Below are positions 1 to 64,000 of a stretch of DNA of 64,000 bases, one piece after another. The DNA comes from Chryseobacterium aurantiacum (GTDB taxonomy: Bacteria; Bacteroidota; Bacteroidia; Flavobacteriales; Weeksellaceae): contig NZ_PXUE01000002.1 in the NCBI RefSeq assembly GCF_003020585.1, positions 310,001 to 374,000 of the forward strand, written 5' to 3'. The position numbers were made by a program, and so were the translations under genes. Below the pieces are notes generated by a model that saw only the letters and a program-made list of their open reading frames with translations, searched no databases and had not been told where the DNA came from. Numbering within the stretch: the first letter of the stretch is position 1; every line of letters starts with the position of its first letter.

Positions 1-1770
1 CATAAGCCTTATCATCAATTAACAAAGGAACAGAAGAACTTCCTTTGGAAAGGTGACGGGAAAGGCAATTTTCCATGCATTAATAACTTCTTCAAGATGC
101 TTGAAGAAAATCTTTATAAAATTCAATACCGGGTTATGCTTTCCCGTTACAGAGGAAAAACCCTGTGTCCTACTTGTGAAGGATTGAGACTTCGTGAAGA
201 AACCAGCTGGGTAAAAGTAGATGGGCATAACATTCAATCCATGATTGAACTTCCATTGGATGAACTTGCTCCATTAATCAATAGTCTTCAACTTTCGGAT
301 CATGATAAAGAAGTTGCCAAAAGGCTTCTATATGAGATTACAACCCGTCTTGAGTTTTTATTGAAAGTGGGTTTAGGTTACCTTACCTTAAACAGAACCT
401 CCAATACCCTTTCAGGAGGGGAAAGCCAGAGAATTAACCTGGCAACAAGCTTGGGAAGTTCGCTGGTGGGTTCTATCTATATATTAGATGAACCATCCAT
501 TGGGCTGCATTCCAAGGATACGGAAAACCTTATTGGAGTACTAAAGAATCTTCGTAACCTTGGAAATACCGTGATTGTAGTAGAACATGATGAAGATGTA
601 ATGCGCGCTGCCGATTATATTATTGACATTGGCCCTGAAGCAGGTTATCTAGGTGGTGAATTGGTATTTGCAGGAGACTATAATGATCTTAAAAAAGCCA
701 ACACTCTTACCTCAGAATATCTTACTGGAAGACTTGAAATAGAGGTTCCAAAGAAACGTAGAAAAGGAAAAGAATGGATTCATATCAAAGGTGCCCGTCA
801 GAATAACCTTAAAAATATAGATGTAGACGTTCCTCTGGAAAGTCTGGTCGTAATTTCAGGAGTTTCCGGAAGTGGAAAATCTACCCTGATGAGGGAAATT
901 CTAACCAATGACATTCAGATCCAGCTGGGAATGGGTGGCAAAAAAGGAGACTATGACTCAGTAGAATTCCCAAAGAAACTAATCAAGAATATTGAATTGA
1001 TTGACCAAAACCCAATTGGAAAATCATCCCGTTCAAATCCTGTTACTTATCTTAAAGCCTATGACGATATCCGAGATCTTTTTGCCAAGCAGAAAATCTC
1101 AAAAATGATGGGTTATAAACCTAAACACTTCTCTTTCAATGTAGATGGTGGAAGGTGTGATGAATGTAAAGGAGAAGGGGTAATTAATGTTTCCATGCAG
1201 TTTATGGCTGATATTGAACTGGAATGTGAAGTTTGCAAAGGAACACGATTCAAAAATGAAATCCTTGAGGTTAAATTTGACGAAAAAAGCATTTCAGATA
1301 TTCTTCACATGACCGTTGATGAAGCATTGGAATTCTTCAAGGATAATAAGGAAGAGAAAATTGTTACCAAACTAAGACCTTTACAGGAAGTTGGTTTAGG
1401 TTATTTACAGTTGGGTCAAAGCTCTTCTACCCTTTCCGGTGGTGAGGCACAGCGTGTAAAACTGGCTTCATTCCTTGTAAAAGGAGTAACTACGGATAAA
1501 ACTTTATTTATCTTTGATGAACCTTCCACGGGGCTTCACTTCCATGATATTCAGAAGCTTTTAAAATCACTACAGGCATTGATTGACCTTGGTCACTCAG
1601 TTATTGTGATTGAACATCAACCGGATATCATTAAGTGTGCAGATTATATCATCGATATCGGTCCGGAAGCAGGAAAACATGGTGGAGAAGTAGTATTTGC
1701 CGGGACGCCAGAGGACTTGATAAAAAATAAAAAGTCTTATACAGCAAAATACATCAAGGAAAAACTTTAA
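1..1770 (+). CDS. uvrA: UvrA-family excinuclease ABC subunit A, 5' end cut off by the window
   Basis: ATPase that recognises DNA lesions in nucleotide excision repair, or a UvrA2-like paralogue. The reading frame is open from base 1, so the gene starts upstream; about 589 residues are visible against roughly 940 for a whole UvrA. Seen in order, numbered from base 1: CPTC zinc cysteines (about 56), the first ABC signature LSGGESQ (about 138), Walker B ILDEPSIGLH (about 162), the second Walker A GVSGSGKST (about 288), the second zinc module CDEC...CEVC (about 387-416), LSGGEAQR (about 478) and FDEPSTGLH (about 505). This is the tandem ABC layout of UvrA. I cannot tell canonical UvrA from a UvrA2-type paralogue without the N-terminus. 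A terminator follows directly. Confidence 0.93.
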   Translation, partial: HKPYHQLTKEQKNFLWKGDGKGNFPCINNFFKMLEENLYKIQYRVMLSRYRGKTLCPTCEGLRLREETSWVKVDGHNIQSMIELPLDELAPLINSLQLSDHDKEVAKRLLYEITTRLEFLLKVGLGYLTLNRTSNTLSGGESQRINLATSLGSSLVGSIYILDEPSIGLHSKDTENLIGVLKNLRNLGNTVIVVEHDEDVMRAADYIIDIGPEAGYLGGELVFAGDYNDLKKANTLTSEYLTGRLEIEVPKKRRKGKEWIHIKGARQNNLKNIDVDVPLESLVVISGVSGSGKSTLMREILTNDIQIQLGMGGKKGDYDSVEFPKKLIKNIELIDQNPIGKSSRSNPVTYLKAYDDIRDLFAKQKISKMMGYKPKHFSFNVDGGRCDECKGEGVINVSMQFMADIELECEVCKGTRFKNEILEVKFDEKSISDILHMTVDEALEFFKDNKEEKIVTKLRPLQEVGLGYLQLGQSSSTLSGGEAQRVKLASFLVKGVTTDKTLFIFDEPSTGLHFHDIQKLLKSLQALIDLGHSVIVIEHQPDIIKCADYIIDIGPEAGKHGGEVVFAGTPEDLIKNKKSYTAKYIKEKL

Positions 1771-1780
1771 AATTAAATAT

Positions 1781-1812
1781 AAACAGAGAGCAATTGTTCT
1801 CTGTTTTTTTTA
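1781..1812 (+). terminator. Rho-independent terminator of the uvrA-family gene
   Basis: AAACAGAGA pairs with TCTCTGTTT around a short loop and runs into a T tract, 10 bases after the stop codon. Confidence 0.85.
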
Positions 1813-2258
1813 GCTATAACGGGAATTTCTACGAAAGATGAAGCATTCTGAATTGCAGATATCCATACACAGAATGTATCCTAAATTAATTGTTGTTGTG
1901 GAGTCAAGCTAGACTTATCCACAAAAAAATGTGGATAACTTGTGAATTTTAACATTAAATTCACATTTCGTATTAAAAATAGTAGTACATTTACTATGTA
2001 ATAATAATCGAAGTGGAAACTTTATTTGCTTTTCTTACTACTATTGAAATTGCAATTAAATTTGAAATAAAAATTTAAGCACAGCATTGTCGGCTGTGCT
2101 TTTTATTGTTGTCTAATTAAAAAAATGAGATGTATTATCTACTGAATCTGCTCCTAAAGAGCAGATTCTTTTATAATTAGTTCTTCGCAAGCCTCATGAT
2201 AACAAGAGATAATTTTAATAAAATCCTTAATTAATTTATTATTTTTATTCTTTTAAAA
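1813..2258. other. Non-coding stretch with an orphan terminator-like hairpin
   Basis: No convincing reading frame. AGCACAGC (2078-2085) pairs with GCTGTGCT (2093-2100), followed by TTTTATT. No gene ends just before it and uvrA already has its own terminator, so it could end an unannotated small RNA starting near 1950-2000. I could not fix a promoter for it. Confidence 0.4.
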
Positions 2259-2333
2259 GGCCACATAGTTCAATGGATAGAACAAAAGTTTCCTAAACTT
2301 TAGATCCAGGTTCGATCCCTGGTGCGGCTACCA
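2259..2333 (+). tRNA. tRNA-Arg (anticodon CCT), CCA end encoded
   Basis: Cloverleaf read by eye: acceptor GGCCACA, D stem GTTC/GAAC, anticodon stem AAAGT/ACTTT with loop TTCCTAA (anticodon CCT), T stem CCAGG/CCTGG with loop TTCGATC, 3' acceptor TGCGGCT, then A and CCA. The acceptor has a G1-U72 wobble and an A5-C68 mismatch, unusual for a healthy tRNA. It reads AGG codons. Confidence 0.92.
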
Positions 2334-2395
2334 ATCATTATTGAAATTGATATACCTTCAGTTCGCAATAACTATAGGGTATAAATTAGAAAACA

Positions 2396-2429
2396 AAATG
2401 GTATCACTGAACTTTCAATGATACCATTT
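2396..2429. terminator. Strong hairpin downstream of tRNA-Arg
   Basis: AAATGGTATCA pairs perfectly with TGATACCATTT (11 bp) around a 12-base loop. It lies between the tRNA and the convergent transporter gene and probably ends tRNA transcription, though the T tract is weak. Confidence 0.6.
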
Positions 2430-2607
2430 GTATTTGTAGAGAATGAGGGATTCAAATCATTCCCATCTCATTATTATTTATAAGCATTTTGATCTTCCTA
2501 TTACCTTAAGTGGACAACCTCGGATAATGAAAATTCTTTAAGCATTTGTAATGAGAAATTTTTGAATTGATTTTTAGAGCTTGTATATCCATATCACTCA
2601 CAGATAA

Positions 2608-4038
2608 CTAATAATACCCAATCAATTTCATCCATCCGCTTCCTATCACCAGATAAATGATTAATAATACCAAACCTATCTGTAATCCCATCAACCACCA
2701 GGATTTTAGATCCACATAGCCACTTCCAAAGAATACAGGAGCCGGCCCATGCCCATAATGGGTAAGTACGCCGTATATAGAACCCATAAAACCAAGCATC
2801 ATAGCCAATAACATTGGAGGTACTCCTAAAGATACACCAACCCCCAATAAAGCAGCATACATAGCCGCCACATGCGCAGTAGCACTGGCAAAAATATAAT
2901 GACTGAAAAAGTATAATGCAATAATAACAGGAAAAGCAGTCTGCCAACCTAATCCACCGATTTTCATTTTAATTAAATCGCTAAACCAGTCAATAAAACC
3001 AAGCTCATTTAATGAACCTGCCATCATTACCAATACAGCAAACCAAACAATGGTATCCCACGCTCCTTTTTCACTCTTTACATCTTCCCAGCTCAATACT
3101 GAAGTCAGCAACAACAGAGTAAGGCCAATGAAAGCAGCTGAAGCAGCGTCTATATGAAGTTTACTCCCAAAAATCCATAAAATTAGCAGGATAAAAAAGG
3201 CAGCGAGCATCAATTTTTCATTTCTTGATATCGGTCCCATCTCTTTAAGCTTTTCTTTTGCAATGAGGGGTGCATCAGGTGTTTTTTTCAGTTCAGGAGG
3301 ATATAGTTTGTACAGTACTACGGGAACTATTAAAAATGCAGCAAACCCTGGAACCAAACCGGCTGCAGCCCATGACATCCAGGTGATATCAACCCCAAAT
3401 CCGGCTGCAAATTTCTGGCACATAGGATTGCTTGCCGTACCTGTCAAAAACATGGAAGAGGTAATAAGGTTCATATAATAACTGCTAAGAGTAAGGAAAG
3501 ATCCCATTTTACGGTGTGTTTCCGGTTTATCCGGCACAGAATCAAAATTCACAGCCATAGATTTCATAATAGGAAAAATAATACCACCACCGCGTGCAGT
3601 ATTGCTCGGAATAGCAGGAGCCAGACACAAATCTGCCAGTCCCAAACCATAAGCCAGGCCTAATGTACTCTTACCAAATATTTTGATAAATATAAAAGCA
3701 ATACGTCTTCCCAGTCCCGTTTTTATAAAGCCTCTGGCAATGAAGAACGAAATACCGATGAGCCAAATCACTTTATCACCAAAACCCTGAAGAGCAAGAG
3801 TGATAGATTTCCCTGCATCTCCGGGAGCAAGAATCTGAGTAGCAGCAGTAAGACTGACAGCAGCCATACATATTGTCCCCATAGGAGCAGCTTTCAGGAT
3901 AATTCCCATAATTGAACAGATAAAAATAGCAAACAAGTGCCAGGCTTCAGGTTTTACGGTTTCTGGTGCCGGTATAAACCACAAGACTACTCCCATCGCA
4001 AGAACTGCGAGGATACTTTTAAAATTAATTTCTTTCAT
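2608..4038 (-). CDS. DASS/SLC13-family dicarboxylate or anion transporter (CitT/DiT1-like)
   Basis: Inner-membrane carrier for di- or tricarboxylates, by Na+ symport or by exchange as in CitT, TtdT and plant DiT1. The 476 residues are highly hydrophobic, with about a dozen membrane segments. The motif PSNTARGGGIIFP near residue 144 is the SNT substrate and sodium loop in the form typical of the CitT/DiT1 branch. A second half-repeat loop (ATAHVAAM) lies near residue 390. The gene follows the porin gene with a 17-base gap, so outer- and inner-membrane uptake are probably co-transcribed. Its place beside nitrite ammonification genes suggests an anaerobic carbon role such as succinate or fumarate exchange, but the substrate cannot be read from sequence. 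Confidence 0.85.
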   Translation of the reverse strand: MKEINFKSILAVLAMGVVLWFIPAPETVKPEAWHLFAIFICSIMGIILKAAPMGTICMAAVSLTAATQILAPGDAGKSITLALQGFGDKVIWLIGISFFIARGFIKTGLGRRIAFIFIKIFGKSTLGLAYGLGLADLCLAPAIPSNTARGGGIIFPIMKSMAVNFDSVPDKPETHRKMGSFLTLSSYYMNLITSSMFLTGTASNPMCQKFAAGFGVDITWMSWAAAGLVPGFAAFLIVPVVLYKLYPPELKKTPDAPLIAKEKLKEMGPISRNEKLMLAAFFILLILWIFGSKLHIDAASAAFIGLTLLLLTSVLSWEDVKSEKGAWDTIVWFAVLVMMAGSLNELGFIDWFSDLIKMKIGGLGWQTAFPVIIALYFFSHYIFASATAHVAAMYAALLGVGVSLGVPPMLLAMMLGFMGSIYGVLTHYGHGPAPVFFGSGYVDLKSWWLMGLQIGLVLLIIYLVIGSGWMKLIGYY

Positions 4039-4055
4039 AAATCGATATTTATGTA

Positions 4056-5213
4056 TTAAAACTTAAATTGAAACTGGGTGAAGAAAAAATTCGCGTCCCA
4101 TTGGTTGCTATTCTCCACTTGGCGTTTATATCTGTCGAACACCATCCCAAAAGATAGTCTGGCGGCATAATTATCATCTAGAAGAACTCCAAAGAATGGT
4201 GTAATGGTTGTTCGTGGATTTCCGTTGGGAATCAACTGCTCAAAATATTCATATCGTGTAGAAAATTCCAGTGCTTTTACCCTTGAAAGACCAATATTGT
4301 ATTTCACCGAGGGAGTAAAATAAACACCACCCATACGATAGTCACCTAATTTTTTATCAACTACTTTGGATGCTATATATTCATTAAAATTGGTTCCGTT
4401 CTTGTATTCAGCATCCATTGCTAAAATCCATTTAGAAGCCAATGGCATTTCTCCCTGTATATCAATACCGTAAGCGGTACCCGTCTGATGGTCATAACGA
4501 CCAGTACCCCCATTAATCCCAACCTTCAAGTGTTTATTTACCTGATACTCTACTCTTCCGGTAAGATCTTTATTCCGGTCATTATCCCCAGTCATATTCT
4601 TGCCGTTTCCATTAACCGCAGAAACATAATAAGTGATCGGAATTCCTTTGTCTGCTAAGGAACCCGATAATCCTAGCCCCAACTGAAAGCTTTGCCAACC
4701 GTTTCTGCCAAACTCTTCATACTGATTTGACCATACATACGAATGGCGTACCTCATAGGGATACATATCTTCTATTCCAAAAAAAGGACGGAACTGACCT
4801 ATATATAATACAGCATATTTATTGAAAGTATACTTTATAAAAGCATTTTCCAGAACCCTCGTCTGTGGATTGTTTTTAAAATCTGCCAGATTCACAAGAA
4901 CAGAAGCACTCATCTTATCACTAATCTGATAATTACCGGAAAGACGTACATACCTTAAAAAAAGACCATCTCGGGCATCGGTACCTGTACTGCTGTGTTT
5001 TCCATACATATCCACATTCTCGGTTAATGAGGACCTGTATTCTGAAACAAGCAAGGCTCCTGCCTTAATATTCTTGACAAAAGAAACCGTTTTTTTAATG
5101 GTATCTTTTTTAACTAAAGGTTGGGGTTGTAACTGTTGTGCATTGAGTTGCGTAAAACATGATGCACCAATAAGAAATAGCCGCATTTGAAATGCAGTAA
5201 ACTGGGAATACAT
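4056..5213 (-). CDS. Outer-membrane porin, phosphate-selective porin O/P-like
   Basis: A 385-residue beta-barrel channel candidate. An N-terminal hydrophobic stretch (residues 11-22) ends at LNA-QQ, a likely signal peptidase site. The mature part is rich in alternating aromatic and polar residues, with YEYFEQL, RYDHQTG and the terminal FQFKF, the aromatic-ending strand that the Bam complex recognises. Overall pattern and length fit the OprO/OprP family. Translation may begin at Met1 or Met10 (5186); Met1 gives the more normal signal peptide. The gene lies directly before the dicarboxylate carrier, so it may admit that substrate rather than phosphate. Specificity is uncertain. Confidence 0.75.
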   Translation of the reverse strand: MYSQFTAFQMRLFLIGASCFTQLNAQQLQPQPLVKKDTIKKTVSFVKNIKAGALLVSEYRSSLTENVDMYGKHSSTGTDARDGLFLRYVRLSGNYQISDKMSASVLVNLADFKNNPQTRVLENAFIKYTFNKYAVLYIGQFRPFFGIEDMYPYEVRHSYVWSNQYEEFGRNGWQSFQLGLGLSGSLADKGIPITYYVSAVNGNGKNMTGDNDRNKDLTGRVEYQVNKHLKVGINGGTGRYDHQTGTAYGIDIQGEMPLASKWILAMDAEYKNGTNFNEYIASKVVDKKLGDYRMGGVYFTPSVKYNIGLSRVKALEFSTRYEYFEQLIPNGNPRTTITPFFGVLLDDNYAARLSFGMVFDRYKRQVENSNQWDANFFFTQFQFKF

Positions 5214-5529
5214 AAGTTTGTGTTTTTAGTTAATACTATAATATTATTCAGGAATATCAGTATATTCCAAATTCTTTTATAATGAATTTATCATGTTTCT
5301 ACCCTCATGAAAGTTCAGATAGAAAAGAATGATAATCGATATGTTTTCATACCTATTCCGAATAGTTTTTAGAGCTATATTATGCTTTCACATTGATAGG
5401 TAAACATCCAGAATATTTCGTAAATACATCCCATAGAAACAGGATAAAAATGCCGGATATAGATAAATAATCAAGGGAAGTGATCATTACTAAAATCCAA
5501 TCTTTCAGTTTTATTGTTAACAGCAATTA
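5214..5529. other. Intergenic gap between ccsA and the porin operon
   Basis: No gene or clear terminator. It probably carries the minus-strand promoter of the porin-transporter pair, but no convincing TAnnTTTG box was found. Confidence 0.4.
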
Positions 5530-6318
5530 TTATCCGCTGTAAGTATGTACACTGTTTGATGCAGAGGGTAGATAATTCACCCCAAACCAGCAAATTAACA
5601 GTAAAGTAAATGCAAGTATGAGAATGTAAAAATCTCTCTCAGGGGCATCATTTTTATATTTATATCTTATATGAATATAGAGCAAATATCCTATCCAGGT
5701 AATAAAAGCCCATGTTTCCTTAGGATCCCAGGTCCAATAATGTCCCCATGCTTCTTTTGCCCACAATGCTCCGAACAATAAACCCAGTGTAAGAAATGTA
5801 TACCCTATATTAATAAGTTTATTTACCATTTCTAATTCACGATCTATCGATTGCTTTTTTTTGAGCTTGAAAATTCCGAATACTGCCAGAAGTGTAGCCA
5901 TCCCGAACATGGCATAAGCAAATATATAGACTACCACATGAGGAATAAACCAGATACTGTGTAAGGCTGGCATTAATGATTTATTAAAAGTATCAGGATT
6001 GAAATATGTAATTCCTAAAAAAGTCAGCATCATTATTGCTGCATAAGACAGAATCCATTTATATCGGTAGAGAACATAGAGGCTGATACCAATCACTCCA
6101 ATAAAAAACGAGTACCATAGTCTGGTTTCTGCCAGGGTTCTTAACGGCGGCCTCTCTAAATTTATCCAGAGCAAAGCAATAAAAACAGCTATAACAATAG
6201 TAGATAAAGAAAAGAAGATCAGCGAAAAAAAATTGTATTTTTTTAGGTATAAAAAAACATTGGTAAGGATGGAAAGTAAGCAAATTGCATAGAAAACAAT
6301 ATCAAATAAATACCACAT
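5530..6318 (-). CDS. ccsA: Cytochrome c maturation protein CcsA/ResC (heme handling)
   Basis: Membrane half of the System II cytochrome c synthetase, which moves heme across the membrane and joins it to apocytochrome CxxCH motifs. It has 262 residues with many membrane spans. The tryptophan-rich WWD motif WAKEAWGHYWTWDPKE lies at residues 186-201. Heme-ligand histidines are visible in SIWFIPHVVV (about 127) and in the C-terminal VHTYSG. The start codon overlaps the upstream ccsB stop as TAATG, so translation is coupled. Many Bacteroidota have this as one CcsBA fusion; here it is two genes. It follows nrfH-nrfA-ccsB, so it most likely serves maturation of the nine NrfHA hemes. Confidence 0.93.
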   Translation of the reverse strand: MWYLFDIVFYAICLLSILTNVFLYLKKYNFFSLIFFSLSTIVIAVFIALLWINLERPPLRTLAETRLWYSFFIGVIGISLYVLYRYKWILSYAAIMMLTFLGITYFNPDTFNKSLMPALHSIWFIPHVVVYIFAYAMFGMATLLAVFGIFKLKKKQSIDRELEMVNKLINIGYTFLTLGLLFGALWAKEAWGHYWTWDPKETWAFITWIGYLLYIHIRYKYKNDAPERDFYILILAFTLLLICWFGVNYLPSASNSVHTYSG

Positions 6319-7562
6319 TACGGTTTACTATTTTTGATTAAAAAACTAAAAGTTCCTGCCATTAGAATAAAAATCCCCAAATAAACCAATGGAAGCCAAG
6401 GATCATGTACTAACTCTACAATACTGATGTCTGACCATCTTCCCATTTTTTCATCATAACTGGTTTGATAAATTTTCCAGCCATCTACAGATAAAGGTTG
6501 GTTTACATAAATGGAATGTTTTTCTATTTTATCTGATTCTTTCTGATAAACCAGCAGCTCCGATTCAAACTTTTTGGCTTCCGGAGGTGCCATTACTAAG
6601 GTTCTGTTTTTACTAAGGCTTACAGCCTTTGGTGGTAACTGAAAATTACCGGATGAGATCCATTCTATTTTTTTCTTACCGGTTTCTTTATCTCTTATGG
6701 ATATTTTGGCAGCATTGGTAGAGCCCCACATAGGATTCTTAGAATATTTTTTTTCACCGGTGGGTACTGCATTTTCAATATATTCCAGCAGAGTAACTTC
6801 CCATTTGTCAAACTGATGGACTGTATTAGGTTTTTCAAGAAGAAAACCCTCTGGTTTTGCTTTGGGTAAAGACTCTCCTTTTTCGTCAATCACAAAAATT
6901 TTATTAGGATAGATATCCATTTTAAATTTTTTGAGTTCTAATGCAATAGGCAGCTCTATAACATGGCCTTTATCATCTACTCCTCTCCATTCCGGTATAT
7001 CATTTTGTAAAGTCATCTTTAGCCTCAAAATATCTCCCTGCCCCAATACCCCCGAAAAAAGGATGAGCCACAACCCAAAATGATTGAGTAAAAAAGTGAT
7101 GTTTTTACGTTGATAAATTAAAGACCTTTTAAGAATTGCAAACCATAAATTAATTAATAATCCAAGATAAAAGAACCCAAAATACCAAGTGGCAGTAATA
7201 TTATCCAGTCCCATTTTATATAAAAACTCATTGCCGGGTTTTTGCATTTCAATAGGAAGAGGTTTTAAATTAAAGCTTCCCAGACCAATTGTTAATACTC
7301 CGGTTACCACAATCATACATAGGGCAAACGGAACACTGGATAGTAAATTGACCCAATCTTTCTGTTTAAAGAATAAAAAGAGGGTTGTAGTAATAATGAT
7401 AAAGCTAATTCCAATATATAGATTAAAAGGAAACGTAAACCATTCTTTGGGTATAGAACCTAAAAAACATTGTAAGAAAAAACCTAAACATAAGAGTATT
7501 GCAGAAACCGTAATGCTTACCTTATAATGGTTACTTTTATGAAAAGAACTTTTAAAAGTCAT
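6318..7562 (-). CDS. ccsB: Cytochrome c maturation protein CcsB/ResB
   Basis: Partner of CcsA in System II, thought to hold apocytochrome for heme attachment on the periplasmic side. It has 414 residues: four membrane segments in the first half, including NHFGLWLILFSGVLGQGD with the conserved histidine (about 165-183), a large periplasmic domain, and one final membrane helix near the C-terminus. This is the ResB layout. It lies between nrfA (25-base gap) and ccsA (1-base overlap), consistent with a four-gene transcript. Confidence 0.88.
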   Translation of the reverse strand: MTFKSSFHKSNHYKVSITVSAILLCLGFFLQCFLGSIPKEWFTFPFNLYIGISFIIITTTLFLFFKQKDWVNLLSSVPFALCMIVVTGVLTIGLGSFNLKPLPIEMQKPGNEFLYKMGLDNITATWYFGFFYLGLLINLWFAILKRSLIYQRKNITFLLNHFGLWLILFSGVLGQGDILRLKMTLQNDIPEWRGVDDKGHVIELPIALELKKFKMDIYPNKIFVIDEKGESLPKAKPEGFLLEKPNTVHQFDKWEVTLLEYIENAVPTGEKKYSKNPMWGSTNAAKISIRDKETGKKKIEWISSGNFQLPPKAVSLSKNRTLVMAPPEAKKFESELLVYQKESDKIEKHSIYVNQPLSVDGWKIYQTSYDEKMGRWSDISIVELVHDPWLPLVYLGIFILMAGTFSFLIKNSKP

Positions 7563-7587
7563 CTATAAAATTTAGAATAAAAGAAAA

Positions 7588-9054
7588 TTAACTATTGGAC
7601 ACCAGTGTACCTTGTGCTTTTGCTTTTTTAATCCATTCAGGAACAACAGTTCTTTTAAACTGTTCTTTTGCAGCCTTTTCTTTAGCGATATCTAACCCAA
7701 TGAATTTCTGTGCTTTTTCTTTTGTATTAATGTCTGGCATGATAAATTTTCCTGTGATTTTCTTTCTGTCGATCAGTAAATTCATCGTATTATCAGCCTC
7801 CATAGCATTATACATACCATCTGCCAATACTCGTTGAGCTTCAAGAGGTGCATGGAAAGCTGCCCCATGCGATGCTGTAATATAATCCCATCTCCATTGT
7901 GATTTTCTTATAAGAGCTAAAACGGGTTTCATCTCAGCTTCTGTAGCTTGATTATCCCATAGGAACTTTGCTTTAAGATGTACTTTTACCAATTGTTTTT
8001 CTAATCTGTCTCTTAAAGAATACACCATATCCTGTCTTTCATAAATATTTTGTGTCAGTGTACCTTCACTTTCCCTGTGACAAACCTGGCAAGTATTATT
8101 GATATTGGCCAATGGACTGCTAACATGGTGGTCTGTATATTTTATGCCTCCCTGAGACTTGTAAGGCATATGGCAATCTGCGCAAGAAACTCCTCTTTGG
8201 GCATGAATTCCCAGTTCATAAATTTCATAATCGGGATGCTGTGCCTTTAATATAGGGGTTTTACTAAGTTTGTGTTCAAAATCTACATGCTTTACCTCAT
8301 CATAATACTTTTCCATTTTTTCTACGGTTTTACCCTGATCCCAAGGGAACGTAAGATATTTGCCGTCACCTTTAAAATAATATTCAACATGGCACTGTGC
8401 ACATACCAATGAGCGCATTTCCTGATGGGTAGCCTGTTTTATATCCTTTCCTGTTCTGGTAAAAGCTTCCACCAAGGCAGGTCTGGTAATTGTAAGGTTC
8501 ATGGTTTTAGGATCGTGGCAGTCTGCACAGCCTATACTGTTGGTAACCTCATGCCCTAATGCAGAAAGTTTGGTTTTGTAAAATTCTGCAACGCCCATTT
8601 TATTCATCATTCTAGGAACATCAGGTGATTTACAAGTCCAGCAGGTACTTGGCTGAGGCCCGGGATCCGTGGCAGAAGGAGCTCCTGTTCTAAGGCTGTT
8701 TCTTACGTCATTTACAGCATAATAGTGCCCTCTCGGTTCGTTATAATCTTTAGAAAAAGCATATCCTGCCCAAAGAATTACCATTTCCGGTCTGTTTTTT
8801 AGAGCATCCACCAAGCCGCTTCCCATATACTTTGACTTGAAAGTGGTATCTGATGTCTGTTTCCAGGACTGATATTCTCTTTCATACACTTTCCCCCATA
8901 CTTCATTTCTCGACTCAAATGGTTTTATGTTGTTATCAGCTAAAGAAAGATGCTGTGCTTCAGCTTTTCTTTGCATGATAGAATTGGCAAGCATTCCTAA
9001 AGCAAAAATAACAACAGACAATAATACTATTATAAGCCAGTTTTTCTTTTTCAT
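7588..9054 (-). CDS. nrfA: Pentaheme ammonia-forming nitrite reductase NrfA
   Basis: Periplasmic enzyme that reduces nitrite to ammonium with six electrons. It has 488 residues with an N-terminal membrane anchor or signal. Five heme sites: the catalytic CWTCK (138-142), where lysine replaces the usual histidine as heme ligand and is diagnostic for NrfA, then CADCH (176), CAQCH (218), CADCH (291) and CQVCH (322). CAQCHVEYYF and QGKTVEKMEKYYDEV also match the family, the former near the calcium site. It lies 11 bases after nrfH, its quinol-oxidising partner, and before the heme-loading genes. All heme ligand motifs are intact, so it should be active. Confidence 0.97.
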   Translation of the reverse strand: MKKKNWLIIVLLSVVIFALGMLANSIMQRKAEAQHLSLADNNIKPFESRNEVWGKVYEREYQSWKQTSDTTFKSKYMGSGLVDALKNRPEMVILWAGYAFSKDYNEPRGHYYAVNDVRNSLRTGAPSATDPGPQPSTCWTCKSPDVPRMMNKMGVAEFYKTKLSALGHEVTNSIGCADCHDPKTMNLTITRPALVEAFTRTGKDIKQATHQEMRSLVCAQCHVEYYFKGDGKYLTFPWDQGKTVEKMEKYYDEVKHVDFEHKLSKTPILKAQHPDYEIYELGIHAQRGVSCADCHMPYKSQGGIKYTDHHVSSPLANINNTCQVCHRESEGTLTQNIYERQDMVYSLRDRLEKQLVKVHLKAKFLWDNQATEAEMKPVLALIRKSQWRWDYITASHGAAFHAPLEAQRVLADGMYNAMEADNTMNLLIDRKKITGKFIMPDINTKEKAQKFIGLDIAKEKAAKEQFKRTVVPEWIKKAKAQGTLVSNS

Positions 9055-9065
9055 CTTTATAGTCT

Positions 9066-9647
9066 TTATTTATTATTTATTTTATTCGTTTTGGTCATCT
9101 TATCCAGCCAGTCCGGTACAGGCTGGTCTGTAAGCGGTACTCTGGCGTTGGGAGATGAATTTAATCCTCTTACTGTACTGTGAGGGATCTCTCTATGGCA
9201 ATCCCAGCATAATTTTCCGTTATTTTCGTGGGCTATTTCTGCAGTAACATTTCCGGTAGAAACCACACTGTTTAATGTACTATGACATCTGATACAGTTT
9301 TCCTGCACCACTGTTTCTCCTGCTTCTTTTATTGTGATAACCTGAGGTTCCATTCTAAGAGCAAACATAGAGGCATGCCTCATACCGTCCATTGCTTTGA
9401 AGTAATATTTTCTTGCTATATTATCATGAGGAACATGGCAGTCATTGCAATTGGTTACTCTTCCATGTGAAGAATGGAACCATGTTGCATATTCAGGGGC
9501 CATAATATGACAGTTAACGCATGCTTTTGGATTATCAGACAGGTAAGAATAAGCCTTTGAAATATAGAAAACATAGCCTGTAAGCCCTATCAAAACTCCT
9601 ACAAGAGACGGTATCAAAAGTTTTCTATTATTGCTAAAAATTCTCAT
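9066..9647 (-). CDS. nrfH: NrfH, tetraheme quinol dehydrogenase subunit (NapC/NirT family)
   Basis: Membrane-anchored cytochrome that takes electrons from menaquinol and passes them to NrfA. It has 193 residues with one N-terminal helix (about 11-29) and four heme motifs: CVNCHIM (43-49, whose methionine is the known unusual heme-1 ligand of NrfH), CNDCH (67), CIRCH (118) and CWDCH (147). First gene of the nrfH-nrfA-ccsB-ccsA run. The promoter should lie in the upstream 540-base gap; no FNR-type TTGAT-N4-ATCAA site was seen there. Confidence 0.95.
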   Translation of the reverse strand: MRIFSNNRKLLIPSLVGVLIGLTGYVFYISKAYSYLSDNPKACVNCHIMAPEYATWFHSSHGRVTNCNDCHVPHDNIARKYYFKAMDGMRHASMFALRMEPQVITIKEAGETVVQENCIRCHSTLNSVVSTGNVTAEIAHENNGKLCWDCHREIPHSTVRGLNSSPNARVPLTDQPVPDWLDKMTKTNKINNK

Positions 9648-10187
9648 GAATTTCTATTTTTTTGTATAATTATTTTCTGACCACTCTCTGCTTATAGTAA
9701 AGTTGAAAGATTGAACTTCGGGGGCTTTATTTCTATCACAAAAGAATATTAAACCAGATCCCTACAGGCAATAAATTAACCTACCGAATCATTACAGTCA
9801 GAAAAATGTAATCATTTACTTGTTGTGTATTTAGGAAATAAAAGAGAAAAGCTTGTTCATTCATCATTTGTTCAATTGGGGAAATCAACCCTGCTCTTGT
9901 AAACAGGTAATAGAGGATATAGTTGCAAAGAATTGCATGTAGAGATATTCAAACACGAAACGTGATGTTCCAATGCTAAATAATAAGCAGGGTTTTTAGG
10001 GTTTTCCAAATCACAATCTAACATTAGAAAATGAATTGAAAACCTCTGTTTCCCACATTTTATGAATGATTTTAAAACAATATTAATTTTATAAAACTTT
10101 TCTGAATTGTCCGCAAGAATTAATTTTTAATTCTTCAAAAATAGCCTGAATAAAGCAAAAACTAACTTAGCTTCAATACAAAACAGA
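9648..10187. other. Intergenic region upstream of nrfH
   Basis: No gene seen. It contains a small palindrome, CACG-AAA-CGTG (9954-9964), a possible regulator site for the nrf operon, but there is only one copy and its factor is unknown. No clear terminator for the minus-strand gene that ends at 10188. Confidence 0.3.
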
Positions 10188-11567
10188 TTAGTCTTGAACT
10201 CTATTTATTTCATTGATGCCTCCCTGAACTTCTGTAAAATTACAGTGACCATTCAGCATCATGATACTGGCTGCTATCATACTTCGATACCCTCCCTGGC
10301 AGTATACATAAAAATGGGTTTCATTATCAATGTCGTGCATCCAACTATTAAGCTGATCCAACGGTTTATTAACAGCTCCATTTACATGTACGCTTTCGTA
10401 TTCAGTTTCACGGCGGACATCAATAATTTCATGATTCGAAGAAACAGATGTTATCGAAACAAAATCTTCCGGAGATATTCTGTTAATGATATTTACTTCA
10501 TTTCCTGCATTTTCCCACGCAGCAAATCCGCCGTCCAGATATCCCAATACATTATCAAAACCAATACGTCCCAGCCTTATTACCGTTTCTTTTTCTTTAC
10601 CCGCTTCAGTAACCAATAAAACAGGTCTCCTTACATCCGCAATAATAATCCCGACCCATTGTGCAAAATTACCATCCAGCCCAATATTTACAGACCCGGG
10701 TATATAGCCTTTTGCAAAGTCAAGATTACTTCTGGTGTCCAGAATCAAAACTGGATCAAATGTTGTTTTCGCTTTGAAATCTTCTATGGATAAAGCCTTC
10801 ATTTCACGACGAAAAACATTATCAAAATTTTCATATCCCTGTTTATTCATGGCAGCATTGGCTCCAAAATAACCGGGTGGAGGCATCAAACCATCGGTAA
10901 CAGCTTTCACAAAAGACTCTTTATCCGGTTGGTTTAAAGCGTAATTGATTCTTTTTTGATTTCCTAATGTATCTACTGTTTCGCTCATCATCTTTTTCCC
11001 ACAGGCAGATCCCTCCCCGTGTCCAGGATATACCACTACATCATCCGGCAAAGGCAAAATTTTATTGTAAAGACTTTCATACAGTACTCCTGCCAGCTCT
11101 TCCGTAGTCATATGAGTCGCTTTCTGTGCAAGATCCGGTCTCCCTACATCGCCTAAGAAGAGTGTATCTCCGCTAAACAGGGCGGTTTCTTTGCCATCCT
11201 TATCTATTAATAAAAAACATGCACTCTCCATTGTATGCCCAGGAGTATGAATCAATTTAATCTTCACATCCCCCAATTCAAAGATCTGCCCTTCTTCCCC
11301 AATGACAGCTTTAAAATCAGGTACAGCGGTAGGCCCATATACAATGGGAGCACATGTTTTTCCACTCAAATCCAAATGTCCGCTTACAAAGTCTGCATGG
11401 AAATGAGTTTCAAAAATATATTTCAGTTTTACATTATCATTCGTCAATTTATCTAAATAGGCATCTATTTCCCTTAAAGGATCAATAATAGCAGCTTCGC
11501 CGTTGGAGGTAATATAATAGGCTGCATGGGCCAAACACTTTGTATAAATCTGTTCTATTTTCATCAC
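10188..11567 (-). CDS. Persulfide dioxygenase-like metallo-beta-lactamase fold with two rhodanese domains
   Basis: Probably oxidises glutathione or low-molecular-weight persulfide to sulfite and handles the sulfur with rhodanese domains, as in CstB/ETHE1-type sulfide detoxification. It has 459 residues. Metal site: THFHADFVSGH (H55, H57, D59, H64), TPGH (H111), SGDT (D134), YPGHG (H183). The first rhodanese domain (about 255-360) has LLVTEAGKE where the active cysteine would be, so it is probably non-catalytic. The second (about 365-459) keeps the cysteine in CQGGYRS. This inactive-then-active order is common in the family. The gene stands alone; its link to nearby nitrite reduction is only by position. 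Confidence 0.9.
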   Translation of the reverse strand: MMKIEQIYTKCLAHAAYYITSNGEAAIIDPLREIDAYLDKLTNDNVKLKYIFETHFHADFVSGHLDLSGKTCAPIVYGPTAVPDFKAVIGEEGQIFELGDVKIKLIHTPGHTMESACFLLIDKDGKETALFSGDTLFLGDVGRPDLAQKATHMTTEELAGVLYESLYNKILPLPDDVVVYPGHGEGSACGKKMMSETVDTLGNQKRINYALNQPDKESFVKAVTDGLMPPPGYFGANAAMNKQGYENFDNVFRREMKALSIEDFKAKTTFDPVLILDTRSNLDFAKGYIPGSVNIGLDGNFAQWVGIIIADVRRPVLLVTEAGKEKETVIRLGRIGFDNVLGYLDGGFAAWENAGNEVNIINRISPEDFVSITSVSSNHEIIDVRRETEYESVHVNGAVNKPLDQLNSWMHDIDNETHFYVYCQGGYRSMIAASIMMLNGHCNFTEVQGGINEINRVQD

Positions 11568-11946
11568 TGTGTGTTTTATCAGAGTTATTTTTTAATTAAT
11601 AAAGTCAGACCTTGGCTATTTTGCACCAGAAAAAAAAGATACGTGGGATCATCGAAAAACATTCTAAGTAAAAACTGTTGCTATCTATATAATATTAGTC
11701 TGTCAATGATATATTAAATAGTAATAAAAAACTCAAAAGTTAATTATATAGATCAATAACCAAAGTCTGTGTTTATTAATTGGAATGAATCCTTTTATAT
11801 AGTCTCATTTTTTTTTCATCGTTTAGTGTTTTTGCAAAACAAATACAGTGTGGGAGTATTGTTTTGTACAGACAAAAGTATTTACTAATGTCTCATAAAC
11901 CTAGTAGATTATATTATAAAGTATACTAAAAACTTCTATTTCGAAT
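11568..11946. other. AT-rich gap upstream of promoter P1
   Basis: Divergent spacer between the minus-strand dioxygenase and the plus-strand surface gene. No reading frame with support. The first bases should hold the dioxygenase promoter, which I could not place. Confidence 0.3.
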
Positions 11947-11992
11947 TATGTGAAATCAACATAGGATATGTGCAAATACAGTTCTAATTTTG
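11947..11992 (+). promoter_or_regulatory. Promoter P1 of the shared 'CATAGGATATGT' class
   Basis: TATGTG half-site, second TATGT 20 bp downstream within CATAGGATATGT, 13-bp gap, then TAATTTTG as the -7 box. TGATTA follows 10 nt later. It reads toward the 617-residue surface gene with a leader of about 190 nt. Confidence 0.75.
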
Positions 11993-12190
11993 CAGCCACA
12001 AGTGATTACCAGGCAATATGTTGAACCTTTAATTCAAGATAAAAAACAGACAGACAATTACACAGTCTAATTCCTCATCAGTTATTCTGATTTATAAAAT
12101 CTCTTAGCGAAAATTTTGATTCTTTTGGAACAACTCAATCATCATTCTTCCTATTTAGATATAACACAATTTTTTTAAAACACGACAATT

Positions 12191-14044
12191 ATGAAAAAAT
12201 GTTTAGTAGCTATGCTCGTTTCCGGGCTGGCTTATTCTCAGGTGGGTATTAATACGCAAACCCCAAAATCAACACTAGATGTAATGGTAAATCCTACGGG
12301 TTCAAAACCAGAAGGGATTATTGCTCCTCGCATGACAGGCGATGCACTTAGGAGTAGAGACTTATTGTATACTACAGACCAAAATGCAGCCTTAGTATAC
12401 GTTACTTTAGCAGACACCGCTCCTGCCGGCAAAACAATTAATGTGACATCTCCCGGATACTATTATTTTGATGCTGCTGTTACCAACACGTGGATCAAGC
12501 TTGGCACAGGGGGTACTTCTGTTCCTGCTGGACCTACTCCTGCTGCTTGGTATCCTGGAGGAAATACAGAAAGTTCCGAAAAAACCTTAGGAACCAATAA
12601 TAACTTTGACTTGCCGTTTGTTACCAATGGTACTGAAAAGGCAAGATTAACTACCAGTGGCTCTTTTGGTATTAACACACAAACTCCACAAGCCACATTG
12701 GATGTAACGCTACGTCCGGCCACTGCTAATCTACCGGAAGGGATTATTGCTCCCCGTATTACAGGTAATGCACTAAAGGCAAAAAATGCTCTTTATCTTG
12801 CTGCTCAGAATGGTACTTTGGTCTATGTTACTACAGCAGATACGGCTCCCACAGGCAAAACAGTTAATGTAACAAGTCCCGGGTACTATTATTATGATGC
12901 TGCCACTAGTATATGGATCAAGCTTGTAACAGATGTGTCTGCTTGGAAACCTGGAGGGAATACAGAAAGTTCAGAAAAAACTTTAGGGACAAATAATAAC
13001 TATGACTTGCCATTTGTTACCAATAATACTGAAAAGGCGAGATTAACAAAAGAGGGATTGTTAGGGGTAGGCACTAACGATCCAGCACATGGAATACATT
13101 TAGTAAGTACATCGACAACGGATCAGAGCAGAGACAATATAGCTATCAGTTCTCCTAGGAATCCGGCTTTCGTGAATATACAGACCACTCCTACTGCTGG
13201 GGAAACTCTTGGTTCATTTCAGTTTCAAGGTCAAGGTCTCGCTTCAGTCAAATCTGGTATATATAGTACTGTGGAAGCGTCCGGAACTTCATCATCTTTA
13301 GAATTTTTGACATCTAATAAAGAACAGGTTCGAATAGATGGAAAGGGTTTTGTTGGAATAGGTACAGACACCCCATTATCAAGGCTTCATATTGTTGCTA
13401 AAGATAATGCTACAGTTTCTGATAATGATATTAGACTAAGTTCATATAAAAATGGTGGAGACCAACCAAGTTTCTTTTTCACCCGAGCAAGAGGAACTGA
13501 AGCCAGCCCACAAAATCTTCAAGCTGATGATTTTATTGGTTTATTTAGATTCCGTGGAGAAATTGGAGGTTCAGAACAGGAAGTAGGCTCTATTGGTTAT
13601 CAATATACAGGTAATGGTACTAACACCAATGGAAGTTTAGTATTAGCTGTCAATAACACAATTCGTGCTACATTGAACCAGGCGGGTACATTTAATGTTA
13701 TTGGATCTGTACAATCACATGGGGTAACATTATCATCTGATGCCCGTTTTAAGACCGATATTGCAACCATTAAAAATGCCTTACCTATTATCACCAGCTT
13801 AAGAGGTACCACTTACCAAATGAACAAGGCTGCATTTCCTGAGCGTCATTTTGCAGACGGTAAACAATATGGTGTTATTGCGCAAGAGATAGAAAAAGTA
13901 TTGCCGGAACTGGTAACTACTAACGAGGATGGCTATAAGAGCGTTAACTATCAGGGTATGATTCCTGTTTTGATTGAAGCGGTAAAAGAACAACAAAAAA
14001 TTATTCAGCAGCTGCAGAAAGATATGGAACAATTGAAAAAGTAA
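12191..14044 (+). CDS. Large secreted surface protein with C-terminal S74 intramolecular chaperone
   Basis: A 617-residue exported protein, signal peptide residues 1-16 (cleavage after LAYS or nearby). Two tandem copies of the 'GINTQTPxxTLDV ... GIIAPRxTGxAL ... LVYVT.ADTAP.GKT.NVTSPGYYY' module occupy about 18-125 and 158-255. Shorter VGTNDP and VGIGTDTP repeats follow. The C-terminal 100 residues have SSDARFKTDI (Ser near 516), YGVIAQEIEKVLPELV and a final coiled coil, which is the Peptidase_S74 auto-cleaving chaperone of phage tail spikes. Such domains drive trimerisation and are then cut off. I infer a trimeric fibre on the cell surface. It is driven by P1 and followed by a terminator. 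Confidence 0.85.
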   Translation: MKKCLVAMLVSGLAYSQVGINTQTPKSTLDVMVNPTGSKPEGIIAPRMTGDALRSRDLLYTTDQNAALVYVTLADTAPAGKTINVTSPGYYYFDAAVTNTWIKLGTGGTSVPAGPTPAAWYPGGNTESSEKTLGTNNNFDLPFVTNGTEKARLTTSGSFGINTQTPQATLDVTLRPATANLPEGIIAPRITGNALKAKNALYLAAQNGTLVYVTTADTAPTGKTVNVTSPGYYYYDAATSIWIKLVTDVSAWKPGGNTESSEKTLGTNNNYDLPFVTNNTEKARLTKEGLLGVGTNDPAHGIHLVSTSTTDQSRDNIAISSPRNPAFVNIQTTPTAGETLGSFQFQGQGLASVKSGIYSTVEASGTSSSLEFLTSNKEQVRIDGKGFVGIGTDTPLSRLHIVAKDNATVSDNDIRLSSYKNGGDQPSFFFTRARGTEASPQNLQADDFIGLFRFRGEIGGSEQEVGSIGYQYTGNGTNTNGSLVLAVNNTIRATLNQAGTFNVIGSVQSHGVTLSSDARFKTDIATIKNALPIITSLRGTTYQMNKAAFPERHFADGKQYGVIAQEIEKVLPELVTTNEDGYKSVNYQGMIPVLIEAVKEQQKIIQQLQKDMEQLKK

Positions 14045-14065
14045 AGAAATTTTCACAATTCAGGA

Positions 14066-14105
14066 AAAGAGACTGTTTCATTTTGAAACGGTCTCTTTCT
14101 TTTTT
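14066..14105 (+). terminator. Terminator of the S74 surface gene
   Basis: AAAGAGACTGTTTC pairs with GAAACGGTCTCTTT (one G-T pair) around ATTTT, followed by a T tract. Confidence 0.9.
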
Positions 14106-14114
14106 GTATTGTTT

Positions 14115-14240
14115 GAAACGCAGAGATTTTATCGGTGATAAAATTGGATAGTGTCTATTTTTTTAACACCACGCAGATTTTCCAAATTAAGCAGATGCTT
14201 GTGAAAAAATCCGCATGATCACCTAAATCCGCGAGAAAAT
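14115..14240 (+). repeat. Intergenic repeat, copy 1 of 3
   Basis: About 125 bp starting at CGCAGAGATTTTATCGGTGA and ending in CTAAATCCGCGAG. Two further copies follow within 450 bp. It contains a short inverted part, TTTTATCGGTGATAAAA. Similar dispersed repeats are common between genes in Chryseobacterium; no function is known to me. Confidence 0.85.
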
Positions 14241-14439
14241 AAAGCACACATCTTACTTGCCGAAAATCAATGATTTTCTTGCGCCTTAAAGCAATGTTTC
14301 AAGATAAAAATCTTTGCGTCCCTGCGATTTTCTAACAAAGAAAGTAAATGACTCATTACTTTAGCCTCTTCGTCTTTCTACATCTTTTATAGTTGGAAGC
14401 TCAAAGACGCAAAAATAAAAATAAAGAAGTTGTTTTAAG

Positions 14440-14562
14440 GCGCAAAGATTTTATCGGTGATAAAATTGGATAGTGTCTATTTTTTTAACATCATGCAGAT
14501 TTTCCAAATTAAGCAGATACTTGTGAAAAAATCCGCGTGATCAGCTAAATCCGCGAGAAAAA
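14440..14562 (+). repeat. Intergenic repeat, copy 2 of 3
   Basis: Nearly the same as copy 1, with the first bases CGCAAAGATTTTATCGGTGA. The stretch between copies 1 and 2 holds other repeat-like fragments such as AAATCTTTGCGTCCCTGCG, partly in reverse orientation. Confidence 0.85.
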
Positions 14563-14586
14563 AACTTTATAGTTAGAATTGCAAAA

Positions 14587-14683
14587 GCGCAGAGATTTTA
14601 TCGGTGATAAAATTGATCAGAGTTTATTTTTAACATCACGCAGATTGTGCAAATTAAGCAGATGCTCGTGAAAAAATCCGTGT
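14587..14683 (+). repeat. Intergenic repeat, copy 3 of 3, shortened
   Basis: Same start, but it diverges after AAAAAATCCG, so the CTAAATCCGCGAG end is missing. Unrelated sequence follows up to promoter P2. Confidence 0.8.
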
Positions 14684-14863
14684 ATATGTCAGGCATTTTC
14701 AAAAATATGTTTTGAAAGCATGATTCTTTTTTGTAGAAATTTTCAATTCAAAAAAGAAAACATAGCCGTAATCTATGCTTAAAACCACCCATCATCTATT
14801 TATTTTTTTAATGGATTTCACCCCAAGTCCCTTTAATTTCACTCTCTCTCACAATTCTTAAAC

Positions 14864-14909
14864 TATGTGCAGACAGCATAGGATATGTTTTAACACTCCT
14901 TTAGATTTG
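14864..14909 (+). promoter_or_regulatory. Promoter P2 of the shared class
   Basis: TATGTG half-site, 20-bp step to TATGT in CATAGGATATGT, 13 bp, then TAGATTTG; TGATTA follows 11 nt later. It reads into the relic at 15016 and the three-gene run behind it. About 150 bp upstream is a sequence also found before P3 (ATATGTTTTGAAA...CATGATTC). Confidence 0.75.
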
Positions 14910-15015
14910 TCACTGTAAGTTGATTAAAGATTTTGTTAAAACAAAATGTACCATTCAGGTAGTCAGGCGCATTCTTAATCACCTTATAAAAAACGAACCT
15001 TTTAATACATAAAAA

Positions 15016-15222
15016 ATGAAAAAATGCTTTATTACAATCCTCCCATCAGGGCAGGTCTATTTTCATTTGGGTGCTAATACCCACAATCCTCAATCCAATT
15101 TGGATGTAACCGCTAAAATAACAGACCGAACCAGATCCGGAAATTTAATGGCTTCAAAACTTACAAGAGAGCAAGTCCGGAGATGTGCAATACAATGCTG
15201 TTCAGAAAATCTCCTCATTTGA
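15016..15222 (+). pseudogene. Truncated relic of a 'GINTxxP' surface protein
   Basis: Sixty-eight codons resembling the start of the gene at 12191: MKKC start, LGANTHNPQSNLDVTAK in place of GINTQTPKSTLDV, then MASKLTREQ in place of APRMTGDAL. The similarity stops where the YYYF/WNG part should begin, and GIN has become GAN. There is no clean signal peptide. It is the first frame after P2 and may now act only as leader for the genes behind it. Confidence 0.65.
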
Positions 15223-15291
15223 TAATGTTTCATTACTAAAAAACAGAACTCATGATAAAATAATTCAAAAAAAGGACAAAAATAGGACATT

Positions 15292-16212
15292 ATGAAAACA
15301 ATTTTTTTCTCAATTGCTACTCTTGCAATAAATTTTTGCTATGCGCAAAATGTAGGGATTAATACCCCCGTACCCGATCCCTCTGCTATTCTCGAGGTAA
15401 GTGCCAACTCTGCACCCGGATCTTCCATTACAAGCAAAAAAGGCTTTCTGCCACCCAGAGTCGCTTTAATGGATATTAATGATGTGACAACAATACCGTC
15501 TCCCGCCCCAGGCCTTTTTGTTTATAATACTGCCAATGCAGGAAGTTTTCCCAATGAAGTAATTGCTGACAGGTTTTATTATTGGAATGGAACTAACTGG
15601 GAATGAATGGTCTATACAAGTACTGTATTAGAGGTTGTAAAAACAAGAATATTTTACATCAGCGGGACAGATACCCAAATATTTACCGACTCCGACATGA
15701 ATTCTCCTGCTGCAACTCCCCCTCCCAATAATCTGGTAACTTTTACAACAGCCCCCATCATAAACAATGGGAATATAATTACAGCGAATCCTGATTCTTC
15801 ATTTACCATCAATATATCAGGAATTTATGATATTTCTTCTTTTGTAAATTATAATCCTATGGCTACTACAGTCGGCATCCCGAATATTAGCTACAATACT
15901 AGAGCGTTCCTAAACGTAAAAATACAAAAATCTGTAAATAACGGAGTTACATGGGCTAATATGATAGGATCCAGGACTGCTTGGGGAGAAAATGCGGCAG
16001 GTACTTTAAAAACAGCAGCTTTATTGGGTACTCCGGTACAACTAAATCAGGGAGAAAGAATTAGAGTAGTTGTTGCCAATCCGTTTGATTCTTCGTCAAA
16101 TAATAATCATTGCGGAGGCGGAGACTGCTCTATAAGTGCAGACCCTGCTAATAGTCTGCCGGTTTCTAAAGGCTTATTATTAAAATTATTAGATTATAAC
16201 AAAATAGATTAA
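15292..16212 (+). pseudogene. Secreted module protein split by an in-frame TGA
   Basis: Two stretches in the same frame: 15292-15606 (104 codons: signal peptide ending CYA, NVGINTPVPDPSAILEV, GFLPPR, GLFVYNT, FYYWNGTNWE) and 15607-16212 (201 codons). They are separated by a single TGA at 15604-15606, immediately followed by ATG. The next gene down has WNGTNWT followed by continuous sequence at the same point, so this was one 306-codon gene. Either it is recently inactivated, or the stop is read through, or the second half is made by reinitiation at TGA-ATG. The second half resembles the C-terminal jelly-roll-like domain of its neighbours but would lack a signal peptide. Confidence 0.8.
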
Positions 16213-17055
16213 ATGATGAAAAAAAATAGTATCGCACTTATAGTATTACTTGCATTTCAGTGCCTTTATAGCCAGGTAGGAATTGGTACAAATACACCCA
16301 ACTCTTCTTCTGCTCTGGATTTAGATGCTGCCAGTTTTCCGGTAAATGGTAAAAAAGGGTTTCTTCTACCCAGGTTAGCATTACAGAACAACACTGATAT
16401 TGTGACGATTCCCAACCCCGCCGCTGGTCTTTTAGTATACAATACCACGAATAATGGTTCCGGTACATCTGCCGTAGAAGCAAACACCTATTATTATTGG
16501 AATGGAACAAACTGGACCAATCTTTCAAGCATTACCGAAGTAAAAAGAGAGCTTTTCCCCCAAGTTTTTGTTATTAAAGAAACAACTGTACAAAACACCA
16601 TTGCAGGAGCCGATAATATAAATACTGCTCCGGTACAGGTCCTTTATTCAACTGCTTCTGAGATGCTAAATACAGGTAACAACATCACTGTTCTGCCTCA
16701 AAGCTACTTTAAAATAAATAATACTGGTGTCTATGAAATCTCAGGGTATATTAATTATAATCCTGCAATATCTCTATCCGCAAGTACTAATATTGAATTT
16801 ATCATTCAGGTATCTGTTGATAATGGCACCAGCTGGACAGACATTAATAGAACGATAGGCGTCTGGGGCCAATCCACTGGCGGTAATAGCAGAACAAATG
16901 GCATCCCTCCCACAACAGTAAACCTGAATCAGAATGATTTAATAAGATGCATGGTATATAAAACGGTGGGTACAGATCATGGTGCAACTGCCCAAATAAC
17001 TACCCCAACAGGATTAGGTAATTCAAAAGTTCTTAAAATACATAAATTAGATTAA
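16213..17055 (+). CDS. Secreted surface protein, module plus jelly-roll-like C-terminal domain
   Basis: A 280-residue exported protein; the signal peptide ends near YSQ (about 20). The module spans about 22-105: VGIGTNTPNSSSALDL, KKGFLLPRLAL, GLLVYNT, YYYWNGTNW. The C-terminal half (about 110-280) has YFKINNTGVYEISGYINYNP, SVDNGTSWTDI and LNQNDLIRCMVYK. That resembles the C1q/TNF-like beta sandwich ('fluid comes in as x, GxY x x x x, V x L x x GD x I'). That assignment is by pattern only. It starts immediately after the previous stop and 2 bases before the next gene, so the three are one operon from P2. Confidence 0.75.
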   Translation: MMKKNSIALIVLLAFQCLYSQVGIGTNTPNSSSALDLDAASFPVNGKKGFLLPRLALQNNTDIVTIPNPAAGLLVYNTTNNGSGTSAVEANTYYYWNGTNWTNLSSITEVKRELFPQVFVIKETTVQNTIAGADNINTAPVQVLYSTASEMLNTGNNITVLPQSYFKINNTGVYEISGYINYNPAISLSASTNIEFIIQVSVDNGTSWTDINRTIGVWGQSTGGNSRTNGIPPTTVNLNQNDLIRCMVYKTVGTDHGATAQITTPTGLGNSKVLKIHKLD

Positions 17056-17057
17056 AA

Positions 17058-17903
17058 ATGAAAAACATTATACTATCATTCTTATTTGTCTTTTATTCAT
17101 ACGCATATAAAGGGCAGGTGGGCATAGGTACCACCACTCCCCACTCATCAGCACTACTGGATATTGATGTAAGTGGGATTTCACCCAAAAAAGGTTTTTT
17201 GCTTCCCAGAGTAAACTTGACCAATAATATCGACAATTCTACTATCCCGAGTCCTGTTAATGGCTTAATGGCTTTTAACCAATTAGCAGCCGGAAGTCCA
17301 GGCAATGCCATACCGGCTAACTCTATGGTTGCATGGAAATCATCGAGTTGGATGGTTTTTACGAATTTACCCGAAATCCGGATATTAAAACCCGCTGTAG
17401 AATATGTGGCAGTATCAAGAAATGAGCAAAACTTTACCACCACCGGAGAGCTAACAACAGCTAATCTAAGTACACCTGTTGTTGTTTCATGGCTACCAGG
17501 AGATATTCAGGTGGCAAACCCTACCGATATGCAGCTTGTGGGAAACAATATAAAATTTATCACAGATGCTTTTTACGAACTTTCAGGGATGATAACCTTT
17601 ATAGCCAATGTGGCTACCATTGGAGACACTTCTCACGTTATGATTGTACTGCAATCTTCTCCTGATGGAACAACATGGAGTGATATTTTTGGGAGAAGTA
17701 TGCCATTTGAGAGCCTATCTACAGGGAAGTCACAAGGTATTAGTATCCCGGAATTTGTTCATCACTTTTCAGCAAATGAATTTTTAAGAGTGGTTATTAT
17801 TAAACCTACGTTTGCCAATAATTATACCTCCAACTCAGGGTTAGTAACTAATAATCCCGCTGATATAAACAAATCTTTAAGAATAATCAGGGTAAAACAA
17901 TAA
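17058..17903 (+). CDS. Secreted surface protein, same two-part design
   Basis: A 281-residue paralogue of the two genes before it. The signal peptide is followed by GQVGIGTTTPHSSALLDI, KKGFLLPRVNL, GLMAFN and WKSSSWMVF (a degenerate WNGxxW). The C-terminal half has YELSGMITFIANV, SSPDGTTWSDIFGRS and FSANEFLRVVIIK, aligning with the putative jelly-roll domain of its neighbour. It differs enough in sequence to present a different surface. Last gene before a terminator at 18037. Confidence 0.75.
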   Translation: MKNIILSFLFVFYSYAYKGQVGIGTTTPHSSALLDIDVSGISPKKGFLLPRVNLTNNIDNSTIPSPVNGLMAFNQLAAGSPGNAIPANSMVAWKSSSWMVFTNLPEIRILKPAVEYVAVSRNEQNFTTTGELTTANLSTPVVVSWLPGDIQVANPTDMQLVGNNIKFITDAFYELSGMITFIANVATIGDTSHVMIVLQSSPDGTTWSDIFGRSMPFESLSTGKSQGISIPEFVHHFSANEFLRVVIIKPTFANNYTSNSGLVTNNPADINKSLRIIRVKQ

Positions 17904-18036
17904 ATAATATAGTATTGAAAATAACAGTTCTCTAACAAAAACTATCTATCAATAGTTTGAAAAGAAAGCATTCCAGAGATTTACGCTAAAATATCATTTT
18001 ATAATAGATAGCCAATCTAATGTAATCAGATCAGAG

Positions 18037-18063
18037 AGTCAGGTGTATTGCCTGACTTTTTTA
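18037..18063 (+). terminator. Terminator of the P2 operon
   Basis: AGTCAGG pairs with CCTGACT around TGTATTG and is followed by a T tract. Confidence 0.9.
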
Positions 18064-18311
18064 ATATCCAAAGTAGATATTTTTCTACGCCCCATTCTTC
18101 ATCCTTTTTTCACTAAAAAATGACTCATTTATTGCATTATGGCGGTTAGACACAAAAATATGTTTTGAAAACATGATTCCTTAAACCAAAATTTTCATCA
18201 CAAACCCACTTCAAAGTGATTTATTGTTTCGGCAACCTGCCATTAGCTGATATTTTCAACCGATTTACAGCCCCACTAAACTCAGTTTCTTATTTAGTCC
18301 AATTTTAACAT

Positions 18312-18357
18312 TATGTTTGGCAAGCATAGGATATGTTTTGAGACTATTCTACATTTG
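18312..18357 (+). promoter_or_regulatory. Promoter P3 of the shared class, before a non-coding element
   Basis: TATGTTT half-site, 20-bp step to TATGT in CATAGGATATGT, 13 bp, TACATTTG; TGATTA follows 11 nt later. The next protein gene starts 440 bp away and a strong terminator lies between, so the product seems to be a short RNA. Confidence 0.75.
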
Positions 18358-18363
18358 TCACAC

Positions 18364-18597
18364 CAGAATGATTAAAATAAAATCTTCCAAGCCTCCTAGG
18401 GCTTCATTTTGGGAGGGAGACCATCAAATAAATTAATTTTAATCTTTTTGAGCTGTATATACAATGACCCCATTAAAGCATACTTGCCTGTAGACCAAAC
18501 GGGGTAAAATTATATAGCAGCCAAAAAAGATTCTATTTTCTTTTTCATAATTGTGTTAATATATAGGAGAGATGTGTACTCTCCTATATTTTTTTAT
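18364..18597 (+). ncRNA. Structured non-coding RNA candidate, copy A of five
   Basis: About 235 nt from the expected P3 start to a terminator made of ATATAGGAGAG (18561-18571) and CTCTCCTATAT (18579-18589) plus a T tract. The inner part (18424-18597) aligns with four other copies at 23.1-26.3 kb. It has an outer stem from AATTTTA/TAAAATT and an inner stem ACCCC/GGGGT, where other copies have CAATT/AATTG or CAAT/ATTG. A TAC/GTA mini-hairpin around TTGCCT is shared. The base changes on both sides of the inner stem favour a real RNA fold. A 22-codon frame starts at 18368, only a few bases after the predicted start. Confidence 0.6.
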
Positions 18598-18797
18598 AAA
18601 GACTGATCATCTACAAAAAAATCGACATCCGCATCTTCTTACCTCCCTTTTCCGCAATAAGTTGTACAGCATCTAAACTTTATTCTTGGAAGAATAGCAA
18701 AGTCTTTATTGAACTTATTTTGCAAATGTAGGAAAAATCCGATCATTGCGCACAGAAAACCGCACTATTTTTTTAGCCTTTCTCGTTATTTGTTTCA

Positions 18798-19046
18798 ATG
18801 GACGACGAAAACGAAGTAACTATTGCAATCTGTAAGTACATTTACACCAACTGGATTTCAAAAGCAAAATCCCAGAGAGACTTTGCATCCAAATGTGAAA
18901 TAGAAGAAAGCACCGTTAGAAAAATTAAAAATATCGCATTGGGAACAGCCAAAACAGAATACAATATGTCTATGAAAACACTCGCAAAAATTTGTAGAAA
19001 GAAAGAAATTACTTTAAAAGAGTTTTTTGAAAATATAGAAAAGTAA
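18798..19046 (+). CDS. Small helix-turn-helix regulator
   Basis: An 82-residue protein. The stretch KSQRDFASKCEIEESTVRKIKN (about 23-44) fits a Cro/CI-type helix-turn-helix: Q-R-x-F-A-x-x-x-x-I-x-x-S-T-V-R-x-I. The rest resembles the helical XRE fold (MKTLAKICRKKEITLKEFF). No other domain. It is followed at once by a terminator of the same type as the other small HTH gene at 20149. Both sit beside the recombinase and may act in the same system. Confidence 0.75.
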   Translation: MDDENEVTIAICKYIYTNWISKAKSQRDFASKCEIEESTVRKIKNIALGTAKTEYNMSMKTLAKICRKKEITLKEFFENIEK

Positions 19047-19072
19047 GATCCTGACGAGCGTTGGGATTTTTT
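19045..19072 (+). terminator. Terminator of the HTH gene at 18798
   Basis: AAGATCCTGAC pairs fully, with G-U pairs, with GTTGGGATTTT around GAGC, then T residues. Confidence 0.75.
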
Positions 19073-19115
19073 ATAACAATATTGTAGAAACTAAGAACCA
19101 TCCCTACATTTCTAG

Positions 19116-19649
19116 CTACTCTCCTATCTTCTTTGCTCTCCTTTCCAAAATAAGGTGTGCGGCATCCAGCATTTTAGTCAGGTGAATATAGGGGCTCACA
19201 ATGTTACTTTCCGGCAGGTGATCACACACTCCCATTGAGAAATAAACGATACCGGACATAAAATAATCAAACTCCTTGATGCTGTACTCCCGAAATGCCT
19301 TTTTGAAGACCCGAAGAGGGTCTTGATACTCTTTCTTCGTAAGCAGGCCGAATAGCAAGGGAGAAACATTTTCCAACGAAGCACTTGTCTTCTGCTTCTT
19401 TTCTTTCAAATGGATAAGGTAGCTTGCCCGTACAAACGACCGCATAGATTGGTGAAACTGAAAGAGAGCAGACGGTTCCTCATGGATCCAGCTATTCCTT
19501 TTTACCGCGTAGTTTATAATGCTGTTAAGTCTTTCCTTAGAGGCTGCAAGGTCATGAAACTGAAAGAAAGCCTCCATCAGTTGTAATCCTGAATGCTTCC
19601 TGTCCCCTGCTCTCAAGCAGGTTTCAAAGGGTGTTGCCATTTTTTTCAT
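19116..19649 (-). CDS. Hypothetical helical protein
   Basis: A 177-residue protein I do not recognise. It is soluble, mostly helical, rich in Phe, His and Lys, with no signal peptide, zinc motif or enzyme signature. Features such as LMEAFFQFHDLAASKERL and FDYFMSGIVYFSMGVC suggest a helical bundle. It faces the HTH gene at 18798. The start may be Met1 or Met4. Neighbourhood suggests an accessory-region regulator or structural protein; function unknown. Confidence 0.55.
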   Translation of the reverse strand: MKKMATPFETCLRAGDRKHSGLQLMEAFFQFHDLAASKERLNSIINYAVKRNSWIHEEPSALFQFHQSMRSFVRASYLIHLKEKKQKTSASLENVSPLLFGLLTKKEYQDPLRVFKKAFREYSIKEFDYFMSGIVYFSMGVCDHLPESNIVSPYIHLTKMLDAAHLILERRAKKIGE

Positions 19650-20080
19650 GTGTTTGTGTGTTTGTGTGTTTATGTTAAGGTTCTTACCTCATCTTATATT
19701 CTTAATATTCCTTAATGGTTTATATCTGATAGAAATTGTTATCCCGTGAAAGCCCGAAAGCCGCAATGGATTGTACACTCCATTGTACCGTATCATGATA
19801 CTGTATGTTATAAAGCGGCTTAGAGAAATACAATTGTAGAAGAGATGAACAGCATGAAAATAAAACGGCATGAGACTCTACAATATCCGACTTGAGGTAC
19901 TGGTATACCTGTACACAGATAAGAGAGCCCACGCCTAGGTCGTGAGCTTTTTACTTATCCTCTCGTGTACTAAAAATTACCAGTTTTCAAGCCGAGATTC
20001 TAAGCAATAGCTTCTATTATTCGTTGAAGTATCGCAAAATTACTTTAATAAGTAATCTTTTCCAAATATAAGAAATTTCC
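19646..20080. other. Non-coding region with a short TG-rich simple repeat
   Basis: 19647-19676 is a TGTGTTTG-type microsatellite just before the start of the minus-strand gene, where length changes could alter its expression. Further in are short palindromes such as GTATCATGATAC. No gene is supported. Confidence 0.45.
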
Positions 20081-20108
20081 ATTTTGTTACAAGTACTTGT
20101 AACAAAAT
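20081..20108. promoter_or_regulatory. 28-bp perfect palindrome, probable operator
   Basis: ATTTTGTTACAAGT and its exact reverse complement meet without a spacer. It lies 41 bp before the start of the HTH gene at 20149 and overlaps where its promoter must be (a CCCTTTG -7-like box follows at about 20128). Most simply it is the autoregulatory site of that XRE protein. Confidence 0.7.
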
Positions 20109-20148
20109 TTGTAAAAAAATTCCCGCCCTTTGTATAAAGTACTAATAA

Positions 20149-20382
20149 ATGGACACTTCACAAGATGAAATACTAAAAAAGTTTGGAGAACATATCAAAG
20201 ATTTAAGACTTAAATCTGGACTTACTCAGGATGATATTGTTCTAAACAGTTCAAAAATTACCAAGGGTACAGTAAGTGACATAGAAAATGGAAAAAGAAA
20301 CTTTGCATTTACTACATTAATAGATTTAGCCCGTGGCCTAAATGTGCCGCCAAAAGAGTTATTAAACTTCAAAATTGATTAA
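20149..20382 (+). CDS. XRE-family transcriptional regulator
   Basis: A 77-residue single-domain Cro/CI regulator. IKDLRLKSGLTQDDIVLNSS, TKGTVSDIENGKRN and TLIDLARGLNVPPKELLNF match the XRE helix-turn-helix closely. The 28-bp palindrome just upstream is the likely operator, so it probably represses itself. It lies convergent to the tyrosine recombinase and could also control it or the invertible promoters; this is inference. Confidence 0.88.
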   Translation: MDTSQDEILKKFGEHIKDLRLKSGLTQDDIVLNSSKITKGTVSDIENGKRNFAFTTLIDLARGLNVPPKELLNFKID

Positions 20383-20410
20383 AAATCCTGACGAAAGTTA
20401 GAATTTTCTA
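20382..20410 (+). terminator. Terminator of the XRE gene
   Basis: AAAATCCTGAC pairs with GTTAGAATTTT around a GAAA tetraloop, with one mismatch and one G-U pair. Same design as the terminator at 19045. Confidence 0.65.
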
Positions 20411-20490
20411 TGTTTACAGAAAGTCGTAAAAAAATATACGTCTAATTAAAAGTTTATCAGCTGGGCATAATGAAAGCTTTTTGAGACCAC

Positions 20491-21741
20491 TTATAGCTTC
20501 AGACCATAGTAAATTTGTTCAAAATAATTATTTAGGGATAATATTCGGCTCTTGTCTACAGGGTTAATATATTTTTGAAACATTTGTTCGGTAGTATGCC
20601 CGGTTGCTTCCATAAGCAATGGTGTAGGAATTTTCCCATAAAAATTGGAGGCAAAACTTCTTCTCCCGATATGGCTTGTAAGGACTTCCCATTTTTCTAG
20701 GGATAGTTTTTTTATTCGGTAGCCAATACGTTTACTGGTGTATATCGTTTCCTTTAGATCAGCTTTTTTTGCAATTAATTTAATCTTGCGGTTATATTCT
20801 GTACAGCTCATCTTTTCGGGAAACTCGTTTTTATATCGGCTTATAATCTGATGTACGGCAGGATGTAGCGGGAGGGTAATTTTCTTTTTGGTCTTTTTTT
20901 GAGTAAAGGCAATGCAGGTTTTTCCATCTATCATTTCCAATTGTTCAGAAGAAAAATTCATAAAATCAGAAATCCTTTGTCCTGTATAGCAGCTAATCAT
21001 AAGCCAGTCCTTGGCAGCCTGCAATTCTTCCGGAACCATAGTCTTGCTAATGCTGTCAATCTCCTTTTCATCAAGGGTTACCATTTCTTTATGCTGCCTT
21101 TCTCTCCTTATTTCTATCTGCCATACCTGGGTACGGATTCCCTTTTTTTCAGCAAAATTAAGAATGGTCTTTATGAAGTGTATAGTCCTGTATATGGTAT
21201 TCTCGCTATATTCTTCTATGCTTCCGAAGGCCAAAAAGCCTTTCACAAATTCCATATCTACAGATTCTATAGAGAACCGCTTTGCCATATGCCCTTCGAA
21301 GCGTTCTACCAGTTTAAAAAAAACCATATACCTTTTATAGGTAGAAGGGGAAATAAAGTCCTTTTTCAGAGCAATGTATGTGCTAATGATATTTAAAAGT
21401 GAATTTTCGGGAAGATTATTTTCTTTTACCTCACAAATTCTTCTGACCTCTTTTGAAACAGAGCTTTGAGAAGTGATTTTTTTCAGAAGAATATTTTCCT
21501 TTAGTACTTCAGTAAGGGAAATCTTCAAATGATTAAGCTTTACATTCAGGGCTTTATACTTCTTGAAATAGATATTGCCGGGCCTCTGTTTTTCAGCATC
21601 CCATTCTTCAGGATTAATTTTGAAAGGGGTTTGAATAGAATAATCAATTTTGAATTCCGCAGCAGTAATTTTTATATATATGTCATGAGAACATGAAAAA
21701 TTTTGCTGATTATTTTTTAATAAGAAGAAATTAAAGGTCAT
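20491..21741 (-). CDS. Tyrosine recombinase, candidate promoter invertase
   Basis: Site-specific recombinase of the phage integrase family, 416 residues. It has an N-terminal arm (1-110), a SAM-like core-binding domain (about 115-205) and a catalytic domain (about 220-400). The full catalytic set is visible: Arg256 in CYTGQRISDF, Lys near 286 in KKKITLPL, His357 and Arg360 in HIGRRSFA, His382 in ATGHTTEQ, and nucleophile Tyr390 in FQKYI. Length and layout match Bacteroidota integrases, which include promoter invertases. No tRNA, excisionase or element core is beside it. Instead an inverted-repeat-bounded promoter begins 38 bp upstream of its start. In the present orientation that promoter points at this gene. 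Confidence 0.9.
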   Translation of the reverse strand: MTFNFFLLKNNQQNFSCSHDIYIKITAAEFKIDYSIQTPFKINPEEWDAEKQRPGNIYFKKYKALNVKLNHLKISLTEVLKENILLKKITSQSSVSKEVRRICEVKENNLPENSLLNIISTYIALKKDFISPSTYKRYMVFFKLVERFEGHMAKRFSIESVDMEFVKGFLAFGSIEEYSENTIYRTIHFIKTILNFAEKKGIRTQVWQIEIRRERQHKEMVTLDEKEIDSISKTMVPEELQAAKDWLMISCYTGQRISDFMNFSSEQLEMIDGKTCIAFTQKKTKKKITLPLHPAVHQIISRYKNEFPEKMSCTEYNRKIKLIAKKADLKETIYTSKRIGYRIKKLSLEKWEVLTSHIGRRSFASNFYGKIPTPLLMEATGHTTEQMFQKYINPVDKSRILSLNNYFEQIYYGLKL

Positions 21742-21778
21742 TGTTATTGTTTTGATCGGCTAATTTAGAATAAAAAAT

Positions 21779-21796
21779 TAGTCCTACAAGGACTAG
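21779..21796 (+). repeat. Left inverted repeat of cassette 1
   Basis: TAGTCCTACAAGGACTAG. It has the form TAGTC-CTACAAG-GACTA: two 5-bp arms around a 7-bp asymmetric core, as expected for a tyrosine recombinase crossover site. Confidence 0.85.
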
Positions 21797-21872
21797 TTTT
21801 CTAGGCAAATTCATTATAAAACTTTCTTGACAGAAAAGCCTAATCAATTATCCTTTAATCATTTGTACGGGG

Positions 21873-21918
21873 CAAATTTAGAACAGCCTTTGCACATATC
21901 CTATGCCCATTTCACATA
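21873..21918 (-). promoter_or_regulatory. Promoter P4, inside cassette 1
   Basis: On the minus strand: TATGTG, 20-bp step to TATGT in CATAGGATATGT, 13 bp, TAAATTTG; TGATTA follows 11 nt later. Its sequence is closest to P5. Confidence 0.78.
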
Positions 21919-21984
21919 ATGTTATTATTATTTACAAAAAGGCTAAACACTAACTCATTAACTTGTAAATCAATAAGTTAAAAG

Positions 21985-22002
21985 CTAGTCCTTGTAGGAC
22001 TA
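21985..22002 (-). repeat. Right inverted repeat of cassette 1
   Basis: CTAGTCCTTGTAGGACTA, the exact reverse complement of the left repeat, with core CTTGTAG on this strand. Confidence 0.85.
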
Positions 22003-22150
22003 CTTGTATAAAATAAACACAATTGATCACAGGACATTTCCTATTTAACTTAAGAATTTTCTGATTCAGAAGATATCTTAATTTTTTGACAGCTTGTCTC
22101 TGTGAACGCATGATTAAGCAATTAAAAACAACAAGTTAATTTTTTAAAAG

Positions 22151-23047
22151 ATGAAAACAAAAACAATTACATTATTAACCCTCATTACACTATCTGCATT
22201 TTCCTATGCACAAACAGGAAACGTAGGGATTAATACCACTGGTCCCACAAAGAATTTGGATATTAATGGGGATTTAAGAGTCAGAACATTACCCATAATG
22301 CCAGGCGGAACCCCTTTGGTTTCTGATGCAAATGGTAATGTAGGGATATTTAGGCCAGTAGATCCAACTAATAACGACTTTACTCTGTATCATGTTGATA
22401 GTAATGTCAGACAAAATGATTCCCGAACCGTTCCTCTCTCTTCTATCCTAAATGTGTCTCAAATGACTGCCGGCCAGGTACTGGATACAGAATGTTGGCT
22501 AGTTCCTAATTCTGAAGTTAGGTTTAAATTTCCTACTGGTGGTTCAATAAGAAGGGGAACAGCATCTTGGGGGATGTGGTTTGAGATGAAGTATCCTGCT
22601 ACTACGAATCCTCCTAGTAACGCTTTCCCTTTAATACCTTCCGGAGGATCAGCAGGAACTATTAGAGGACCTATATACTTCCACAGCAGAGCATATGCAA
22701 GATTGTCTAAAAATACAGGTACTGCTGCTAGTCCTATTTGGACAGTAATGAATGTAGTGTCAGTAGTTATGCAAACTTCACAGATGTCTCCTTACTTTGA
22801 TGAGGCCATAAAGTATAATGAAACTGGTGGTCCTATTGGTGGTGGTTCAAACTATAATTTCCGATACTTTCTTTCCGCTAATTATAGTATGGATTCAGCT
22901 ACTCCGGATTCTGAATATAAAGTAGAGCTATTGTATGGCATTGAACATTTATCTTCAAGAACAGCCAATGTACCACCGAATGCACCTGCTGATTATTTGC
23001 AGAATTGGGGGATTCAGTCGGCTTCTTTCAGTTATTATAAAAACTAA
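22151..23047 (+). CDS. Secreted surface protein next to invertible cassette 1
   Basis: A 298-residue exported protein, signal peptide ending SYA-Q (about 21). It starts with NVGINTTGPTKNLDINGDLRVR, the family opening, but then leaves the usual module for VSDANGNVGIF and a long unique C-terminal part (about 80-298) rich in aromatic residues (WGMWFEMKYP, NYNFRYFLSANYSM). No membrane anchor or T9SS tail. It lies just right of cassette 1, so expression should depend on cassette orientation; as sequenced the promoter points away. Non-coding element B begins about 20 bp after the stop. Function unknown; adhesin or surface antigen is inferred. Confidence 0.8.
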   Translation: MKTKTITLLTLITLSAFSYAQTGNVGINTTGPTKNLDINGDLRVRTLPIMPGGTPLVSDANGNVGIFRPVDPTNNDFTLYHVDSNVRQNDSRTVPLSSILNVSQMTAGQVLDTECWLVPNSEVRFKFPTGGSIRRGTASWGMWFEMKYPATTNPPSNAFPLIPSGGSAGTIRGPIYFHSRAYARLSKNTGTAASPIWTVMNVVSVVMQTSQMSPYFDEAIKYNETGGPIGGGSNYNFRYFLSANYSMDSATPDSEYKVELLYGIEHLSSRTANVPPNAPADYLQNWGIQSASFSYYKN

Positions 23048-23065
23048 TTGATAGGCTTCAAGAAG

Positions 23066-23250
23066 CTTACAATAAATTAATTATAATCTTATTTTGGCTA
23101 TATATAAAATTACACAATTAAAGTATACACGCGGGTATATACAATTGGAGTAAGATTATATAATCCTTAATCCTACCTGAAATAGACCAAAAGAGATTAT
23201 TTCATTTTTTCATTTTTTGCATATAGGAGAGTGATTCTCTCCTATATTTT
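23066..23250 (+). ncRNA. Structured non-coding element, copy B
   Basis: Starts about 20 bp after the surface gene and ends in ATATAGGAGAG/CTCTCCTATAT plus T residues (23221-23252). Outer stem ATAATCTTA with TAAGATTAT; inner stem CAATT with AATTG; a GTATAC-containing top hairpin. It may be a 3' UTR structure of the surface mRNA or a processed RNA. Copy D is nearly the same. Confidence 0.6.
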
Positions 23251-23320
23251 TAGAGAGAGAGAGGAATAAATATTTAAATGACAAATAGTCGGTTAAAAGC
23301 ACCCGCTATACAGAGTAAAT

Positions 23321-23549
23321 ATTCTGATGAAATCTTCAAATGCTTTAGGGCTTTTTGCTCTTTGATGCATGGAGATCATCAAACACAATAATTGTAATCT
23401 TATTTTGGCTATATATAAAATTGCTCAATAAAAAATACATGCCTGTATAAAATTGTGGTAAGATTATGTAATCCCACCGATAATAGTTAGAAGAGATTAT
23501 AACTTTTCATAATTGTCCTATATAGGAGAGAGAGATCTCTCCTATTTTT
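23321..23549 (+). ncRNA. Structured non-coding element, copy C
   Basis: Its leader (ATGAAATCTTCAAATGC...) aligns with the first bases of copy A after P3, but the promoter half-sites are lost, leaving only a TATACAG remnant at 23308. Outer stem AATCTTA/TAAGATT, inner stem CAAT/ATTG, hairpin TACATGCCTGTA, terminator ATAGGAGAGA/TCTCTCCTAT (23522-23545). Copy E is nearly the same. Confidence 0.55.
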
Positions 23550-23718
23550 ATTGATATTAGTTCCAAAGCCTTTACTAAATTCATTTAAAAATCTGATGAT
23601 ACCTATTATCAAAGAATTGATTTTTAATATTGTGATAGATTATTCTTAATTATCTGCAATAAGAATAAAGATTTATTATATTAAGTTGTCCTAAAATAGG
23701 TTTACATAAAAATTAAAC

Positions 23719-23747
23719 AAAAAGCCATGCATAATGCATGGCTTTTT
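23719..23747. terminator. Symmetric hairpin terminator
   Basis: AAAAAGCCATGCAT pairs with ATGCATGGCTTTTT around one base. With A and T runs at the two ends it can stop transcription from either side. Confidence 0.8.
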
Positions 23748-23815
23748 GCTCTGTAGCTTCATTATAAGACGATGTAAAAGAGATAATGATATATAAATAT
23801 ATGGTTTGATAACAT

Positions 23816-23872
23816 AAAAGTAATAATCTTGGATTTTTTTTTTGTAAAAAAAAATCCAAGATTATTACTTTT
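23816..23872. terminator. 27-bp perfect hairpin beside cassette 2
   Basis: AAAAGTAATAATCTTGGA plus nine T residues pairs exactly with its reverse complement around TGT. It is far longer than an ordinary terminator. It lies 32 bp left of cassette 2, where the promoter points left as sequenced, so it would stop that transcript. Confidence 0.8.
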
Positions 23873-23904
23873 AACACTGATTATCATTTGATTTAATGGC
23901 AAAA

Positions 23905-23923
23905 GTAGTCCTAGTTAGACTAT
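23905..23923 (+). repeat. Left inverted repeat of cassette 2
   Basis: GTAGTCCTAGTTAGACTAT, form TAGTC-CTAGTTA-GACTA. Confidence 0.85.
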
Positions 23924-23998
23924 TTTTTAAACGAATTAATTATGCCTTTTTCATAGACTTAAATGCTTAATCAATTACCCTTTAATCATTTATATGTG

Positions 23999-24044
23999 CA
24001 AATGTAAAACAGCATTCAAACATATCCTATGTCAATTTCACATA
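23999..24044 (-). promoter_or_regulatory. Promoter P5, inside cassette 2
   Basis: On the minus strand: TATGTG, 20-bp step to TATGT in CATAGGATATGT, 13 bp, TACATTTG; TGATTA follows 10 nt later. Confidence 0.78.
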
Positions 24045-24100
24045 TTATCTAAAAAAAATAAAAATACAATCAAGTGGTTTATAATTCAATAAGTTACACC

Positions 24101-24119
24101 ATAGTCTAACTAGGACTAC
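24101..24119 (-). repeat. Right inverted repeat of cassette 2
   Basis: ATAGTCTAACTAGGACTAC, the exact reverse complement of the left repeat. Confidence 0.85.
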
Positions 24120-24625
24120 CTTTTAAAACATAAATTATTTACCAATTATGAGGAAAAAATGTATTTCTAATATAAGAACAAAGAGTATGTATCAGATCGT
24201 AAATAAAGTATTTCAAATTTAATAGCATTATAAAGGCTTTATATATATTTCAACAGTATAGTAATTATCCTTTTGTTTTCATCTAATTATTACATTGTCA
24301 TTAATTGTATAAAGCCTATTTATTTTTCAGCTTGAGCTTTTCCTTTCCTTAAGATAGAAAAAATTATTAACTAAAAAATAGTATTGATAATCAATCAAAT
24401 TTTAAATACAATGAATAAATATGATGAGAGACCTGTACGCTCTCCACCCTTATAAAATATTAACTAATAAAAAAATATCAAAAACACCATATTGGTAACA
24501 ATGTTAATACAATCTTCACCCTTATTTGTCGCTTGGTGCATTTTGATATTTGTTCATGAATACCTTATAAAAACACAAGAATACAACACAACTAAAATAA
24601 TTAACTTAATTAAAAATTACTTAAG
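24120..24625. other. Long leader region before the cassette-2 surface gene
   Basis: No gene above background. A 14-codon frame starts at 24411 and covers a GAGAG/CTCTC mini-hairpin. TTTG-containing boxes near 24527-24552 could be a second, non-invertible promoter, but the spacing is poor. Confidence 0.3.
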
Positions 24626-25585
24626 ATGAAAAACAAAATTACAAAAGTAATGACAATCACGGCATTGACTTGTTCCCTTGCAGCAAATGCACAAAGCGGA
24701 AGAGTGGGTATTAACACCTCTACTCCCAATACCACTTTAGATGTTACCGGAAAACTGGGAGCAACTGATGCAGACGGTCTGCAGGCACCTAGACTTACCC
24801 GCGGGGAGATTACCACAAAAGGAACTTTGTATACAACAGCCCAAACCGGAGCATTGATTTATATTACAGACATTTCCGGAGGAGATAATGTAGGACCTAG
24901 AATCAATATTACAGGAACTGGTTATTATTATTTCGATGGAAATGTATGGCAAAAAGTAGCTTCAGGTACTGGCGGCGGTGGCGGTGGAAGCAATACCGCT
25001 GATAACGGTCTTACTTTAACAGGATCAAACATACAGTTAGGAGGTAATTTAATACAGCCAACCACTATTGTGACAACAGCAACCAATCAGCTTACCATCA
25101 GCGGGCCTGCAACAGGTGGACTAAAATATTTAGATGGTAATCAGGGTGTAGATAAAATACTTGGAAGTGATGCTAACGGGGTGGCTACTTGGATTCCAAA
25201 CGTACAAGCACCTAATGCCGCCTTAAATAGATTTGTTACTAACCCTAGTGGTGTTTCTGCTGCTGCTTCCACTTATACTAGAATTTCTACAATTTTTAGC
25301 GTTACTAAAATTGGACTGTTTAAAACTTCTGGCAGCCTTTCCTGGACAGGTACAAGTCCCAATATATTATATGTCCATTTGTGGGAATGTACAGCTACAG
25401 GAACCCTTGTGAGTAGAATTAGTATGGTTTCATCAATATATGCTCCTGCATCTAATTTCTTCCTTAATGAAACGCCAGTATATCTCGAACCAGGAAAGTT
25501 TTATTGTTATACTGTTTTGCCAAGTAGTGGTCCAATTACTGTTACTGCTGGAACTGGCAGTTATGGATTTATCCATCTTCAATAA
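24626..25585 (+). CDS. Secreted surface protein next to invertible cassette 2
   Basis: A 319-residue exported protein, signal peptide ending ANA-Q (about 22). It has the full module (about 27-110): RVGINTSTPNTTLDV, GLQAPRLTRGEI, GALIYIT, GYYYFDGNVWQKV. A glycine linker (GTGGGGGGS) follows, then a repeat-like middle and a unique beta-rich C-terminal domain (about 195-319) ending YGFIHLQ. No anchor is visible. As sequenced the nearby promoter faces away, so I infer it is off in this clone. Linker plus variable tip suggests a fibre or display protein; the ligand is unknown. Confidence 0.82.
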   Translation: MKNKITKVMTITALTCSLAANAQSGRVGINTSTPNTTLDVTGKLGATDADGLQAPRLTRGEITTKGTLYTTAQTGALIYITDISGGDNVGPRINITGTGYYYFDGNVWQKVASGTGGGGGGSNTADNGLTLTGSNIQLGGNLIQPTTIVTTATNQLTISGPATGGLKYLDGNQGVDKILGSDANGVATWIPNVQAPNAALNRFVTNPSGVSAAASTYTRISTIFSVTKIGLFKTSGSLSWTGTSPNILYVHLWECTATGTLVSRISMVSSIYAPASNFFLNETPVYLEPGKFYCYTVLPSSGPITVTAGTGSYGFIHLQ

Positions 25586-25734
25586 CTTTTGAAATTAGTA
25601 TAATTAAATTTTTTGACATAACTACCTTATAATAATGTAATGGTAATCAGTATTAATATTCTTACTGTATATATATTATTGTATATAACTCCAAAGTACG
25701 GTTACCATTATTATATTATTTCAAGTAAAATAAA

Positions 25735-25788
25735 ATGAAAATAATTACAGCATTGTTACTATTAGTATGTGAAAAACTTATTATTTAA
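25735..25788 (+). pseudogene. Signal-peptide relic of a surface gene
   Basis: Eighteen codons, MKIITALLLLVCEKLII then stop, look like a leftover signal peptide. It lies just before element D, in the gap where the duplicated unit would have had a gene. Confidence 0.3.
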
Positions 25789-25824
25789 GAACAAGAATAG
25801 ATAAAGCCAATGTTATCTTTGCCT

Positions 25825-26000
25825 ACAATAAATTAATTATAATCTTATTTTGGCTATTATATAAAATTACACAATTAAAAAATACATGCCTGTATATCCA
25901 CTTGGAGTAAGATTATATAATCCTACCTGAAATAGACCAAAGAGATTATTTCATTTTTTCATTTTTTGTATATAGGAGAGTTATTCTCTCCTATATTTTT
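25825..26000 (+). ncRNA. Structured non-coding element, copy D
   Basis: Near-copy of B: same outer stem (ATAATCTTA/TAAGATTAT), TACATGCCTGTA top hairpin and the ATATAGGAGAG/CTCTCCTATAT terminator (25970-25996). The inner stem is weaker (CAATT against ACTTG). Confidence 0.6.
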
Positions 26001-26072
26001 TTAGAGAGAGAGAGAGGAATAAATATTTAAATGACAAATAGTCGGTTAAAAGCACCCGCTATACAGAGTAAA

Positions 26073-26303
26073 TATTCTGATGAAATCTTCAAATGCTTTA
26101 GGGCTTTTTGTTCTTTGAAGCACGGAGATCATCAAACACAATAATTGTAATCTTATTTTGACTATATATAAAATTGCTCAATAAAAAGTACATGCCTGTA
26201 TAAAATTGTGGTAAGATTATGTAATCCCACCGATAATAGTCTGAAGAGATTATAAATTTTCATAATTGTCCTATATAGGAGAGAGATCTCTCTCCTATTT
26301 TTT
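26073..26303 (+). ncRNA. Structured non-coding element, copy E
   Basis: Near-copy of C, with the same leader (ATGAAATCTTCAAATGC), stems and terminator. D and E together repeat the B-C block of about 480 bp, 2.75 kb away. Confidence 0.55.
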
Positions 26304-26399
26304 ATTAAAGATTGTCTCTATCAAATACCATTTCCCAAAGCCATCCTGCTTCGGAAATTTTATATCAAGCAACCAAAAACAATATTGCCCCCCCAAATA

Positions 26400-26870
26400 C
26401 AAAGCCTGTAGATGCTTTCAAAGGGGCTATAGGTATTTCCAGAACCTCTTTAAGATCTTCCAAACTACTTCCAAACAATCACTTAAGTAAGAAAAATCGG
26501 TTATAAAACTGTCGTCAGGCATTTCTAAATTGCCTTTATCTACTTTAGTAGATGTCTCCGGATACTTATATAAGTGGTTAAAGACATTTAAGAAACGGTC
26601 TCCAGGTACTTCCAAACGGCCAATAGACACTTAAGGAACCGCCTCCAGACACTTGGGTAAGGGGGTAAAGACCGTTATACAAGTACCTATAGGGGCTTCC
26701 GAACGGCCCATAGCCACTTAAGGAACCACCTCGGGACACTTAGGTAAGGGGGTAAAGACCGTTATACAAGTACCTACAGCCCCTTATCATACCCCCTACA
26801 GGGTCTTCTGAACGGGGTATACCCCCTTGGGTAAGGGGGTAAAGGGGGTTATGAAACGGGGTACCAGCCC
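26400..26870. repeat. Degenerate tandem repeat of about 90 bp
   Basis: Best units begin near 26600 and 26690, each with CTTCC(A/G)AACGGCC, CACTTAAGGAACC, GGTAAGGGGGTAAAGACCGT and TATACAAGTACCTA. Earlier units (from 26430) are diverged and later ones (to 26860) collapse into GGTAAGGGGGTAAAG and ACGGGGTA variants. G and C are unequally shared between strands. Short frames across it are by-products of the repeat and not credible genes. Confidence 0.7.
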
Positions 26871-26893
26871 TGTGAAAGGAAACATAAAAATAC

Positions 26894-26921
26894 AATAGAC
26901 TGCCCCAGCAGACAGTCTATT
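26894..26921 (-). terminator. Terminator of the PPK2 pair
   Basis: AATAGACTG pairs with CAGTCTATT; read on the minus strand it is followed by GTATTTTTA. Confidence 0.75.
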
Positions 26922-26966
26922 CTTATAATTATTGTATAGGAATGCATAGAAAGCAGGAGTAAACTC

Positions 26967-27770
26967 CTACTCCAGTTCCTGATGCTGTAAAACCTGTTCA
27001 TCCTTAATTTGGTAGGGAATATTTTCCAGAATATATTCTAGGGATTCTATCCTTGCTTTTGACTTTTTATTGGCCTTAAAAATCTTCCATGGTGCAAATT
27101 CTGTACAGGTATCCTTGAACATCCTTTCTTTATAGAGGGTATATTGATCCCAGAGTTCAAGAGCTTTTTGGTCTACATTGCTGTATTTCCACTTTTTGAG
27201 CGGGTTGTTGATGATTTCATTAAACCGCTTTTCCTGCTCTTCCTTGGAAATGGAAAAATAGAGTTTCAAAACATAGATTCCGGAGTTAATGATCATCTTC
27301 TCAAATTCGTTGACCTGTGCCATAAACACCTCATACTCTTCCTCTGTGCAGAAACCGTTCACGGGCTCTACTACCGCACGGTTATACCAGCTTCTGTCGA
27401 AAAAAACAATTTCACCGGTTTTGGGCAGCTGGTTGATGTACCGTTGAAAATACCACTGCCCCTGCTCTATTTCATCAGGTTTGGGCAATGCTACAATCCT
27501 GTGCTGGCGGGGGTTAAGATTTTCGGTGATCCTTCGGATAGCCCCTCCTTTACCAGCGGCATCCCGTCCCTCAAATAGGATAATAACTCTTTTTTGATGC
27601 TCTGCCACCCAGTTCTGCATTTTGATAAGTTCTTCCTGCAGTTTGGCTACGCGCTGTTCATATTTCAAAAAATTTTCAGCTTTTCCGGCATCTAAAGTTG
27701 AATTTTGAAGAAGGGCATAAATCCCTTTTTTTGTATTTAATCTTTTATATTGTTCTTGTGAAATTTCCAT
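26967..27770 (-). CDS. ppk2: Polyphosphate kinase 2 family protein
   Basis: Transfers phosphate between polyphosphate and a nucleoside mono- or diphosphate. It has 267 residues, the usual one-domain PPK2 length. Walker A GRDAAGKGG at 68-76, lid region ENLNPRQHRIVALPKP (84-99), Walker B/catalytic FFDRSWYNRAVVEPV (123-137). A basic C-terminus follows. It lies 20 bases after a second PPK2 gene, so the two are co-transcribed. Which nucleotides each prefers cannot be read from these motifs. Confidence 0.93.
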   Translation of the reverse strand: MEISQEQYKRLNTKKGIYALLQNSTLDAGKAENFLKYEQRVAKLQEELIKMQNWVAEHQKRVIILFEGRDAAGKGGAIRRITENLNPRQHRIVALPKPDEIEQGQWYFQRYINQLPKTGEIVFFDRSWYNRAVVEPVNGFCTEEEYEVFMAQVNEFEKMIINSGIYVLKLYFSISKEEQEKRFNEIINNPLKKWKYSNVDQKALELWDQYTLYKERMFKDTCTEFAPWKIFKANKKSKARIESLEYILENIPYQIKDEQVLQHQELE

Positions 27771-27790
27771 ATTTTGTAGTATTGATTGTA

Positions 27791-28645
27791 TTAAAGATCT
27801 ATTTGCTTGATCATTCTGAAATAGCGTTGTATCACATTAGGATCCGGATTGATATTGACCGCTGCCTTATCTTTCCCGGTATAATTAAATTGTGAAAGAA
27901 CATAGCGGATGGCCTCCAGCCTTGCTTTCTGCTTATTATCAGACCTCACAATAATCCACGGTGAAAATGCATTGTGCGTTCTGCTGAACATTTGATCTTT
28001 GTAATACGTAAAGTCATCCCACAGCTCCTGTCCTTTCTCGTCTACGGGACTGTATTTCCACATTTTAAGCGGATTTTTCAGCCTCCTGTTAAACCTGTAA
28101 AGTTGCTGATCCTTGCTTACAGAAAACCAAAATTTGATAATGATGGTTCCTGCCTCATACATCATATGTTCAAACTCAGGAACCTGTACCATAAAAGATT
28201 CATACTGTTCCGGTGTACAAAATCCCATTACAGGCTCTACAACAGCGCGGTTATACCAGCTACGGTCAAAGAAAACCATTTCCCCTGCATTGGGAAGCTC
28301 CTTTACATAACGACGAAAATACCATTGCTCGCGTTCAATATCGGTAGGTTTATTGAGCGCTACCAGACGCATGGCCCTCGGGTTAAGATGCTCAGCAAAA
28401 CGCTTGATGGTTCCCCCCTTTCCGGAAGCATCCCTCCCTTCAAAAATAATGGCTACTTTTTTACCGGTTTCTTTGATCCAGTTCTGGAGATTCACAAGTT
28501 CTGCCTGAAGAAAGCGGAGTTCTTCCTCATAAAGATATTTTTCTAAAACATCATTATAAACGGCGTTTTCTGCTTTGTTTGAATGCAGAAAACCAATCAG
28601 GTCTTTTCTTTCATGAAGGTCCTGAAAATCGAAAATTTTCATCAT
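27791..28645 (-). CDS. ppk2: Polyphosphate kinase 2 family protein (second copy)
   Basis: A 284-residue PPK2. GRDASGKGG (70-78), EHLNPRAMRLVALNKP (85-100), FFDRSWYNRAVVEPV (125-139). The core is clearly homologous to the gene behind it but much of the rest differs, so this is an old duplication, probably with divided substrate range (for example AMP against ADP/GDP). First gene of the pair. Its start is doubled (MMK). Confidence 0.93.
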   Translation of the reverse strand: MMKIFDFQDLHERKDLIGFLHSNKAENAVYNDVLEKYLYEEELRFLQAELVNLQNWIKETGKKVAIIFEGRDASGKGGTIKRFAEHLNPRAMRLVALNKPTDIEREQWYFRRYVKELPNAGEMVFFDRSWYNRAVVEPVMGFCTPEQYESFMVQVPEFEHMMYEAGTIIIKFWFSVSKDQQLYRFNRRLKNPLKMWKYSPVDEKGQELWDDFTYYKDQMFSRTHNAFSPWIIVRSDNKQKARLEAIRYVLSQFNYTGKDKAAVNINPDPNVIQRYFRMIKQIDL

Positions 28646-28878
28646 AATCTGTTTTTAATAATTATCTATTAAAGTTAGGGAATGCTTGAAAAAATCGCAA
28701 AAACTAAAGACTGACATTTGACATATTTTAAAGCATTATATAAACCCAAAAATTGACAAATATCAGGTACAAGTGTACAATGACGCAGAGATTTCTTTAC
28801 TAACTTTGAGTATGAAAAATGAATCTATCAACTGTTTTTCATGAAGATTTCTCAAAAATAAAACTAAACAAAAATGTT

Positions 28879-29307
28879 ATGAAACAAAGAGTTCCAATTT
28901 CCCAGATTATGACCAAAGAACTGGTTACAGTTAATCTTAAACAGTCATTGTATGAAGCTGAAAATTTATTTAAAAAGAATAAAATAAGGCATATCCCCGT
29001 GGTGGAAAATGACAAGTTATTAGGGGTACTAAGCTATTCTGATTTACTAAAAATAAGCTATGCAGATGTAGAAGACTCTGATGATTCTGAAGATGTTCCC
29101 GTATCGGCAGTCGTATATGATGTATTCAGTATTTCTCAGGTGATGACCAAAGCTCCCGTTATTGTAGATCCCGAGACCACCATTAAAGAGGTTGTAGAAA
29201 TTTTATCGGAGCATAGCTTTCATTCCGTTCCTGTGGTAGAAAATGGAGAACTAAAAGGTATTGTGACTACTACAGATATTTTAAAATATTTATTACAGCA
29301 GTATTAG
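28879..29307 (+). CDS. Two-CBS-domain protein
   Basis: A 142-residue protein made of a CBS pair. First CBS: VPISQIMTKELVTVN...IRHIPVVENDKLLGVLSYSDLL; second: VSQVMTKAPVIVDPETTI...FHSVPVVENGELKGIVTTTDIL. Such pairs bind adenosine nucleotides and sense energy state. An upstream Met at 28819 is in frame, but a -7-like TAACTTTG at 28799-28806 would put the start of transcription almost on it. The Met at 28879 leaves a normal leader and begins right at the family's usual N-terminus. Divergent from the PPK2 genes, so a link to energy metabolism is possible. Confidence 0.88.
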   Translation: MKQRVPISQIMTKELVTVNLKQSLYEAENLFKKNKIRHIPVVENDKLLGVLSYSDLLKISYADVEDSDDSEDVPVSAVVYDVFSISQVMTKAPVIVDPETTIKEVVEILSEHSFHSVPVVENGELKGIVTTTDILKYLLQQY

Positions 29308-29410
29308 ATATAGCGCTCATAGAATGTTATTATATTCCTTCAACTCTTATGGAAATCTATTTCATCAGATTGAAGGAATTTTAATTTCACCCTATAGAGC
29401 ATCAGATCCT

Positions 29411-29446
29411 ATAAAAAAGGAGGAACAACTGAAGTTGTTCCTCCTA
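29411..29446 (-). terminator. Terminator of the P6 transcript
   Basis: AGGAGGAACAAC pairs perfectly with GTTGTTCCTCCT around four bases; on the minus strand TTTTTTATAGG follows. Confidence 0.88.
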
Positions 29447-29681
29447 TGCAAATAATGTCAGAAGACCAGAGGCCCTCATTAAAATAATTAAGGAAAAAAT
29501 TAGAAAGTATTTTCCTCAAACAAAATGAAAAAATATTCTTTATTTAAGATTTCAGAAAACAATTTGTTCTCTTGAATACCCCAACAAAAATTATATAAAC
29601 CCAACAAAAAAATAAAAATATTTCCTACTTACTAGATACAGAAGTGATGATATGACACTCCTACATCTAAACTATTATATC
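29446..29681 (-). ncRNA. Orphan minus-strand transcript from P6
   Basis: From the expected P6 start (about 29681) to the terminator at 29411-29446 there is no reading frame of note. Promoter and terminator face the same way about 240 bp apart, so a small RNA is the simplest reading. Its sequence is not like copies A-E. Confidence 0.5.
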
Positions 29682-29687
29682 CTTATT

Positions 29688-29733
29688 CAAAATAACTCAT
29701 CCTAGACAACATATCAAATGTCATATACACATT
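29688..29733 (-). promoter_or_regulatory. Promoter P6 of the shared class, 'TTTG' variant
   Basis: On the minus strand: AATGTG, 20-bp step to TATGT in CATTTGATATGT, 13 bp, TTATTTTG. It has a proper TTTG at the -33 position where P1-P5 have TAGG. Confidence 0.68.
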
Positions 29734-29770
29734 ATTAATGTCTTGAGCCCATTTTATCAACTTTCATCCT

Positions 29771-29806
29771 ATAAAAAGGAGAAACAACATAAAGCTGTTC
29801 CTCCTA
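29771..29806 (-). terminator. Terminator of the gene at 29968
   Basis: Related to the one at 29411. The two imperfect pairs are A-C on the plus strand but G-U in minus-strand RNA, which fixes its direction. It lies 160 bp after the gene. Confidence 0.75.
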
Positions 29807-29967
29807 CACAAAAAATATTAAAAAAACTATTTAACCATTCTAACTGATCTTTACCGATGTTTTTCCTATATTATTTATTCTTTCGTAAATTCTTAGTTTA
29901 TTATTTGGAGGGCCCTGAATTTAGACTGTTTCAGTTTTTCGTATTTTATATTGTGTTTGAAATAATA

Positions 29968-30411
29968 CTATTGCTTTCTTACGCTAGTAGCCGTTATCCC
30001 CTCAAAAACATCCAGGTCAATTATTTTACCATCCTTATTAAACAAAAAGCTTCGGTTTACAGATTTATTTCTAAGACTCCTATTTTCAGGAGCATCACTA
30101 AATTTATACAAAGTTTTTACCCTTTCATTTTCACCTTCTGTAACCATTCCTACCACCGAGTATAATTCCGGCACAGGGAATTTCTCAACCACTTGTGCAA
30201 CTACCTTATCATTCATACCTGTTGGAAGGGTTCCTACTTTTACGTTAGAGTCTAACAACGGTTTTAATAAGTTATAATCATGGTTTTTAAAGGCTTTGAA
30301 TATTGTTTCCACAGCAGCCTTATACTTCTCTGGTACTTTTTTTATCTGGGCGTTAATAACAGTTGTTGTTAATAATATAACAAATAGCATAATTACTTTT
30401 TTTGCTTTCAT
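29968..30411 (-). CDS. Small exported protein of unknown function
   Basis: A 147-residue protein with a signal peptide (VINA-Q, about 21). The mature part begins VPEKYKAAVETIFKAFKNHDYNLLKPLLDSNVKVGTLP, which resembles the opening of NTF2/SnoaL-like cone folds (two helices around 'F..hDy..l.p.l...v'), and continues as beta strands ending DGKIIDLDVFEG. I place it only tentatively in that fold. A truncated copy of its 5' end lies just upstream at 30491-30565. Confidence 0.7.
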   Translation of the reverse strand: MKAKKVIMLFVILLTTTVINAQIKKVPEKYKAAVETIFKAFKNHDYNLLKPLLDSNVKVGTLPTGMNDKVVAQVVEKFPVPELYSVVGMVTEGENERVKTLYKFSDAPENRSLRNKSVNRSFLFNKDGKIIDLDVFEGITATSVRKQ

Positions 30412-30490
30412 AATAAATTTTAATTTAAAGTTGTTGTTTTTGTTTACCTATTTTTTCACATCTTATTGAAGCTTTACCTTTCACAGGTTC

Positions 30491-30565
30491 TTATTTTATC
30501 TGGGTCTGAGTAATGATTGTTATTATTAAAATAATAAGAAGCATTATTATTTCTTCTGCTTTCAT
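30491..30565 (-). pseudogene. Truncated paralogue of the gene at 29968
   Basis: A 24-codon frame beginning MKAEEIIML with the same upstream bases (GTAAACAAAAA...CTTTAAATTAAAAT) as the intact gene and ending in TAA where the intact copy has QIKKVPEK. It is the remains of a tandem duplication. Confidence 0.65.
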
Positions 30566-30704
30566 AATGTATTTTAATTTAAAGTTTCTTTTTTGTTTAC
30601 CTATTTATATTCAGATTGGTTTTGAATACTTACGATTCTGAATGGTATTTCCTGATCAAAATAGCCCCATTCATTGCGCGCTGATCTTTAGGTTTCATTT
30701 AAAA

Positions 30705-30733
30705 AATGGGAAATGACTGAAGGCCATTTCCCT
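30705..30733 (-). terminator. Terminator of the surface-protein run
   Basis: GGGAAATG pairs with CATTTCCC; on the minus strand ATTTTTT follows. It lies about 170 bp after the last gene. Confidence 0.75.
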
Positions 30734-30901
30734 CCATAAATAAATAATTAAAAAAACGTAGCTCAGGGTTTCAAAAAGGACCCAACCGTCCCTTTGAATA
30801 TTGCATTACCCCTTAAGTATTCTGGTGAAGTCTACTCCCTTGGGATCATCATTCTATGGGTGTTTGTTTTTCCTATTAAAAACTTGTGCAGAGGTAGGAA
30901 A

Positions 30902-31477
30902 CTACTGAGCCTGCCAAAAACTCCATTTAGAACCATTAAAAAATGCAAGCCTTTTTGAGGTTGGTGAAACACTCACATACACCATCATACCCGGCGAAGG
31001 ATTTAAGATATTGCTGACATCGGTAACAATGGGCAATACCATCGCTTTATTGGGTGATTCCAGCACCAGAACTCCCTCTACAGAACTTGAAGAATCACCA
31101 ATAATGGTTTTGGCTCCTGTTTCTGCTATTCCTACTGGTTGCACAGCTAGTGAAGGGGTAACCGAACCATTCTGACCACTTAAATCAAACCAGCCGTTAG
31201 TTCCGGAGATGGGATTTTGATTGTATACTTTAAAGCGGGCCTGCACTGGATCACTAACATCCAATAGTAAGGTACCTGGTGTGGGAGAAGAAGGGAGCGT
31301 TCTTACATAGGGAACAATAATGCCCTTGTTATTGGTATTGGCAAATTCCAGAAGAACTGAGGTTTTATTGGCTGCTGTACCCACCTGATCACCAATGATT
31401 AACTGGGCAGAGATTTGTATTGGCAATATCACCAATGTTATAACCCAAAGTGATAGAGTAATTGATAATTTTTTCAT
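30902..31477 (-). CDS. Small secreted protein with two module copies
   Basis: A 191-residue exported protein, signal peptide ending ISA-Q (about 25). It holds two short versions of the module: SVLLEFANTNNKGIIVPYVRTLP...PGTLLLDVSD...KVYN and GVLVLESPNKAMVLPIVTDV...PSPGMMVYVSV...LAFFNGSKWSFW. The last two motifs match 'GxxVYxT ... YYYWNGxxW'. Closest relative in the window is 37085-37621 with the same two-copy layout and the same SFW ending. It starts 12 bases after the 992-residue gene, as the 178-residue gene does near its large neighbour, so small-plus-large pairs seem to be a unit. Confidence 0.78.
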   Translation of the reverse strand: MKKLSITLSLWVITLVILPIQISAQLIIGDQVGTAANKTSVLLEFANTNNKGIIVPYVRTLPSSPTPGTLLLDVSDPVQARFKVYNQNPISGTNGWFDLSGQNGSVTPSLAVQPVGIAETGAKTIIGDSSSSVEGVLVLESPNKAMVLPIVTDVSNILNPSPGMMVYVSVSPTSKRLAFFNGSKWSFWQAQ

Positions 31478-31489
31478 ATCTACTATATT

Positions 31490-34468
31490 TTAATTTTGAC
31501 AAGACGGTATATTGAAGCACTTCCATGATACACCATCGTAGATCTTAAGACATTTCTCCGTAGTATCATACACCAGCATCCCTTCTACAGGATTGGTTAT
31601 GGCTGCCAAGGCTGTAGTTGCTATTCTGGTGATTACAAAACCTTTTGTATTTGATTCTAAAGCAATATGCGCTGATTTTCTTACCATTGGCCAGTTTCCA
31701 TTGGTTGATCCTGCCCGCTGAAGAAGTGTTATTCCAAAATTTGTATCTATGCCGGGGCCTGAAGTATTGGGATTATTGTAACAAATACATGCGTAGATGG
31801 CTACATTAGCAGAACCTCCTACTCCCTGACCATAATCTCCTCCAATATCGGCTGTACCTCCGGTATTTACCAATTGAGGCACCCCATTTTCATCAATCCC
31901 GCCATTGGCTGTAATATTGATACTTCCATTGGCATTAATTTGAGACAGGTATACGGTTTCGTCTCCTTCTATGGCATCAAAACAGCCGTCTTCATCACTA
32001 TCCCAATCCAGATAATTGGGCTGGCCAATTCCATCAGTATTAAGCATTGTGTAGTTTACAGTACCTCCATTAGGGGTGGGTTGTACAGAATCCGGCACCC
32101 CGTCTGTTCCCACTGCTCCATCCAATATCCCATCTCCATTAGCATCCACACCAGTGGTCTGCCCAGACTCATGAATATCTAAAATACCATCATTATCAGA
32201 ATCCAGATCATTCATATTAAGAATGCGGTCACCATCCAAGTCATAAACATCAGGCACACCATTCCCGTCTGCATCGGTATACACTGTGGAAGAGCCATCT
32301 CCTGTCCCATTATCTACTACATCCTGACAATTGAGAATCCCGTCATTGTCTTCATCCCCAAAGGCTGCATACCCTTGGTTTTCTACTGTGTTCAGAATGC
32401 CGTCGTTATCAATATCCAGATCGGCATCATCATCTGAACCATCCCCATCTGTATCAATTTCAGCGGGAGTAATGCGTTTCATATTGTTGGTATAGTTGCA
32501 TTCTGTAGTTCCCGTAGAAGGAAAATCTGTAGAAAGATTGAAAGGCCTTGGCTTGGAGCCATTATCATTGATGATGGCATAATAATCGTATCCTAAAATA
32601 AATACCCCCGGAATATTGACAGTAGTGGTAGTTCCTACAGAGATTGTTGCAGTGGTATATACGGTCTGCGCAACTACAGAAGCTGAAGAAGTAGTAGGAT
32701 TACCTCTATAAATTGTAATCGGTGTACCAGCAGGAAGATCAGAATCCCCCAAAACGGAGATCTCTGCCTGCAATGTATTAGTGGCCCCATTTAAGAATAT
32801 CAATGTAGCAAGCCTGGCATCGGTAGCAGCTACCGTTCCGGGTTCTAAACGTAGGTTATTGGGGTTAAACTGTACGTTATATTGATTTAAGGTTTTGAAT
32901 TTCGGGGAAGCAGCAGGCATAAACTTAACACTTGATGATTCCACAGTAGGTACCGTAAGGTCATCATTGATATTGACTATATGATACCCTCTTTGGTTCC
33001 AGACTTTTCTGGCCGGCTGCCACACATTTCCAGGAGTTGGATTAAATATGTTCAATCTTCCGTTGAGAGCCGTATTGGTATCCCCTGAAAAGGCTATCAT
33101 CTCTGCCTGATCATCACCATCTACATCTGCTACTACAGGATGCTCCATCCAGGTAGCCGTACCGGAATTAAAGGTAGAAAGGTTTACCGGAGGGTTCACA
33201 TTTCCGTTCATGATTCTTATTCTGGTCTCATCATTATAGACCATCTCCATGATACTGTCTCCATTAAAGTCAAAGGCGGTAATTCCGGTCTCGCCAGAAG
33301 TATCCGTGGTGGCAAAGGACCATACTCTTTTATTCCCCGGAAACTGAAGATTATAGGCAACTACAATCGAAGCGTTTGTTATAATAATTTCCGGTAAATC
33401 CGTGGTATATCCTAGTCCTTTCGTTGTTTCATCATATACATAGGCAATGGTGGGTCCCCCAGCCAATCCATTAGTTCCCCCTCCTTGTACATTCAGTAAC
33501 AGCAAATTATTCTGGGGATCCCATGCATACACCCTACCGGTTGTTCTGCTGGTATATACTATATCCAAATCACCATCCCCGTCAAGATCCGCTACTGCAG
33601 TAGGACCATCGGAATTATTGGGAACTACCGCAGCTCCTGCAATGGTACTTAGGTTTTTAAGAATGGTAAGCGTATTGGTTGTAAAATTCACTCCGTACAC
33701 AACAGATCCTGCTACAATCTCTTTACCCGGATTGGATGAAAGGATATCAACTACTGCAAAATCAACCCCCCAAGCTTGGTTGTCAATACCAAAAGGATTG
33801 GTATTACTGCCTAATACCACCCTGTTTAAAGCACCAAGTCCTGCAGAAAATCTAAATACATCATTCCCTACAATAATTTCAGGAACCCCATCCTCATCAA
33901 TATCTGCAATTCTCGGTGATCCTCCTGCGGTATCGGTAGCCAGATTTGATCTCCATTTAAATGTTGTTGAAGTCCCTCCTGTATAGTTGAAGACATAAAT
34001 AAAACCGTTGGCGCCTACACAGACAACTTCCGCTGTACCATTCTTATCAATATCCGCAATGGCCGGTTGAGATATTGATCCATTCACCGGTGCATACAAT
34101 GAAATATTATAGGTGTAAGATTCCTGGGTGAGTGTAGTACCATTTACCTCATACACAATAAAGCCTTGGGTGCTGTTATTTAATGGGGCAATAATTTCTA
34201 CTTTCCCGTCATTGTCAATGTCACCAAGAGTAGGTGCCATGGAAACATCCAGTGCGTTGGCTGCCCCCTGAACATTTAATTGAATCCCAAACGAGTTGGA
34301 TGGGGCCGGTGTAAAGCAGGTCGGAGCCGGCCCGGTGAAGCAGTCACTGTCATAGCTATCAATGTATCCATCACCATCATCATCAATCCCATTCCCGCAA
34401 ATTTCTGTCTGGGCAGATATAAGAATAAGTGAAAATAAAAAAAAGAGTATTGTAAATTTTGTTTTCAT
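31490..34468 (-). CDS. Large secreted protein: FG-GAP beta-propeller, TSP3 calcium repeats, C-terminal module
   Basis: A 992-residue exported protein. Signal peptide to about 20, then EICGNGIDDDGDGYIDSYDSDC, a calcium-loop motif common in Bacteroidota surface proteins. From about 75 to 480 are FG-GAP repeats of the type LGDIDNDGKVEII, IADIDEDGVPEIIVG, VADLDGDGDLDIVY and VADVDGDDQAEMIAF, as in integrin alpha propellers. From about 665 to 830 come thrombospondin type-3 repeats (DTDGDGSDDDADLDIDNDGI and others). The last 95 residues, from GITLLQRAGSTNGNWPMVRK to SWKCFNIPSC, are the shared module. Calcium should make it rigid. There is no T9SS signature tail, so the anchor is unknown. Confidence 0.85.
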   Translation of the reverse strand: MKTKFTILFFLFSLILISAQTEICGNGIDDDGDGYIDSYDSDCFTGPAPTCFTPAPSNSFGIQLNVQGAANALDVSMAPTLGDIDNDGKVEIIAPLNNSTQGFIVYEVNGTTLTQESYTYNISLYAPVNGSISQPAIADIDKNGTAEVVCVGANGFIYVFNYTGGTSTTFKWRSNLATDTAGGSPRIADIDEDGVPEIIVGNDVFRFSAGLGALNRVVLGSNTNPFGIDNQAWGVDFAVVDILSSNPGKEIVAGSVVYGVNFTTNTLTILKNLSTIAGAAVVPNNSDGPTAVADLDGDGDLDIVYTSRTTGRVYAWDPQNNLLLLNVQGGGTNGLAGGPTIAYVYDETTKGLGYTTDLPEIIITNASIVVAYNLQFPGNKRVWSFATTDTSGETGITAFDFNGDSIMEMVYNDETRIRIMNGNVNPPVNLSTFNSGTATWMEHPVVADVDGDDQAEMIAFSGDTNTALNGRLNIFNPTPGNVWQPARKVWNQRGYHIVNINDDLTVPTVESSSVKFMPAASPKFKTLNQYNVQFNPNNLRLEPGTVAATDARLATLIFLNGATNTLQAEISVLGDSDLPAGTPITIYRGNPTTSSASVVAQTVYTTATISVGTTTTVNIPGVFILGYDYYAIINDNGSKPRPFNLSTDFPSTGTTECNYTNNMKRITPAEIDTDGDGSDDDADLDIDNDGILNTVENQGYAAFGDEDNDGILNCQDVVDNGTGDGSSTVYTDADGNGVPDVYDLDGDRILNMNDLDSDNDGILDIHESGQTTGVDANGDGILDGAVGTDGVPDSVQPTPNGGTVNYTMLNTDGIGQPNYLDWDSDEDGCFDAIEGDETVYLSQINANGSINITANGGIDENGVPQLVNTGGTADIGGDYGQGVGGSANVAIYACICYNNPNTSGPGIDTNFGITLLQRAGSTNGNWPMVRKSAHIALESNTKGFVITRIATTALAAITNPVEGMLVYDTTEKCLKIYDGVSWKCFNIPSCQN

Positions 34469-34610
34469 ATAAATATTTTTTGTTTTAATCTAAAATGTAT
34501 TTGCTATAAGATGGCATTGATCAATTCATAATGATTTTAAGCAGTTTTGAGATGATTTCATAGATTAGGATACTTTGTCTTTTTAGTTTTAAGGGATGGG
34601 AAATTTTTAA

Positions 34611-37028
34611 TTACGGACATGTTTGGGTATTCATACAGTTCCAGCCGTAGGTGGTCCCATTGTCTGTAGTGGTATATACCTTGAGACAATTGAGTGTGGT
34701 ATCATACACCATCATTCCCTCTACCAAATTGGCAGCCGGAATCAGGTTAATTTCTGCGGTCGTCAACCTGTTGACAACAAATCCCTTGGTTTTGGATTCA
34801 AGGGCGGTCCATGCTCCTTTTCTTACCATAGGCCAGTTGTCTCCATCGCTTCCGGCTCTTCCTAGGGAGGTGATCCCATATTTTGTATCAAGGCCAATAC
34901 CTATTGCCGGCGGCTTGCTGCAAACATTACATCCTATCAGTGGCTTTACAGTATTGTTTTGAGAGGTGCCTATCCCTTGCCCACGGTCATTTCCAATATC
35001 AGCAGCACCGCCACTGTTTACCAACACAGGAACTCCTAGCACGTCAATGCAAGATGAATTAGAACACAGATTTTTTTTAGGGGCCCAGGAACCTGTGCCT
35101 ACCCCTACTGTTCCACCCGATGCAGATAATTGACCAATAGTAGCATTTTCGTCTCCCTCAACCGCATCCAGACAACCATCATTATCGGAATCCAAATCAA
35201 ACCTGTTCTGGATACCGTCTCCATCAAAATCGCATGATTGCAGTTGCTCGGCACCAAAGGTAAAATTAACATAGAATTCAGGGACCGTATAATCAAACGA
35301 AAGCGAAGTATGAGTTCCCGGAACTTTCACAATAACGAAGGCTTCTCTTCCTGTAAACTGGGTTGGGGAATTTATGGTAAAACTTCCTCCTGCCTGAAAT
35401 CCTGACCATATGATCTCCACAGGCCGATCAAAGACCACAGGAACTGCTAAGCCTGCGTTTCCCAGAGAAGCAAATACTAAAACAGGGTTTACCATCGCTG
35501 TACCAAAAGTCAGCACATTATGGGATGCAAAGTCATTACGGATGGTAGGATTATTATTGGGAACCCCATATGATGAAGGGAACGTACTGTGTCCAAAAAC
35601 CGCTGAGGTAGCATTCAACGGATTGCTGGAGGTAAATGTATAGGGCACTCCATTGATGGTTCCTGTAGCGCTATTTCCTGAGATGGCTACCGGCCCCGTC
35701 CAATAAAGCTGCCCGGGACATTCTACCGTATCAGGAATTCCATCATTATCTGCATCAAGGTCATCACCATCTATGAGTCCATCCCCATCAGCATCAGCAT
35801 AATTTGCCATCAAAGCAAGATATCCGCTGCTGAGCTGACTTCCTGTAAACTGTCCTTGCCCTCCCGTAAGAGGTCCCAGATTTACAGCTCCCGAGGTAAA
35901 ATCTCCGTCAGCATCCCAAACCAAATTCCAGGTGGGAATATAGTTATCCAATAATGAGAACAACAGTCCTACATTTTGGGTGAAGCCTGTATTCTGAATT
36001 CTCCATTCACGGGACAGCCTTGTGTTGAATCCAGGCATAAGATCCGTTGCTCTCCTGGTACTTGTAGAAGCATTGTCATTACCAATCATTAAAAAACTGA
36101 GATTATTTCCTATTGCGGTCCTACTCATATCGTCATTGGGCAGGCTGAAGTTCATACTGGTTGATATCGTTATTATTTCATCCGTATTGGAAGACTTGGA
36201 AACTTTCTGTTCCAGCCCAGAGCCATCATCCCTGCCGATGCCTATAATATCATTGGTATACCCTGCTGCTGCTGTCCAGAATACACCTCCCGAAGAATAA
36301 GTATAGTTCCCCGATTTGGTATATCCATATTTGAGAGCCAGATAAGACTCCACTTTATTTTTCTCTGTATTGTTTAGGGCTGTATTATAGGTAATGTATT
36401 CCGGAACAATAACGTTAGAATTTTCTCCAAAACTTCCACCTATAGTCCCCCTTAAAGTGGTAGCCCCAGAGGCAGCTCCTGAGAGGATAGCGGAACCATT
36501 ACCGGAAAAGGAGAAAGGTCCGGTGCTTCGTATGTAGGTATATTGCATCAGGTCTCTTCTGGAATCTATCACCCCGTTCACACCCGTGGTAAGGCTATTG
36601 GGAGCTCCATCATAATATACCGTATTCATCCTGTTACTCCAATATCCGAACAAAACATTCGATAAGGCAGAGCCAAATACCCGCCCGTTCACCCCAATGG
36701 TCTTTAACCTGGCTACCCCGAAAACGGAGTAACTTCCGCTTAGATCCAGAGCCGCTGGCAGAGTGAAAATCCCGGAGGTATTAAAGGTATAGGATCTGTT
36801 AAAATTGACCAGATCTGTAGTGGAATTGTAGACAATTGTTCCCGTTCCGGAAGCATCATTTCCTCCCACATTGTTTTTCCATACAGTACCTGTATTTCCA
36901 ACGTTTTGCTTGTTCCAGGACACCAATCCAGCGCTCACTCCCCCTGGGGCCTGTGCAAAAGTAAAGGCCCCAATGAAAATAAAGGACTGAATAAAAAGTT
37001 TTTGAAGAAAGATTATATTTCTTTTCAT
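34611..37028 (-). CDS. Large secreted surface protein, paralogue 1 (lectin-like front, TSP3 loop, C-terminal module)
   Basis: About 805 residues from Met at 37028; an in-frame Met at 37052 adds eight residues without signal character. Signal peptide ends TFA-Q. Residues about 28-235 look like a concanavalin-type sandwich (GLVSWNKQNVGNTG ... IPEYITYNTALNNTEKNKVESYLALKYG). Next come a region typical of Bacteroidota proteins now labelled DUF8202 in databases (tentative), then DADGDGLIDGDDLDADNDG loops, a C-terminal beta domain, and the final 95-residue module ending YGWNCMNTQTCP. It is about 70-80% like the gene at 37655 by eye and the end is the same. Probably an adhesin. Confidence 0.82.
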   Translation of the reverse strand: MKRNIIFLQKLFIQSFIFIGAFTFAQAPGGVSAGLVSWNKQNVGNTGTVWKNNVGGNDASGTGTIVYNSTTDLVNFNRSYTFNTSGIFTLPAALDLSGSYSVFGVARLKTIGVNGRVFGSALSNVLFGYWSNRMNTVYYDGAPNSLTTGVNGVIDSRRDLMQYTYIRSTGPFSFSGNGSAILSGAASGATTLRGTIGGSFGENSNVIVPEYITYNTALNNTEKNKVESYLALKYGYTKSGNYTYSSGGVFWTAAAGYTNDIIGIGRDDGSGLEQKVSKSSNTDEIITISTSMNFSLPNDDMSRTAIGNNLSFLMIGNDNASTSTRRATDLMPGFNTRLSREWRIQNTGFTQNVGLLFSLLDNYIPTWNLVWDADGDFTSGAVNLGPLTGGQGQFTGSQLSSGYLALMANYADADGDGLIDGDDLDADNDGIPDTVECPGQLYWTGPVAISGNSATGTINGVPYTFTSSNPLNATSAVFGHSTFPSSYGVPNNNPTIRNDFASHNVLTFGTAMVNPVLVFASLGNAGLAVPVVFDRPVEIIWSGFQAGGSFTINSPTQFTGREAFVIVKVPGTHTSLSFDYTVPEFYVNFTFGAEQLQSCDFDGDGIQNRFDLDSDNDGCLDAVEGDENATIGQLSASGGTVGVGTGSWAPKKNLCSNSSCIDVLGVPVLVNSGGAADIGNDRGQGIGTSQNNTVKPLIGCNVCSKPPAIGIGLDTKYGITSLGRAGSDGDNWPMVRKGAWTALESKTKGFVVNRLTTAEINLIPAANLVEGMMVYDTTLNCLKVYTTTDNGTTYGWNCMNTQTCP

Positions 37029-37084
37029 GTCATTATAGGGGGTAGCTTTCACAATTCCATGTTCTCTTTATATGCAATAAACAG

Positions 37085-37621
37085 CTATGGCTTCCAAAAA
37101 GACCAAACTGTTCCATTGAATATGGCCAGCATATGAAGATTGGTATCATAAGCCAACATTCCCGGAGCAGGATTAATAATATTCAAGTGAGGGTTGGCTA
37201 CCTTGGGAAGAATCATGGCTTTGTTGGTATCGGTAAGTACCAGAATTCCCGGGGTTGTATCCGTTGCAGCATTCCCTCCTATGATAACTTTTGTATTGGA
37301 AGATTCAACTTTTGAATCCTGAAGTGTGGTATCTGCTGCTCCCATGGTTTCGGGATTCAATTCCGTTTCTCCATTCAGGTCAGACCAGGATCCTGACTTT
37401 AGGTATTTGACCTTATGATCAGAAATGTCATAGACAATGGTTCCATTTACGGCTCCTGTTACCGAAGAGCCATTGGTAACCCAAGGCAGAATCATCCCCT
37501 TGTTATCGTTCCCAAATTCAAGGGATACGGAGGCATTGCTAACCGATGCTTTTCCAATGGCCACCTGGGAAAAGGATATTCCCCAAAGAGAAAAGGCCAT
37601 TATGATACTTAGTTTTTTCAT
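37085..37621 (-). CDS. Small secreted protein with two module copies (paralogue of 30902)
   Basis: A 178-residue exported protein, signal peptide near SFSQ (about 19). Two module copies: SVSLEFGNDNKGMILPWVTNG...GTIVYDISDHKVKYLKSGSWSDL and GILVLTDTNKAMILPKVANPHL...PAPGMLAYDTNLHMLAIFNGTVWSFW. It lies between the two large paralogues, 33 bases after one and 33-57 bases before the other (depending on start), which supports a repeated large-small gene unit. Confidence 0.78.
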   Translation of the reverse strand: MKKLSIIMAFSLWGISFSQVAIGKASVSNASVSLEFGNDNKGMILPWVTNGSSVTGAVNGTIVYDISDHKVKYLKSGSWSDLNGETELNPETMGAADTTLQDSKVESSNTKVIIGGNAATDTTPGILVLTDTNKAMILPKVANPHLNIINPAPGMLAYDTNLHMLAIFNGTVWSFWKP

Positions 37622-37654
37622 GTTTTTTGTTTTTAATGGATAATATCTGTTTAA

Positions 37655-40078
37655 TTAGGGACAAGTTTGGGTATTCATGCAGTTCCAGCCATAGGTGGTC
37701 CCATTGTCTGTAGTGGTGTATACCTTGAGACAGTTGAGCGTGGTATCATACACCATCATACCTTCTACCAGGTTGGCAGCCGGAATCAGGTTAATTTCTG
37801 CGGTCGTCAACCTGTTAACTACAAACCCCTTGGTCTTGGATTCAAGAGCAGTCCAAGCTCCCTTTCTTACCATAGGCCAGTTGTCTCCGGCGCTTCCGGC
37901 TCTTCCCAAGGAAGTAATTCCATATTGTGTATCAAGCCCAATGCCTGTTACAGGAGGTTTACTACAGGTATTACAGCCTGATGGTCTTACAGCGCCGTTT
38001 TGAGAGCTACCTAGGCCCTGACCCTGATCATTTCCAATATCAGCAGCACCGCCAGTGTTTACCAAAATAGGAACCCCCTGGGCATCAATGCAGGAAAAAT
38101 TGGGGCACAGATTTTTCTTGGGAGCCCAGGAACCGGTTCCAACCCCTACGGTTCCACCGGATACAGATAGCTGGCCAATCGTAGCATTCTCGTCTCCTTC
38201 AATGGCATCTAGGCATCCATCATTATCAGAATCCAGATCCAAATAGTTGTCTACTCCGTCGTTATCAAAATCGCAGTTTTGGAATTGTTCTGCCCCAAAA
38301 GTAAAATTAGCATAGAATTCAGGGGCTGTATAATCAAACGAAATAGCAGTATGCACCCCCGGAATTTTTACAATAGCAAAGCCTTCTGTTCCCGTAAACT
38401 GGGTTGGAGAATTTACGACAACTCCTGTAGACCAAACAATCTGAACAGGGCGATCAAAGACTACAGGAACTGCTAAGCCCGCATTTCCAACAGAAGCAAA
38501 TACAAAAAGAGGGTTCGGCATAGGTTCGGCAAACGTGAGCACATTATGGGACACCTGAGTATTTTGTATGGTAGGATTATTATTGGGAACCCCATAGGAT
38601 GCAGGAAACGTGCTATGACCAACTACCCCCGCAGTGGCTCCTATTAGCTTGTCTGATACATAGGTATAAGGTACTCCATTGACAACTCCGCTGGCAGTAG
38701 CTCCAGAGATCGTAATAGGTCCCGTCCAATAAAACTGTTTAGGACATTCTATGGCATCAGGAATTCCATCATTATCCGCATCCAAATCATTAATAATATC
38801 TGTAATCCCGTCACCATCACTATCCGTAGTGTTGGTCATCAAGGCCAGGTATCCGCTAGCCAGCTGGCTTCCAGTAAACATTCCTTCCGAACTGGCACTG
38901 GCACTAAGAAGCCCTAAGTTTACAGCACCGGAGGTGAAGTTTCCGTCTGCATCCCAAATCAAATTCCAGGCAGAAGGATAAATGTCTATTGATGAGAACT
39001 TCAATCCTACATTTTGGGTAAAGTTTGTATTCTGAATCCTCCATTCGCGGGAAATTCTTGTATTGAAACCGGGCGCTACATCTGTTGCTTGCCTGGTATT
39101 TGCAGACGCATTATCATTGCCAATCATCAGAAAACCAAGATTTCCACTTATGGTCACTCTGCCTGCATCCTCATTGGGTAAGCTGAAATCCGAATTGGTA
39201 GACAACGTTAATGTAGCATCCGTATTTTGAGATTTGGAAACTTTCTGTTCCAATGCAGAAGCATCATCCCTACCGATTCCTGCAACATTCTTGTCATATC
39301 CTGTCCCAGAGGTCCAATATGTTCCTCCGGCAGAGTTTATATAATCTCCAGACTTTGTATATCCATATTTAAGAGCCAGATAGGACTCCACTTTATTTTT
39401 GTCAGCATTGCTTAGGGCTGTATTATAGGTAATATACTCCGGAACGACCACATTGGAGTTTTCTCCACTACTTCCTCCTATTGTCCCCCTAAAGGCTATA
39501 GCTCCAGAGGCTGCTCCTGAAAGGATTGTGGACCCATTACCGGAAAAAGAGAAAGGACCGGCACTTCGAATGTAGGTATATTGCGTCAAGTCTCTTTTGG
39601 AATCTATCACCCCGTTCACCCCTGTGACAAGGCTATTGGGAGTTCCGTCATAAAACACCGTATTCATTCTATTGGTCCAATATCCTAATAAAACATTTGA
39701 TAAAGCAGAACCAAATACCCGCCCGTTTACACCAATAGTCTTTAACGTAGATACCCCGAATACAGAGTAGCTTCCACTGAGGTCCAGAGCTGCAGGCAGG
39801 GTGAATATACCAGAGGTATTAAAGGTATAGGATCTGTTAAAATTGACCAGATCGGTAGTAGAATTGTAGACAATGGTTCCCGTTCCGGCAGCGTCATTGG
39901 CTCCTACATTGTTTTTCCAGACAGTACCGGTATTCCCTATGTTCTGTTTGTTCCAGGATACGAGTCCCGTACTGATACCACCAGGGGCTTGTGCAAAAGC
40001 TTTCCCACCTTGGGATACCAATAGTAAAGCTGTGATGCTTTTGAGAAAAACAATAGATTTAGTAAAAATTTCTTTCAT
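37655..40078 (-). CDS. Large secreted surface protein, paralogue 2
   Basis: 807 residues, signal peptide ending AFA-Q (about 29). Same order as the gene at 34611: lectin-like front domain (GLVSWNKQNIGNTG...), GIGRDDASALEQKVSKSQNTD, DSDGDGITD/DLDADNDG loops, a C-terminal beta domain and the shared 95-residue module with the same ending YGWNCMNTQTCP. Differences cluster in the middle (about 270-560), while the first 240 and last 95 residues are close to identical, as expected from gene conversion or recent duplication with diversification of the exposed part. Confidence 0.82.
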   Translation of the reverse strand: MKEIFTKSIVFLKSITALLLVSQGGKAFAQAPGGISTGLVSWNKQNIGNTGTVWKNNVGANDAAGTGTIVYNSTTDLVNFNRSYTFNTSGIFTLPAALDLSGSYSVFGVSTLKTIGVNGRVFGSALSNVLLGYWTNRMNTVFYDGTPNSLVTGVNGVIDSKRDLTQYTYIRSAGPFSFSGNGSTILSGAASGAIAFRGTIGGSSGENSNVVVPEYITYNTALSNADKNKVESYLALKYGYTKSGDYINSAGGTYWTSGTGYDKNVAGIGRDDASALEQKVSKSQNTDATLTLSTNSDFSLPNEDAGRVTISGNLGFLMIGNDNASANTRQATDVAPGFNTRISREWRIQNTNFTQNVGLKFSSIDIYPSAWNLIWDADGNFTSGAVNLGLLSASASSEGMFTGSQLASGYLALMTNTTDSDGDGITDIINDLDADNDGIPDAIECPKQFYWTGPITISGATASGVVNGVPYTYVSDKLIGATAGVVGHSTFPASYGVPNNNPTIQNTQVSHNVLTFAEPMPNPLFVFASVGNAGLAVPVVFDRPVQIVWSTGVVVNSPTQFTGTEGFAIVKIPGVHTAISFDYTAPEFYANFTFGAEQFQNCDFDNDGVDNYLDLDSDNDGCLDAIEGDENATIGQLSVSGGTVGVGTGSWAPKKNLCPNFSCIDAQGVPILVNTGGAADIGNDQGQGLGSSQNGAVRPSGCNTCSKPPVTGIGLDTQYGITSLGRAGSAGDNWPMVRKGAWTALESKTKGFVVNRLTTAEINLIPAANLVEGMMVYDTTLNCLKVYTTTDNGTTYGWNCMNTQTCP

Positions 40079-40247
40079 GATATAATTGTTTTTTGATAAA
40101 TGAGTTTGAAGAACAGTAATGAGTTTTTTTTTCCAATTCCGGCTGAATCTTTTATTCTTGATCAGGCCAATTCTGATATTTCAATTTTTTATCATTTTCA
40201 TGGCAAATACCATTCATTATTTTTTATTAACCGTTTTAGGGGGACCA

Positions 40248-41408
40248 TTAAAATCCTGCTATTGTCATTACATAAATCTCGGTTCCCATCACCAGCAATT
40301 TATACAGGGTATGGGTTCCTGGTATGGTTGGAATATTATTCACATACCTTACTGTGAAGCCACTGGCCGCAAAAGTTGAGATCCCACTCACCGTTCCCTG
40401 GACCGCTAGCGTATACGCTCCCCCATCTTTAATATTGGTTAAAGTAAATGCACCAGGATTTGCTGAGGTAGTGGCCAGATTGCTATTGAAGAAATCTATT
40501 GTTGTCGCAGTTCCGGCATTATAAGTCGCCGTATTGGTAATGGAACCATTGACATCCAATGCTGCTATGGCACTTCCTCCGCTATTAATTCCAATAACTC
40601 CTAAAGATCTTATGGCAAGACCACTTATGTATCCTGCCGAATTTTTTGAAAAGAATTGTAATCCTGCGTTGTTACCACTTCTGTCAATTCCTCTGATTGC
40701 AACTCCCGGGCTTGTTGCTAAAGGTGAATTGGTTGCTGAAAAATCAAACAGGACAAAGGATGTATTAGACCCATTTATATTATACAATCTTAGATTCGAA
40801 GGAGTTGATTGGCCGCATGGGGTTCCACAATTATTGATTCCTCCAGCAAGTCCATCTACTGTATTATTAAGTGAATTTATTACTTGTAGTCTTGTAACAG
40901 GATTATTCATCCCCATTCCTACAAAACCAAGACGGGTATTTACATTAAAGGTATTTCCTGCGACCTGAAAATGGCTATTTCCCGAAGAAGGTGCGGATGA
41001 AAAAGATAAAACCCGATTTCCTATATCTACTGTTCTGCTACCCGTAAGCGTCCCATCTACAGTATAAATATTGGAACCTTGCCCATCATTCAGTTTCTGC
41101 CAGATATTTCCATCAAAGAAATAAAGCCCTTCCTTATTCATATTTGCCGTTTTTACCGAAGGCAATGTAACTGCGGATAACGCATATATAACAGTCCCCC
41201 TATGAGAAAGGGTATATTGGGAATCTGCCCCTTGAATTTGATCTCCTGTAAGCCTTGGTACTATAAGCCCCTCAGGGTTTGTCCCGTTAATCGTTTTTGC
41301 TGCAATATCTAGAGTGACATCTGAACCTACTTTATTGATGCCCAACTGTGAAAATGTATATATGGAAATAAACATTGACAGCAATGAATAGTATACATTT
41401 GTTTTCAT
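40248..41408 (-). CDS. Secreted surface protein with N-terminal module and repeat body
   Basis: 386 residues with a signal peptide (to about 20) and module LGINKVGSDVTLDIAAKT, GLIVPRLTGDQI, GTVIYAL, GLYFFDGNIWQKL (about 22-115). NIYTVDGTLTGSRTVDIGNR, FNVNTRLGFVGMGMNNPVTRLQV and VIGINSGGSAIAALDVNGSI follow, the beta-helix-like repeat seen in phage tail fibres. The end (AGFTVRYVNNIPTIPGTHTLYKLLVMGTEIYVMTIAGF) is shared with the next gene. No S74 chaperone and no anchor. Likely a trimeric fibre; ligand unknown. Confidence 0.8.
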   Translation of the reverse strand: MKTNVYYSLLSMFISIYTFSQLGINKVGSDVTLDIAAKTINGTNPEGLIVPRLTGDQIQGADSQYTLSHRGTVIYALSAVTLPSVKTANMNKEGLYFFDGNIWQKLNDGQGSNIYTVDGTLTGSRTVDIGNRVLSFSSAPSSGNSHFQVAGNTFNVNTRLGFVGMGMNNPVTRLQVINSLNNTVDGLAGGINNCGTPCGQSTPSNLRLYNINGSNTSFVLFDFSATNSPLATSPGVAIRGIDRSGNNAGLQFFSKNSAGYISGLAIRSLGVIGINSGGSAIAALDVNGSITNTATYNAGTATTIDFFNSNLATTSANPGAFTLTNIKDGGAYTLAVQGTVSGISTFAASGFTVRYVNNIPTIPGTHTLYKLLVMGTEIYVMTIAGF

Positions 41409-41426
41409 TTTTCTAATTTTTCAGAA

Positions 41427-42587
41427 TTATAAAAATCCGGCTGTGGTATAAACGTATACTACGCTTCCCTGTACAATAAAATTATACAAGGTATGAGCAT
41501 TCAAAATGGTAATGGTATTATTGGCATATCTTACGGTAAATCCGGCTGCAGTGAAAGTGGATATCCCAATTACAGCACCACGTACAGCCAGCGTGTAGTT
41601 TCCTCCGTCTTTAATGTTGGTAAGGGTAAACGCTCCAGGCGAAGCTGTGGTATACGCAAGGTTGCTTCTGGAAAAGTCTATTGTGGTAGCAGCACCAGCG
41701 TTAAAGGCCACGGTATTGGTAATGGAACCATTTACCTCAAGCCTTGAGCCAGGTGTTGTTGTATTAATCCCTACCAAACCGGAGGACCGGATTGTCATTC
41801 GTGGAGCATAATCTGTAGCATTTCGGGTTAGGAACTGAAATCCTGCATAGTCATTCACCGGATCTCTGTCTATTCCTTGCATAGAGGCTCCGGAAAGCCC
41901 GTTAGGAGAACCGCCAGGTAAAAAATCTATGCTTGCAAACTGAGGGTTTTGAATATCTGCATTATACAAAACAATATTTCTGGCTGTACCTTGCGCACAA
42001 GGAGCCCCACAGTTATCAATCCCAACAGACAGAAGGTTGGTTGTACTTCCGGTTCCACCCACTATGTTTAATGCTGCCGCCGGTGCTGCGGTTCCTATTC
42101 CCACTCTTTTGTTAAGAGCATCTATGCTGAAGATCCCTCCATTTACATTAAAATGGCTGGTTCCTGCAGTAGGAGCAGTTGTAAAGGATAGGGTTTTATC
42201 AGCCATCGTTACCGTACGATTGGCCGTTAAAGTTCCATTATTATTATAAATATTAGACGTTAAACTTCCGTCATTCAGTTTTTGCCAGACACTTCCATCA
42301 AAGAAATAATACCCTGCTGCTGTAATGTTCACGGTCTTTGGAGAGGCGGTGCCCACAGCACTGGTGGCATAGATTATATTTCCTCTCAGATTTGCGGTAT
42401 ACTGAGCATCACCCGCTTTTATCTGATCCCCAGTCAATCGTGGTGCAATAACTCCCTCAGCACGGCTGCCATCGGTAGTTTTTGCTGTAACATCTAAGGT
42501 AGTATAGGGAGTCACTGTATTAATGCCTACCTGGCAGTGTACCTCTTGAATGACCCATACAGATAATAGCAGTATAGTTTTTTTCAT
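41427..42587 (-). CDS. Secreted surface protein, tandem paralogue of 40248
   Basis: 386 residues, the same length as its neighbour 18 bases downstream. Signal peptide, then VGINTVTPYTTLDVTAKT, GVIAPRLTGDQI, GNIIYAT, GYYFFDGSVWQKL; body with NGTLTANRTVTMADKTLSF, VGIGTAAPAAALNIV, VGINTTTPGSRLEVNGSI; end domain AGFTVRYANNTITILNAHTLYNFIVQG. First gene of the seven-gene minus-strand run ending at 30902. The promoter should lie in 42588-42786, but no member of the shared P1-P8 class is there. Confidence 0.8.
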   Translation of the reverse strand: MKKTILLLSVWVIQEVHCQVGINTVTPYTTLDVTAKTTDGSRAEGVIAPRLTGDQIKAGDAQYTANLRGNIIYATSAVGTASPKTVNITAAGYYFFDGSVWQKLNDGSLTSNIYNNNGTLTANRTVTMADKTLSFTTAPTAGTSHFNVNGGIFSIDALNKRVGIGTAAPAAALNIVGGTGSTTNLLSVGIDNCGAPCAQGTARNIVLYNADIQNPQFASIDFLPGGSPNGLSGASMQGIDRDPVNDYAGFQFLTRNATDYAPRMTIRSSGLVGINTTTPGSRLEVNGSITNTVAFNAGAATTIDFSRSNLAYTTASPGAFTLTNIKDGGNYTLAVRGAVIGISTFTAAGFTVRYANNTITILNAHTLYNFIVQGSVVYVYTTAGFL

Positions 42588-42786
42588 ATTCTTAATTAAT
42601 AATTATAATGGTCATTTATTTACTTGAGCATTAGAAGCATTATAGACTTTCGCATTATCATGCAGTATATCTATAAAATAATGACTATGGATTTTTGTGA
42701 TTTTACTTCAGTGGTAACCCTTACATTTTCGTTTTATTAATTCAAAAAATCAACTTTATCATTCGTTAGTTGTTTCTTGCCTATTC

Positions 42787-43005
42787 CTATTTGTAGGTTT
42801 TTATAATATCCCACTTTACAACCATCCCATCTTCAAAATAGAGATGTAAAATTGTTTTCTTTCCAAAAAGGGACGTTTTAAGAATATAAGACCAAACATC
42901 TGAAGAGTGATAGTTAAGTTCGTCTCCTAGTTCTTGCAGGATTTCTTTCTTTTTTTTTCCCAGCAAATACTGATAATTTAATTCTTTCATTTGTGTTAAT
43001 ACCAT
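42787..43005 (-). CDS. Small hypothetical protein
   Basis: 72 residues, or 67 if it starts at the second Met (42990). Charged and soluble: QYLLGKKKKEILQELGDELNYHSSDVW, then a beta part ILHLYFEDGMVVKW. Codon-like composition and a compact helix-then-strand pattern favour a real protein. I do not recognise a family. It is first upstream of the surface-protein run but 199 bp away. Confidence 0.5.
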   Translation of the reverse strand: MVLTQMKELNYQYLLGKKKKEILQELGDELNYHSSDVWSYILKTSLFGKKTILHLYFEDGMVVKWDIIKTYK

Positions 43006-43411
43006 TATTTCTTTTCTACATATGTGATTTCTACTTTCGTTTTCTTAGGTAAATACAGACTTATAAGATTCAAATAAAACAATGGACATTCTCCAAAGAA
43101 AGGGGAAATAGACATTCATCTATAACCCCAAAAACTTATGAAGAAAAATATGGATACTTGAAAAGGATATGCTTCTGAAACTTTGCACAGGATATCAAAA
43201 TGTCATGGCATCCAATCAAGGATCTTTTCCAAACTATGCCCAATAAACTTCACTCTGCTTATTGTCAATTAATGGGAACTGTTTTTCATCATTTATTGGG
43301 CATTAAAAAAATATCTGAATGTTACATACTGTTCTATATCTGCCTGATTGTTGGGCAGGATATCATGATTGCATCTATCATCATCCCTATTCCATGAATA
43401 CTCTGCAATAC
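43006..43411. other. Non-coding gap with a 12-bp inverted repeat
   Basis: ATGCCCAATAAA (43236-43247) and TTTATTGGGCAT (43292-43303) pair exactly around 44 bases. A frame crosses it on the plus strand, but its composition is not protein-like. Possible terminator or regulator site; nothing more can be said. Confidence 0.35.
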
Positions 43412-45223
43412 CTATCTTTTAATTACATTTCTATAAAACACTCCTTTATCAGTTGATATCCGCAATACATAATTTCCTTGTGAGAGAAAACTTGTGTCTA
43501 TTACCTCTTCGCTGTTTTTGGAAGAGACTGTTTTTATCAACCGCCCGGAAACATCTATAATTTCTATTTTCTGAATTGTATTTTTTGGAGCTGACACTGT
43601 TAACTTATCGGCTACAGGATTAGGATATATGTCTATAGCCTCTTTATCTTTAGTAGTGTCAGCAGTACTGAGTGTAACAGCGGGTAATATTCTGACCATA
43701 TAATCTTCAACTTCACCGTTGTATCGTGCATTACATGGTGCCATAGCAGCATTACTGGCATTACCAAGATCCCCTATCACTCTCATCCTTACATAGGGAG
43801 TATTAGGAAGAACAGCCGAGGCGGGAGGAATAATATTAGCCGTCACTACTGAATAATAATTAACTGCATTAGAAGACAATACGGTTTCTGTTGCAGTATC
43901 AAATACTCCATTGTTATTATAATCAATATAAACTCTTACCTTATTGCCTGTAAGAAAGCCATTATTAAACTTTACATTTAACGGTGTAGATGATCCTGCG
44001 GTTAAATCCGTATGAATTAACTTCGTTTTGCAAAAAAGCATAGTGTAATCATTATATCCATTAGCAGAGGAGCGACCTCCTGTGGTATAATCAATACTGC
44101 CAAATTTCACATTTTGTACTCCCACACCTGCTCCGGTACCAGGATTCGTTGCATCCGGCGGAATACAGGCGGATGTCAGGGTAATATTAGGATCAGGAGC
44201 TGTTGCTCCTTTTGAATTTAATAAGGATTGTCTAAATTCTAAAACTTTTGCTACAGCACGATCACTCTGACCCTGGGTGAACTTTTTATTAGAAGTGTAG
44301 GTACATGACCAACCATGATAGTTCATGATATTATACTGCACCCCCTGATAATTAACTCCGGTACAAGGATTTATATCTGAATTGGTTATACACGGATTGG
44401 TAGTAGAAGCAGAGCTCACCTCCGTATCACAAACCTTATCTCCCTGTGTGGTACAATCGCTTTCGATTGACACAGAAGTACAGGCACTTGAATGCCCCTC
44501 CCATGTATGATCAAGCCCCATAGAATGTCCCAGCTCATGGCTGAATACATAGACATTGCCATTCACAACATCCGATAAAGTCATAAAGACATTATCCTGT
44601 GCAGGAGCTGTTCCCGCATAGGTTGCCCATCCTGATTTCCCTCCTGACATTTTATGAACTAAATATAAATTTAAATAATTAACAGGATCCCATCTGCTCC
44701 AGGAATTGATTGTTGCCGTTGAGGCACCATTTGTATCATCATTTCCATAGGCTACATAGGCAGGATTAGAAGAAGCATCATATCTTACAATTCCATTGGT
44801 TGCCGTACAGTCGGGTGCTCTTTTTGCAAGAGTATACTTTACAGGAATTACAGCCGACCCTGCAGGAAGAACCAATGGCAGTGTAGTGTCTCCTGCATTA
44901 AATCTATTTAAATTATTCACCCAACTGATAATTTGTGCATCACTGGGGTTGTTTGATGTTCCCAAAGCTCCACCAGGAGTGATAACATGTACAACAACAG
45001 GAATTTCATATTCCTGGGTTGTTATTGTTCTATGCATTTTCCCTGATTTAATCCGTCTTGAAAGTTCATTATCAAAGTCTTCGATTCGCTTTTTAAAGGA
45101 GGGATCTTTAAGCATCAGTTGTCTGTTAACCTCACTTGCTCCGCACAATCCTTGTTCCTGTGAAAAAAGGAGGTTTGTATGAGCCATCAGAAAGGCTAAA
45201 CCTAAAATAAATTTTCTATTCAT
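43412..45223 (-). CDS. Secreted M43-type zinc metalloprotease with T9SS sorting domain
   Basis: 603 residues, signal peptide ending FSQ (about 21). The protease domain (about 75-345) has HELGHSMGLDH at 229-239, the HExxHxxGxxH zinc motif of pappalysin-like M43 enzymes, and the typical cysteine-bearing CTTQGDKVCDT. Then a 'GEVEDY' beta domain (about 365-505: GSIDYTTGGRS, NGEVEDYMVRI). The C-terminal 75 residues (IYPNPVADKLTVSAPK, IEIIDVSGRLIKT, LSQGNYVLRI, GVFYRNVIK) are the type A sorting domain that sends proteins through the type IX system to the surface or medium. Probably degrades host or environmental protein. Stands alone between two non-coding gaps. Confidence 0.92.
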   Translation of the reverse strand: MNRKFILGLAFLMAHTNLLFSQEQGLCGASEVNRQLMLKDPSFKKRIEDFDNELSRRIKSGKMHRTITTQEYEIPVVVHVITPGGALGTSNNPSDAQIISWVNNLNRFNAGDTTLPLVLPAGSAVIPVKYTLAKRAPDCTATNGIVRYDASSNPAYVAYGNDDTNGASTATINSWSRWDPVNYLNLYLVHKMSGGKSGWATYAGTAPAQDNVFMTLSDVVNGNVYVFSHELGHSMGLDHTWEGHSSACTSVSIESDCTTQGDKVCDTEVSSASTTNPCITNSDINPCTGVNYQGVQYNIMNYHGWSCTYTSNKKFTQGQSDRAVAKVLEFRQSLLNSKGATAPDPNITLTSACIPPDATNPGTGAGVGVQNVKFGSIDYTTGGRSSANGYNDYTMLFCKTKLIHTDLTAGSSTPLNVKFNNGFLTGNKVRVYIDYNNNGVFDTATETVLSSNAVNYYSVVTANIIPPASAVLPNTPYVRMRVIGDLGNASNAAMAPCNARYNGEVEDYMVRILPAVTLSTADTTKDKEAIDIYPNPVADKLTVSAPKNTIQKIEIIDVSGRLIKTVSSKNSEEVIDTSFLSQGNYVLRISTDKGVFYRNVIKR

Positions 45224-46105
45224 TATTGCTTTTTTAATATTATAAACATTTTCTAAAGCCCATTATAAAACCTGGAGTTTTTTCAAATTAAAATGAACTG
45301 CAGGCCCAACTTCAACCTTCAAAAATATTTCTCCTCCATTAATCAGGATACTTGCTTTGTACATACATCCTATTTCTATATCAGATTTGAACTTTCCATT
45401 TTTAAAAGTATAGGGGGAAAATTAATATTAACCCCTATACTGATCAAAAAAAAAGAAATTTATTACACATTCTGCCTAAATGACACCTAGGCTTAATAGC
45501 TCACATTCTCAATAATGGTATTGCTATTCCCAAAAAACTATTACGTTCTATCTTCAAAGAAATATTTCATTGTGTTAATTGCATTTATTTTATCATTTTA
45601 GATTCTGCCCATATCCATCTAAAAAAGATTACTTTCTATGAAAGGCATAAAGGAATTTTAAAATACATCTATTTCAATTTTTCTTTAGCTTTTGGAAAGC
45701 ATAAGGGAAGATGGATATCCCTTATGCTACATAGAAAATTAGAAGTAATTCAATAAGTAATTGTAATTATTGCAGAATCTAGAATTATTTTTTTATAACC
45801 TATTAATTAAAAACAGAGCACTTTTCGTATAAACTCTGTGGCTCCATACCTTTAAGCCTGTTTATTCATAATTTGAGTTATTTTAAAAAATTAATATCTT
45901 TTTATTTTTATTTAAAAGTTACTTAGAGCTTGTCATCATTTCAGCCATTTAATTTTTAAAAGCATAGGGAAAAAAGATTTCTCCCTATACTCTAAAAAAC
46001 CATGAATGAAAACCTTATTATTTACTTATTTAATCTAAAAATCACAAAATAGGATAATCATATCTCTTAGATGGTTTATACAAAGAGCTCAATATGGATT
46101 TAAAT
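45224..46105. other. Non-coding region with three similar hairpins
   Basis: Hairpins: AGTATAGGGG/CCCCTATACT (45407-45441), AGCATAAGGGA/TCCCTTATGCT (45698-45728), AGCATAGGGA/TCCCTATACT with one mismatch (about 45959-45998). All have a short T run only on the minus strand (CTTTT or CTTTCC). They look like leftward terminators spaced 260-290 bp, which hints at tandem small RNAs, but no promoter was found. Confidence 0.4.
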
Positions 46106-46558
46106 TTAAGCTGCTTCATAGCCTATTAACTTTTTAAGATCATCTTCTAACTCTTTTAATTTTTGTGTCTTTACAAAAGTGACATCGTAATTCAAAATAA
46201 TTACCCGTGATCTTCCTTTTATTGATATATATAGTTTCTTTTTAAGGAAAGTTTTTTGCAATTTATATTGACGGACAAGTATTTTAGGAAATTCATCAAG
46301 CCCTCTATATCTATTATTTCCAGTAAAAATATTTTTGTTTCTAATAATCAAAACCTCTCCCTCACTATTATATTCGAATATCTGTCTTATGGTAATATGC
46401 GTGAAAATAATCAGCGCCAACAATATTAATCCAAAAGCGGATAACCCTATTATTTCAAAAAAAAGATTTAAGAAAACAATTGTAATCACTAGCAGCAATG
46501 ACAACACAATAAGTACAATTCTATAGATCTGCATAAATTTCATATTACTTAAGTTCAT
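46106..46558 (-). CDS. Small membrane protein of unknown function
   Basis: 150 residues. Two adjacent hydrophobic segments (about 12-30 and 33-55), then a soluble C-terminal half (FEYNSEGEVLIIRNKNIFTGNN..., ISIKGRSRVIILNYDVTFV) resembling a PH-like or YcxB-like cytoplasmic domain of small membrane proteins. It is the first gene after promoter P7, with a leader of about 275 nt that contains a GAGGAG/CTCCTC hairpin. Function unknown. Confidence 0.7.
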   Translation of the reverse strand: MNLSNMKFMQIYRIVLIVLSLLLVITIVFLNLFFEIIGLSAFGLILLALIIFTHITIRQIFEYNSEGEVLIIRNKNIFTGNNRYRGLDEFPKILVRQYKLQKTFLKKKLYISIKGRSRVIILNYDVTFVKTQKLKELEDDLKKLIGYEAA

Positions 46559-46842
46559 GGTTTATTGTATTAAATAATTTTATCAGTTATTGTGTTTTTA
46601 CCTTTATTTTACAGTTCTATTATTTACAATATTATATCATCAACCTAGCCTGGAATAAGAGAGGAGATTATGAGATCAATCTACCTCCTCAATCCTACTT
46701 CCAGTTTTCAACAAATGAAATGTTATCTATTATGCTTATCATTAATCTAAAAAATCTTCAAGGTTTCATTGGTTGCACTTACATTTCATATTCTAAATAA
46801 TCTTATTCAGAAATCAACCCAATCAATTGCTAAATAATAACA

Positions 46843-46888
46843 CAAAGGACTAAATTCAACGTAACATATCCTATGTCAAATACACATT
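46843..46888 (-). promoter_or_regulatory. Promoter P7 of the shared class
   Basis: On the minus strand: AATGTG, 20-bp step to TATGT in CATAGGATATGT, 13 bp, GTCCTTTG. The -7 box is the weakest of the eight (TA replaced by GT); TTTG keeps the fixed position. Confidence 0.6.
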
Positions 46889-46993
46889 ATTTATGTCTTA
46901 CTAACATTTTTTAAGATTATTTATTAACAATTATATAATACCTACACAGCATTCAGCGAATATTCACAATACCACATAATACTATGGTACTTC

Positions 46994-47022
46994 AAAAAAA
47001 AACCGGCATAAAGCCGGCTTCC
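46994..47022 (-). terminator. Terminator of the three-gene HTH run
   Basis: GCCGGC and GCCGGT pair around TTTAT on the minus strand, then nine T residues. Confidence 0.88.
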
Positions 47023-47083
47023 TTTTGAGAGGTAACTACTAAAGGTAAACCATTCTCTCTTATCATGTGTGTTGTGTTGTATA

Positions 47084-47155
47084 TTAAAATACCCGAATGC
47101 TATCTCTTACATATGAGCTACATCCTTGTACTTCAATTTTTTTAAGAGGAGACAT
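47084..47155 (-). CDS. Possible 23-residue peptide (MSPLKKIEVQGCSSYVRDSI + RVF)
   Basis: A short frame between the last HTH gene and its terminator, with AGTGAAGAAA upstream as a weak ribosome site. One cysteine, basic, no signal. If translated it would be the last product of the regulator operon. Support is thin: position and a plausible start only. Confidence 0.2.
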   Translation of the reverse strand: MSPLKKIEVQGCSSYVRDSIRVF

Positions 47156-47196
47156 TTTCTTCACTAAGGTATATGTCTTCTTTGTTATTATCTTAT

Positions 47197-47529
47197 TTAT
47201 ACTAGTTTAAACATTTTCCTCCATTTTGTGACTGTATTCCTGCTGAGGTTAAAATGCAGACTCAATTGTTTATTGTTGAGCCTGTTTTGTTTTTGATAAT
47301 TTAAAATCTTAATAATCGCTGTTTCATTATAAGATTTGTGCTTCTGATTCATTATAAAGCTGTCTTTATTCCCTCTCCCGAATATCAATTCATTAAGACG
47401 GATAACATCCAGTACTGACAGCTCTTTTTTTCCCAATACAGATTGGCAACTATCTCTTTTTTCAGGACATTTTTTTTCAAGGATATCATTAAAAATTCTT
47501 CTGTAATCTGGTGATAAAAATTTTTCCAT
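47197..47529 (-). CDS. Helix-turn-helix protein, transposase-type HTH
   Basis: 110 residues. The C-terminal half, YNETAIIKILNYQKQNRLNN and KQLSLHFNLSRNTVTKWRKM (about 64-103), is a clear helix-turn-helix of the kind found in transposase and resolvase N-termini. The N-terminal half (SPDYRRIFNDILEKKCPEKR) is helical. Not part of a transposase here: no catalytic domain follows. Third of three minus-strand HTH genes behind P8. Confidence 0.7.
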   Translation of the reverse strand: MEKFLSPDYRRIFNDILEKKCPEKRDSCQSVLGKKELSVLDVIRLNELIFGRGNKDSFIMNQKHKSYNETAIIKILNYQKQNRLNNKQLSLHFNLSRNTVTKWRKMFKLV

Positions 47530-47574
47530 ATCATATATTTTGTAACATTATAATTGTGTAGGTAGACTGCTTCT

Positions 47575-48051
47575 TTATGCTATATCTTTATTCTCTGATA
47601 TTTTCACTTGAGATTCTTCGTTATTATATTTACTGAACCATTTATGCAGGGTAGATTTAGGAATTCTATATTCCTGTATCACTTCTGATCTTGTTTTTTC
47701 TCCTTTTTTTATAAGTTCAATGATAAATTCTATGATTTCTTGTGTATAAATATTTTTCCTGAACTGAGGGAGCTTTCCGCTTTTCTTTTCGGTATTGGGA
47801 AGAGAAGAAGAGGGAGAATAAAGAATAAGATGCATGGAATAGATTCTAAAAAAATCATACTCCAGTAACTTGGACCATTTTAACAAAAGTGCACTATCCA
47901 TGCTTTCTGCCTGATACATGTCCTCTATTTTCCTAACATCGGTTTTAAAAAAATTACAAATACGATCTATTTCAATTTTACATTCGGAAACACGTGTACT
48001 AATCAGGTTTCCCATATGAATCTCTTTGAAATTTCCTTTTTTCATTTTCAA
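47575..48051 (-). CDS. Helix-turn-helix protein
   Basis: 158 residues. The C-terminal region, YTQEIIEFIIELIKKGEKTR, EVIQEYRIPKSTLHKWFSKY (about 98-142), is a transposase-like HTH related to the next gene. The N-terminal part (CKIEIDRICNFFKTDVRKIEDMYQAESMDSALLLKWSKLLEYDFFRIY) matches a helical region often found before such HTHs in Flavobacteria. Eight bases after the XRE gene and 45 bases before the next, so one operon. Confidence 0.7.
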   Translation of the reverse strand: MKMKKGNFKEIHMGNLISTRVSECKIEIDRICNFFKTDVRKIEDMYQAESMDSALLLKWSKLLEYDFFRIYSMHLILYSPSSSLPNTEKKSGKLPQFRKNIYTQEIIEFIIELIKKGEKTRSEVIQEYRIPKSTLHKWFSKYNNEESQVKISENKDIA

Positions 48052-48058
48052 TGGTTAT

Positions 48059-48409
48059 TTAATGCTTATGTTTGGTTAATTCTTCAATAAATTCTTTCAG
48101 CAATGAAATAATAACCTGTTTTTCCTCGATTATTTTTTCATACTTTTCAATAATCTTATAAGAGACTTCGTTTTGTTCTTGTATATTTTTTTTTCCAATA
48201 TTATCTATAAGTTGTTCTCCATCATACAATTCAGACACTTTAATCCCTAGGATATAGGCTATTTTTTCTATCTCAATGGCACTAAAAGGAATATCTCCTT
48301 TTTCTCTTCTGCTATACTGAGATTGATTAAGCTTGAGTTCAAAGGCAATATAATCTTGAGAAATTTTTCTATTTTCTCGAATATTCTTAACTGTTTTATA
48401 TATTTCCAC
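48059..48409 (-). CDS. XRE-family regulator with coiled-coil tail, GTG start
   Basis: 116 residues. XRE domain at about 6-62: IRENRKISQDYIAFELKLNQSQYSRREKG, FSAIEIEKIAYILGIKVSELYDG. A helical tail (YKIIEKYEKIIEEKQVIISLLKEFIEEL) follows and may mediate dimerisation. The only usable start is GTG. First of three regulator genes behind promoter P8, with a leader of about 355 nt. Confidence 0.83.
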   Translation of the reverse strand: MEIYKTVKNIRENRKISQDYIAFELKLNQSQYSRREKGDIPFSAIEIEKIAYILGIKVSELYDGEQLIDNIGKKNIQEQNEVSYKIIEKYEKIIEEKQVIISLLKEFIEELTKHKH

Positions 48410-48771
48410 TGTTTAAAAAATTAAAAAGTTATTAATAACATAGTTCTATGACAATAATTTAACTTGTTCGCACAGTAAAGCTATAGACAGATATTACTTC
48501 CTATATATTTTCATTATAAAAAATGGCGTTATTTGGCCTTTACCTTAAGACCGTAAGAAAGGATTAAAATGGAGTATCATTTATTAATAACAGTGTTCAA
48601 GCATCATTTGACAGCAATTATCACCGCAACATAAAATTTGCATACTTTACATTTTAACAATCATTAAATATCACAACATAGGAAGCAATGCCTTACCTAT
48701 TTGCGAGACCGGGAAGTGTTTATTAAGATTAATAAGTTAAATTTTCTCATCGTACATTATCATTTGTATAG
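48410..48771. other. Long leader between P8 and the HTH operon
   Basis: AT-rich, no long frame. It includes a 19-codon minus-strand frame at 48584-48643 with five cysteines (CC-x3-CC), noted below. TGATAA occurs 9 nt after the -7 box. Confidence 0.35.
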
Positions 48772-48817
48772 CAAAATAAGGTATTAAATATAACATATCA
48801 AATGTCGTAGGCACATT
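48772..48817 (-). promoter_or_regulatory. Promoter P8 of the shared class, 'TTTG' variant
   Basis: On the minus strand: AATGTG, 20-bp step to TATGT in CATTTGATATGT, 13 bp, TTATTTTG. Almost the same boxes as P6. Confidence 0.68.
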
Positions 48818-49345
48818 CTTTATGTTTTGACAACATTTTACTTCATCCATTTTAAATTATACAATTTTTAACCCATATGAAATTTTGAATTCCCCCGACT
48901 CTTTTGTCCAAAAAGTACCTATCGTAGCTGACAGGATCATAACATTTGGATTTGCTAGGCGCTAGCATTACTAACTCTGAATTGATTTTTAAACAACTCT
49001 GGTATAAATTTCCCATAAAATAATTGATTAGTTTTCTACTTTTTCTTTCGTAAAATAATTTCGAAAAAATGGATTATTAGACAAATTCGATGTTAATCAT
49101 TGTTAGCAAAAATCATTTTTTCAGTCAAAAAATGTTATCAGTTTATTATTTAAAAAATTAAAAATCAACGGATTAAAATCAGAGAAACATTAACAATACA
49201 CATTATATATTAATAAATAATATTCATTACATATTAAACAAACAAAACGATTTACAATTCAAAATATAAACAACAATTTATAATTATAATTTATTTATTT
49301 AAAAGTTTTTTTTAATATTGCTTTTTCTTGAAACCGTTTAATCCT
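48818..49345. other. Very AT-rich divergent spacer
   Basis: Between the minus-strand HTH operon and the plus-strand LuxR gene. The last 250 bases are almost only A and T with no clear promoter box. No gene. Confidence 0.35.
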
Positions 49346-50251
49346 ATGAATCTTTTTGTAATTTTTTGTAGTTTATTTTTCAACCTAGATTTTTTATCCA
49401 CCGATAGTTTTTTCCCTAGCACATCAAAAGGTCATTATCTCAAAAATCCTCTGACTGATCATCAAAAGATGATGACACCTATTCACCTCGATGATCTATT
49501 AAGAGTCTCGTCACCAAGTCTTTTGGTTCAAAAGCCAGGCTTTGAAAAAAAGAAAAAAACCTTAAAGGTTGATAACAAAACAGGCATCCTAGTCTATATA
49601 AATGATGCAGGAAATAGTTCTCATTCTAATAAAGAAAAAAAGAAGAAACCCAAATATCTGATTAAATGGAAATGGGAGTTTCCATTGATTATCATTTTTA
49701 TTCTATCAGCCTTAACTTTCTTAAAAGCTCAGGATAAATTTAAAAAGGAAATAAGCATTATCATGAATGAAAAAATAGTACTGGAAAACAAAAAAAATAC
49801 GCTTGAGGAGGATATACTTTTTCAAAAAGAAAAAATAAAGGAGCTGCAACAAAAACTAAACTTGAAAATAGAAACTGAAAAAGCTATTTTGGAAGACTTA
49901 AAAAAAATAAAAAAAACAAATTGTGTAAAGTCTCAGCAAGAAACATTAAAAGACCTTTTCGTAAAAGCCAATAATTTCATGAATATTGACAAAAAAAGTC
50001 AAAATATCAGCTTTGAATGCGATACTAAAAACCAGGAATTTTTAATGAAACTCAAAACCCTCTATCCGACGCTAACTAACAGAGAGTTAAAACTATGTAT
50101 TTATTTCAGGATGGGCTTATCTTCTAAGGAAATTTCCATTCTAGAAAATATAACTACGGGAACAATAAGAGTGTACAAAACAAGAATAAAAAACAAAATT
50201 ATTCTTGACAAGGAAACTAAGCTTTCCCATTATTTATTAAACATAGAATGA
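49346..50251 (+). CDS. Membrane-tethered LuxR-type regulator
   Basis: 301 residues from the ATG at 49346; extending to 49328 would need a TTG start. Layout: N-terminal hydrophobic stretch (signal-like), about 85 residues probably outside, a second membrane helix (FPLIIIFILSALTFLKA, about 112-128), a long coiled coil (about 130-195), then a LuxR/GerE-type helix-turn-helix (YPTLTNRELKLCIYFRMGLS and SKEISILENITTGTIRVYKT, about 240-282). A one-component sensor that could keep DNA binding at the membrane. Similar C-termini follow TPR sensor parts in other Flavobacteria; here the TPRs are absent. Confidence 0.78.
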   Translation: MNLFVIFCSLFFNLDFLSTDSFFPSTSKGHYLKNPLTDHQKMMTPIHLDDLLRVSSPSLLVQKPGFEKKKKTLKVDNKTGILVYINDAGNSSHSNKEKKKKPKYLIKWKWEFPLIIIFILSALTFLKAQDKFKKEISIIMNEKIVLENKKNTLEEDILFQKEKIKELQQKLNLKIETEKAILEDLKKIKKTNCVKSQQETLKDLFVKANNFMNIDKKSQNISFECDTKNQEFLMKLKTLYPTLTNRELKLCIYFRMGLSSKEISILENITTGTIRVYKTRIKNKIILDKETKLSHYLLNIE

Positions 50252-50432
50252 GCAGGAAACATTCCCTGAATACCGAATTAAGTGATAGATCTCACAAAGT
50301 TTGACTTTCTGAAGCGAAAGTCGTAGATAAACCTCTCAAAACCTCCCTGTTTTCAGCCAATTTTCCCTCATATTGAAAGGTTTTGTTGTTCGCTAATTTG
50401 ATTGCTGATATATTTGATTAAAAATATAACAC

Positions 50433-51512
50433 ATGAACATTTCATATCAGTTTTTTATCTCATCTATGTTGGTTGCCTTTGTAGGTTGCAATCCACAAAA
50501 TAAAACATCAGAAGCTACAAAAACAGAAGTGGCAACTCCTCAAAAGGCCATAACATTTGCTGATTTCAAAAAAATAAAAGGGGTAGATAATGTATTAGAG
50601 GTCCCTTTTGAACTATCTACTCAACTTAATTCTATCCGTTTTTTTGTAGCTCCGAATAAGGATGCGGCTCACATGAAAATTGCTTACAATAAATTCGATA
50701 ACTATTATGGGTTTGAAGAATTTGATGACTTCTACTCTATTCATTATAGTATTAATAATAATATTTCGAATAGCATTGAAGCCTTCGTTTTAAAATCCGA
50801 ATTTACAGCGGCATTTGACTTGACTTTACAAGGTGTGGATTTATACGAGATCAGAAGCAGCACCTTTAAAAATGTTCAGGATTTAAAAAATAAATCGTTC
50901 AATAAGTATGGTACGATATCGGAGGTTTCTGAACAGGAATTTAAGACAGCTGCTAGAAACCGGATTGATCAAGCTTTAGTAAAAAACCCTTATATAAAAC
51001 TGAAAGACGGTAACTGGATAAACACCGAAAATGGTAAAGAAACCGTCATTGTTCAACACGAAAATGTATCTACAGAAGATGGTACATTATCCAATGAATA
51101 TGTAGGAAAATCACCTTTTCTGCATCTGGAAGTGTTCAAAGAAAATTCGGTTGAAGTTTCAGATGTGTATTATTCTTTTTATAATATAAAATCCGGATCA
51201 AACTTTCAAATTTTCACTGGGGGCTATCCTCAGATTATTCCTAATAAAAGTTGGATTTCTTACTTCTCTTCCAACAATGATGTAGGAAGTGATTTTGAAG
51301 TGAGTAAATACCTTGAACAAAAAAATAATCAGGAAAGTCTTTTGTATGTAAATTTTACTAAATTTAAAATAGGCGATGAAACAAAAGCCTTTTGGGTAGA
51401 TAATGACACCTTTTATGCAGAAGTTTATCCTACCAACTCAGCTCCATCGAAAGACAAAAAGCAAAAGGTAGCTTATATCAGAATTAAGCTGAAAGCTAAT
51501 CTTTTCAATTAA
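50433..51512 (+). CDS. Lipoprotein of unknown function
   Basis: 359 residues. The signal ends in a lipobox, LVAFVGC (Cys near 19), so it is membrane anchored through lipid. The mature part starts with a flexible SEATKTEVATPQK linker, then a mixed alpha/beta body with no motif I recognise (FADFKKIKGVDNVLEVPFEL; FYSIHYSINNNISNSIEAFV). A conserved-looking end is VAYIRIKLKANLF. Probably faces the periplasm or surface. It may share a transcript with the small exported gene at 51654 (141-base gap). Confidence 0.75.
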   Translation: MNISYQFFISSMLVAFVGCNPQNKTSEATKTEVATPQKAITFADFKKIKGVDNVLEVPFELSTQLNSIRFFVAPNKDAAHMKIAYNKFDNYYGFEEFDDFYSIHYSINNNISNSIEAFVLKSEFTAAFDLTLQGVDLYEIRSSTFKNVQDLKNKSFNKYGTISEVSEQEFKTAARNRIDQALVKNPYIKLKDGNWINTENGKETVIVQHENVSTEDGTLSNEYVGKSPFLHLEVFKENSVEVSDVYYSFYNIKSGSNFQIFTGGYPQIIPNKSWISYFSSNNDVGSDFEVSKYLEQKNNQESLLYVNFTKFKIGDETKAFWVDNDTFYAEVYPTNSAPSKDKKQKVAYIRIKLKANLFN

Positions 51513-51653
51513 TGAAACTTGTGATCATCTATTGCAGTTGGATACATTCAGAGAGAGATTGGGTTAAAAATAAAATAAAAAACCCCTGAAACCGGCCAGT
51601 GTTTATGGCGTTAAAGTACAATATCTTTGCCCCAGTTATTTTAAAGATATACC

Positions 51654-52220
51654 ATGAAAAAAATAAGTTTAACCATTCTTTTTTCTCTATTAAGCTTAAT
51701 GGCTTTTGCACAGTCATTAAAAGTGGTGATTAAGCAGGACGGAAAAGTAATTGAACCTGTAAATGATGTTTATAAACTAAAAAAATCTGCTTTCGTATTT
51801 GAAATTACGGCGACCAATCTGGAAGGTTTTTTAATTGGAGCCACTACGAATAAGGATATTTATGCAGCAGCTTTAGGTCTTTACAATCAAGAGGTACCAT
51901 GGTTTCAGAATACAGGGATGGCGGAAGAGTTATACAATAAGGACAAAGAACTTTTTTTGATGGATTCAGCACCTTCATATTGGTATTATACGGATGCAAA
52001 AGATCATAGATTTGATAAAACTCCAAAAGGGAACTTAAAGCAATGGACGGCTACACGTACCATTACAAGATTTTATGATGTTATGGTAGATCAGGCTGTT
52101 AATTTAAAAGATTTTGACGGAAGTGTTTTTCTATTCATGTATGAGCCTGTATATAATGAAGAATATGATTTAATAGGAAAGAAAAACCTATTCCAGGCTG
52201 CTTTGAGGTTCAAAGATTAA
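51654..52220 (+). CDS. Small exported protein of unknown function
   Basis: 188 residues with a clear signal peptide (SLMAFA-Q, about 20). The mature protein begins LKVVIKQDGKVIEPVNDVYKLKKSAFVFEI, a beta-rich opening, and has an aromatic centre (SAPSYWYYTDAKDHRFD). No catalytic motif seen. A strong terminator follows. Confidence 0.75.
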   Translation: MKKISLTILFSLLSLMAFAQSLKVVIKQDGKVIEPVNDVYKLKKSAFVFEITATNLEGFLIGATTNKDIYAAALGLYNQEVPWFQNTGMAEELYNKDKELFLMDSAPSYWYYTDAKDHRFDKTPKGNLKQWTATRTITRFYDVMVDQAVNLKDFDGSVFLFMYEPVYNEEYDLIGKKNLFQAALRFKD

Positions 52221-52252
52221 TTATTACACACCTAATTATTTGATTATATAAG

Positions 52253-52288
52253 AAAAGGTCTGCTTTCATTACGAAAGCAGGCCTTTTT
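52253..52288. terminator. Shared terminator between convergent genes
   Basis: AAAAGGTCTGCTTTC pairs with GAAAGCAGGCCTTTT (one G-U pair) around ATTAC; A and T runs at the ends let it act both ways. Confidence 0.9.
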
Positions 52289-52291
52289 ATT

Positions 52292-52921
52292 TTATGTGAT
52301 GATTAAGCCATATTCTATGGCCAGTTTAATGGCTGAGCTAAGATTAGATGTTTGAAATTTTTCGATAAGATTCTTTCGGTGGCTTTCTACGGTGTGTGGG
52401 CTGATAAAGAGCTTTTCTGCCATTTGATTGGTGGTAAGTCCTTTTGCTGCTTCTGCTAGAATTTCCTTTTCTCTTCTTGTTAATTTCGGAACCTGATTTA
52501 ATCCGTCTGAGGATTTTTTATCCAAAATAAGCTTGGTTTGTGAGCATAGGAATTGTTTACCAATATAGACGGTATTAATTCCCTCCAGAATTTCGGAAAC
52601 AGAAGCGTTTTTCTGAATGTATCCCAAGGCGCCCTCAGACAATGTACTATTAATGACCGGCAGCTCGTTATGAACGCTAAGCATAATGATCTGGAGGTTT
52701 CCGTACTTTTTCTTTAAAGGTTTTATGAGTTCTATGCTATTGGTATCTACCAAATTAATGTCTAGCAATAAAATATCGATAGCTTGTTTTGCTAAACCTG
52801 CATTCATTTCGGAAACGTTTCTGAAGCAATCTACTACATCTATTGTATCACTATTTCCTAAAATATTCTTCAGTCCCTCCAATAGAAGGGGATGGTCATC
52901 TGTTATGGCTACTTTTATCAT
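52292..52921 (-). CDS. NarL/FixJ-type response regulator
   Basis: 209 residues. Receiver domain (1-120): ITDDHPLLLEG with the acidic pair Asp8-Asp9, phosphate acceptor in LLLDIN (about Asp53), Lys near 104 in GYIQKNAS. LuxR-type HTH at about 145-205: LTRREKEILAEAAKGLTTNQ, MAEKLFISPHTVESHRKNL. It starts 2 bases after the histidine kinase gene, so the pair is translated together. Target genes unknown. Confidence 0.93.
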   Translation of the reverse strand: MIKVAITDDHPLLLEGLKNILGNSDTIDVVDCFRNVSEMNAGLAKQAIDILLLDINLVDTNSIELIKPLKKKYGNLQIIMLSVHNELPVINSTLSEGALGYIQKNASVSEILEGINTVYIGKQFLCSQTKLILDKKSSDGLNQVPKLTRREKEILAEAAKGLTTNQMAEKLFISPHTVESHRKNLIEKFQTSNLSSAIKLAIEYGLIIT

Positions 52922-52923
52922 GT

Positions 52924-55131
52924 TTAATGAATAGGAATTTGAAGTTCTATACTGGTCCCAATATTCAATTCGGAAATGATGTTCATGGTTCCTTTTAAAA
53001 ATTGGACTCTTGATTCTATATTATGAAAACCTGCTATTTTTCTCATGTCTAAGGCTGCATGGTCAAAACCTTTACCATCATCCTCTACTGTTACGTTTAA
53101 GGCGTTTTCTTCTTCACTTATCTGAATAATAATTTCAGAAGCATCGGCATGTTTTATAACGTTATTGACCAACTCCTGAATGATTCTGTAAATCAGCAAT
53201 TGTTTTTCCTGTGATATGGAATTGCTATATTTGATAAACTCAGTATGGATATTTAACGTAGCATTGGACATCCGGGAAGCAAACTCCTGAATGGCTACTT
53301 CTAAACCATATTTCATTAGTAAATCAGGCATTAAATTGTGGGCTACACGTCTCAGCTCTTCTACAGCGCCATCAATCTGGCCAATCGATTTTGAAATTCC
53401 GTCTTGTATGGTTTCAGTTTTATAAGGATCCAAATAAGACAGCTGAAGTTTGGTTCCGGAGAGCAAACCTCCCAGCCCGTCATGAAGATCACGGGCCAAA
53501 CGCCCCCTTTCCTGTTCCTGTCCTTCAAGCAATGCGGTAAGGGTGGATATTTTTAAATTCTGTTTCTCTTTTTCAAGCGCCAAAGCATGCAGTTCATCTC
53601 TTTGCTTCATAGAATGGGCACGCTGTCTGTAAGCGTAAAGCAATAAGACAATCAAAATGATGAAGATAAAAATGAAAATGGCGTAATAGGTATTGATCTT
53701 TTCCTTGTAGGCTAAAAGCTTTTTAATAGTATTGATATCGTTATTTTTCTGCTCTGTTTCCAATTTTGATAAACGAAGCTGCTGTGCTCTTTTTTCGGAT
53801 TCAAGTTCAGAAAACTTTAGGCGTTCCCGCTGATTTTCTTCTACCAGCTTTAAGTTATTATAAACCTGCTCACGTTGTTTCCGAAGGATGTTCATCAAAC
53901 TTATTTGTTGTGCTTTTTTATCACTTTCCAACTGAAGTTTAATATACTTTTGTTCTTGTCGCTCTTTCTCAAACTGCGATTCCAGTCTTTTGGTAATATC
54001 CAGTTTTTCCTGATTATAGACACTTTGATATTTATCTACATAACTTTTATAATAAGCCAGCGCTTCTTTGTAGTTCCCTTGTTCTTCACTAATTCGAGAT
54101 AGAGATTCCAAAATAGACAATTCTATATTCTGATCTCTAACAGGACTTTTTCCAATTTCCATGGAGGCTTTGAGAAAATAAGACTTGGCAAGGTCATAAT
54201 TTTTATTTTGCATGGCCAGCTCAGCCATAATCCCAAATGAGGAAGCAATATGAATAGCCTCACCGGTTTCAAGGCTTACATTATTGGCTAACTGGGCATA
54301 TTGCATGGCCTTATCCCGATCAAAACCGGTATACAGATTGGCTAAATTAATGGCTGCATAGGAAAGACTGCTTTTGTTGAGCATGGCATCCTTACGCTTG
54401 TTGAAAAGCGTAATGGCCTGTAAGTAATATTGCTCTACTTTATTTCTTAAGTCTATATTCGATGGATTTTGATCGTATTTTTGTTCGTATACATAACCCA
54501 TTCGCATATACGCATCGAAAGTAAGATTGGGATCGTTTTGTTTGGATGCCAGCAACAAAAACTGCTTGCTGTATTTTTCTTCCAGTTGGTATTCATTCAG
54601 ATTAGAATAAATGGCAGACAGCTCTTTGGCTACGTTGCCAAACCTTCCGTAGAGTGTAGATGTTGTTGGCGAATTTTCGTAATAGTCAATAGCTTTTAGA
54701 TAAGCAGCAACGGCTTCTGTGGTTTTATTGTTACGCGTTAGAATCCAACCCTTTGCATATTGAAAATAGCCTTTAGCCTCATTACTACTGGTCTTTAAGC
54801 TATATTTCTTTGCTGTCTCCAGACTTCTTAAAGATTCAGTTTCTTTATTGTCCAATCGATAATTCATGGCCTGTACAGCATATAAAATGGTAGCGTATTT
54901 TCCATCTGTTTGTTGTACTGCGGTGCGAATATTGGTTTCTAAAATCTGATAAGATCTGGATTTAAAGCTATGGAAAAATAAGGCTGTAGCGTACTTGGGA
55001 GCCAGATTTAACTGCTCTGTTGTATTGTCTGAAGCATTGTTATATTCTTTCTCTAATTTGCTTAATGCATCTTGTGCATGAGCAAAAAACGGACAAATAA
55101 GTAAAGTAAATATAAATAATAACCTGTACAT
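52924..55131 (-). CDS. TPR-containing sensor histidine kinase (HisKA_3)
   Basis: 735 residues from Met at 55131, which gives a normal signal peptide (FIFTLLICPFFAHA-Q). An upstream in-frame Met at 55185 does not. The periplasmic part is TPR repeats (about 30-380: YGRFGNVAKELSAIYSNLNEYQLEEKY and others). A coiled coil, a membrane helix (YAIFIFIFIILIVLLLYAY, about 478-496) and the dimerisation helix ERGRLARDLHDGLGG with phospho-acceptor His near 550 follow. The ATPase domain has N box ELVNNVIKHA and G box VEDDGKGFD. Classic Bacteroidota TPR kinase working with the regulator behind it. Confidence 0.92.
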   Translation of the reverse strand: MYRLLFIFTLLICPFFAHAQDALSKLEKEYNNASDNTTEQLNLAPKYATALFFHSFKSRSYQILETNIRTAVQQTDGKYATILYAVQAMNYRLDNKETESLRSLETAKKYSLKTSSNEAKGYFQYAKGWILTRNNKTTEAVAAYLKAIDYYENSPTTSTLYGRFGNVAKELSAIYSNLNEYQLEEKYSKQFLLLASKQNDPNLTFDAYMRMGYVYEQKYDQNPSNIDLRNKVEQYYLQAITLFNKRKDAMLNKSSLSYAAINLANLYTGFDRDKAMQYAQLANNVSLETGEAIHIASSFGIMAELAMQNKNYDLAKSYFLKASMEIGKSPVRDQNIELSILESLSRISEEQGNYKEALAYYKSYVDKYQSVYNQEKLDITKRLESQFEKERQEQKYIKLQLESDKKAQQISLMNILRKQREQVYNNLKLVEENQRERLKFSELESEKRAQQLRLSKLETEQKNNDINTIKKLLAYKEKINTYYAIFIFIFIILIVLLLYAYRQRAHSMKQRDELHALALEKEKQNLKISTLTALLEGQEQERGRLARDLHDGLGGLLSGTKLQLSYLDPYKTETIQDGISKSIGQIDGAVEELRRVAHNLMPDLLMKYGLEVAIQEFASRMSNATLNIHTEFIKYSNSISQEKQLLIYRIIQELVNNVIKHADASEIIIQISEEENALNVTVEDDGKGFDHAALDMRKIAGFHNIESRVQFLKGTMNIISELNIGTSIELQIPIH

Positions 55132-55238
55132 CAAACCCTTATCTCTATTAAATTGTATTGAATTAAAGAACGTAAATATAGGCAAAATACCCGCTAATCT
55201 ATTTTGAAAACCCTGCTCTACAGCGAAAGATTTTCTAT

Positions 55239-55535
55239 TTAATTTCCATCCAGATAGATCAATATCTCATTCAGCCATTTCAATACATCATCATTATTTT
55301 CAAAATAAATATTCGAAAGATGAGATATGTATTGATGATCAATCTTATTTTTATCTAGTTCCTTTTTTAATTTTGGTAATTCTAATTTTAATAAATCTAA
55401 GTTCTGTTTCTTTGTTACCTTTTTATAGTTCCCAATCACCTCTTCATAGGTAATATCTTCATAATCTATGTCGCTAAACCAAGCGCAAAGTAATTGGTAT
55501 GTTACAGGAAAATTGACTTGAAAGTTATCCATCAT
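55239..55535 (-). CDS. CdiI-like immunity protein candidate
   Basis: 98 residues, acidic and helical: FPVTYQLLCAWFSDIDYEDI, EVIGNYKKVTKKQNLDLLKL, LPKLKKELDK, DVLKWLNEILIYL. The 'FP.L..LL..Yf..D' opening and length fit the contact-dependent inhibition immunity family CdiI_2. This is a pattern call. It heads a long minus-strand array of immunity-like genes but comes last in transcription. Confidence 0.55.
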   Translation of the reverse strand: MMDNFQVNFPVTYQLLCAWFSDIDYEDITYEEVIGNYKKVTKKQNLDLLKLELPKLKKELDKNKIDHQYISHLSNIYFENNDDVLKWLNEILIYLDGN

Positions 55536-55609
55536 TAATTAATTTTATTAGCCATGGCAAGGCTGTTTTTAAAGCTTAAGAAAATCAAAATACAGACTTT
55601 CCAAGACTT

Positions 55610-55803
55610 TTAATTATTATTTCCTGCACCAAAGCTTCCGATTTTCGATGCTGTATTCCAGATTTGGGATTTATCGAGAAAAGAAATATTTTTATCCACC
55701 AATTTGCCTTTTCAATAGTTAGTTCTTCCAGACTGGTAAGACGTGCTAAACTTTGTAAGGACTCTACCCCATCACTCTGAAAGATAAGTGATCGGGGCTT
55801 TCT
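55610..55803 (-). pseudogene. Frameshifted 3' remnant of a leucine-rich immunity-type gene
   Basis: The minus strand encodes PRSLIFQSDGVESLQSLARL, TSLEELTIEKA, then after a one-base shift NLVDKNISFLDKSQIWNTAS and KIGSFGAGNNN with a stop. The first part looks like leucine-rich repeats. No start codon and two reading frames, so it is decayed. Confidence 0.55.
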
Positions 55804-55828
55804 TTAGCTGTGCTTCCTATTACATGAT

Positions 55829-57046
55829 TTAACAGTTATAATACGCTTTGGGGATTTCAACCGCCCTTTTCGTCCTTTGCTCCAATTGCGCAGCAAACTG
55901 ATCGAAGAAATAGGTATCCTCTGTAAAAACATACAAATAATTTTCTGTTTTAAGATGAACAATAAGATCTGCATACCCTGCTCCTTTTGCGGGAAGAACA
56001 TTCTGAAAGGTAAAATATTTAATGTTTTCAAGATCTAAAATCAATGCAGTATCTATTCCCGCAAATCCGATTTTATTATTAACACGGTCCAGCCAGATAC
56101 CACTTTTTTCTTGCAGCAGTTCTTTTACTTTAAGTGGAATATGTTTAACTCCATCATTATCAATATACTTAACGCTTAACTCTAATTTATTGGGGAATGA
56201 TATTAATTCGGAAATTTCCATCACTTCTTCATATTCTTTATTTTCTAAAAAATACTTGTATTGTCTTTTGTTATAAAAATGAAGCGATGTACTTCCATCA
56301 TCATACCCATATTCCTTATCATAAGTATAGCAAATAGAAGCACTTATACCGTCTACCAAAGCAAATTGCAGGTAACATTGGTCGTCTCTTTCATAACCGT
56401 ACTTATTAATATCAATATCGTCATCAATCCATAGTTCGCGTAGTTTTTTGTAGCTTTTATCGGTATTGGTTTCATCGTACAGATTTACGAAAAACTCCTG
56501 TACAGGGCGATTAGTACTGACATTGTCTGTATATATTTCCAATTGATCAATAAGAATACCTTCTATTCTAACCGGATATTTGAATCTTAAATATTTAGCC
56601 CCGAAGTCGGTAAAATAAGCTTCTACACAACCCAATGCTTCCAATTGTTCATAGGTAGTATCCCAGGAAATCATCTGTTTGGGCTCTGCATATACTTCAT
56701 AGCCAATATCACCATCATTCAGATACTCGTTCAGGATTTTATAATTCTGAGGCATTTTTTTTGCCCAAATTTTCACTTTATCATCTTCTTTTCTGGCCTT
56801 ACGTACGGCAAAAAAAGTTTCGTCATCAAAATGAAAACGATCCGATAGTTCGTGATATACTTCCTCAAAACCATGCAGTTCAGTAGAGATATAGTGTTGA
56901 TGATCTGTAAAAATAAACAGAAAGGGTACGTCTCCTAAAATCTGTACATAAGCATATTTTAGTGCATTAATATTTGTATTTTCAATGTTACCATGATCTT
57001 TATAAAAAAGCGTATTTCCGTCTATCCAGGTTTCTTTATTCTCCAT
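55829..57046 (-). CDS. Hypothetical protein in the immunity array
   Basis: 405 residues, acidic, no signal or membrane part. It begins ENKETWIDGNTLFYKDHGNI, then ALKYAYVQILGDVPFLFIFTDHQHYI, and ends with a second domain having IGFAGIDTALILDLENIKYF. The two ends look like the same beta-rich fold (both 'LxLxxIKYxxFQxVLP... YLYVFTEDTYF'), so it may be an internal duplication. Gene position and acidity suggest an immunity protein. No family recognised. Confidence 0.6.
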   Translation of the reverse strand: MENKETWIDGNTLFYKDHGNIENTNINALKYAYVQILGDVPFLFIFTDHQHYISTELHGFEEVYHELSDRFHFDDETFFAVRKARKEDDKVKIWAKKMPQNYKILNEYLNDGDIGYEVYAEPKQMISWDTTYEQLEALGCVEAYFTDFGAKYLRFKYPVRIEGILIDQLEIYTDNVSTNRPVQEFFVNLYDETNTDKSYKKLRELWIDDDIDINKYGYERDDQCYLQFALVDGISASICYTYDKEYGYDDGSTSLHFYNKRQYKYFLENKEYEEVMEISELISFPNKLELSVKYIDNDGVKHIPLKVKELLQEKSGIWLDRVNNKIGFAGIDTALILDLENIKYFTFQNVLPAKGAGYADLIVHLKTENYLYVFTEDTYFFDQFAAQLEQRTKRAVEIPKAYYNC

Positions 57047-57092
57047 TTACTATTTCTCTTATATATTTTGCAAAGTTGAATTTTCTTTCAGA

Positions 57093-57857
57093 TTAAGTGT
57101 ATTCTAAACAAATTACAGCCTTTTTAATCTCTTTGTCATAAAATAAAAACACTTGGTCTGCCGAATTTTGTTGAAAATCATAGCCTTCCAGACATGCAAT
57201 ATAATCCATCAGGGTTCCATCGGTTTTAAAGGGTTTTTCAATGAGGTTTTCACCTCCGAAATTGCATTCTTCTAAGGGGAGCGCATTGATATTAAGTTCT
57301 TCAAAAATACCGAAAATCTTATTTTGTAACCGTTCCTCTGCATATTCTGAGTATTTGTCTTCTTCCAAATCTTCAACGCTAAGCTTACGCAAACGCTCTA
57401 AACGGCGAATGTCGTAGACTTCTAAACCCGGCCGATTGAAATCTTTATCATAAAGTTTATTATGTTTTTGGTAGTATTCCTTCTTTAATTGATACATCGC
57501 ATCATTCATATTGTATTCAATTTCCAAATCTGAATAATTGTTTCCATAATCTTGCGGAGAAATAACGGTGTGTGCTGAAAAATAGTTCCAATCTGCATCA
57601 AATTTGTATTTGCCGTCTATAACATCAAAGCCAAACATATCGGCTTTGGTAAATTGTGTGTGATATTCCGGCTTATCTTCCCCGACACAACCGTCATAAA
57701 TTTCCTTTACAGAAACAATATGCAGCCATTGATCTTCTGATGGATCAATCATCTTTAAATTAATTGAACAAATCGGAAGAAAATATTTTTTATGATTTTC
57801 AATGTCATCATAAAATACGGCTTCATAAGCAGGGAATATTCTTATTAAATCTGTCAT
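57093..57857 (-). CDS. Hypothetical protein in the immunity array
   Basis: 254 residues, strongly acidic and soluble: MTDLIRIFPAYEAVFYDDIE, SEDQWLHIVSVKEIYDGCVG, FKTDGTLMDYIACLEGYDFQ, VFLFYDKEIKKAVICLEYT. Mixed alpha/beta. No known motif. It lies 46 bases upstream of the 405-residue gene's start in the same direction. Confidence 0.6.
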   Translation of the reverse strand: MTDLIRIFPAYEAVFYDDIENHKKYFLPICSINLKMIDPSEDQWLHIVSVKEIYDGCVGEDKPEYHTQFTKADMFGFDVIDGKYKFDADWNYFSAHTVISPQDYGNNYSDLEIEYNMNDAMYQLKKEYYQKHNKLYDKDFNRPGLEVYDIRRLERLRKLSVEDLEEDKYSEYAEERLQNKIFGIFEELNINALPLEECNFGGENLIEKPFKTDGTLMDYIACLEGYDFQQNSADQVFLFYDKEIKKAVICLEYT

Positions 57858-57899
57858 TCTATTTTCTTTTAAATTTTAACTGAAGTGTATTTATTCCAT

Positions 57900-58370
57900 C
57901 TAGCTTAACAAATCATCAAGTACATTTACTTCGTCCCAATTTTGGTCTGTAAGCATGAGAGAAATATCAACTTGTGATTGAGCCTGGTTATACTTGTTAA
58001 GTTCATTTTCTTGAAATGCAGTCAAATCCTGCAAATAATTGGGATCTTTTATAATGAGCGTATTCTTATTATAAAAAACTACATATCCTATTATTTCTTT
58101 CTGAGTATTCATTTGATGAGATAAAAAATCTACATAGTCTACAACAGAGGAAATGTTATAAAAATCAACTGGAAAATTAACTTTTTGTTTTGCTATCTGT
58201 ACTCCCTCTTCACTATGAATAGTAAGAATGGATATAATATCAGGGGCAGCACTCATCATAGCCCAATCAGGCATAGCATATGTAAATTTATCAGAATAGT
58301 GATTCTCAATTTTTTGTTTTATTTTCAGAATAACTTTATGGTGGTTAAATCCCTCTCTTATATCTTTCAT
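57900..58370 (-). CDS. Hypothetical protein in the immunity array
   Basis: 156 residues, soluble. Two parts: a helical start (FNHHKVILKIKQKIENHYSD), then a domain ISILTIHSEEGVQIAKQKVNF and IIGYVVFYNKNTLIIKDPNY. Unrecognised. It is framed by a lipoprotein gene and the 254-residue gene in the same orientation. Confidence 0.58.
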   Translation of the reverse strand: MKDIREGFNHHKVILKIKQKIENHYSDKFTYAMPDWAMMSAAPDIISILTIHSEEGVQIAKQKVNFPVDFYNISSVVDYVDFLSHQMNTQKEIIGYVVFYNKNTLIIKDPNYLQDLTAFQENELNKYNQAQSQVDISLMLTDQNWDEVNVLDDLLS

Positions 58371-58403
58371 ATCATACTGAAATTTGACATTTGAAACGTC
58401 ATT

Positions 58404-58859
58404 TTATTTTCTTACTAATTGTAATTTCTCTTTTTCTTTTACAAGATTAAAAAACATCTCTTTTGATGGTTTAAAAATTTGGGTAGGTACATCACAGAAT
58501 TCAGATTTTCTAATACTATCTACTTCCATTTTTATCTGGTTGGCTTCCGTAAAATAATATCTGCCATATACCTCTGTGAAGCAATCGTTTCCACATTGCC
58601 ATGCGTCATAACTTTTGAATTTTTCTTCATCCAAAAAATTTACAGCATGAAAGTTGAAAATAATAGCATTATCTATTCTCTTGGATAAATCATAGGTTTT
58701 CTCGCCATCTGGGGTCATAAGTCCACCACTATCAACAATCCAGTTGGTGTTTTTCAGATAATTCTGGAAATTTGTTTTTTTTCTTTCCGGATTTTTACAA
58801 CTGAAGAGGATAATCAACAAGACACTCAAAAACGGGAGGACAAAATTCTTTTTCATCAT
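58404..58859 (-). CDS. Lipoprotein of unknown function
   Basis: About 152 residues from the Met at 58859, which starts a normal lipoprotein signal (MMKKNFVLPFLSVLLIILFSC). The longer frame to 58907 adds 16 residues without signal character and overlaps the previous gene. After the lipid cysteine comes KNPERKKTNFQNYLKNTNWI, then a lipocalin-like pattern (TNWIVDSGGLMTPDGEKTYDLSK, RYYFTEANQIKMEVDSIRKS). The fold idea is tentative. Confidence 0.65.
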   Translation of the reverse strand: MMKKNFVLPFLSVLLIILFSCKNPERKKTNFQNYLKNTNWIVDSGGLMTPDGEKTYDLSKRIDNAIIFNFHAVNFLDEEKFKSYDAWQCGNDCFTEVYGRYYFTEANQIKMEVDSIRKSEFCDVPTQIFKPSKEMFFNLVKEKEKLQLVRK

Positions 58860-58890
58860 TGTGTTTTTTATAATTATTGAGTCAACTACT

Positions 58891-59592
58891 CTATTTCCAA
58901 TAATCAAATTTTGTATTTAATTTTTCAAAAGCAATTTCCTGCTTAATGAGTTTCTCAAATTCATCAAAAGTTAATAGACCATTCCTTTTGAACTCGCTAC
59001 CATTATTTTTGTAGGTATATTCAAAAATATCACGTTGGTGAACATTCTCCAGAATTTCAGCATGTTCGGGTGTTAAATATTTACGGTGTGTCTTCAGCTG
59101 ATTATCCAGATTTTGTTTGATTTTCTCTTCAGAATCCTCATAGAACATTGAATATTCATCTATTTCTGTTAAAGATTCCAAAAGCTGTCTAAAGATAAAG
59201 TCCTGAAGGTTTTTTGCTACAATTTCAGCGTCTGAGTCGTGCCGAAAAAAGGTAATGGGAACTTCTCCATTCACCTGCTTATCCAATTGAAAAACATACA
59301 TATCACCCGCTCCATTGCTTGCAAAAGGAACCATTCGGTATTTGGGGTCGATGTCGTAGACCTCATGATGAATAATTTCCCTGATTCCTTCACGAAAAGA
59401 GATGGGTTCCCAAATTTCGATATCGTTTCCAAATAAAAGCAAAGGAGGATTTTCCTTTAACGTAGAAAAAAGAACATCAGTATTCCAGCCTATATCGTCA
59501 ATGATCATCCCGTCATCGTATAATTGTTTATACAGCTCAGGGTAAGTAAAATTAAATTCCTTTTCTAAGTCTTGTAAAGTATTCATAGGCAT
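58891..59592 (-). CDS. SMI1/KNR4 (SUKH) family immunity protein
   Basis: 233 residues. SUKH signatures: LEKEFNFTYPELYKQLYDDG at the start, EPISFREGIREII, MVPFASNGAGDMYVFQLD (the 'FaxdGxGDxy' loop) and VPITFFRHDSDAEIVAKNLQ (about 5-150). A helical tail follows (about 150-233). SUKH proteins protect against polymorphic nuclease and other toxins. It is one of two SUKH genes in the array. Confidence 0.8.
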   Translation of the reverse strand: MPMNTLQDLEKEFNFTYPELYKQLYDDGMIIDDIGWNTDVLFSTLKENPPLLLFGNDIEIWEPISFREGIREIIHHEVYDIDPKYRMVPFASNGAGDMYVFQLDKQVNGEVPITFFRHDSDAEIVAKNLQDFIFRQLLESLTEIDEYSMFYEDSEEKIKQNLDNQLKTHRKYLTPEHAEILENVHQRDIFEYTYKNNGSEFKRNGLLTFDEFEKLIKQEIAFEKLNTKFDYWK

Positions 59593-59642
59593 GTTTTAAC
59601 CCGATTTTCTAAATATTTCCGGTATTTCTCAGACATTTATCG

Positions 59643-60404
59643 TTAAATAATATTTTTAAAGTGGTCAGCCAATACCGGATTGATGATAGAAAAGCTTTGT
59701 TGTAATGCTTTCTGAAGGGCAATGGTAACCAGATATTTCTCCTGAATACGATCTAATTTTTGCAGAACAAAACAAAGTTGTAACCATTGATCAAAATGAA
59801 TATTCATTTTTTTTGTAACGAATTCATCACCTAATCTTTCATAATAAATAATGTTTTGCTCCCTATCAAACGTCCAATAATCTTCGCCTGTGCTTGTTGC
59901 AAAAATCCATTCATCTGTTTTTTCTCTATATAAATTGATCTTCAATGCTTCTTCTACATTCAATAGTTTTGATTCTATAGAAATAACTTGTGTATCAAGA
60001 GTTGAAATCATCTCTACATACAAATCAGGCACCCACACCGGGAAATATTCGGCTGCCATGGTAGAATATTCTTGTCTTGAAAGCTGATTTTCAATTTTTT
60101 CAACAGGCAAAACTTCTACGTCAAAATTATTGACCGTTTGATTTTCTTCTTTAATTTTTTCATAACAAACACCACATACAACTTTAAAATCGCATATCTC
60201 TTCCCATTGCTCTCTTTCTATTTCAGATTGATTCATGAATTGCCAACGCTCATGACAATCATTGCACCAGGCATCGGGTTTCCTTTGGTCTTCAACTTCT
60301 TCTTCATTGAAGCCTAAATTCTTTCCATTGGTCTTAAGATGTCCGCAAACCACTCCAAATGTTTGTAAATTATGGTTGGTACAATCTATTAATTTCATAT
60401 TCAT
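59643..60404 (-). CDS. Zinc-ribbon hypothetical protein
   Basis: 253 residues. N-terminal cysteine pattern: CTNHNLQTFGVVCGHL, WCNDCHERW, VCGVCYEKI (about 8-83), likely one or two zinc knuckles. The rest has VPDLYVEMISTLDTQVISIE and DRIQEKYLVTIALQKALQQS. Such CxxC-headed proteins of this length occur beside immunity genes in Bacteroidota, but I know no function. The start could be Met1 or Met3. Confidence 0.65.
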   Translation of the reverse strand: MNMKLIDCTNHNLQTFGVVCGHLKTNGKNLGFNEEEVEDQRKPDAWCNDCHERWQFMNQSEIEREQWEEICDFKVVCGVCYEKIKEENQTVNNFDVEVLPVEKIENQLSRQEYSTMAAEYFPVWVPDLYVEMISTLDTQVISIESKLLNVEEALKINLYREKTDEWIFATSTGEDYWTFDREQNIIYYERLGDEFVTKKMNIHFDQWLQLCFVLQKLDRIQEKYLVTIALQKALQQSFSIINPVLADHFKNII

Positions 60405-60494
60405 ATAAAAATGGATATTTTTAAAGTAAAATACATTTGATTTCCGCTTTGTTGAATTTTGTTTTCAAATTAATCTGCAGAAAGTACTCCGTTT

Positions 60495-61343
60495 TTAAAT
60501 GTATAAGCTATCCAATAGCTCTTTTACTTTCGTATTATCTTTATTATTAATGGCTAGTGCACTGTTTTTTTCTACAATCGGTTCTCCCGGTATACTTATG
60601 TAAAAAGCCATCTTTTCAACTTCATTGCCATATTTTTTCACAAGTTCATGCTTGGCCCTACACATGGCATCTGTAAATAACTGTAGATTTTTTTGACGTT
60701 CCGGAGCATAATCAAAACCTTGCTTAAATAATGGTGCAATATTATTCCAATAATGCTTCAAAAGCTGTTCAATAAAACTGCTTACTCCCTCTTTCACATC
60801 GCCATCTCCTACACCCCAGCACCATTCCGGAGCGTCCCATTCTTTATTTTTATGAAGTTTCTTTAGACTTTCTTTTGTAGAAACTACCGAATAAGCAGTT
60901 ATGCAATCATCATCCAATACCAAAGCAAAGGCATAAATATTTTGTTTTTTCTTGGTTAAAAGCTGATAGAGACAATTAAAATCATTAATTATAGAATAAG
61001 TAAGTGTTGATAAATTCTCTTCATGCCAATTTTCAAAATTTGATGAAAGGGACGGAATTTCTTTATCTTCCGGAGACCAATATTGATTCCTGCTACATGC
61101 TTCATCCTCACCTATCGTAAGTGAAAATTTGGAAGATAATAAACTTTTGATTTGTGCCAGTGTCTGATTTACTTTTTCGTTAACAATATAATCACTGAGG
61201 GTCTTATCATATTTCTGGATATCCTTTTCTTCTGCAAAATGACTTTTTATTTTGTCGAATGAAACGACAATCCGGTCAAGCTCAACAATTATTTTTACAG
61301 CCTCTTCTTCAGTAAGATTTATCTTATTATTGTTTTTACTCAT
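60495..61343 (-). CDS. DUF4303-like immunity protein candidate
   Basis: 282 residues, acidic. The centre matches the DUF4303 pattern: NIYAFALVLDDDCITAYSVV followed by STKESLKKL, WDAPEWCWGVGD, FIEQLLKHYW and an end VEKMAFYISIPGEPIVEKNS. DUF4303 is listed among immunity proteins of polymorphic toxin systems. The N-terminal 100 residues are helical and variable. Confidence 0.65.
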   Translation of the reverse strand: MSKNNNKINLTEEEAVKIIVELDRIVVSFDKIKSHFAEEKDIQKYDKTLSDYIVNEKVNQTLAQIKSLLSSKFSLTIGEDEACSRNQYWSPEDKEIPSLSSNFENWHEENLSTLTYSIINDFNCLYQLLTKKKQNIYAFALVLDDDCITAYSVVSTKESLKKLHKNKEWDAPEWCWGVGDGDVKEGVSSFIEQLLKHYWNNIAPLFKQGFDYAPERQKNLQLFTDAMCRAKHELVKKYGNEVEKMAFYISIPGEPIVEKNSALAINNKDNTKVKELLDSLYI

Positions 61344-61508
61344 AACTTAATATTTTTCGATAAGAGTGCCCTCATTCCGTTTAAAAATAATTCTAAAATT
61401 AGTCGCAATCTTGAACTCCTGCTTTTGAAACCATACCATAGTTGTAGAGCTTCCTAGAATGGGCATCTTACTTTACGTTCCGAAATACGTATTATCATTT
61501 TCAAGTAT

Positions 61509-62036
61509 TTAGATTTTTGCAAAAAAATTAAAGATTGGTTCGGCTATAAGCTTGGGATTCGTATCTGATATCTCATTGATCCTATCCTCGTACAATTCTA
61601 TTTTTATTAATTTGACATCATCTGGTATTTTGTAGGCCTCATCTTTGGTATAGTTATATCCTTGTACATTAGCACTTTCTTTGCCGGGCATTTTTTTAAT
61701 CTCCACGTAATACCTCAGGGTCATGTAATTTCCATTTTGTTCTCCTTTTTCAAAACGAATTTTTCTTATCTGATGAATGGAATGCCCACTGGAACTGATA
61801 TTTCCCTGGATACGAAATTTGAGCATTTCAGCATTTTTAGAAAGCATAAAAATCATAGGAGCCAGTCGCTCTGTAACTTCTGTACGAGTGGTAAAAATAT
61901 GTGTTGAATCTGTTCCAGGAATTTCTCTGGTAACTTTTTTGGGTTCAGTATAAATGGCAGAAATTTTCAGTTTTTGCACACCGGTTTTACAGCCGGACAA
62001 TGCTAAAAATGAAGTTAAAATTATGAAATATTTCAC
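61509..62036 (-). CDS. Lipoprotein of unknown function
   Basis: 175 residues. Lipobox FLALSGC (Cys near 16). The mature part is one beta-rich domain: LKISAIYTEPKKVTREIPGT, TTRTEVTERLAPMIFMLSKN, QNGNYMTLRYYVEIKKMPGK. No homologue recognised. Located within the immunity array, same strand. Confidence 0.65.
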   Translation of the reverse strand: MKYFIILTSFLALSGCKTGVQKLKISAIYTEPKKVTREIPGTDSTHIFTTRTEVTERLAPMIFMLSKNAEMLKFRIQGNISSSGHSIHQIRKIRFEKGEQNGNYMTLRYYVEIKKMPGKESANVQGYNYTKDEAYKIPDDVKLIKIELYEDRINEISDTNPKLIAEPIFNFFAKI

Positions 62037-62158
62037 CGCTTTACTTTTAAAAATATGTGAGTTAAAAGTAACAAAAGATGCCAGATGAAAATATCCCTGA
62101 AAACGGTGGTTTTTATGGTAAACAGAATTTCAGGGCAGCAACATTATCACCCTTACAT

Positions 62159-63271
62159 CTATAGCATGACTATTTCTATTGTTGCTCCTAAATTCTCTAA
62201 TTCCCGGACACTTGATTGTATCCACTTGTAAGGACCTTTATGGTATAATATTCGGTTTTGTTTACTCATTTGAAGAGCTTCAGTCCCTGATAATTTGTAT
62301 GCTTCCTTTAATAAAGAAATAATTTTCATTTTATTGGGACCTATATCTATGATGTAAACTTCGGCTTCGCGCCAGTCTGACTCGTCACTCTTTTCGTTTT
62401 GCTCTTCTTCTGTACGATCCGGCATATCTAATACATTTTGGTACACCTCATCCCAAAACTCGTTGCCTGAAATTGTTAGCTCTTTTAGAAAAGAATCAAG
62501 ATAGTTTCTATCAAATCTATTTTCGAAAATCTTGCTTAGTATTTCTTGAAATTCGCTGATATTATCCGCAACTTGTATAGGAGTCCATTTTCCTGCACCA
62601 TGATAGGCAAAATATACAGGAAACTTCTTCTGTACCTCATTAAAATCAATAAAAAAAGGATCTGCAAAATAGTTGCTAGCTATCACTAACCAGCTTTCTT
62701 TAAAGTCTCCAGCCTTTTCTCCTATTAATTTATCCGTTACAACAGAACTAAAAGCATATCCCTCTTGGAACGCCAAAATATTGTCTATTACCGGATAATT
62801 TTCCGGCAGACATAAATTCTCGATTGAATAGGTTTTCTTCCAGAAATTCAGGAGCAATGGAAATTGATTCACTTTTTGCAACAGACAATCATTTTCTTTT
62901 TCAAATACAGCTTGCTCTTCTGCTGTCGTTTCCGTCATTTCACTTTCTTTCTGATCAAAAGGAAATTTTTGCTGCATCCAATGCAATAGATCACGATCCA
63001 ATATTCGGAACTCTTTTTCCTGCAATGTTCCGTATGAGGTAAGATATACCTTTGTATCCCTATCATTCTTAGAAATTACAGCTAGCTGACCTCCAGAGTC
63101 GTCAGCTACCGGAATATAATCAGGTAAATATATTTCAAACTCATGGGTAGTAAAACGTTCGTTGATGGTTTCTTCATCTTGAAAAATGTGTACAATATCA
63201 TCTACTATTTCAGAATCAAATTTCTTCTGAAATGTTTTGATAAAGTGATGCCATTGGTTGGGTAGTTTCAT
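62159..63271 (-). CDS. SUKH-like protein with C-terminal L7/L12-like domain
   Basis: 370 residues. First domain (about 25-110): FTTHEFEIYLPDYIPVADDSGG and KVYLTSYGTL match the SUKH 'iP.adDgGG' loop. A second copy of the fold seems present at about 140-260 (LCLPENYPVIDNILAFQEGY, FFIDFNEVQKKFPVYFAYHG). The last 70 residues (VYIIDIGPNKMKIISLLKEA, SGTEALQMSKQ, SVRELENLGATIEIVML) follow the ribosomal L7/L12 C-terminal fold pattern 'GPnKixVIkxxrexxglxxxEA...Lexx GAxvei'. This combination is unusual. No signal. Probably immunity. Confidence 0.68.
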   Translation of the reverse strand: MKLPNQWHHFIKTFQKKFDSEIVDDIVHIFQDEETINERFTTHEFEIYLPDYIPVADDSGGQLAVISKNDRDTKVYLTSYGTLQEKEFRILDRDLLHWMQQKFPFDQKESEMTETTAEEQAVFEKENDCLLQKVNQFPLLLNFWKKTYSIENLCLPENYPVIDNILAFQEGYAFSSVVTDKLIGEKAGDFKESWLVIASNYFADPFFIDFNEVQKKFPVYFAYHGAGKWTPIQVADNISEFQEILSKIFENRFDRNYLDSFLKELTISGNEFWDEVYQNVLDMPDRTEEEQNEKSDESDWREAEVYIIDIGPNKMKIISLLKEAYKLSGTEALQMSKQNRILYHKGPYKWIQSSVRELENLGATIEIVML

Positions 63272-63278
63272 AAGTATT

Positions 63279-63920
63279 CTAGTTCATTCCGTTTTTGGCG
63301 TCTTTCAATATTTTTTCGGCTTTCAACCTTATTGCTTTAGGTAATAATTTGAATTGGGCATCTTTTTCTTCACGATATTGATCTTCTTCCTGAAATGGAA
63401 TCCATCCGGTGATTTTTGATTTCGAAAATGTTTTTTCACCCTTATTGGTATAGACAATGACTTTCAGGGGCTTGGCATCTAAACCGTCAGATTCTTCAAA
63501 ATAAGTAAGATAAAACTCAGGAAAACCATCATTGTCTGCATCACCAATTTCACAGAAATTAATGAGATACTTAGGTTGTGCCAGACCTCCTGCAAAGCCT
63601 TTAAAGGTGATCTGCGGAATGAGCCCGCCATGATCTTCCAGAAAAATCCCGGCATGCAAATCTTTTGGACTTTCATCCAAATAAGCAGGTTTCTCAGACT
63701 TGCTTTCATTCAAAAACCAAACATAACTTCCATGATTAGGCACAAATGACTGTACAATCATCACCGGATTTCCTGGTAAGGGATTTCCAAGATCTTCAAT
63801 AATTTCATTGTATTTTTTATCTGAAGAAAAATATACTCCTGTTCTTATCTGTGCAAAAGATGATACACTTATAGCACAAGCAATAACGGGTAATAGCTTT
63901 CTGAAATTCATAGTTGTCAT
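63279..63920 (-). CDS. Exported protein of unknown function
   Basis: 213 residues with a signal peptide (SVSSFA-Q, about 24). It contains EIGDADNDGFPEFYLTYFEE, a calcium-binding DxDxDG loop followed by a strand, as in single FG-GAP-like units. It ends in a charged helix (KLLPKAIRLKAEKILKDAK). Proteins with this pattern are found around Flavobacterial surface polysaccharide loci, but I could not confirm a family. Starts may be Met1 or Met4. It is followed by the SUKH-L7/L12 gene after 7 bases. Confidence 0.65.
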   Translation of the reverse strand: MTTMNFRKLLPVIACAISVSSFAQIRTGVYFSSDKKYNEIIEDLGNPLPGNPVMIVQSFVPNHGSYVWFLNESKSEKPAYLDESPKDLHAGIFLEDHGGLIPQITFKGFAGGLAQPKYLINFCEIGDADNDGFPEFYLTYFEESDGLDAKPLKVIVYTNKGEKTFSKSKITGWIPFQEEDQYREEKDAQFKLLPKAIRLKAEKILKDAKNGMN

Positions 63921-64000
63921 ATTTAAAATTTCTTATTTAATTTTCTTTATATCTTGTCCAGAAACATATAATTTGTGCTAGATCAGGTTTAATATATTCT

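Follow-up and report, generated by a model that had tools for sequence, protein, structure and literature searches.

Organization of the locus

The window analysed here is a 64,000-nucleotide stretch of the Chryseobacterium aurantiacum genome. It encodes a surface-type protein with a Peptidase_S74 chaperone domain (12191..14044, plus strand) and two exported surface-type proteins with GINTT or GINTS near their N-terminus (22151..23047 and 24626..25585, respectively, both plus strand). A tyrosine recombinase of the phage integrase family is encoded at 20491..21741 (minus strand). A conserved cassette of regulators consists of an XRE (HTH_3) protein of 116 aa (48059..48409, minus strand), two HTH proteins of 156 aa (47578..48045, minus strand) and 110 aa (47197..47529, minus strand; Pfam HTH matches sub-threshold only), and a divergently encoded GerE (LuxR-type) protein (49328..50251, plus strand).

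Do these genes share a promoter signal? According to the original prediction, eight promoters combine an (A/T)ATGT half-site, a TATGT exactly 20 bp downstream and, after exactly 13 bp, a -7 box ending in TTTG. All eight sites are present, with both spacings as claimed. The pattern [AT]ATGT-N15-TATGT-N17-TTTG matches 8 times in the window, whereas 200 order-1 Markov windows averaged 0.005 matches and never had more than 1. When 240 spacing combinations were tried, the 239 others yielded three matches in all, one each at three spacings. In the whole genome (4.6 Mb, 15 contigs) the strict pattern occurs 10 times, and 8 of these 10 matches fall inside a 37-kb stretch of the window; the reversed-pattern control gave 0 matches. 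The sites therefore form a local cluster, and a genome-wide regulon is ruled out by only ten strict matches in 4.6 Mb. Across 59 related genomes, the strict pattern with TANNTTTG matched in the C. aurantiacum genome alone. A pattern search of a wider contig collection returned nine loci, of which L013 was read and the remaining eight, from unrelated groups by title, were taken as chance.

The single architecture that had been proposed holds for the geometry, which all eight sites share, but the sites fall into two classes, A and B. The predicted dyad, ACATA-N3-TATGT, is perfect in 3/8; common to all eight is CAT-N2-GATATGT. Each -7 box ends in TTTG as predicted, but the class B boxes are weak (TTATTTTG, GTCCTTTG and TTATTTTG) and do not read TANNTTTG. 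From the sequence we infer that a surface-antigen locus is transcribed from the eight sites, which would be regulator-dependent promoters of two related kinds.

Class B sites and the XRE regulator

The three class B sites lie on the minus strand at 29688..29733, 46843..46888 and 48772..48817. Each contains two full dyads, ACAT-N5-ATGT, 20 bp apart with a gap of 7 nt between the dyads (29709-29741, 46864-46896 and 48793-48825, respectively). These are exactly the perfect tandems of the genome. The first precedes a putative structured ncRNA, the second a 150-aa ORF (46106-46558), and the third the XRE operon.

Does the tandem accompany the XRE gene in other species? Perfect tandem dyads occur in 2 of 173 genus genomes, and XRE homologues of at least 56% identity in 3 of the 173, namely the same two and G187. 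In both genomes other than our own that encode a close XRE (56-60%), the tandem stands before the XRE gene with identical spacing. One of these tandems is perfect and that of G187 differs at 2/20 letters, so that an XRE promoter with two dyad operators exists, as sequence, in three genomes. For these three, 500 shuffles gave minima of 4-5 mismatches. Mismatches numbered 5-9 at eleven paralogous XRE loci and at the G124 homologue (39%), the paralogous controls being 11 of 15 XRE loci (L069, L079, L081 and L082 left out). In mismatch-tolerant searches the sites of G089 and G000 were swamped by control matches, and only perfect or gene-linked sites are therefore counted. The class B tandem is most likely an autoregulated operator, with the XRE protein as the proposed binder.

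What kind of regulator is this XRE protein? A profile search of the PDB returned C.BclI first (1.5e-4) and C.AhdI fourth (2.9e-3), with non-C proteins at ranks 2 and 3; a single-sequence search placed an MBF-like protein above C.BclI. XRE matches a control protein in PADLOC (1.3e-9) and a phage-type repressor in PHROGs (7.5e-10). With the predicted fold, Foldseek gave C.AhdI, C.BclI and C.Csp231I as its top three entries, the best E being 3e-3 and none reaching 0.001; the fold was modelled from one sequence, with a mean pLDDT of at most 51 in 4 of 5 models. These searches suggest a modest resemblance of XRE to restriction-modification (R-M) controller (C) proteins.

C.Csp231I is described as binding two CTAAG-n5-CTTAG repeats, with OL activating and OR repressing (PMC4824078). 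Similar to C proteins, and especially to C.Csp231I, XRE is a small HTH_3 protein whose own promoter carries two upstream arm-N5-arm inverted repeats, and C proteins are among its nearest solved sequences and folds. XRE differs from them by a long predicted C-terminal helix. The C.Csp231I dyads are 18 nt apart, compared with 7 nt in class B. C proteins are linked to R-M systems, whereas no restriction or methylase family turned up in the scan of 49 window ORFs, and the other proposed targets of XRE are the 150-aa ORF and a putative RNA in the surface-antigen locus.

This putative ncRNA (29415..29682, minus strand, 268 nt) is strongly folded and follows the class B site at 29733. Its existence is suggested by the sequence, and its ends were set by us immediately past TTTG and at a hairpin with a T run. 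At the gathering threshold of Rfam, tRNA was the only match. Covariation in a repeated intergenic element (5 sequences) amounted to a two-sided change in 1 of 43 predicted pairs, which leaves the structure unproven.

Class A sites lack a -33 box

Class A comprises nine sites: five in the window, two elsewhere in the genome and two in Chryseobacterium sp. S0630. On the plus strand of the window, the site at 11947..11992 stands before the S74 gene, and that at 14864..14909 before a short surface-protein-like ORF (from 15016) and a gene run at 15292-17903. The third, at 18312..18357, is directly followed by a folded element of about 170 nt with a terminator-like end (18426-18600), and the next gene is not of the surface type. 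The two minus-strand sites, 21873..21918 and 23999..24044, lie within inverted repeats. The former is directed toward the recombinase and away from the gene at 22151-23047, the latter away from the surface-type gene at 24626-25585. Overall, the neighbours of class A sites are mostly surface-protein genes.

Class A sites keep the proximal dyad and, of the distal one, a single half-site. TAGG occupies the -33 position in 9/9, and neither TTG nor TTTG is found at N17-21 in any of the nine. Recombinase-linked promoters of other genomes carry TTG or TTTG at N18-20 in 14 of 17 cases. Flavobacterial sigma-A promoters are given as TAnnTTTG at -12 to -5 in PMC9723704; the class A -7 box is alike, reading TANNTTTG in 8/9 sites, whereas the absence of TTG or TTTG at N17-21 sets class A apart. 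Class A sites are thus probably activator-dependent promoters: with no -33 box, the surface genes should not be transcribed unless an activator is bound.

Information content is highest in the two repeats and the -7 box (1.35, 1.40 and 1.06 bits per position) and lower in the spacers (0.69-0.73), leader (0.53) and flanks (0.30). Class A is also kept in S0630, including one orthologous locus, where the best-matching 20-base block (17/20) is the site itself and blocks outside it match at 3-11 of 20 bases. The best XRE match in S0630 has 33% identity (E 3.3e-5), and no closer homologue was found there. XRE alone is therefore not the class A binder everywhere, and S0630 counts against it as the sole one.

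The eight sites had also been predicted to form one regulon. In favour of this, they share one geometry, occupy positions from which a regulator would influence the promoter and are linked to surface-type genes, a regulator operon and at least one putative small RNA. Against it, there are two classes; class B follows XRE across species, and class A is present in S0630 too, where XRE has no close homologue, which leaves a single regulon unproven.

Class A sites also have leader sequence in common, and part of their similarity may accordingly reflect common ancestry.

Putative invertible promoters

Inverted repeats surround the 21918 promoter (21764-21800 and 21981-22017) and the 24044 promoter (23901-23943 and 24081-24123), delimiting putative invertible segments at 21764..22017 and 23901..24123. 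A third class A site between inverted repeats lies outside the window (C12 site) and likewise points away from its surface gene. At the 21918 and C12 sites the repeats flank the promoter beside a recombinase; the 24044 segment has the repeats and no adjacent recombinase. These three sites are putative invertible promoters, assembled in the OFF orientation. As the promoters point away from the surface genes, the minus-strand "targets" of 21918 and 24044 represent the OFF side, which for 24044 includes a perfect 28-bp hairpin (23815..23873). If inverted, they would serve the genes at 22151..23047 and 24626..25585, respectively.

Inverted repeats bracket a -7 box at 19 of 20 recombinase loci (at least 45% identity). 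In 19/19 repeat-flanked modules of the genus the assembled promoter faces the recombinase, which counts against frequent inversion, as this should show both orientations.

Switches of the Bacteroides fragilis type have a promoter between inverted repeats, a tyrosine recombinase nearby, and face surface genes. The segments described here follow the same plan. They differ in that the segment promoter has no -33 box and carries regulator half-sites, and in the distance from -7 box to repeat end, 105-109 bp instead of 31-42. PMC4747536 deals with promoter inversion at surface genes of Bacteroidetes such as Bacteroides fragilis, and PMC5903667 reports a signature of inversion in a single flavobacterial sample. 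Among the matches listed, titles and abstract starts held no case of an invertible promoter in Chryseobacterium.

Discussion

How might these elements work together? XRE would act like a C protein that has no R-M system. Activation would come from a dimer bound at the distal dyad (about -52), and another dimer at the proximal dyad (about -32), covering the -33 region, would keep expression in check; the targets would be XRE's own gene, the 150-aa ORF and the structured ncRNA. Class A transcription would need a bound activator, either XRE or another regulator. Because inverted repeats enclose the short segment that holds the class A promoter at 21918, at 24044 and at the site elsewhere, expression from these three should need two keys: inversion by a tyrosine recombinase, and the activator. 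We consider this model as a whole, an XRE operator in class B and activator-dependent surface promoters in class A, three of them in invertible segments, to be fairly probable.

Could the dyads instead be bound by another cassette protein, GerE or one of the small HTH proteins, with XRE merely a target? GerE proteins also bind dyads, and the GerE gene runs divergently to the class B promoter. All four cassette genes, with GerE beside XRE, are kept together in the three genomes, so that co-occurrence does not single out XRE. HTH homologues (47-56%) are also found by recombinase modules at L023 and L025, in two other genomes; these genomes (G024 and G016) have no exact tandem dyad, however, which indicates that the HTH proteins occur without it. 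XRE is favoured by its own likeness to C proteins and by that of the operator layout, and we regard another binder as unlikely. Less probable still is that class A sites resemble each other mainly through a promoter cassette copied along with the surface genes, with no need for a common regulator. Several class A leaders do share AAATGATTAAAGGATAATTGATTA-like sequence, and 21872-21918 and 23998-24044 are 83% alike. Yet the repeats and the -7 box are the parts most strongly conserved, the site is the best-matching block at the orthologous S0630 locus, and the -33 box is missing from all nine sites.

The direct repetition of half-sites at an interval of some two helical turns, close to the promoter on its upstream side, had been likened to LytTR-type activator sites, which share this placement and autoregulation. 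Period, dyad symmetry and protein family differ here: the period is 20 bp rather than the usual 21, class B consists of dyads, and 0/49 window ORFs match Pfam LytTR (a scan without ORF 63279-63920 and short or overlapping ORFs), in line with the remark in the original prediction that the window has no LytTR gene. Most LytTR repeats consist of 9-bp units separated by 12 bp, and in a minority the spacer is 11 or 13 bp (PMC6193735), whereas the present ones are 5-bp half-sites with a 15-bp gap. A LytTR system is thus very improbable. We give as little credence to the repeats being accessory recombination sites with no part in promoter regulation. Three class A sites do lie within long inverted repeats, and class B sites are bracketed by shorter or AT-rich pairs (12 nt at 46794/46912; 18 nt at 48572/49208, 618 nt apart, around 48817; 13-nt hairpin arms at 29418/29793 around 29733), as is the L009 site (17-nt pair, 82%). 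However, the class B and L009 pairs have no TAGTCC...AGACTA-type sequence of the switches, no pair brackets 11947, 14864 or 18312, and TATGT repeats are absent at the promoter in 17 recombinase modules of other genomes.

The XRE operator with activator-dependent surface promoters remains our preferred reading, and it allows a more speculative extension, which we put forward tentatively and with some doubt. An orphan C-protein-like switch may have moved out of R-M to serve as master regulator of a surface-antigen locus and its small RNA; half-sites would replace the -33 box in invertible promoters, and a surface gene would be expressed only when its promoter has been inverted while the activator is at hand. 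Most treatments of invertible promoters regard them as plain on/off switches; here an activator seems to be needed too. If so, a population could keep antigens in store until a signal calls for their release, and C-protein-type feedback would gain a role outside restriction-modification. Ten fixed-geometry sites in one genome and related sites in three relatives constitute a test set.

Ten fixed-spacing sites in two classes

The eight sites of the original prediction, named here by window coordinate as 11947, 14864 and 18312 (plus strand) and 21918, 24044, 29733, 46888 and 48817 (minus strand), were confirmed at their coordinates by direct reading and by pattern search. The pattern [AT]ATGT-N15-TATGT-N17-TTTG has eight matches in the window, whereas 200 Markov windows averaged 0.005 and reached 1 at most. 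The claimed rigidity of both spacings also held: among 240 combinations (first gap 8–23, second gap 10–24), (15,17) alone yields more than one match, and three others yield one each. Across the source genome (4,615,988 bases) there are ten matches, the window's eight and two on another contig, C12; the control gives 0.

Do all these sites share one design? Class A reads TATGTG-N7-CATAGGATATGT-N13-TANNTTTG and comprises 11947, 14864, 18312 (one mismatch), 21918 and 24044 in the window and L009 and L010 on C12. Class B (29733, 46888 and 48817) consists of two full dyads, ACAT-N5-ATGT-N7-ACAT-N5-ATGT-N17-TTTG. With up to three mismatches, the sole extra match to the class A form in the genome is class B site 46888. 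An unaltered tandem dyad is found at three genomic positions and no others; allowing two mismatches raises this to six, against seven for the reversed control, and because the control is as frequent, weaker class B matches were disregarded.

Class B sites and an XRE regulator gene

Downstream of 48817 lies an operon-like run on the minus strand, encoding a 116-aa HTH_3 protein (XRE, 48059-48409) and two small HTH proteins (47578-48045 and 47197-47529). Among 173 genus genomes, one per species, XRE homologues at E 1e-10 are present in four: the source genome, G187 (60%), G089 (56%) and G124 (39%). The exact tandem dyad is found in two, the source genome and G089, and the reversed control in two others, at one place each. 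The tandem precedes XRE perfectly in G089 and with 2 of 20 letters altered in G187; it starts 416 bases before XRE in the source genome, 243 in G089 and 208 in G187, with the N7 and N17 spacings kept in all three. The best shuffled upstream regions (500 trials each) had 4 mismatches for the source genome and G089 and 5 for G187. No tandem was found upstream of the G124 homologue (9 mismatches) or at 11 paralogous XRE loci (5–9 mismatches). In G089 a looser pattern with three mismatches gave 5 matches vs 12 in the control, and therefore the gene-linked site alone was counted.

A profile search of the PDB with XRE ranked C.BclI first (1.5e-4), followed by an MBF-like protein, a transcriptional regulator and C.AhdI; a single-sequence search placed the MBF-like protein first and C.BclI second. 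The best PADLOC match is a control protein (1.3e-9), the best PHROGs match a repressor family (7.5e-10). Its predicted fold, from a single-sequence model with a mean pLDDT of 81 (four other models reached at most 51), best matches C.AhdI, C.BclI and C.Csp231I, at E 3e-3 or worse. A passage of PMC4824078 describes the C.Csp231I operators as two CTAAG-n5-CTTAG 18 nt apart, of which OL activates and OR represses.

Judged from sequence, XRE quite likely binds class B and regulates its own gene. The HTH proteins, or the divergently encoded GerE protein (49328-50251, plus strand), may instead bind the sites: XRE, both HTH genes and the GerE gene are co-located in the source genome, G089 and G187, and in G089 surface-type genes adjoin the group. 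That XRE is also the class A activator in C. aurantiacum is a tentative and rather doubtful proposal; its best homologue in Chryseobacterium sp. S0630, which has class A sites, reaches 33% (E 3.3e-5).

For Flavobacterium psychrophilum, TAnnTTTG is numbered -12 to -5 in a section of PMC9723704, and so numbered, the dyad centres would lie at about -32 and -52. In 29733, 48817 and the G187 site, TTTG stands within the proximal dyad, at N19 counted from the -7 box, so that the dyad would cover a potential -33 box; the G089 site and 46888 lack this TTTG. In all five class B sites, those of G089 and G187 included, another ATG precedes the distal dyad half-site by 20 bp.

The putative target of 46888 is a 150-aa ORF (46106-46558) without Pfam match. 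Downstream of 29733, the putative target is a 268-nt stretch, its ends picked by us, that has no ATG-started ORF of at least 25 aa on the strand of the site, folds far better than its shuffles (z -5.29, 0/200 equally good; repeat run z -5.35) and is terminated by a 13-bp hairpin. Folding of the 46888 and 48817 leaders is unremarkable (z -1.2 and -1.9).

Class A sites and surface-type genes

In all nine class A sites, the seven of the source genome and two of Chryseobacterium sp. S0630, TAGG stands at the N19 position and a -33 box is missing. Information is 1.40 bits per position in the proximal dyad, 1.35 in the distal repeat and 1.06 in the -7 box; elsewhere it is 0.69 and 0.73 (spacers), 0.53 (leader) and 0.30 (flanks). 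Class A promoters would probably require an activator.

With up to three mismatches, class A sites occur among the 173 genomes in the source genome and G182 only, the G182 places being those of S0630 (L013); the control matched in one other genome. The S0630 locus orthologous to L009 also has a class A site, where 20-base ungapped blocks match at 17/20 and 13/20 from the site start and at 3–11 wholly outside it. A second S0630 class A site (-7 box TAAATTAG) is followed by a protein 87% identical to that of window 37655-40078 and by homologues of its neighbours. The label 'surface-type' is given throughout from family matches and N-terminal likeness. Window 34611-40078 encodes two ~810-aa surface-type proteins, ~75% alike; their nearest listed upstream site is class B, that of the 87% homologue class A.

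Downstream of 14864, a short ORF (15016-15220) resembles a surface-protein start, 15016-15180 matching the window's S74 protein (12191-14044); it is apparently a truncated gene. No surface gene adjoins 18312, which may be an orphan.

Putative invertible segments

Inverted repeats flank 21918 (37 nt, 81%), 24044 (43 nt, 79%) and L010 (22 nt, 95%), and a tyrosine recombinase adjoins two of the three segments, in the window the one encoded at 20491-21741 and on C12 a 77% homologue of it. No bracketing inverted pair was found at 11947, 14864 or 18312. Short or AT-rich pairs bracket L009 and all three class B sites, and are assumed to be unrelated; that of 46888 is a perfect 12-nt pair, TAAATAATCTTA / TAAGATTATTTA, 106 nt apart (46794-46923).

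Recombinase matches of at least 45% identity numbered 21 among 59 genomes, with the locus obtained for 20. Inverted repeats with TANNTTTG inside were present at 19 of these 20 loci (9 genomes), and in 19 of 19 assembled modules the promoter faces the recombinase (opposite orientation, 0). Below 45% identity no such module was found at the threshold used; the one exception, at locus L047, is a pair separated by 564 nt. Opposite the recombinase lie G[IV]N-type surface genes at 17 of the 20 loci, another exported-type protein at one and HTH homologues at two (L023, L025), judged from the nearest divergent ORF or the nearest two. By repeat architecture, the segments quite probably invert, although frequent inversion should leave both orientations and the assemblies show a single one in 19 of 19.

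Outside the source genome, TTG or TTTG stands at N18-20 in 14 of 17 modules, and in the 17 a distance of 31–42 bp separates the -7 box from the end of the repeat. The source genome's two modules have no TTG/TTTG there and distances of 105 and 109, which makes its in-switch promoter another type. On the OFF-side of 24044 a 28-bp perfect hairpin would lie in the path of an OFF transcript, which would there yield a short RNA.

Other features of the window

A ~170-nt folded intergenic element has five copies (18426-18600, 23071-23255, 23382-23550, 25827-26008 and 26135-26305), four with z of -3.1 to -4.5; a longer stretch around the 18426 copy gives -5.2. It ends with ATATAGGAGAG-loop-CTCTCCTAT and a T run, and no Rfam family matches at gathering. 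A gene run at 55239-63271 matches immunity families, SUKH-type twice and CdiI-type once; 5530-9647 is a nitrite reductase type cluster (cytochrome c552, NapC/NirT, ResB/cytochrome assembly genes); and 26967-29307 holds two PPK2 polyphosphate kinase genes side by side with a divergent CBS-domain gene.
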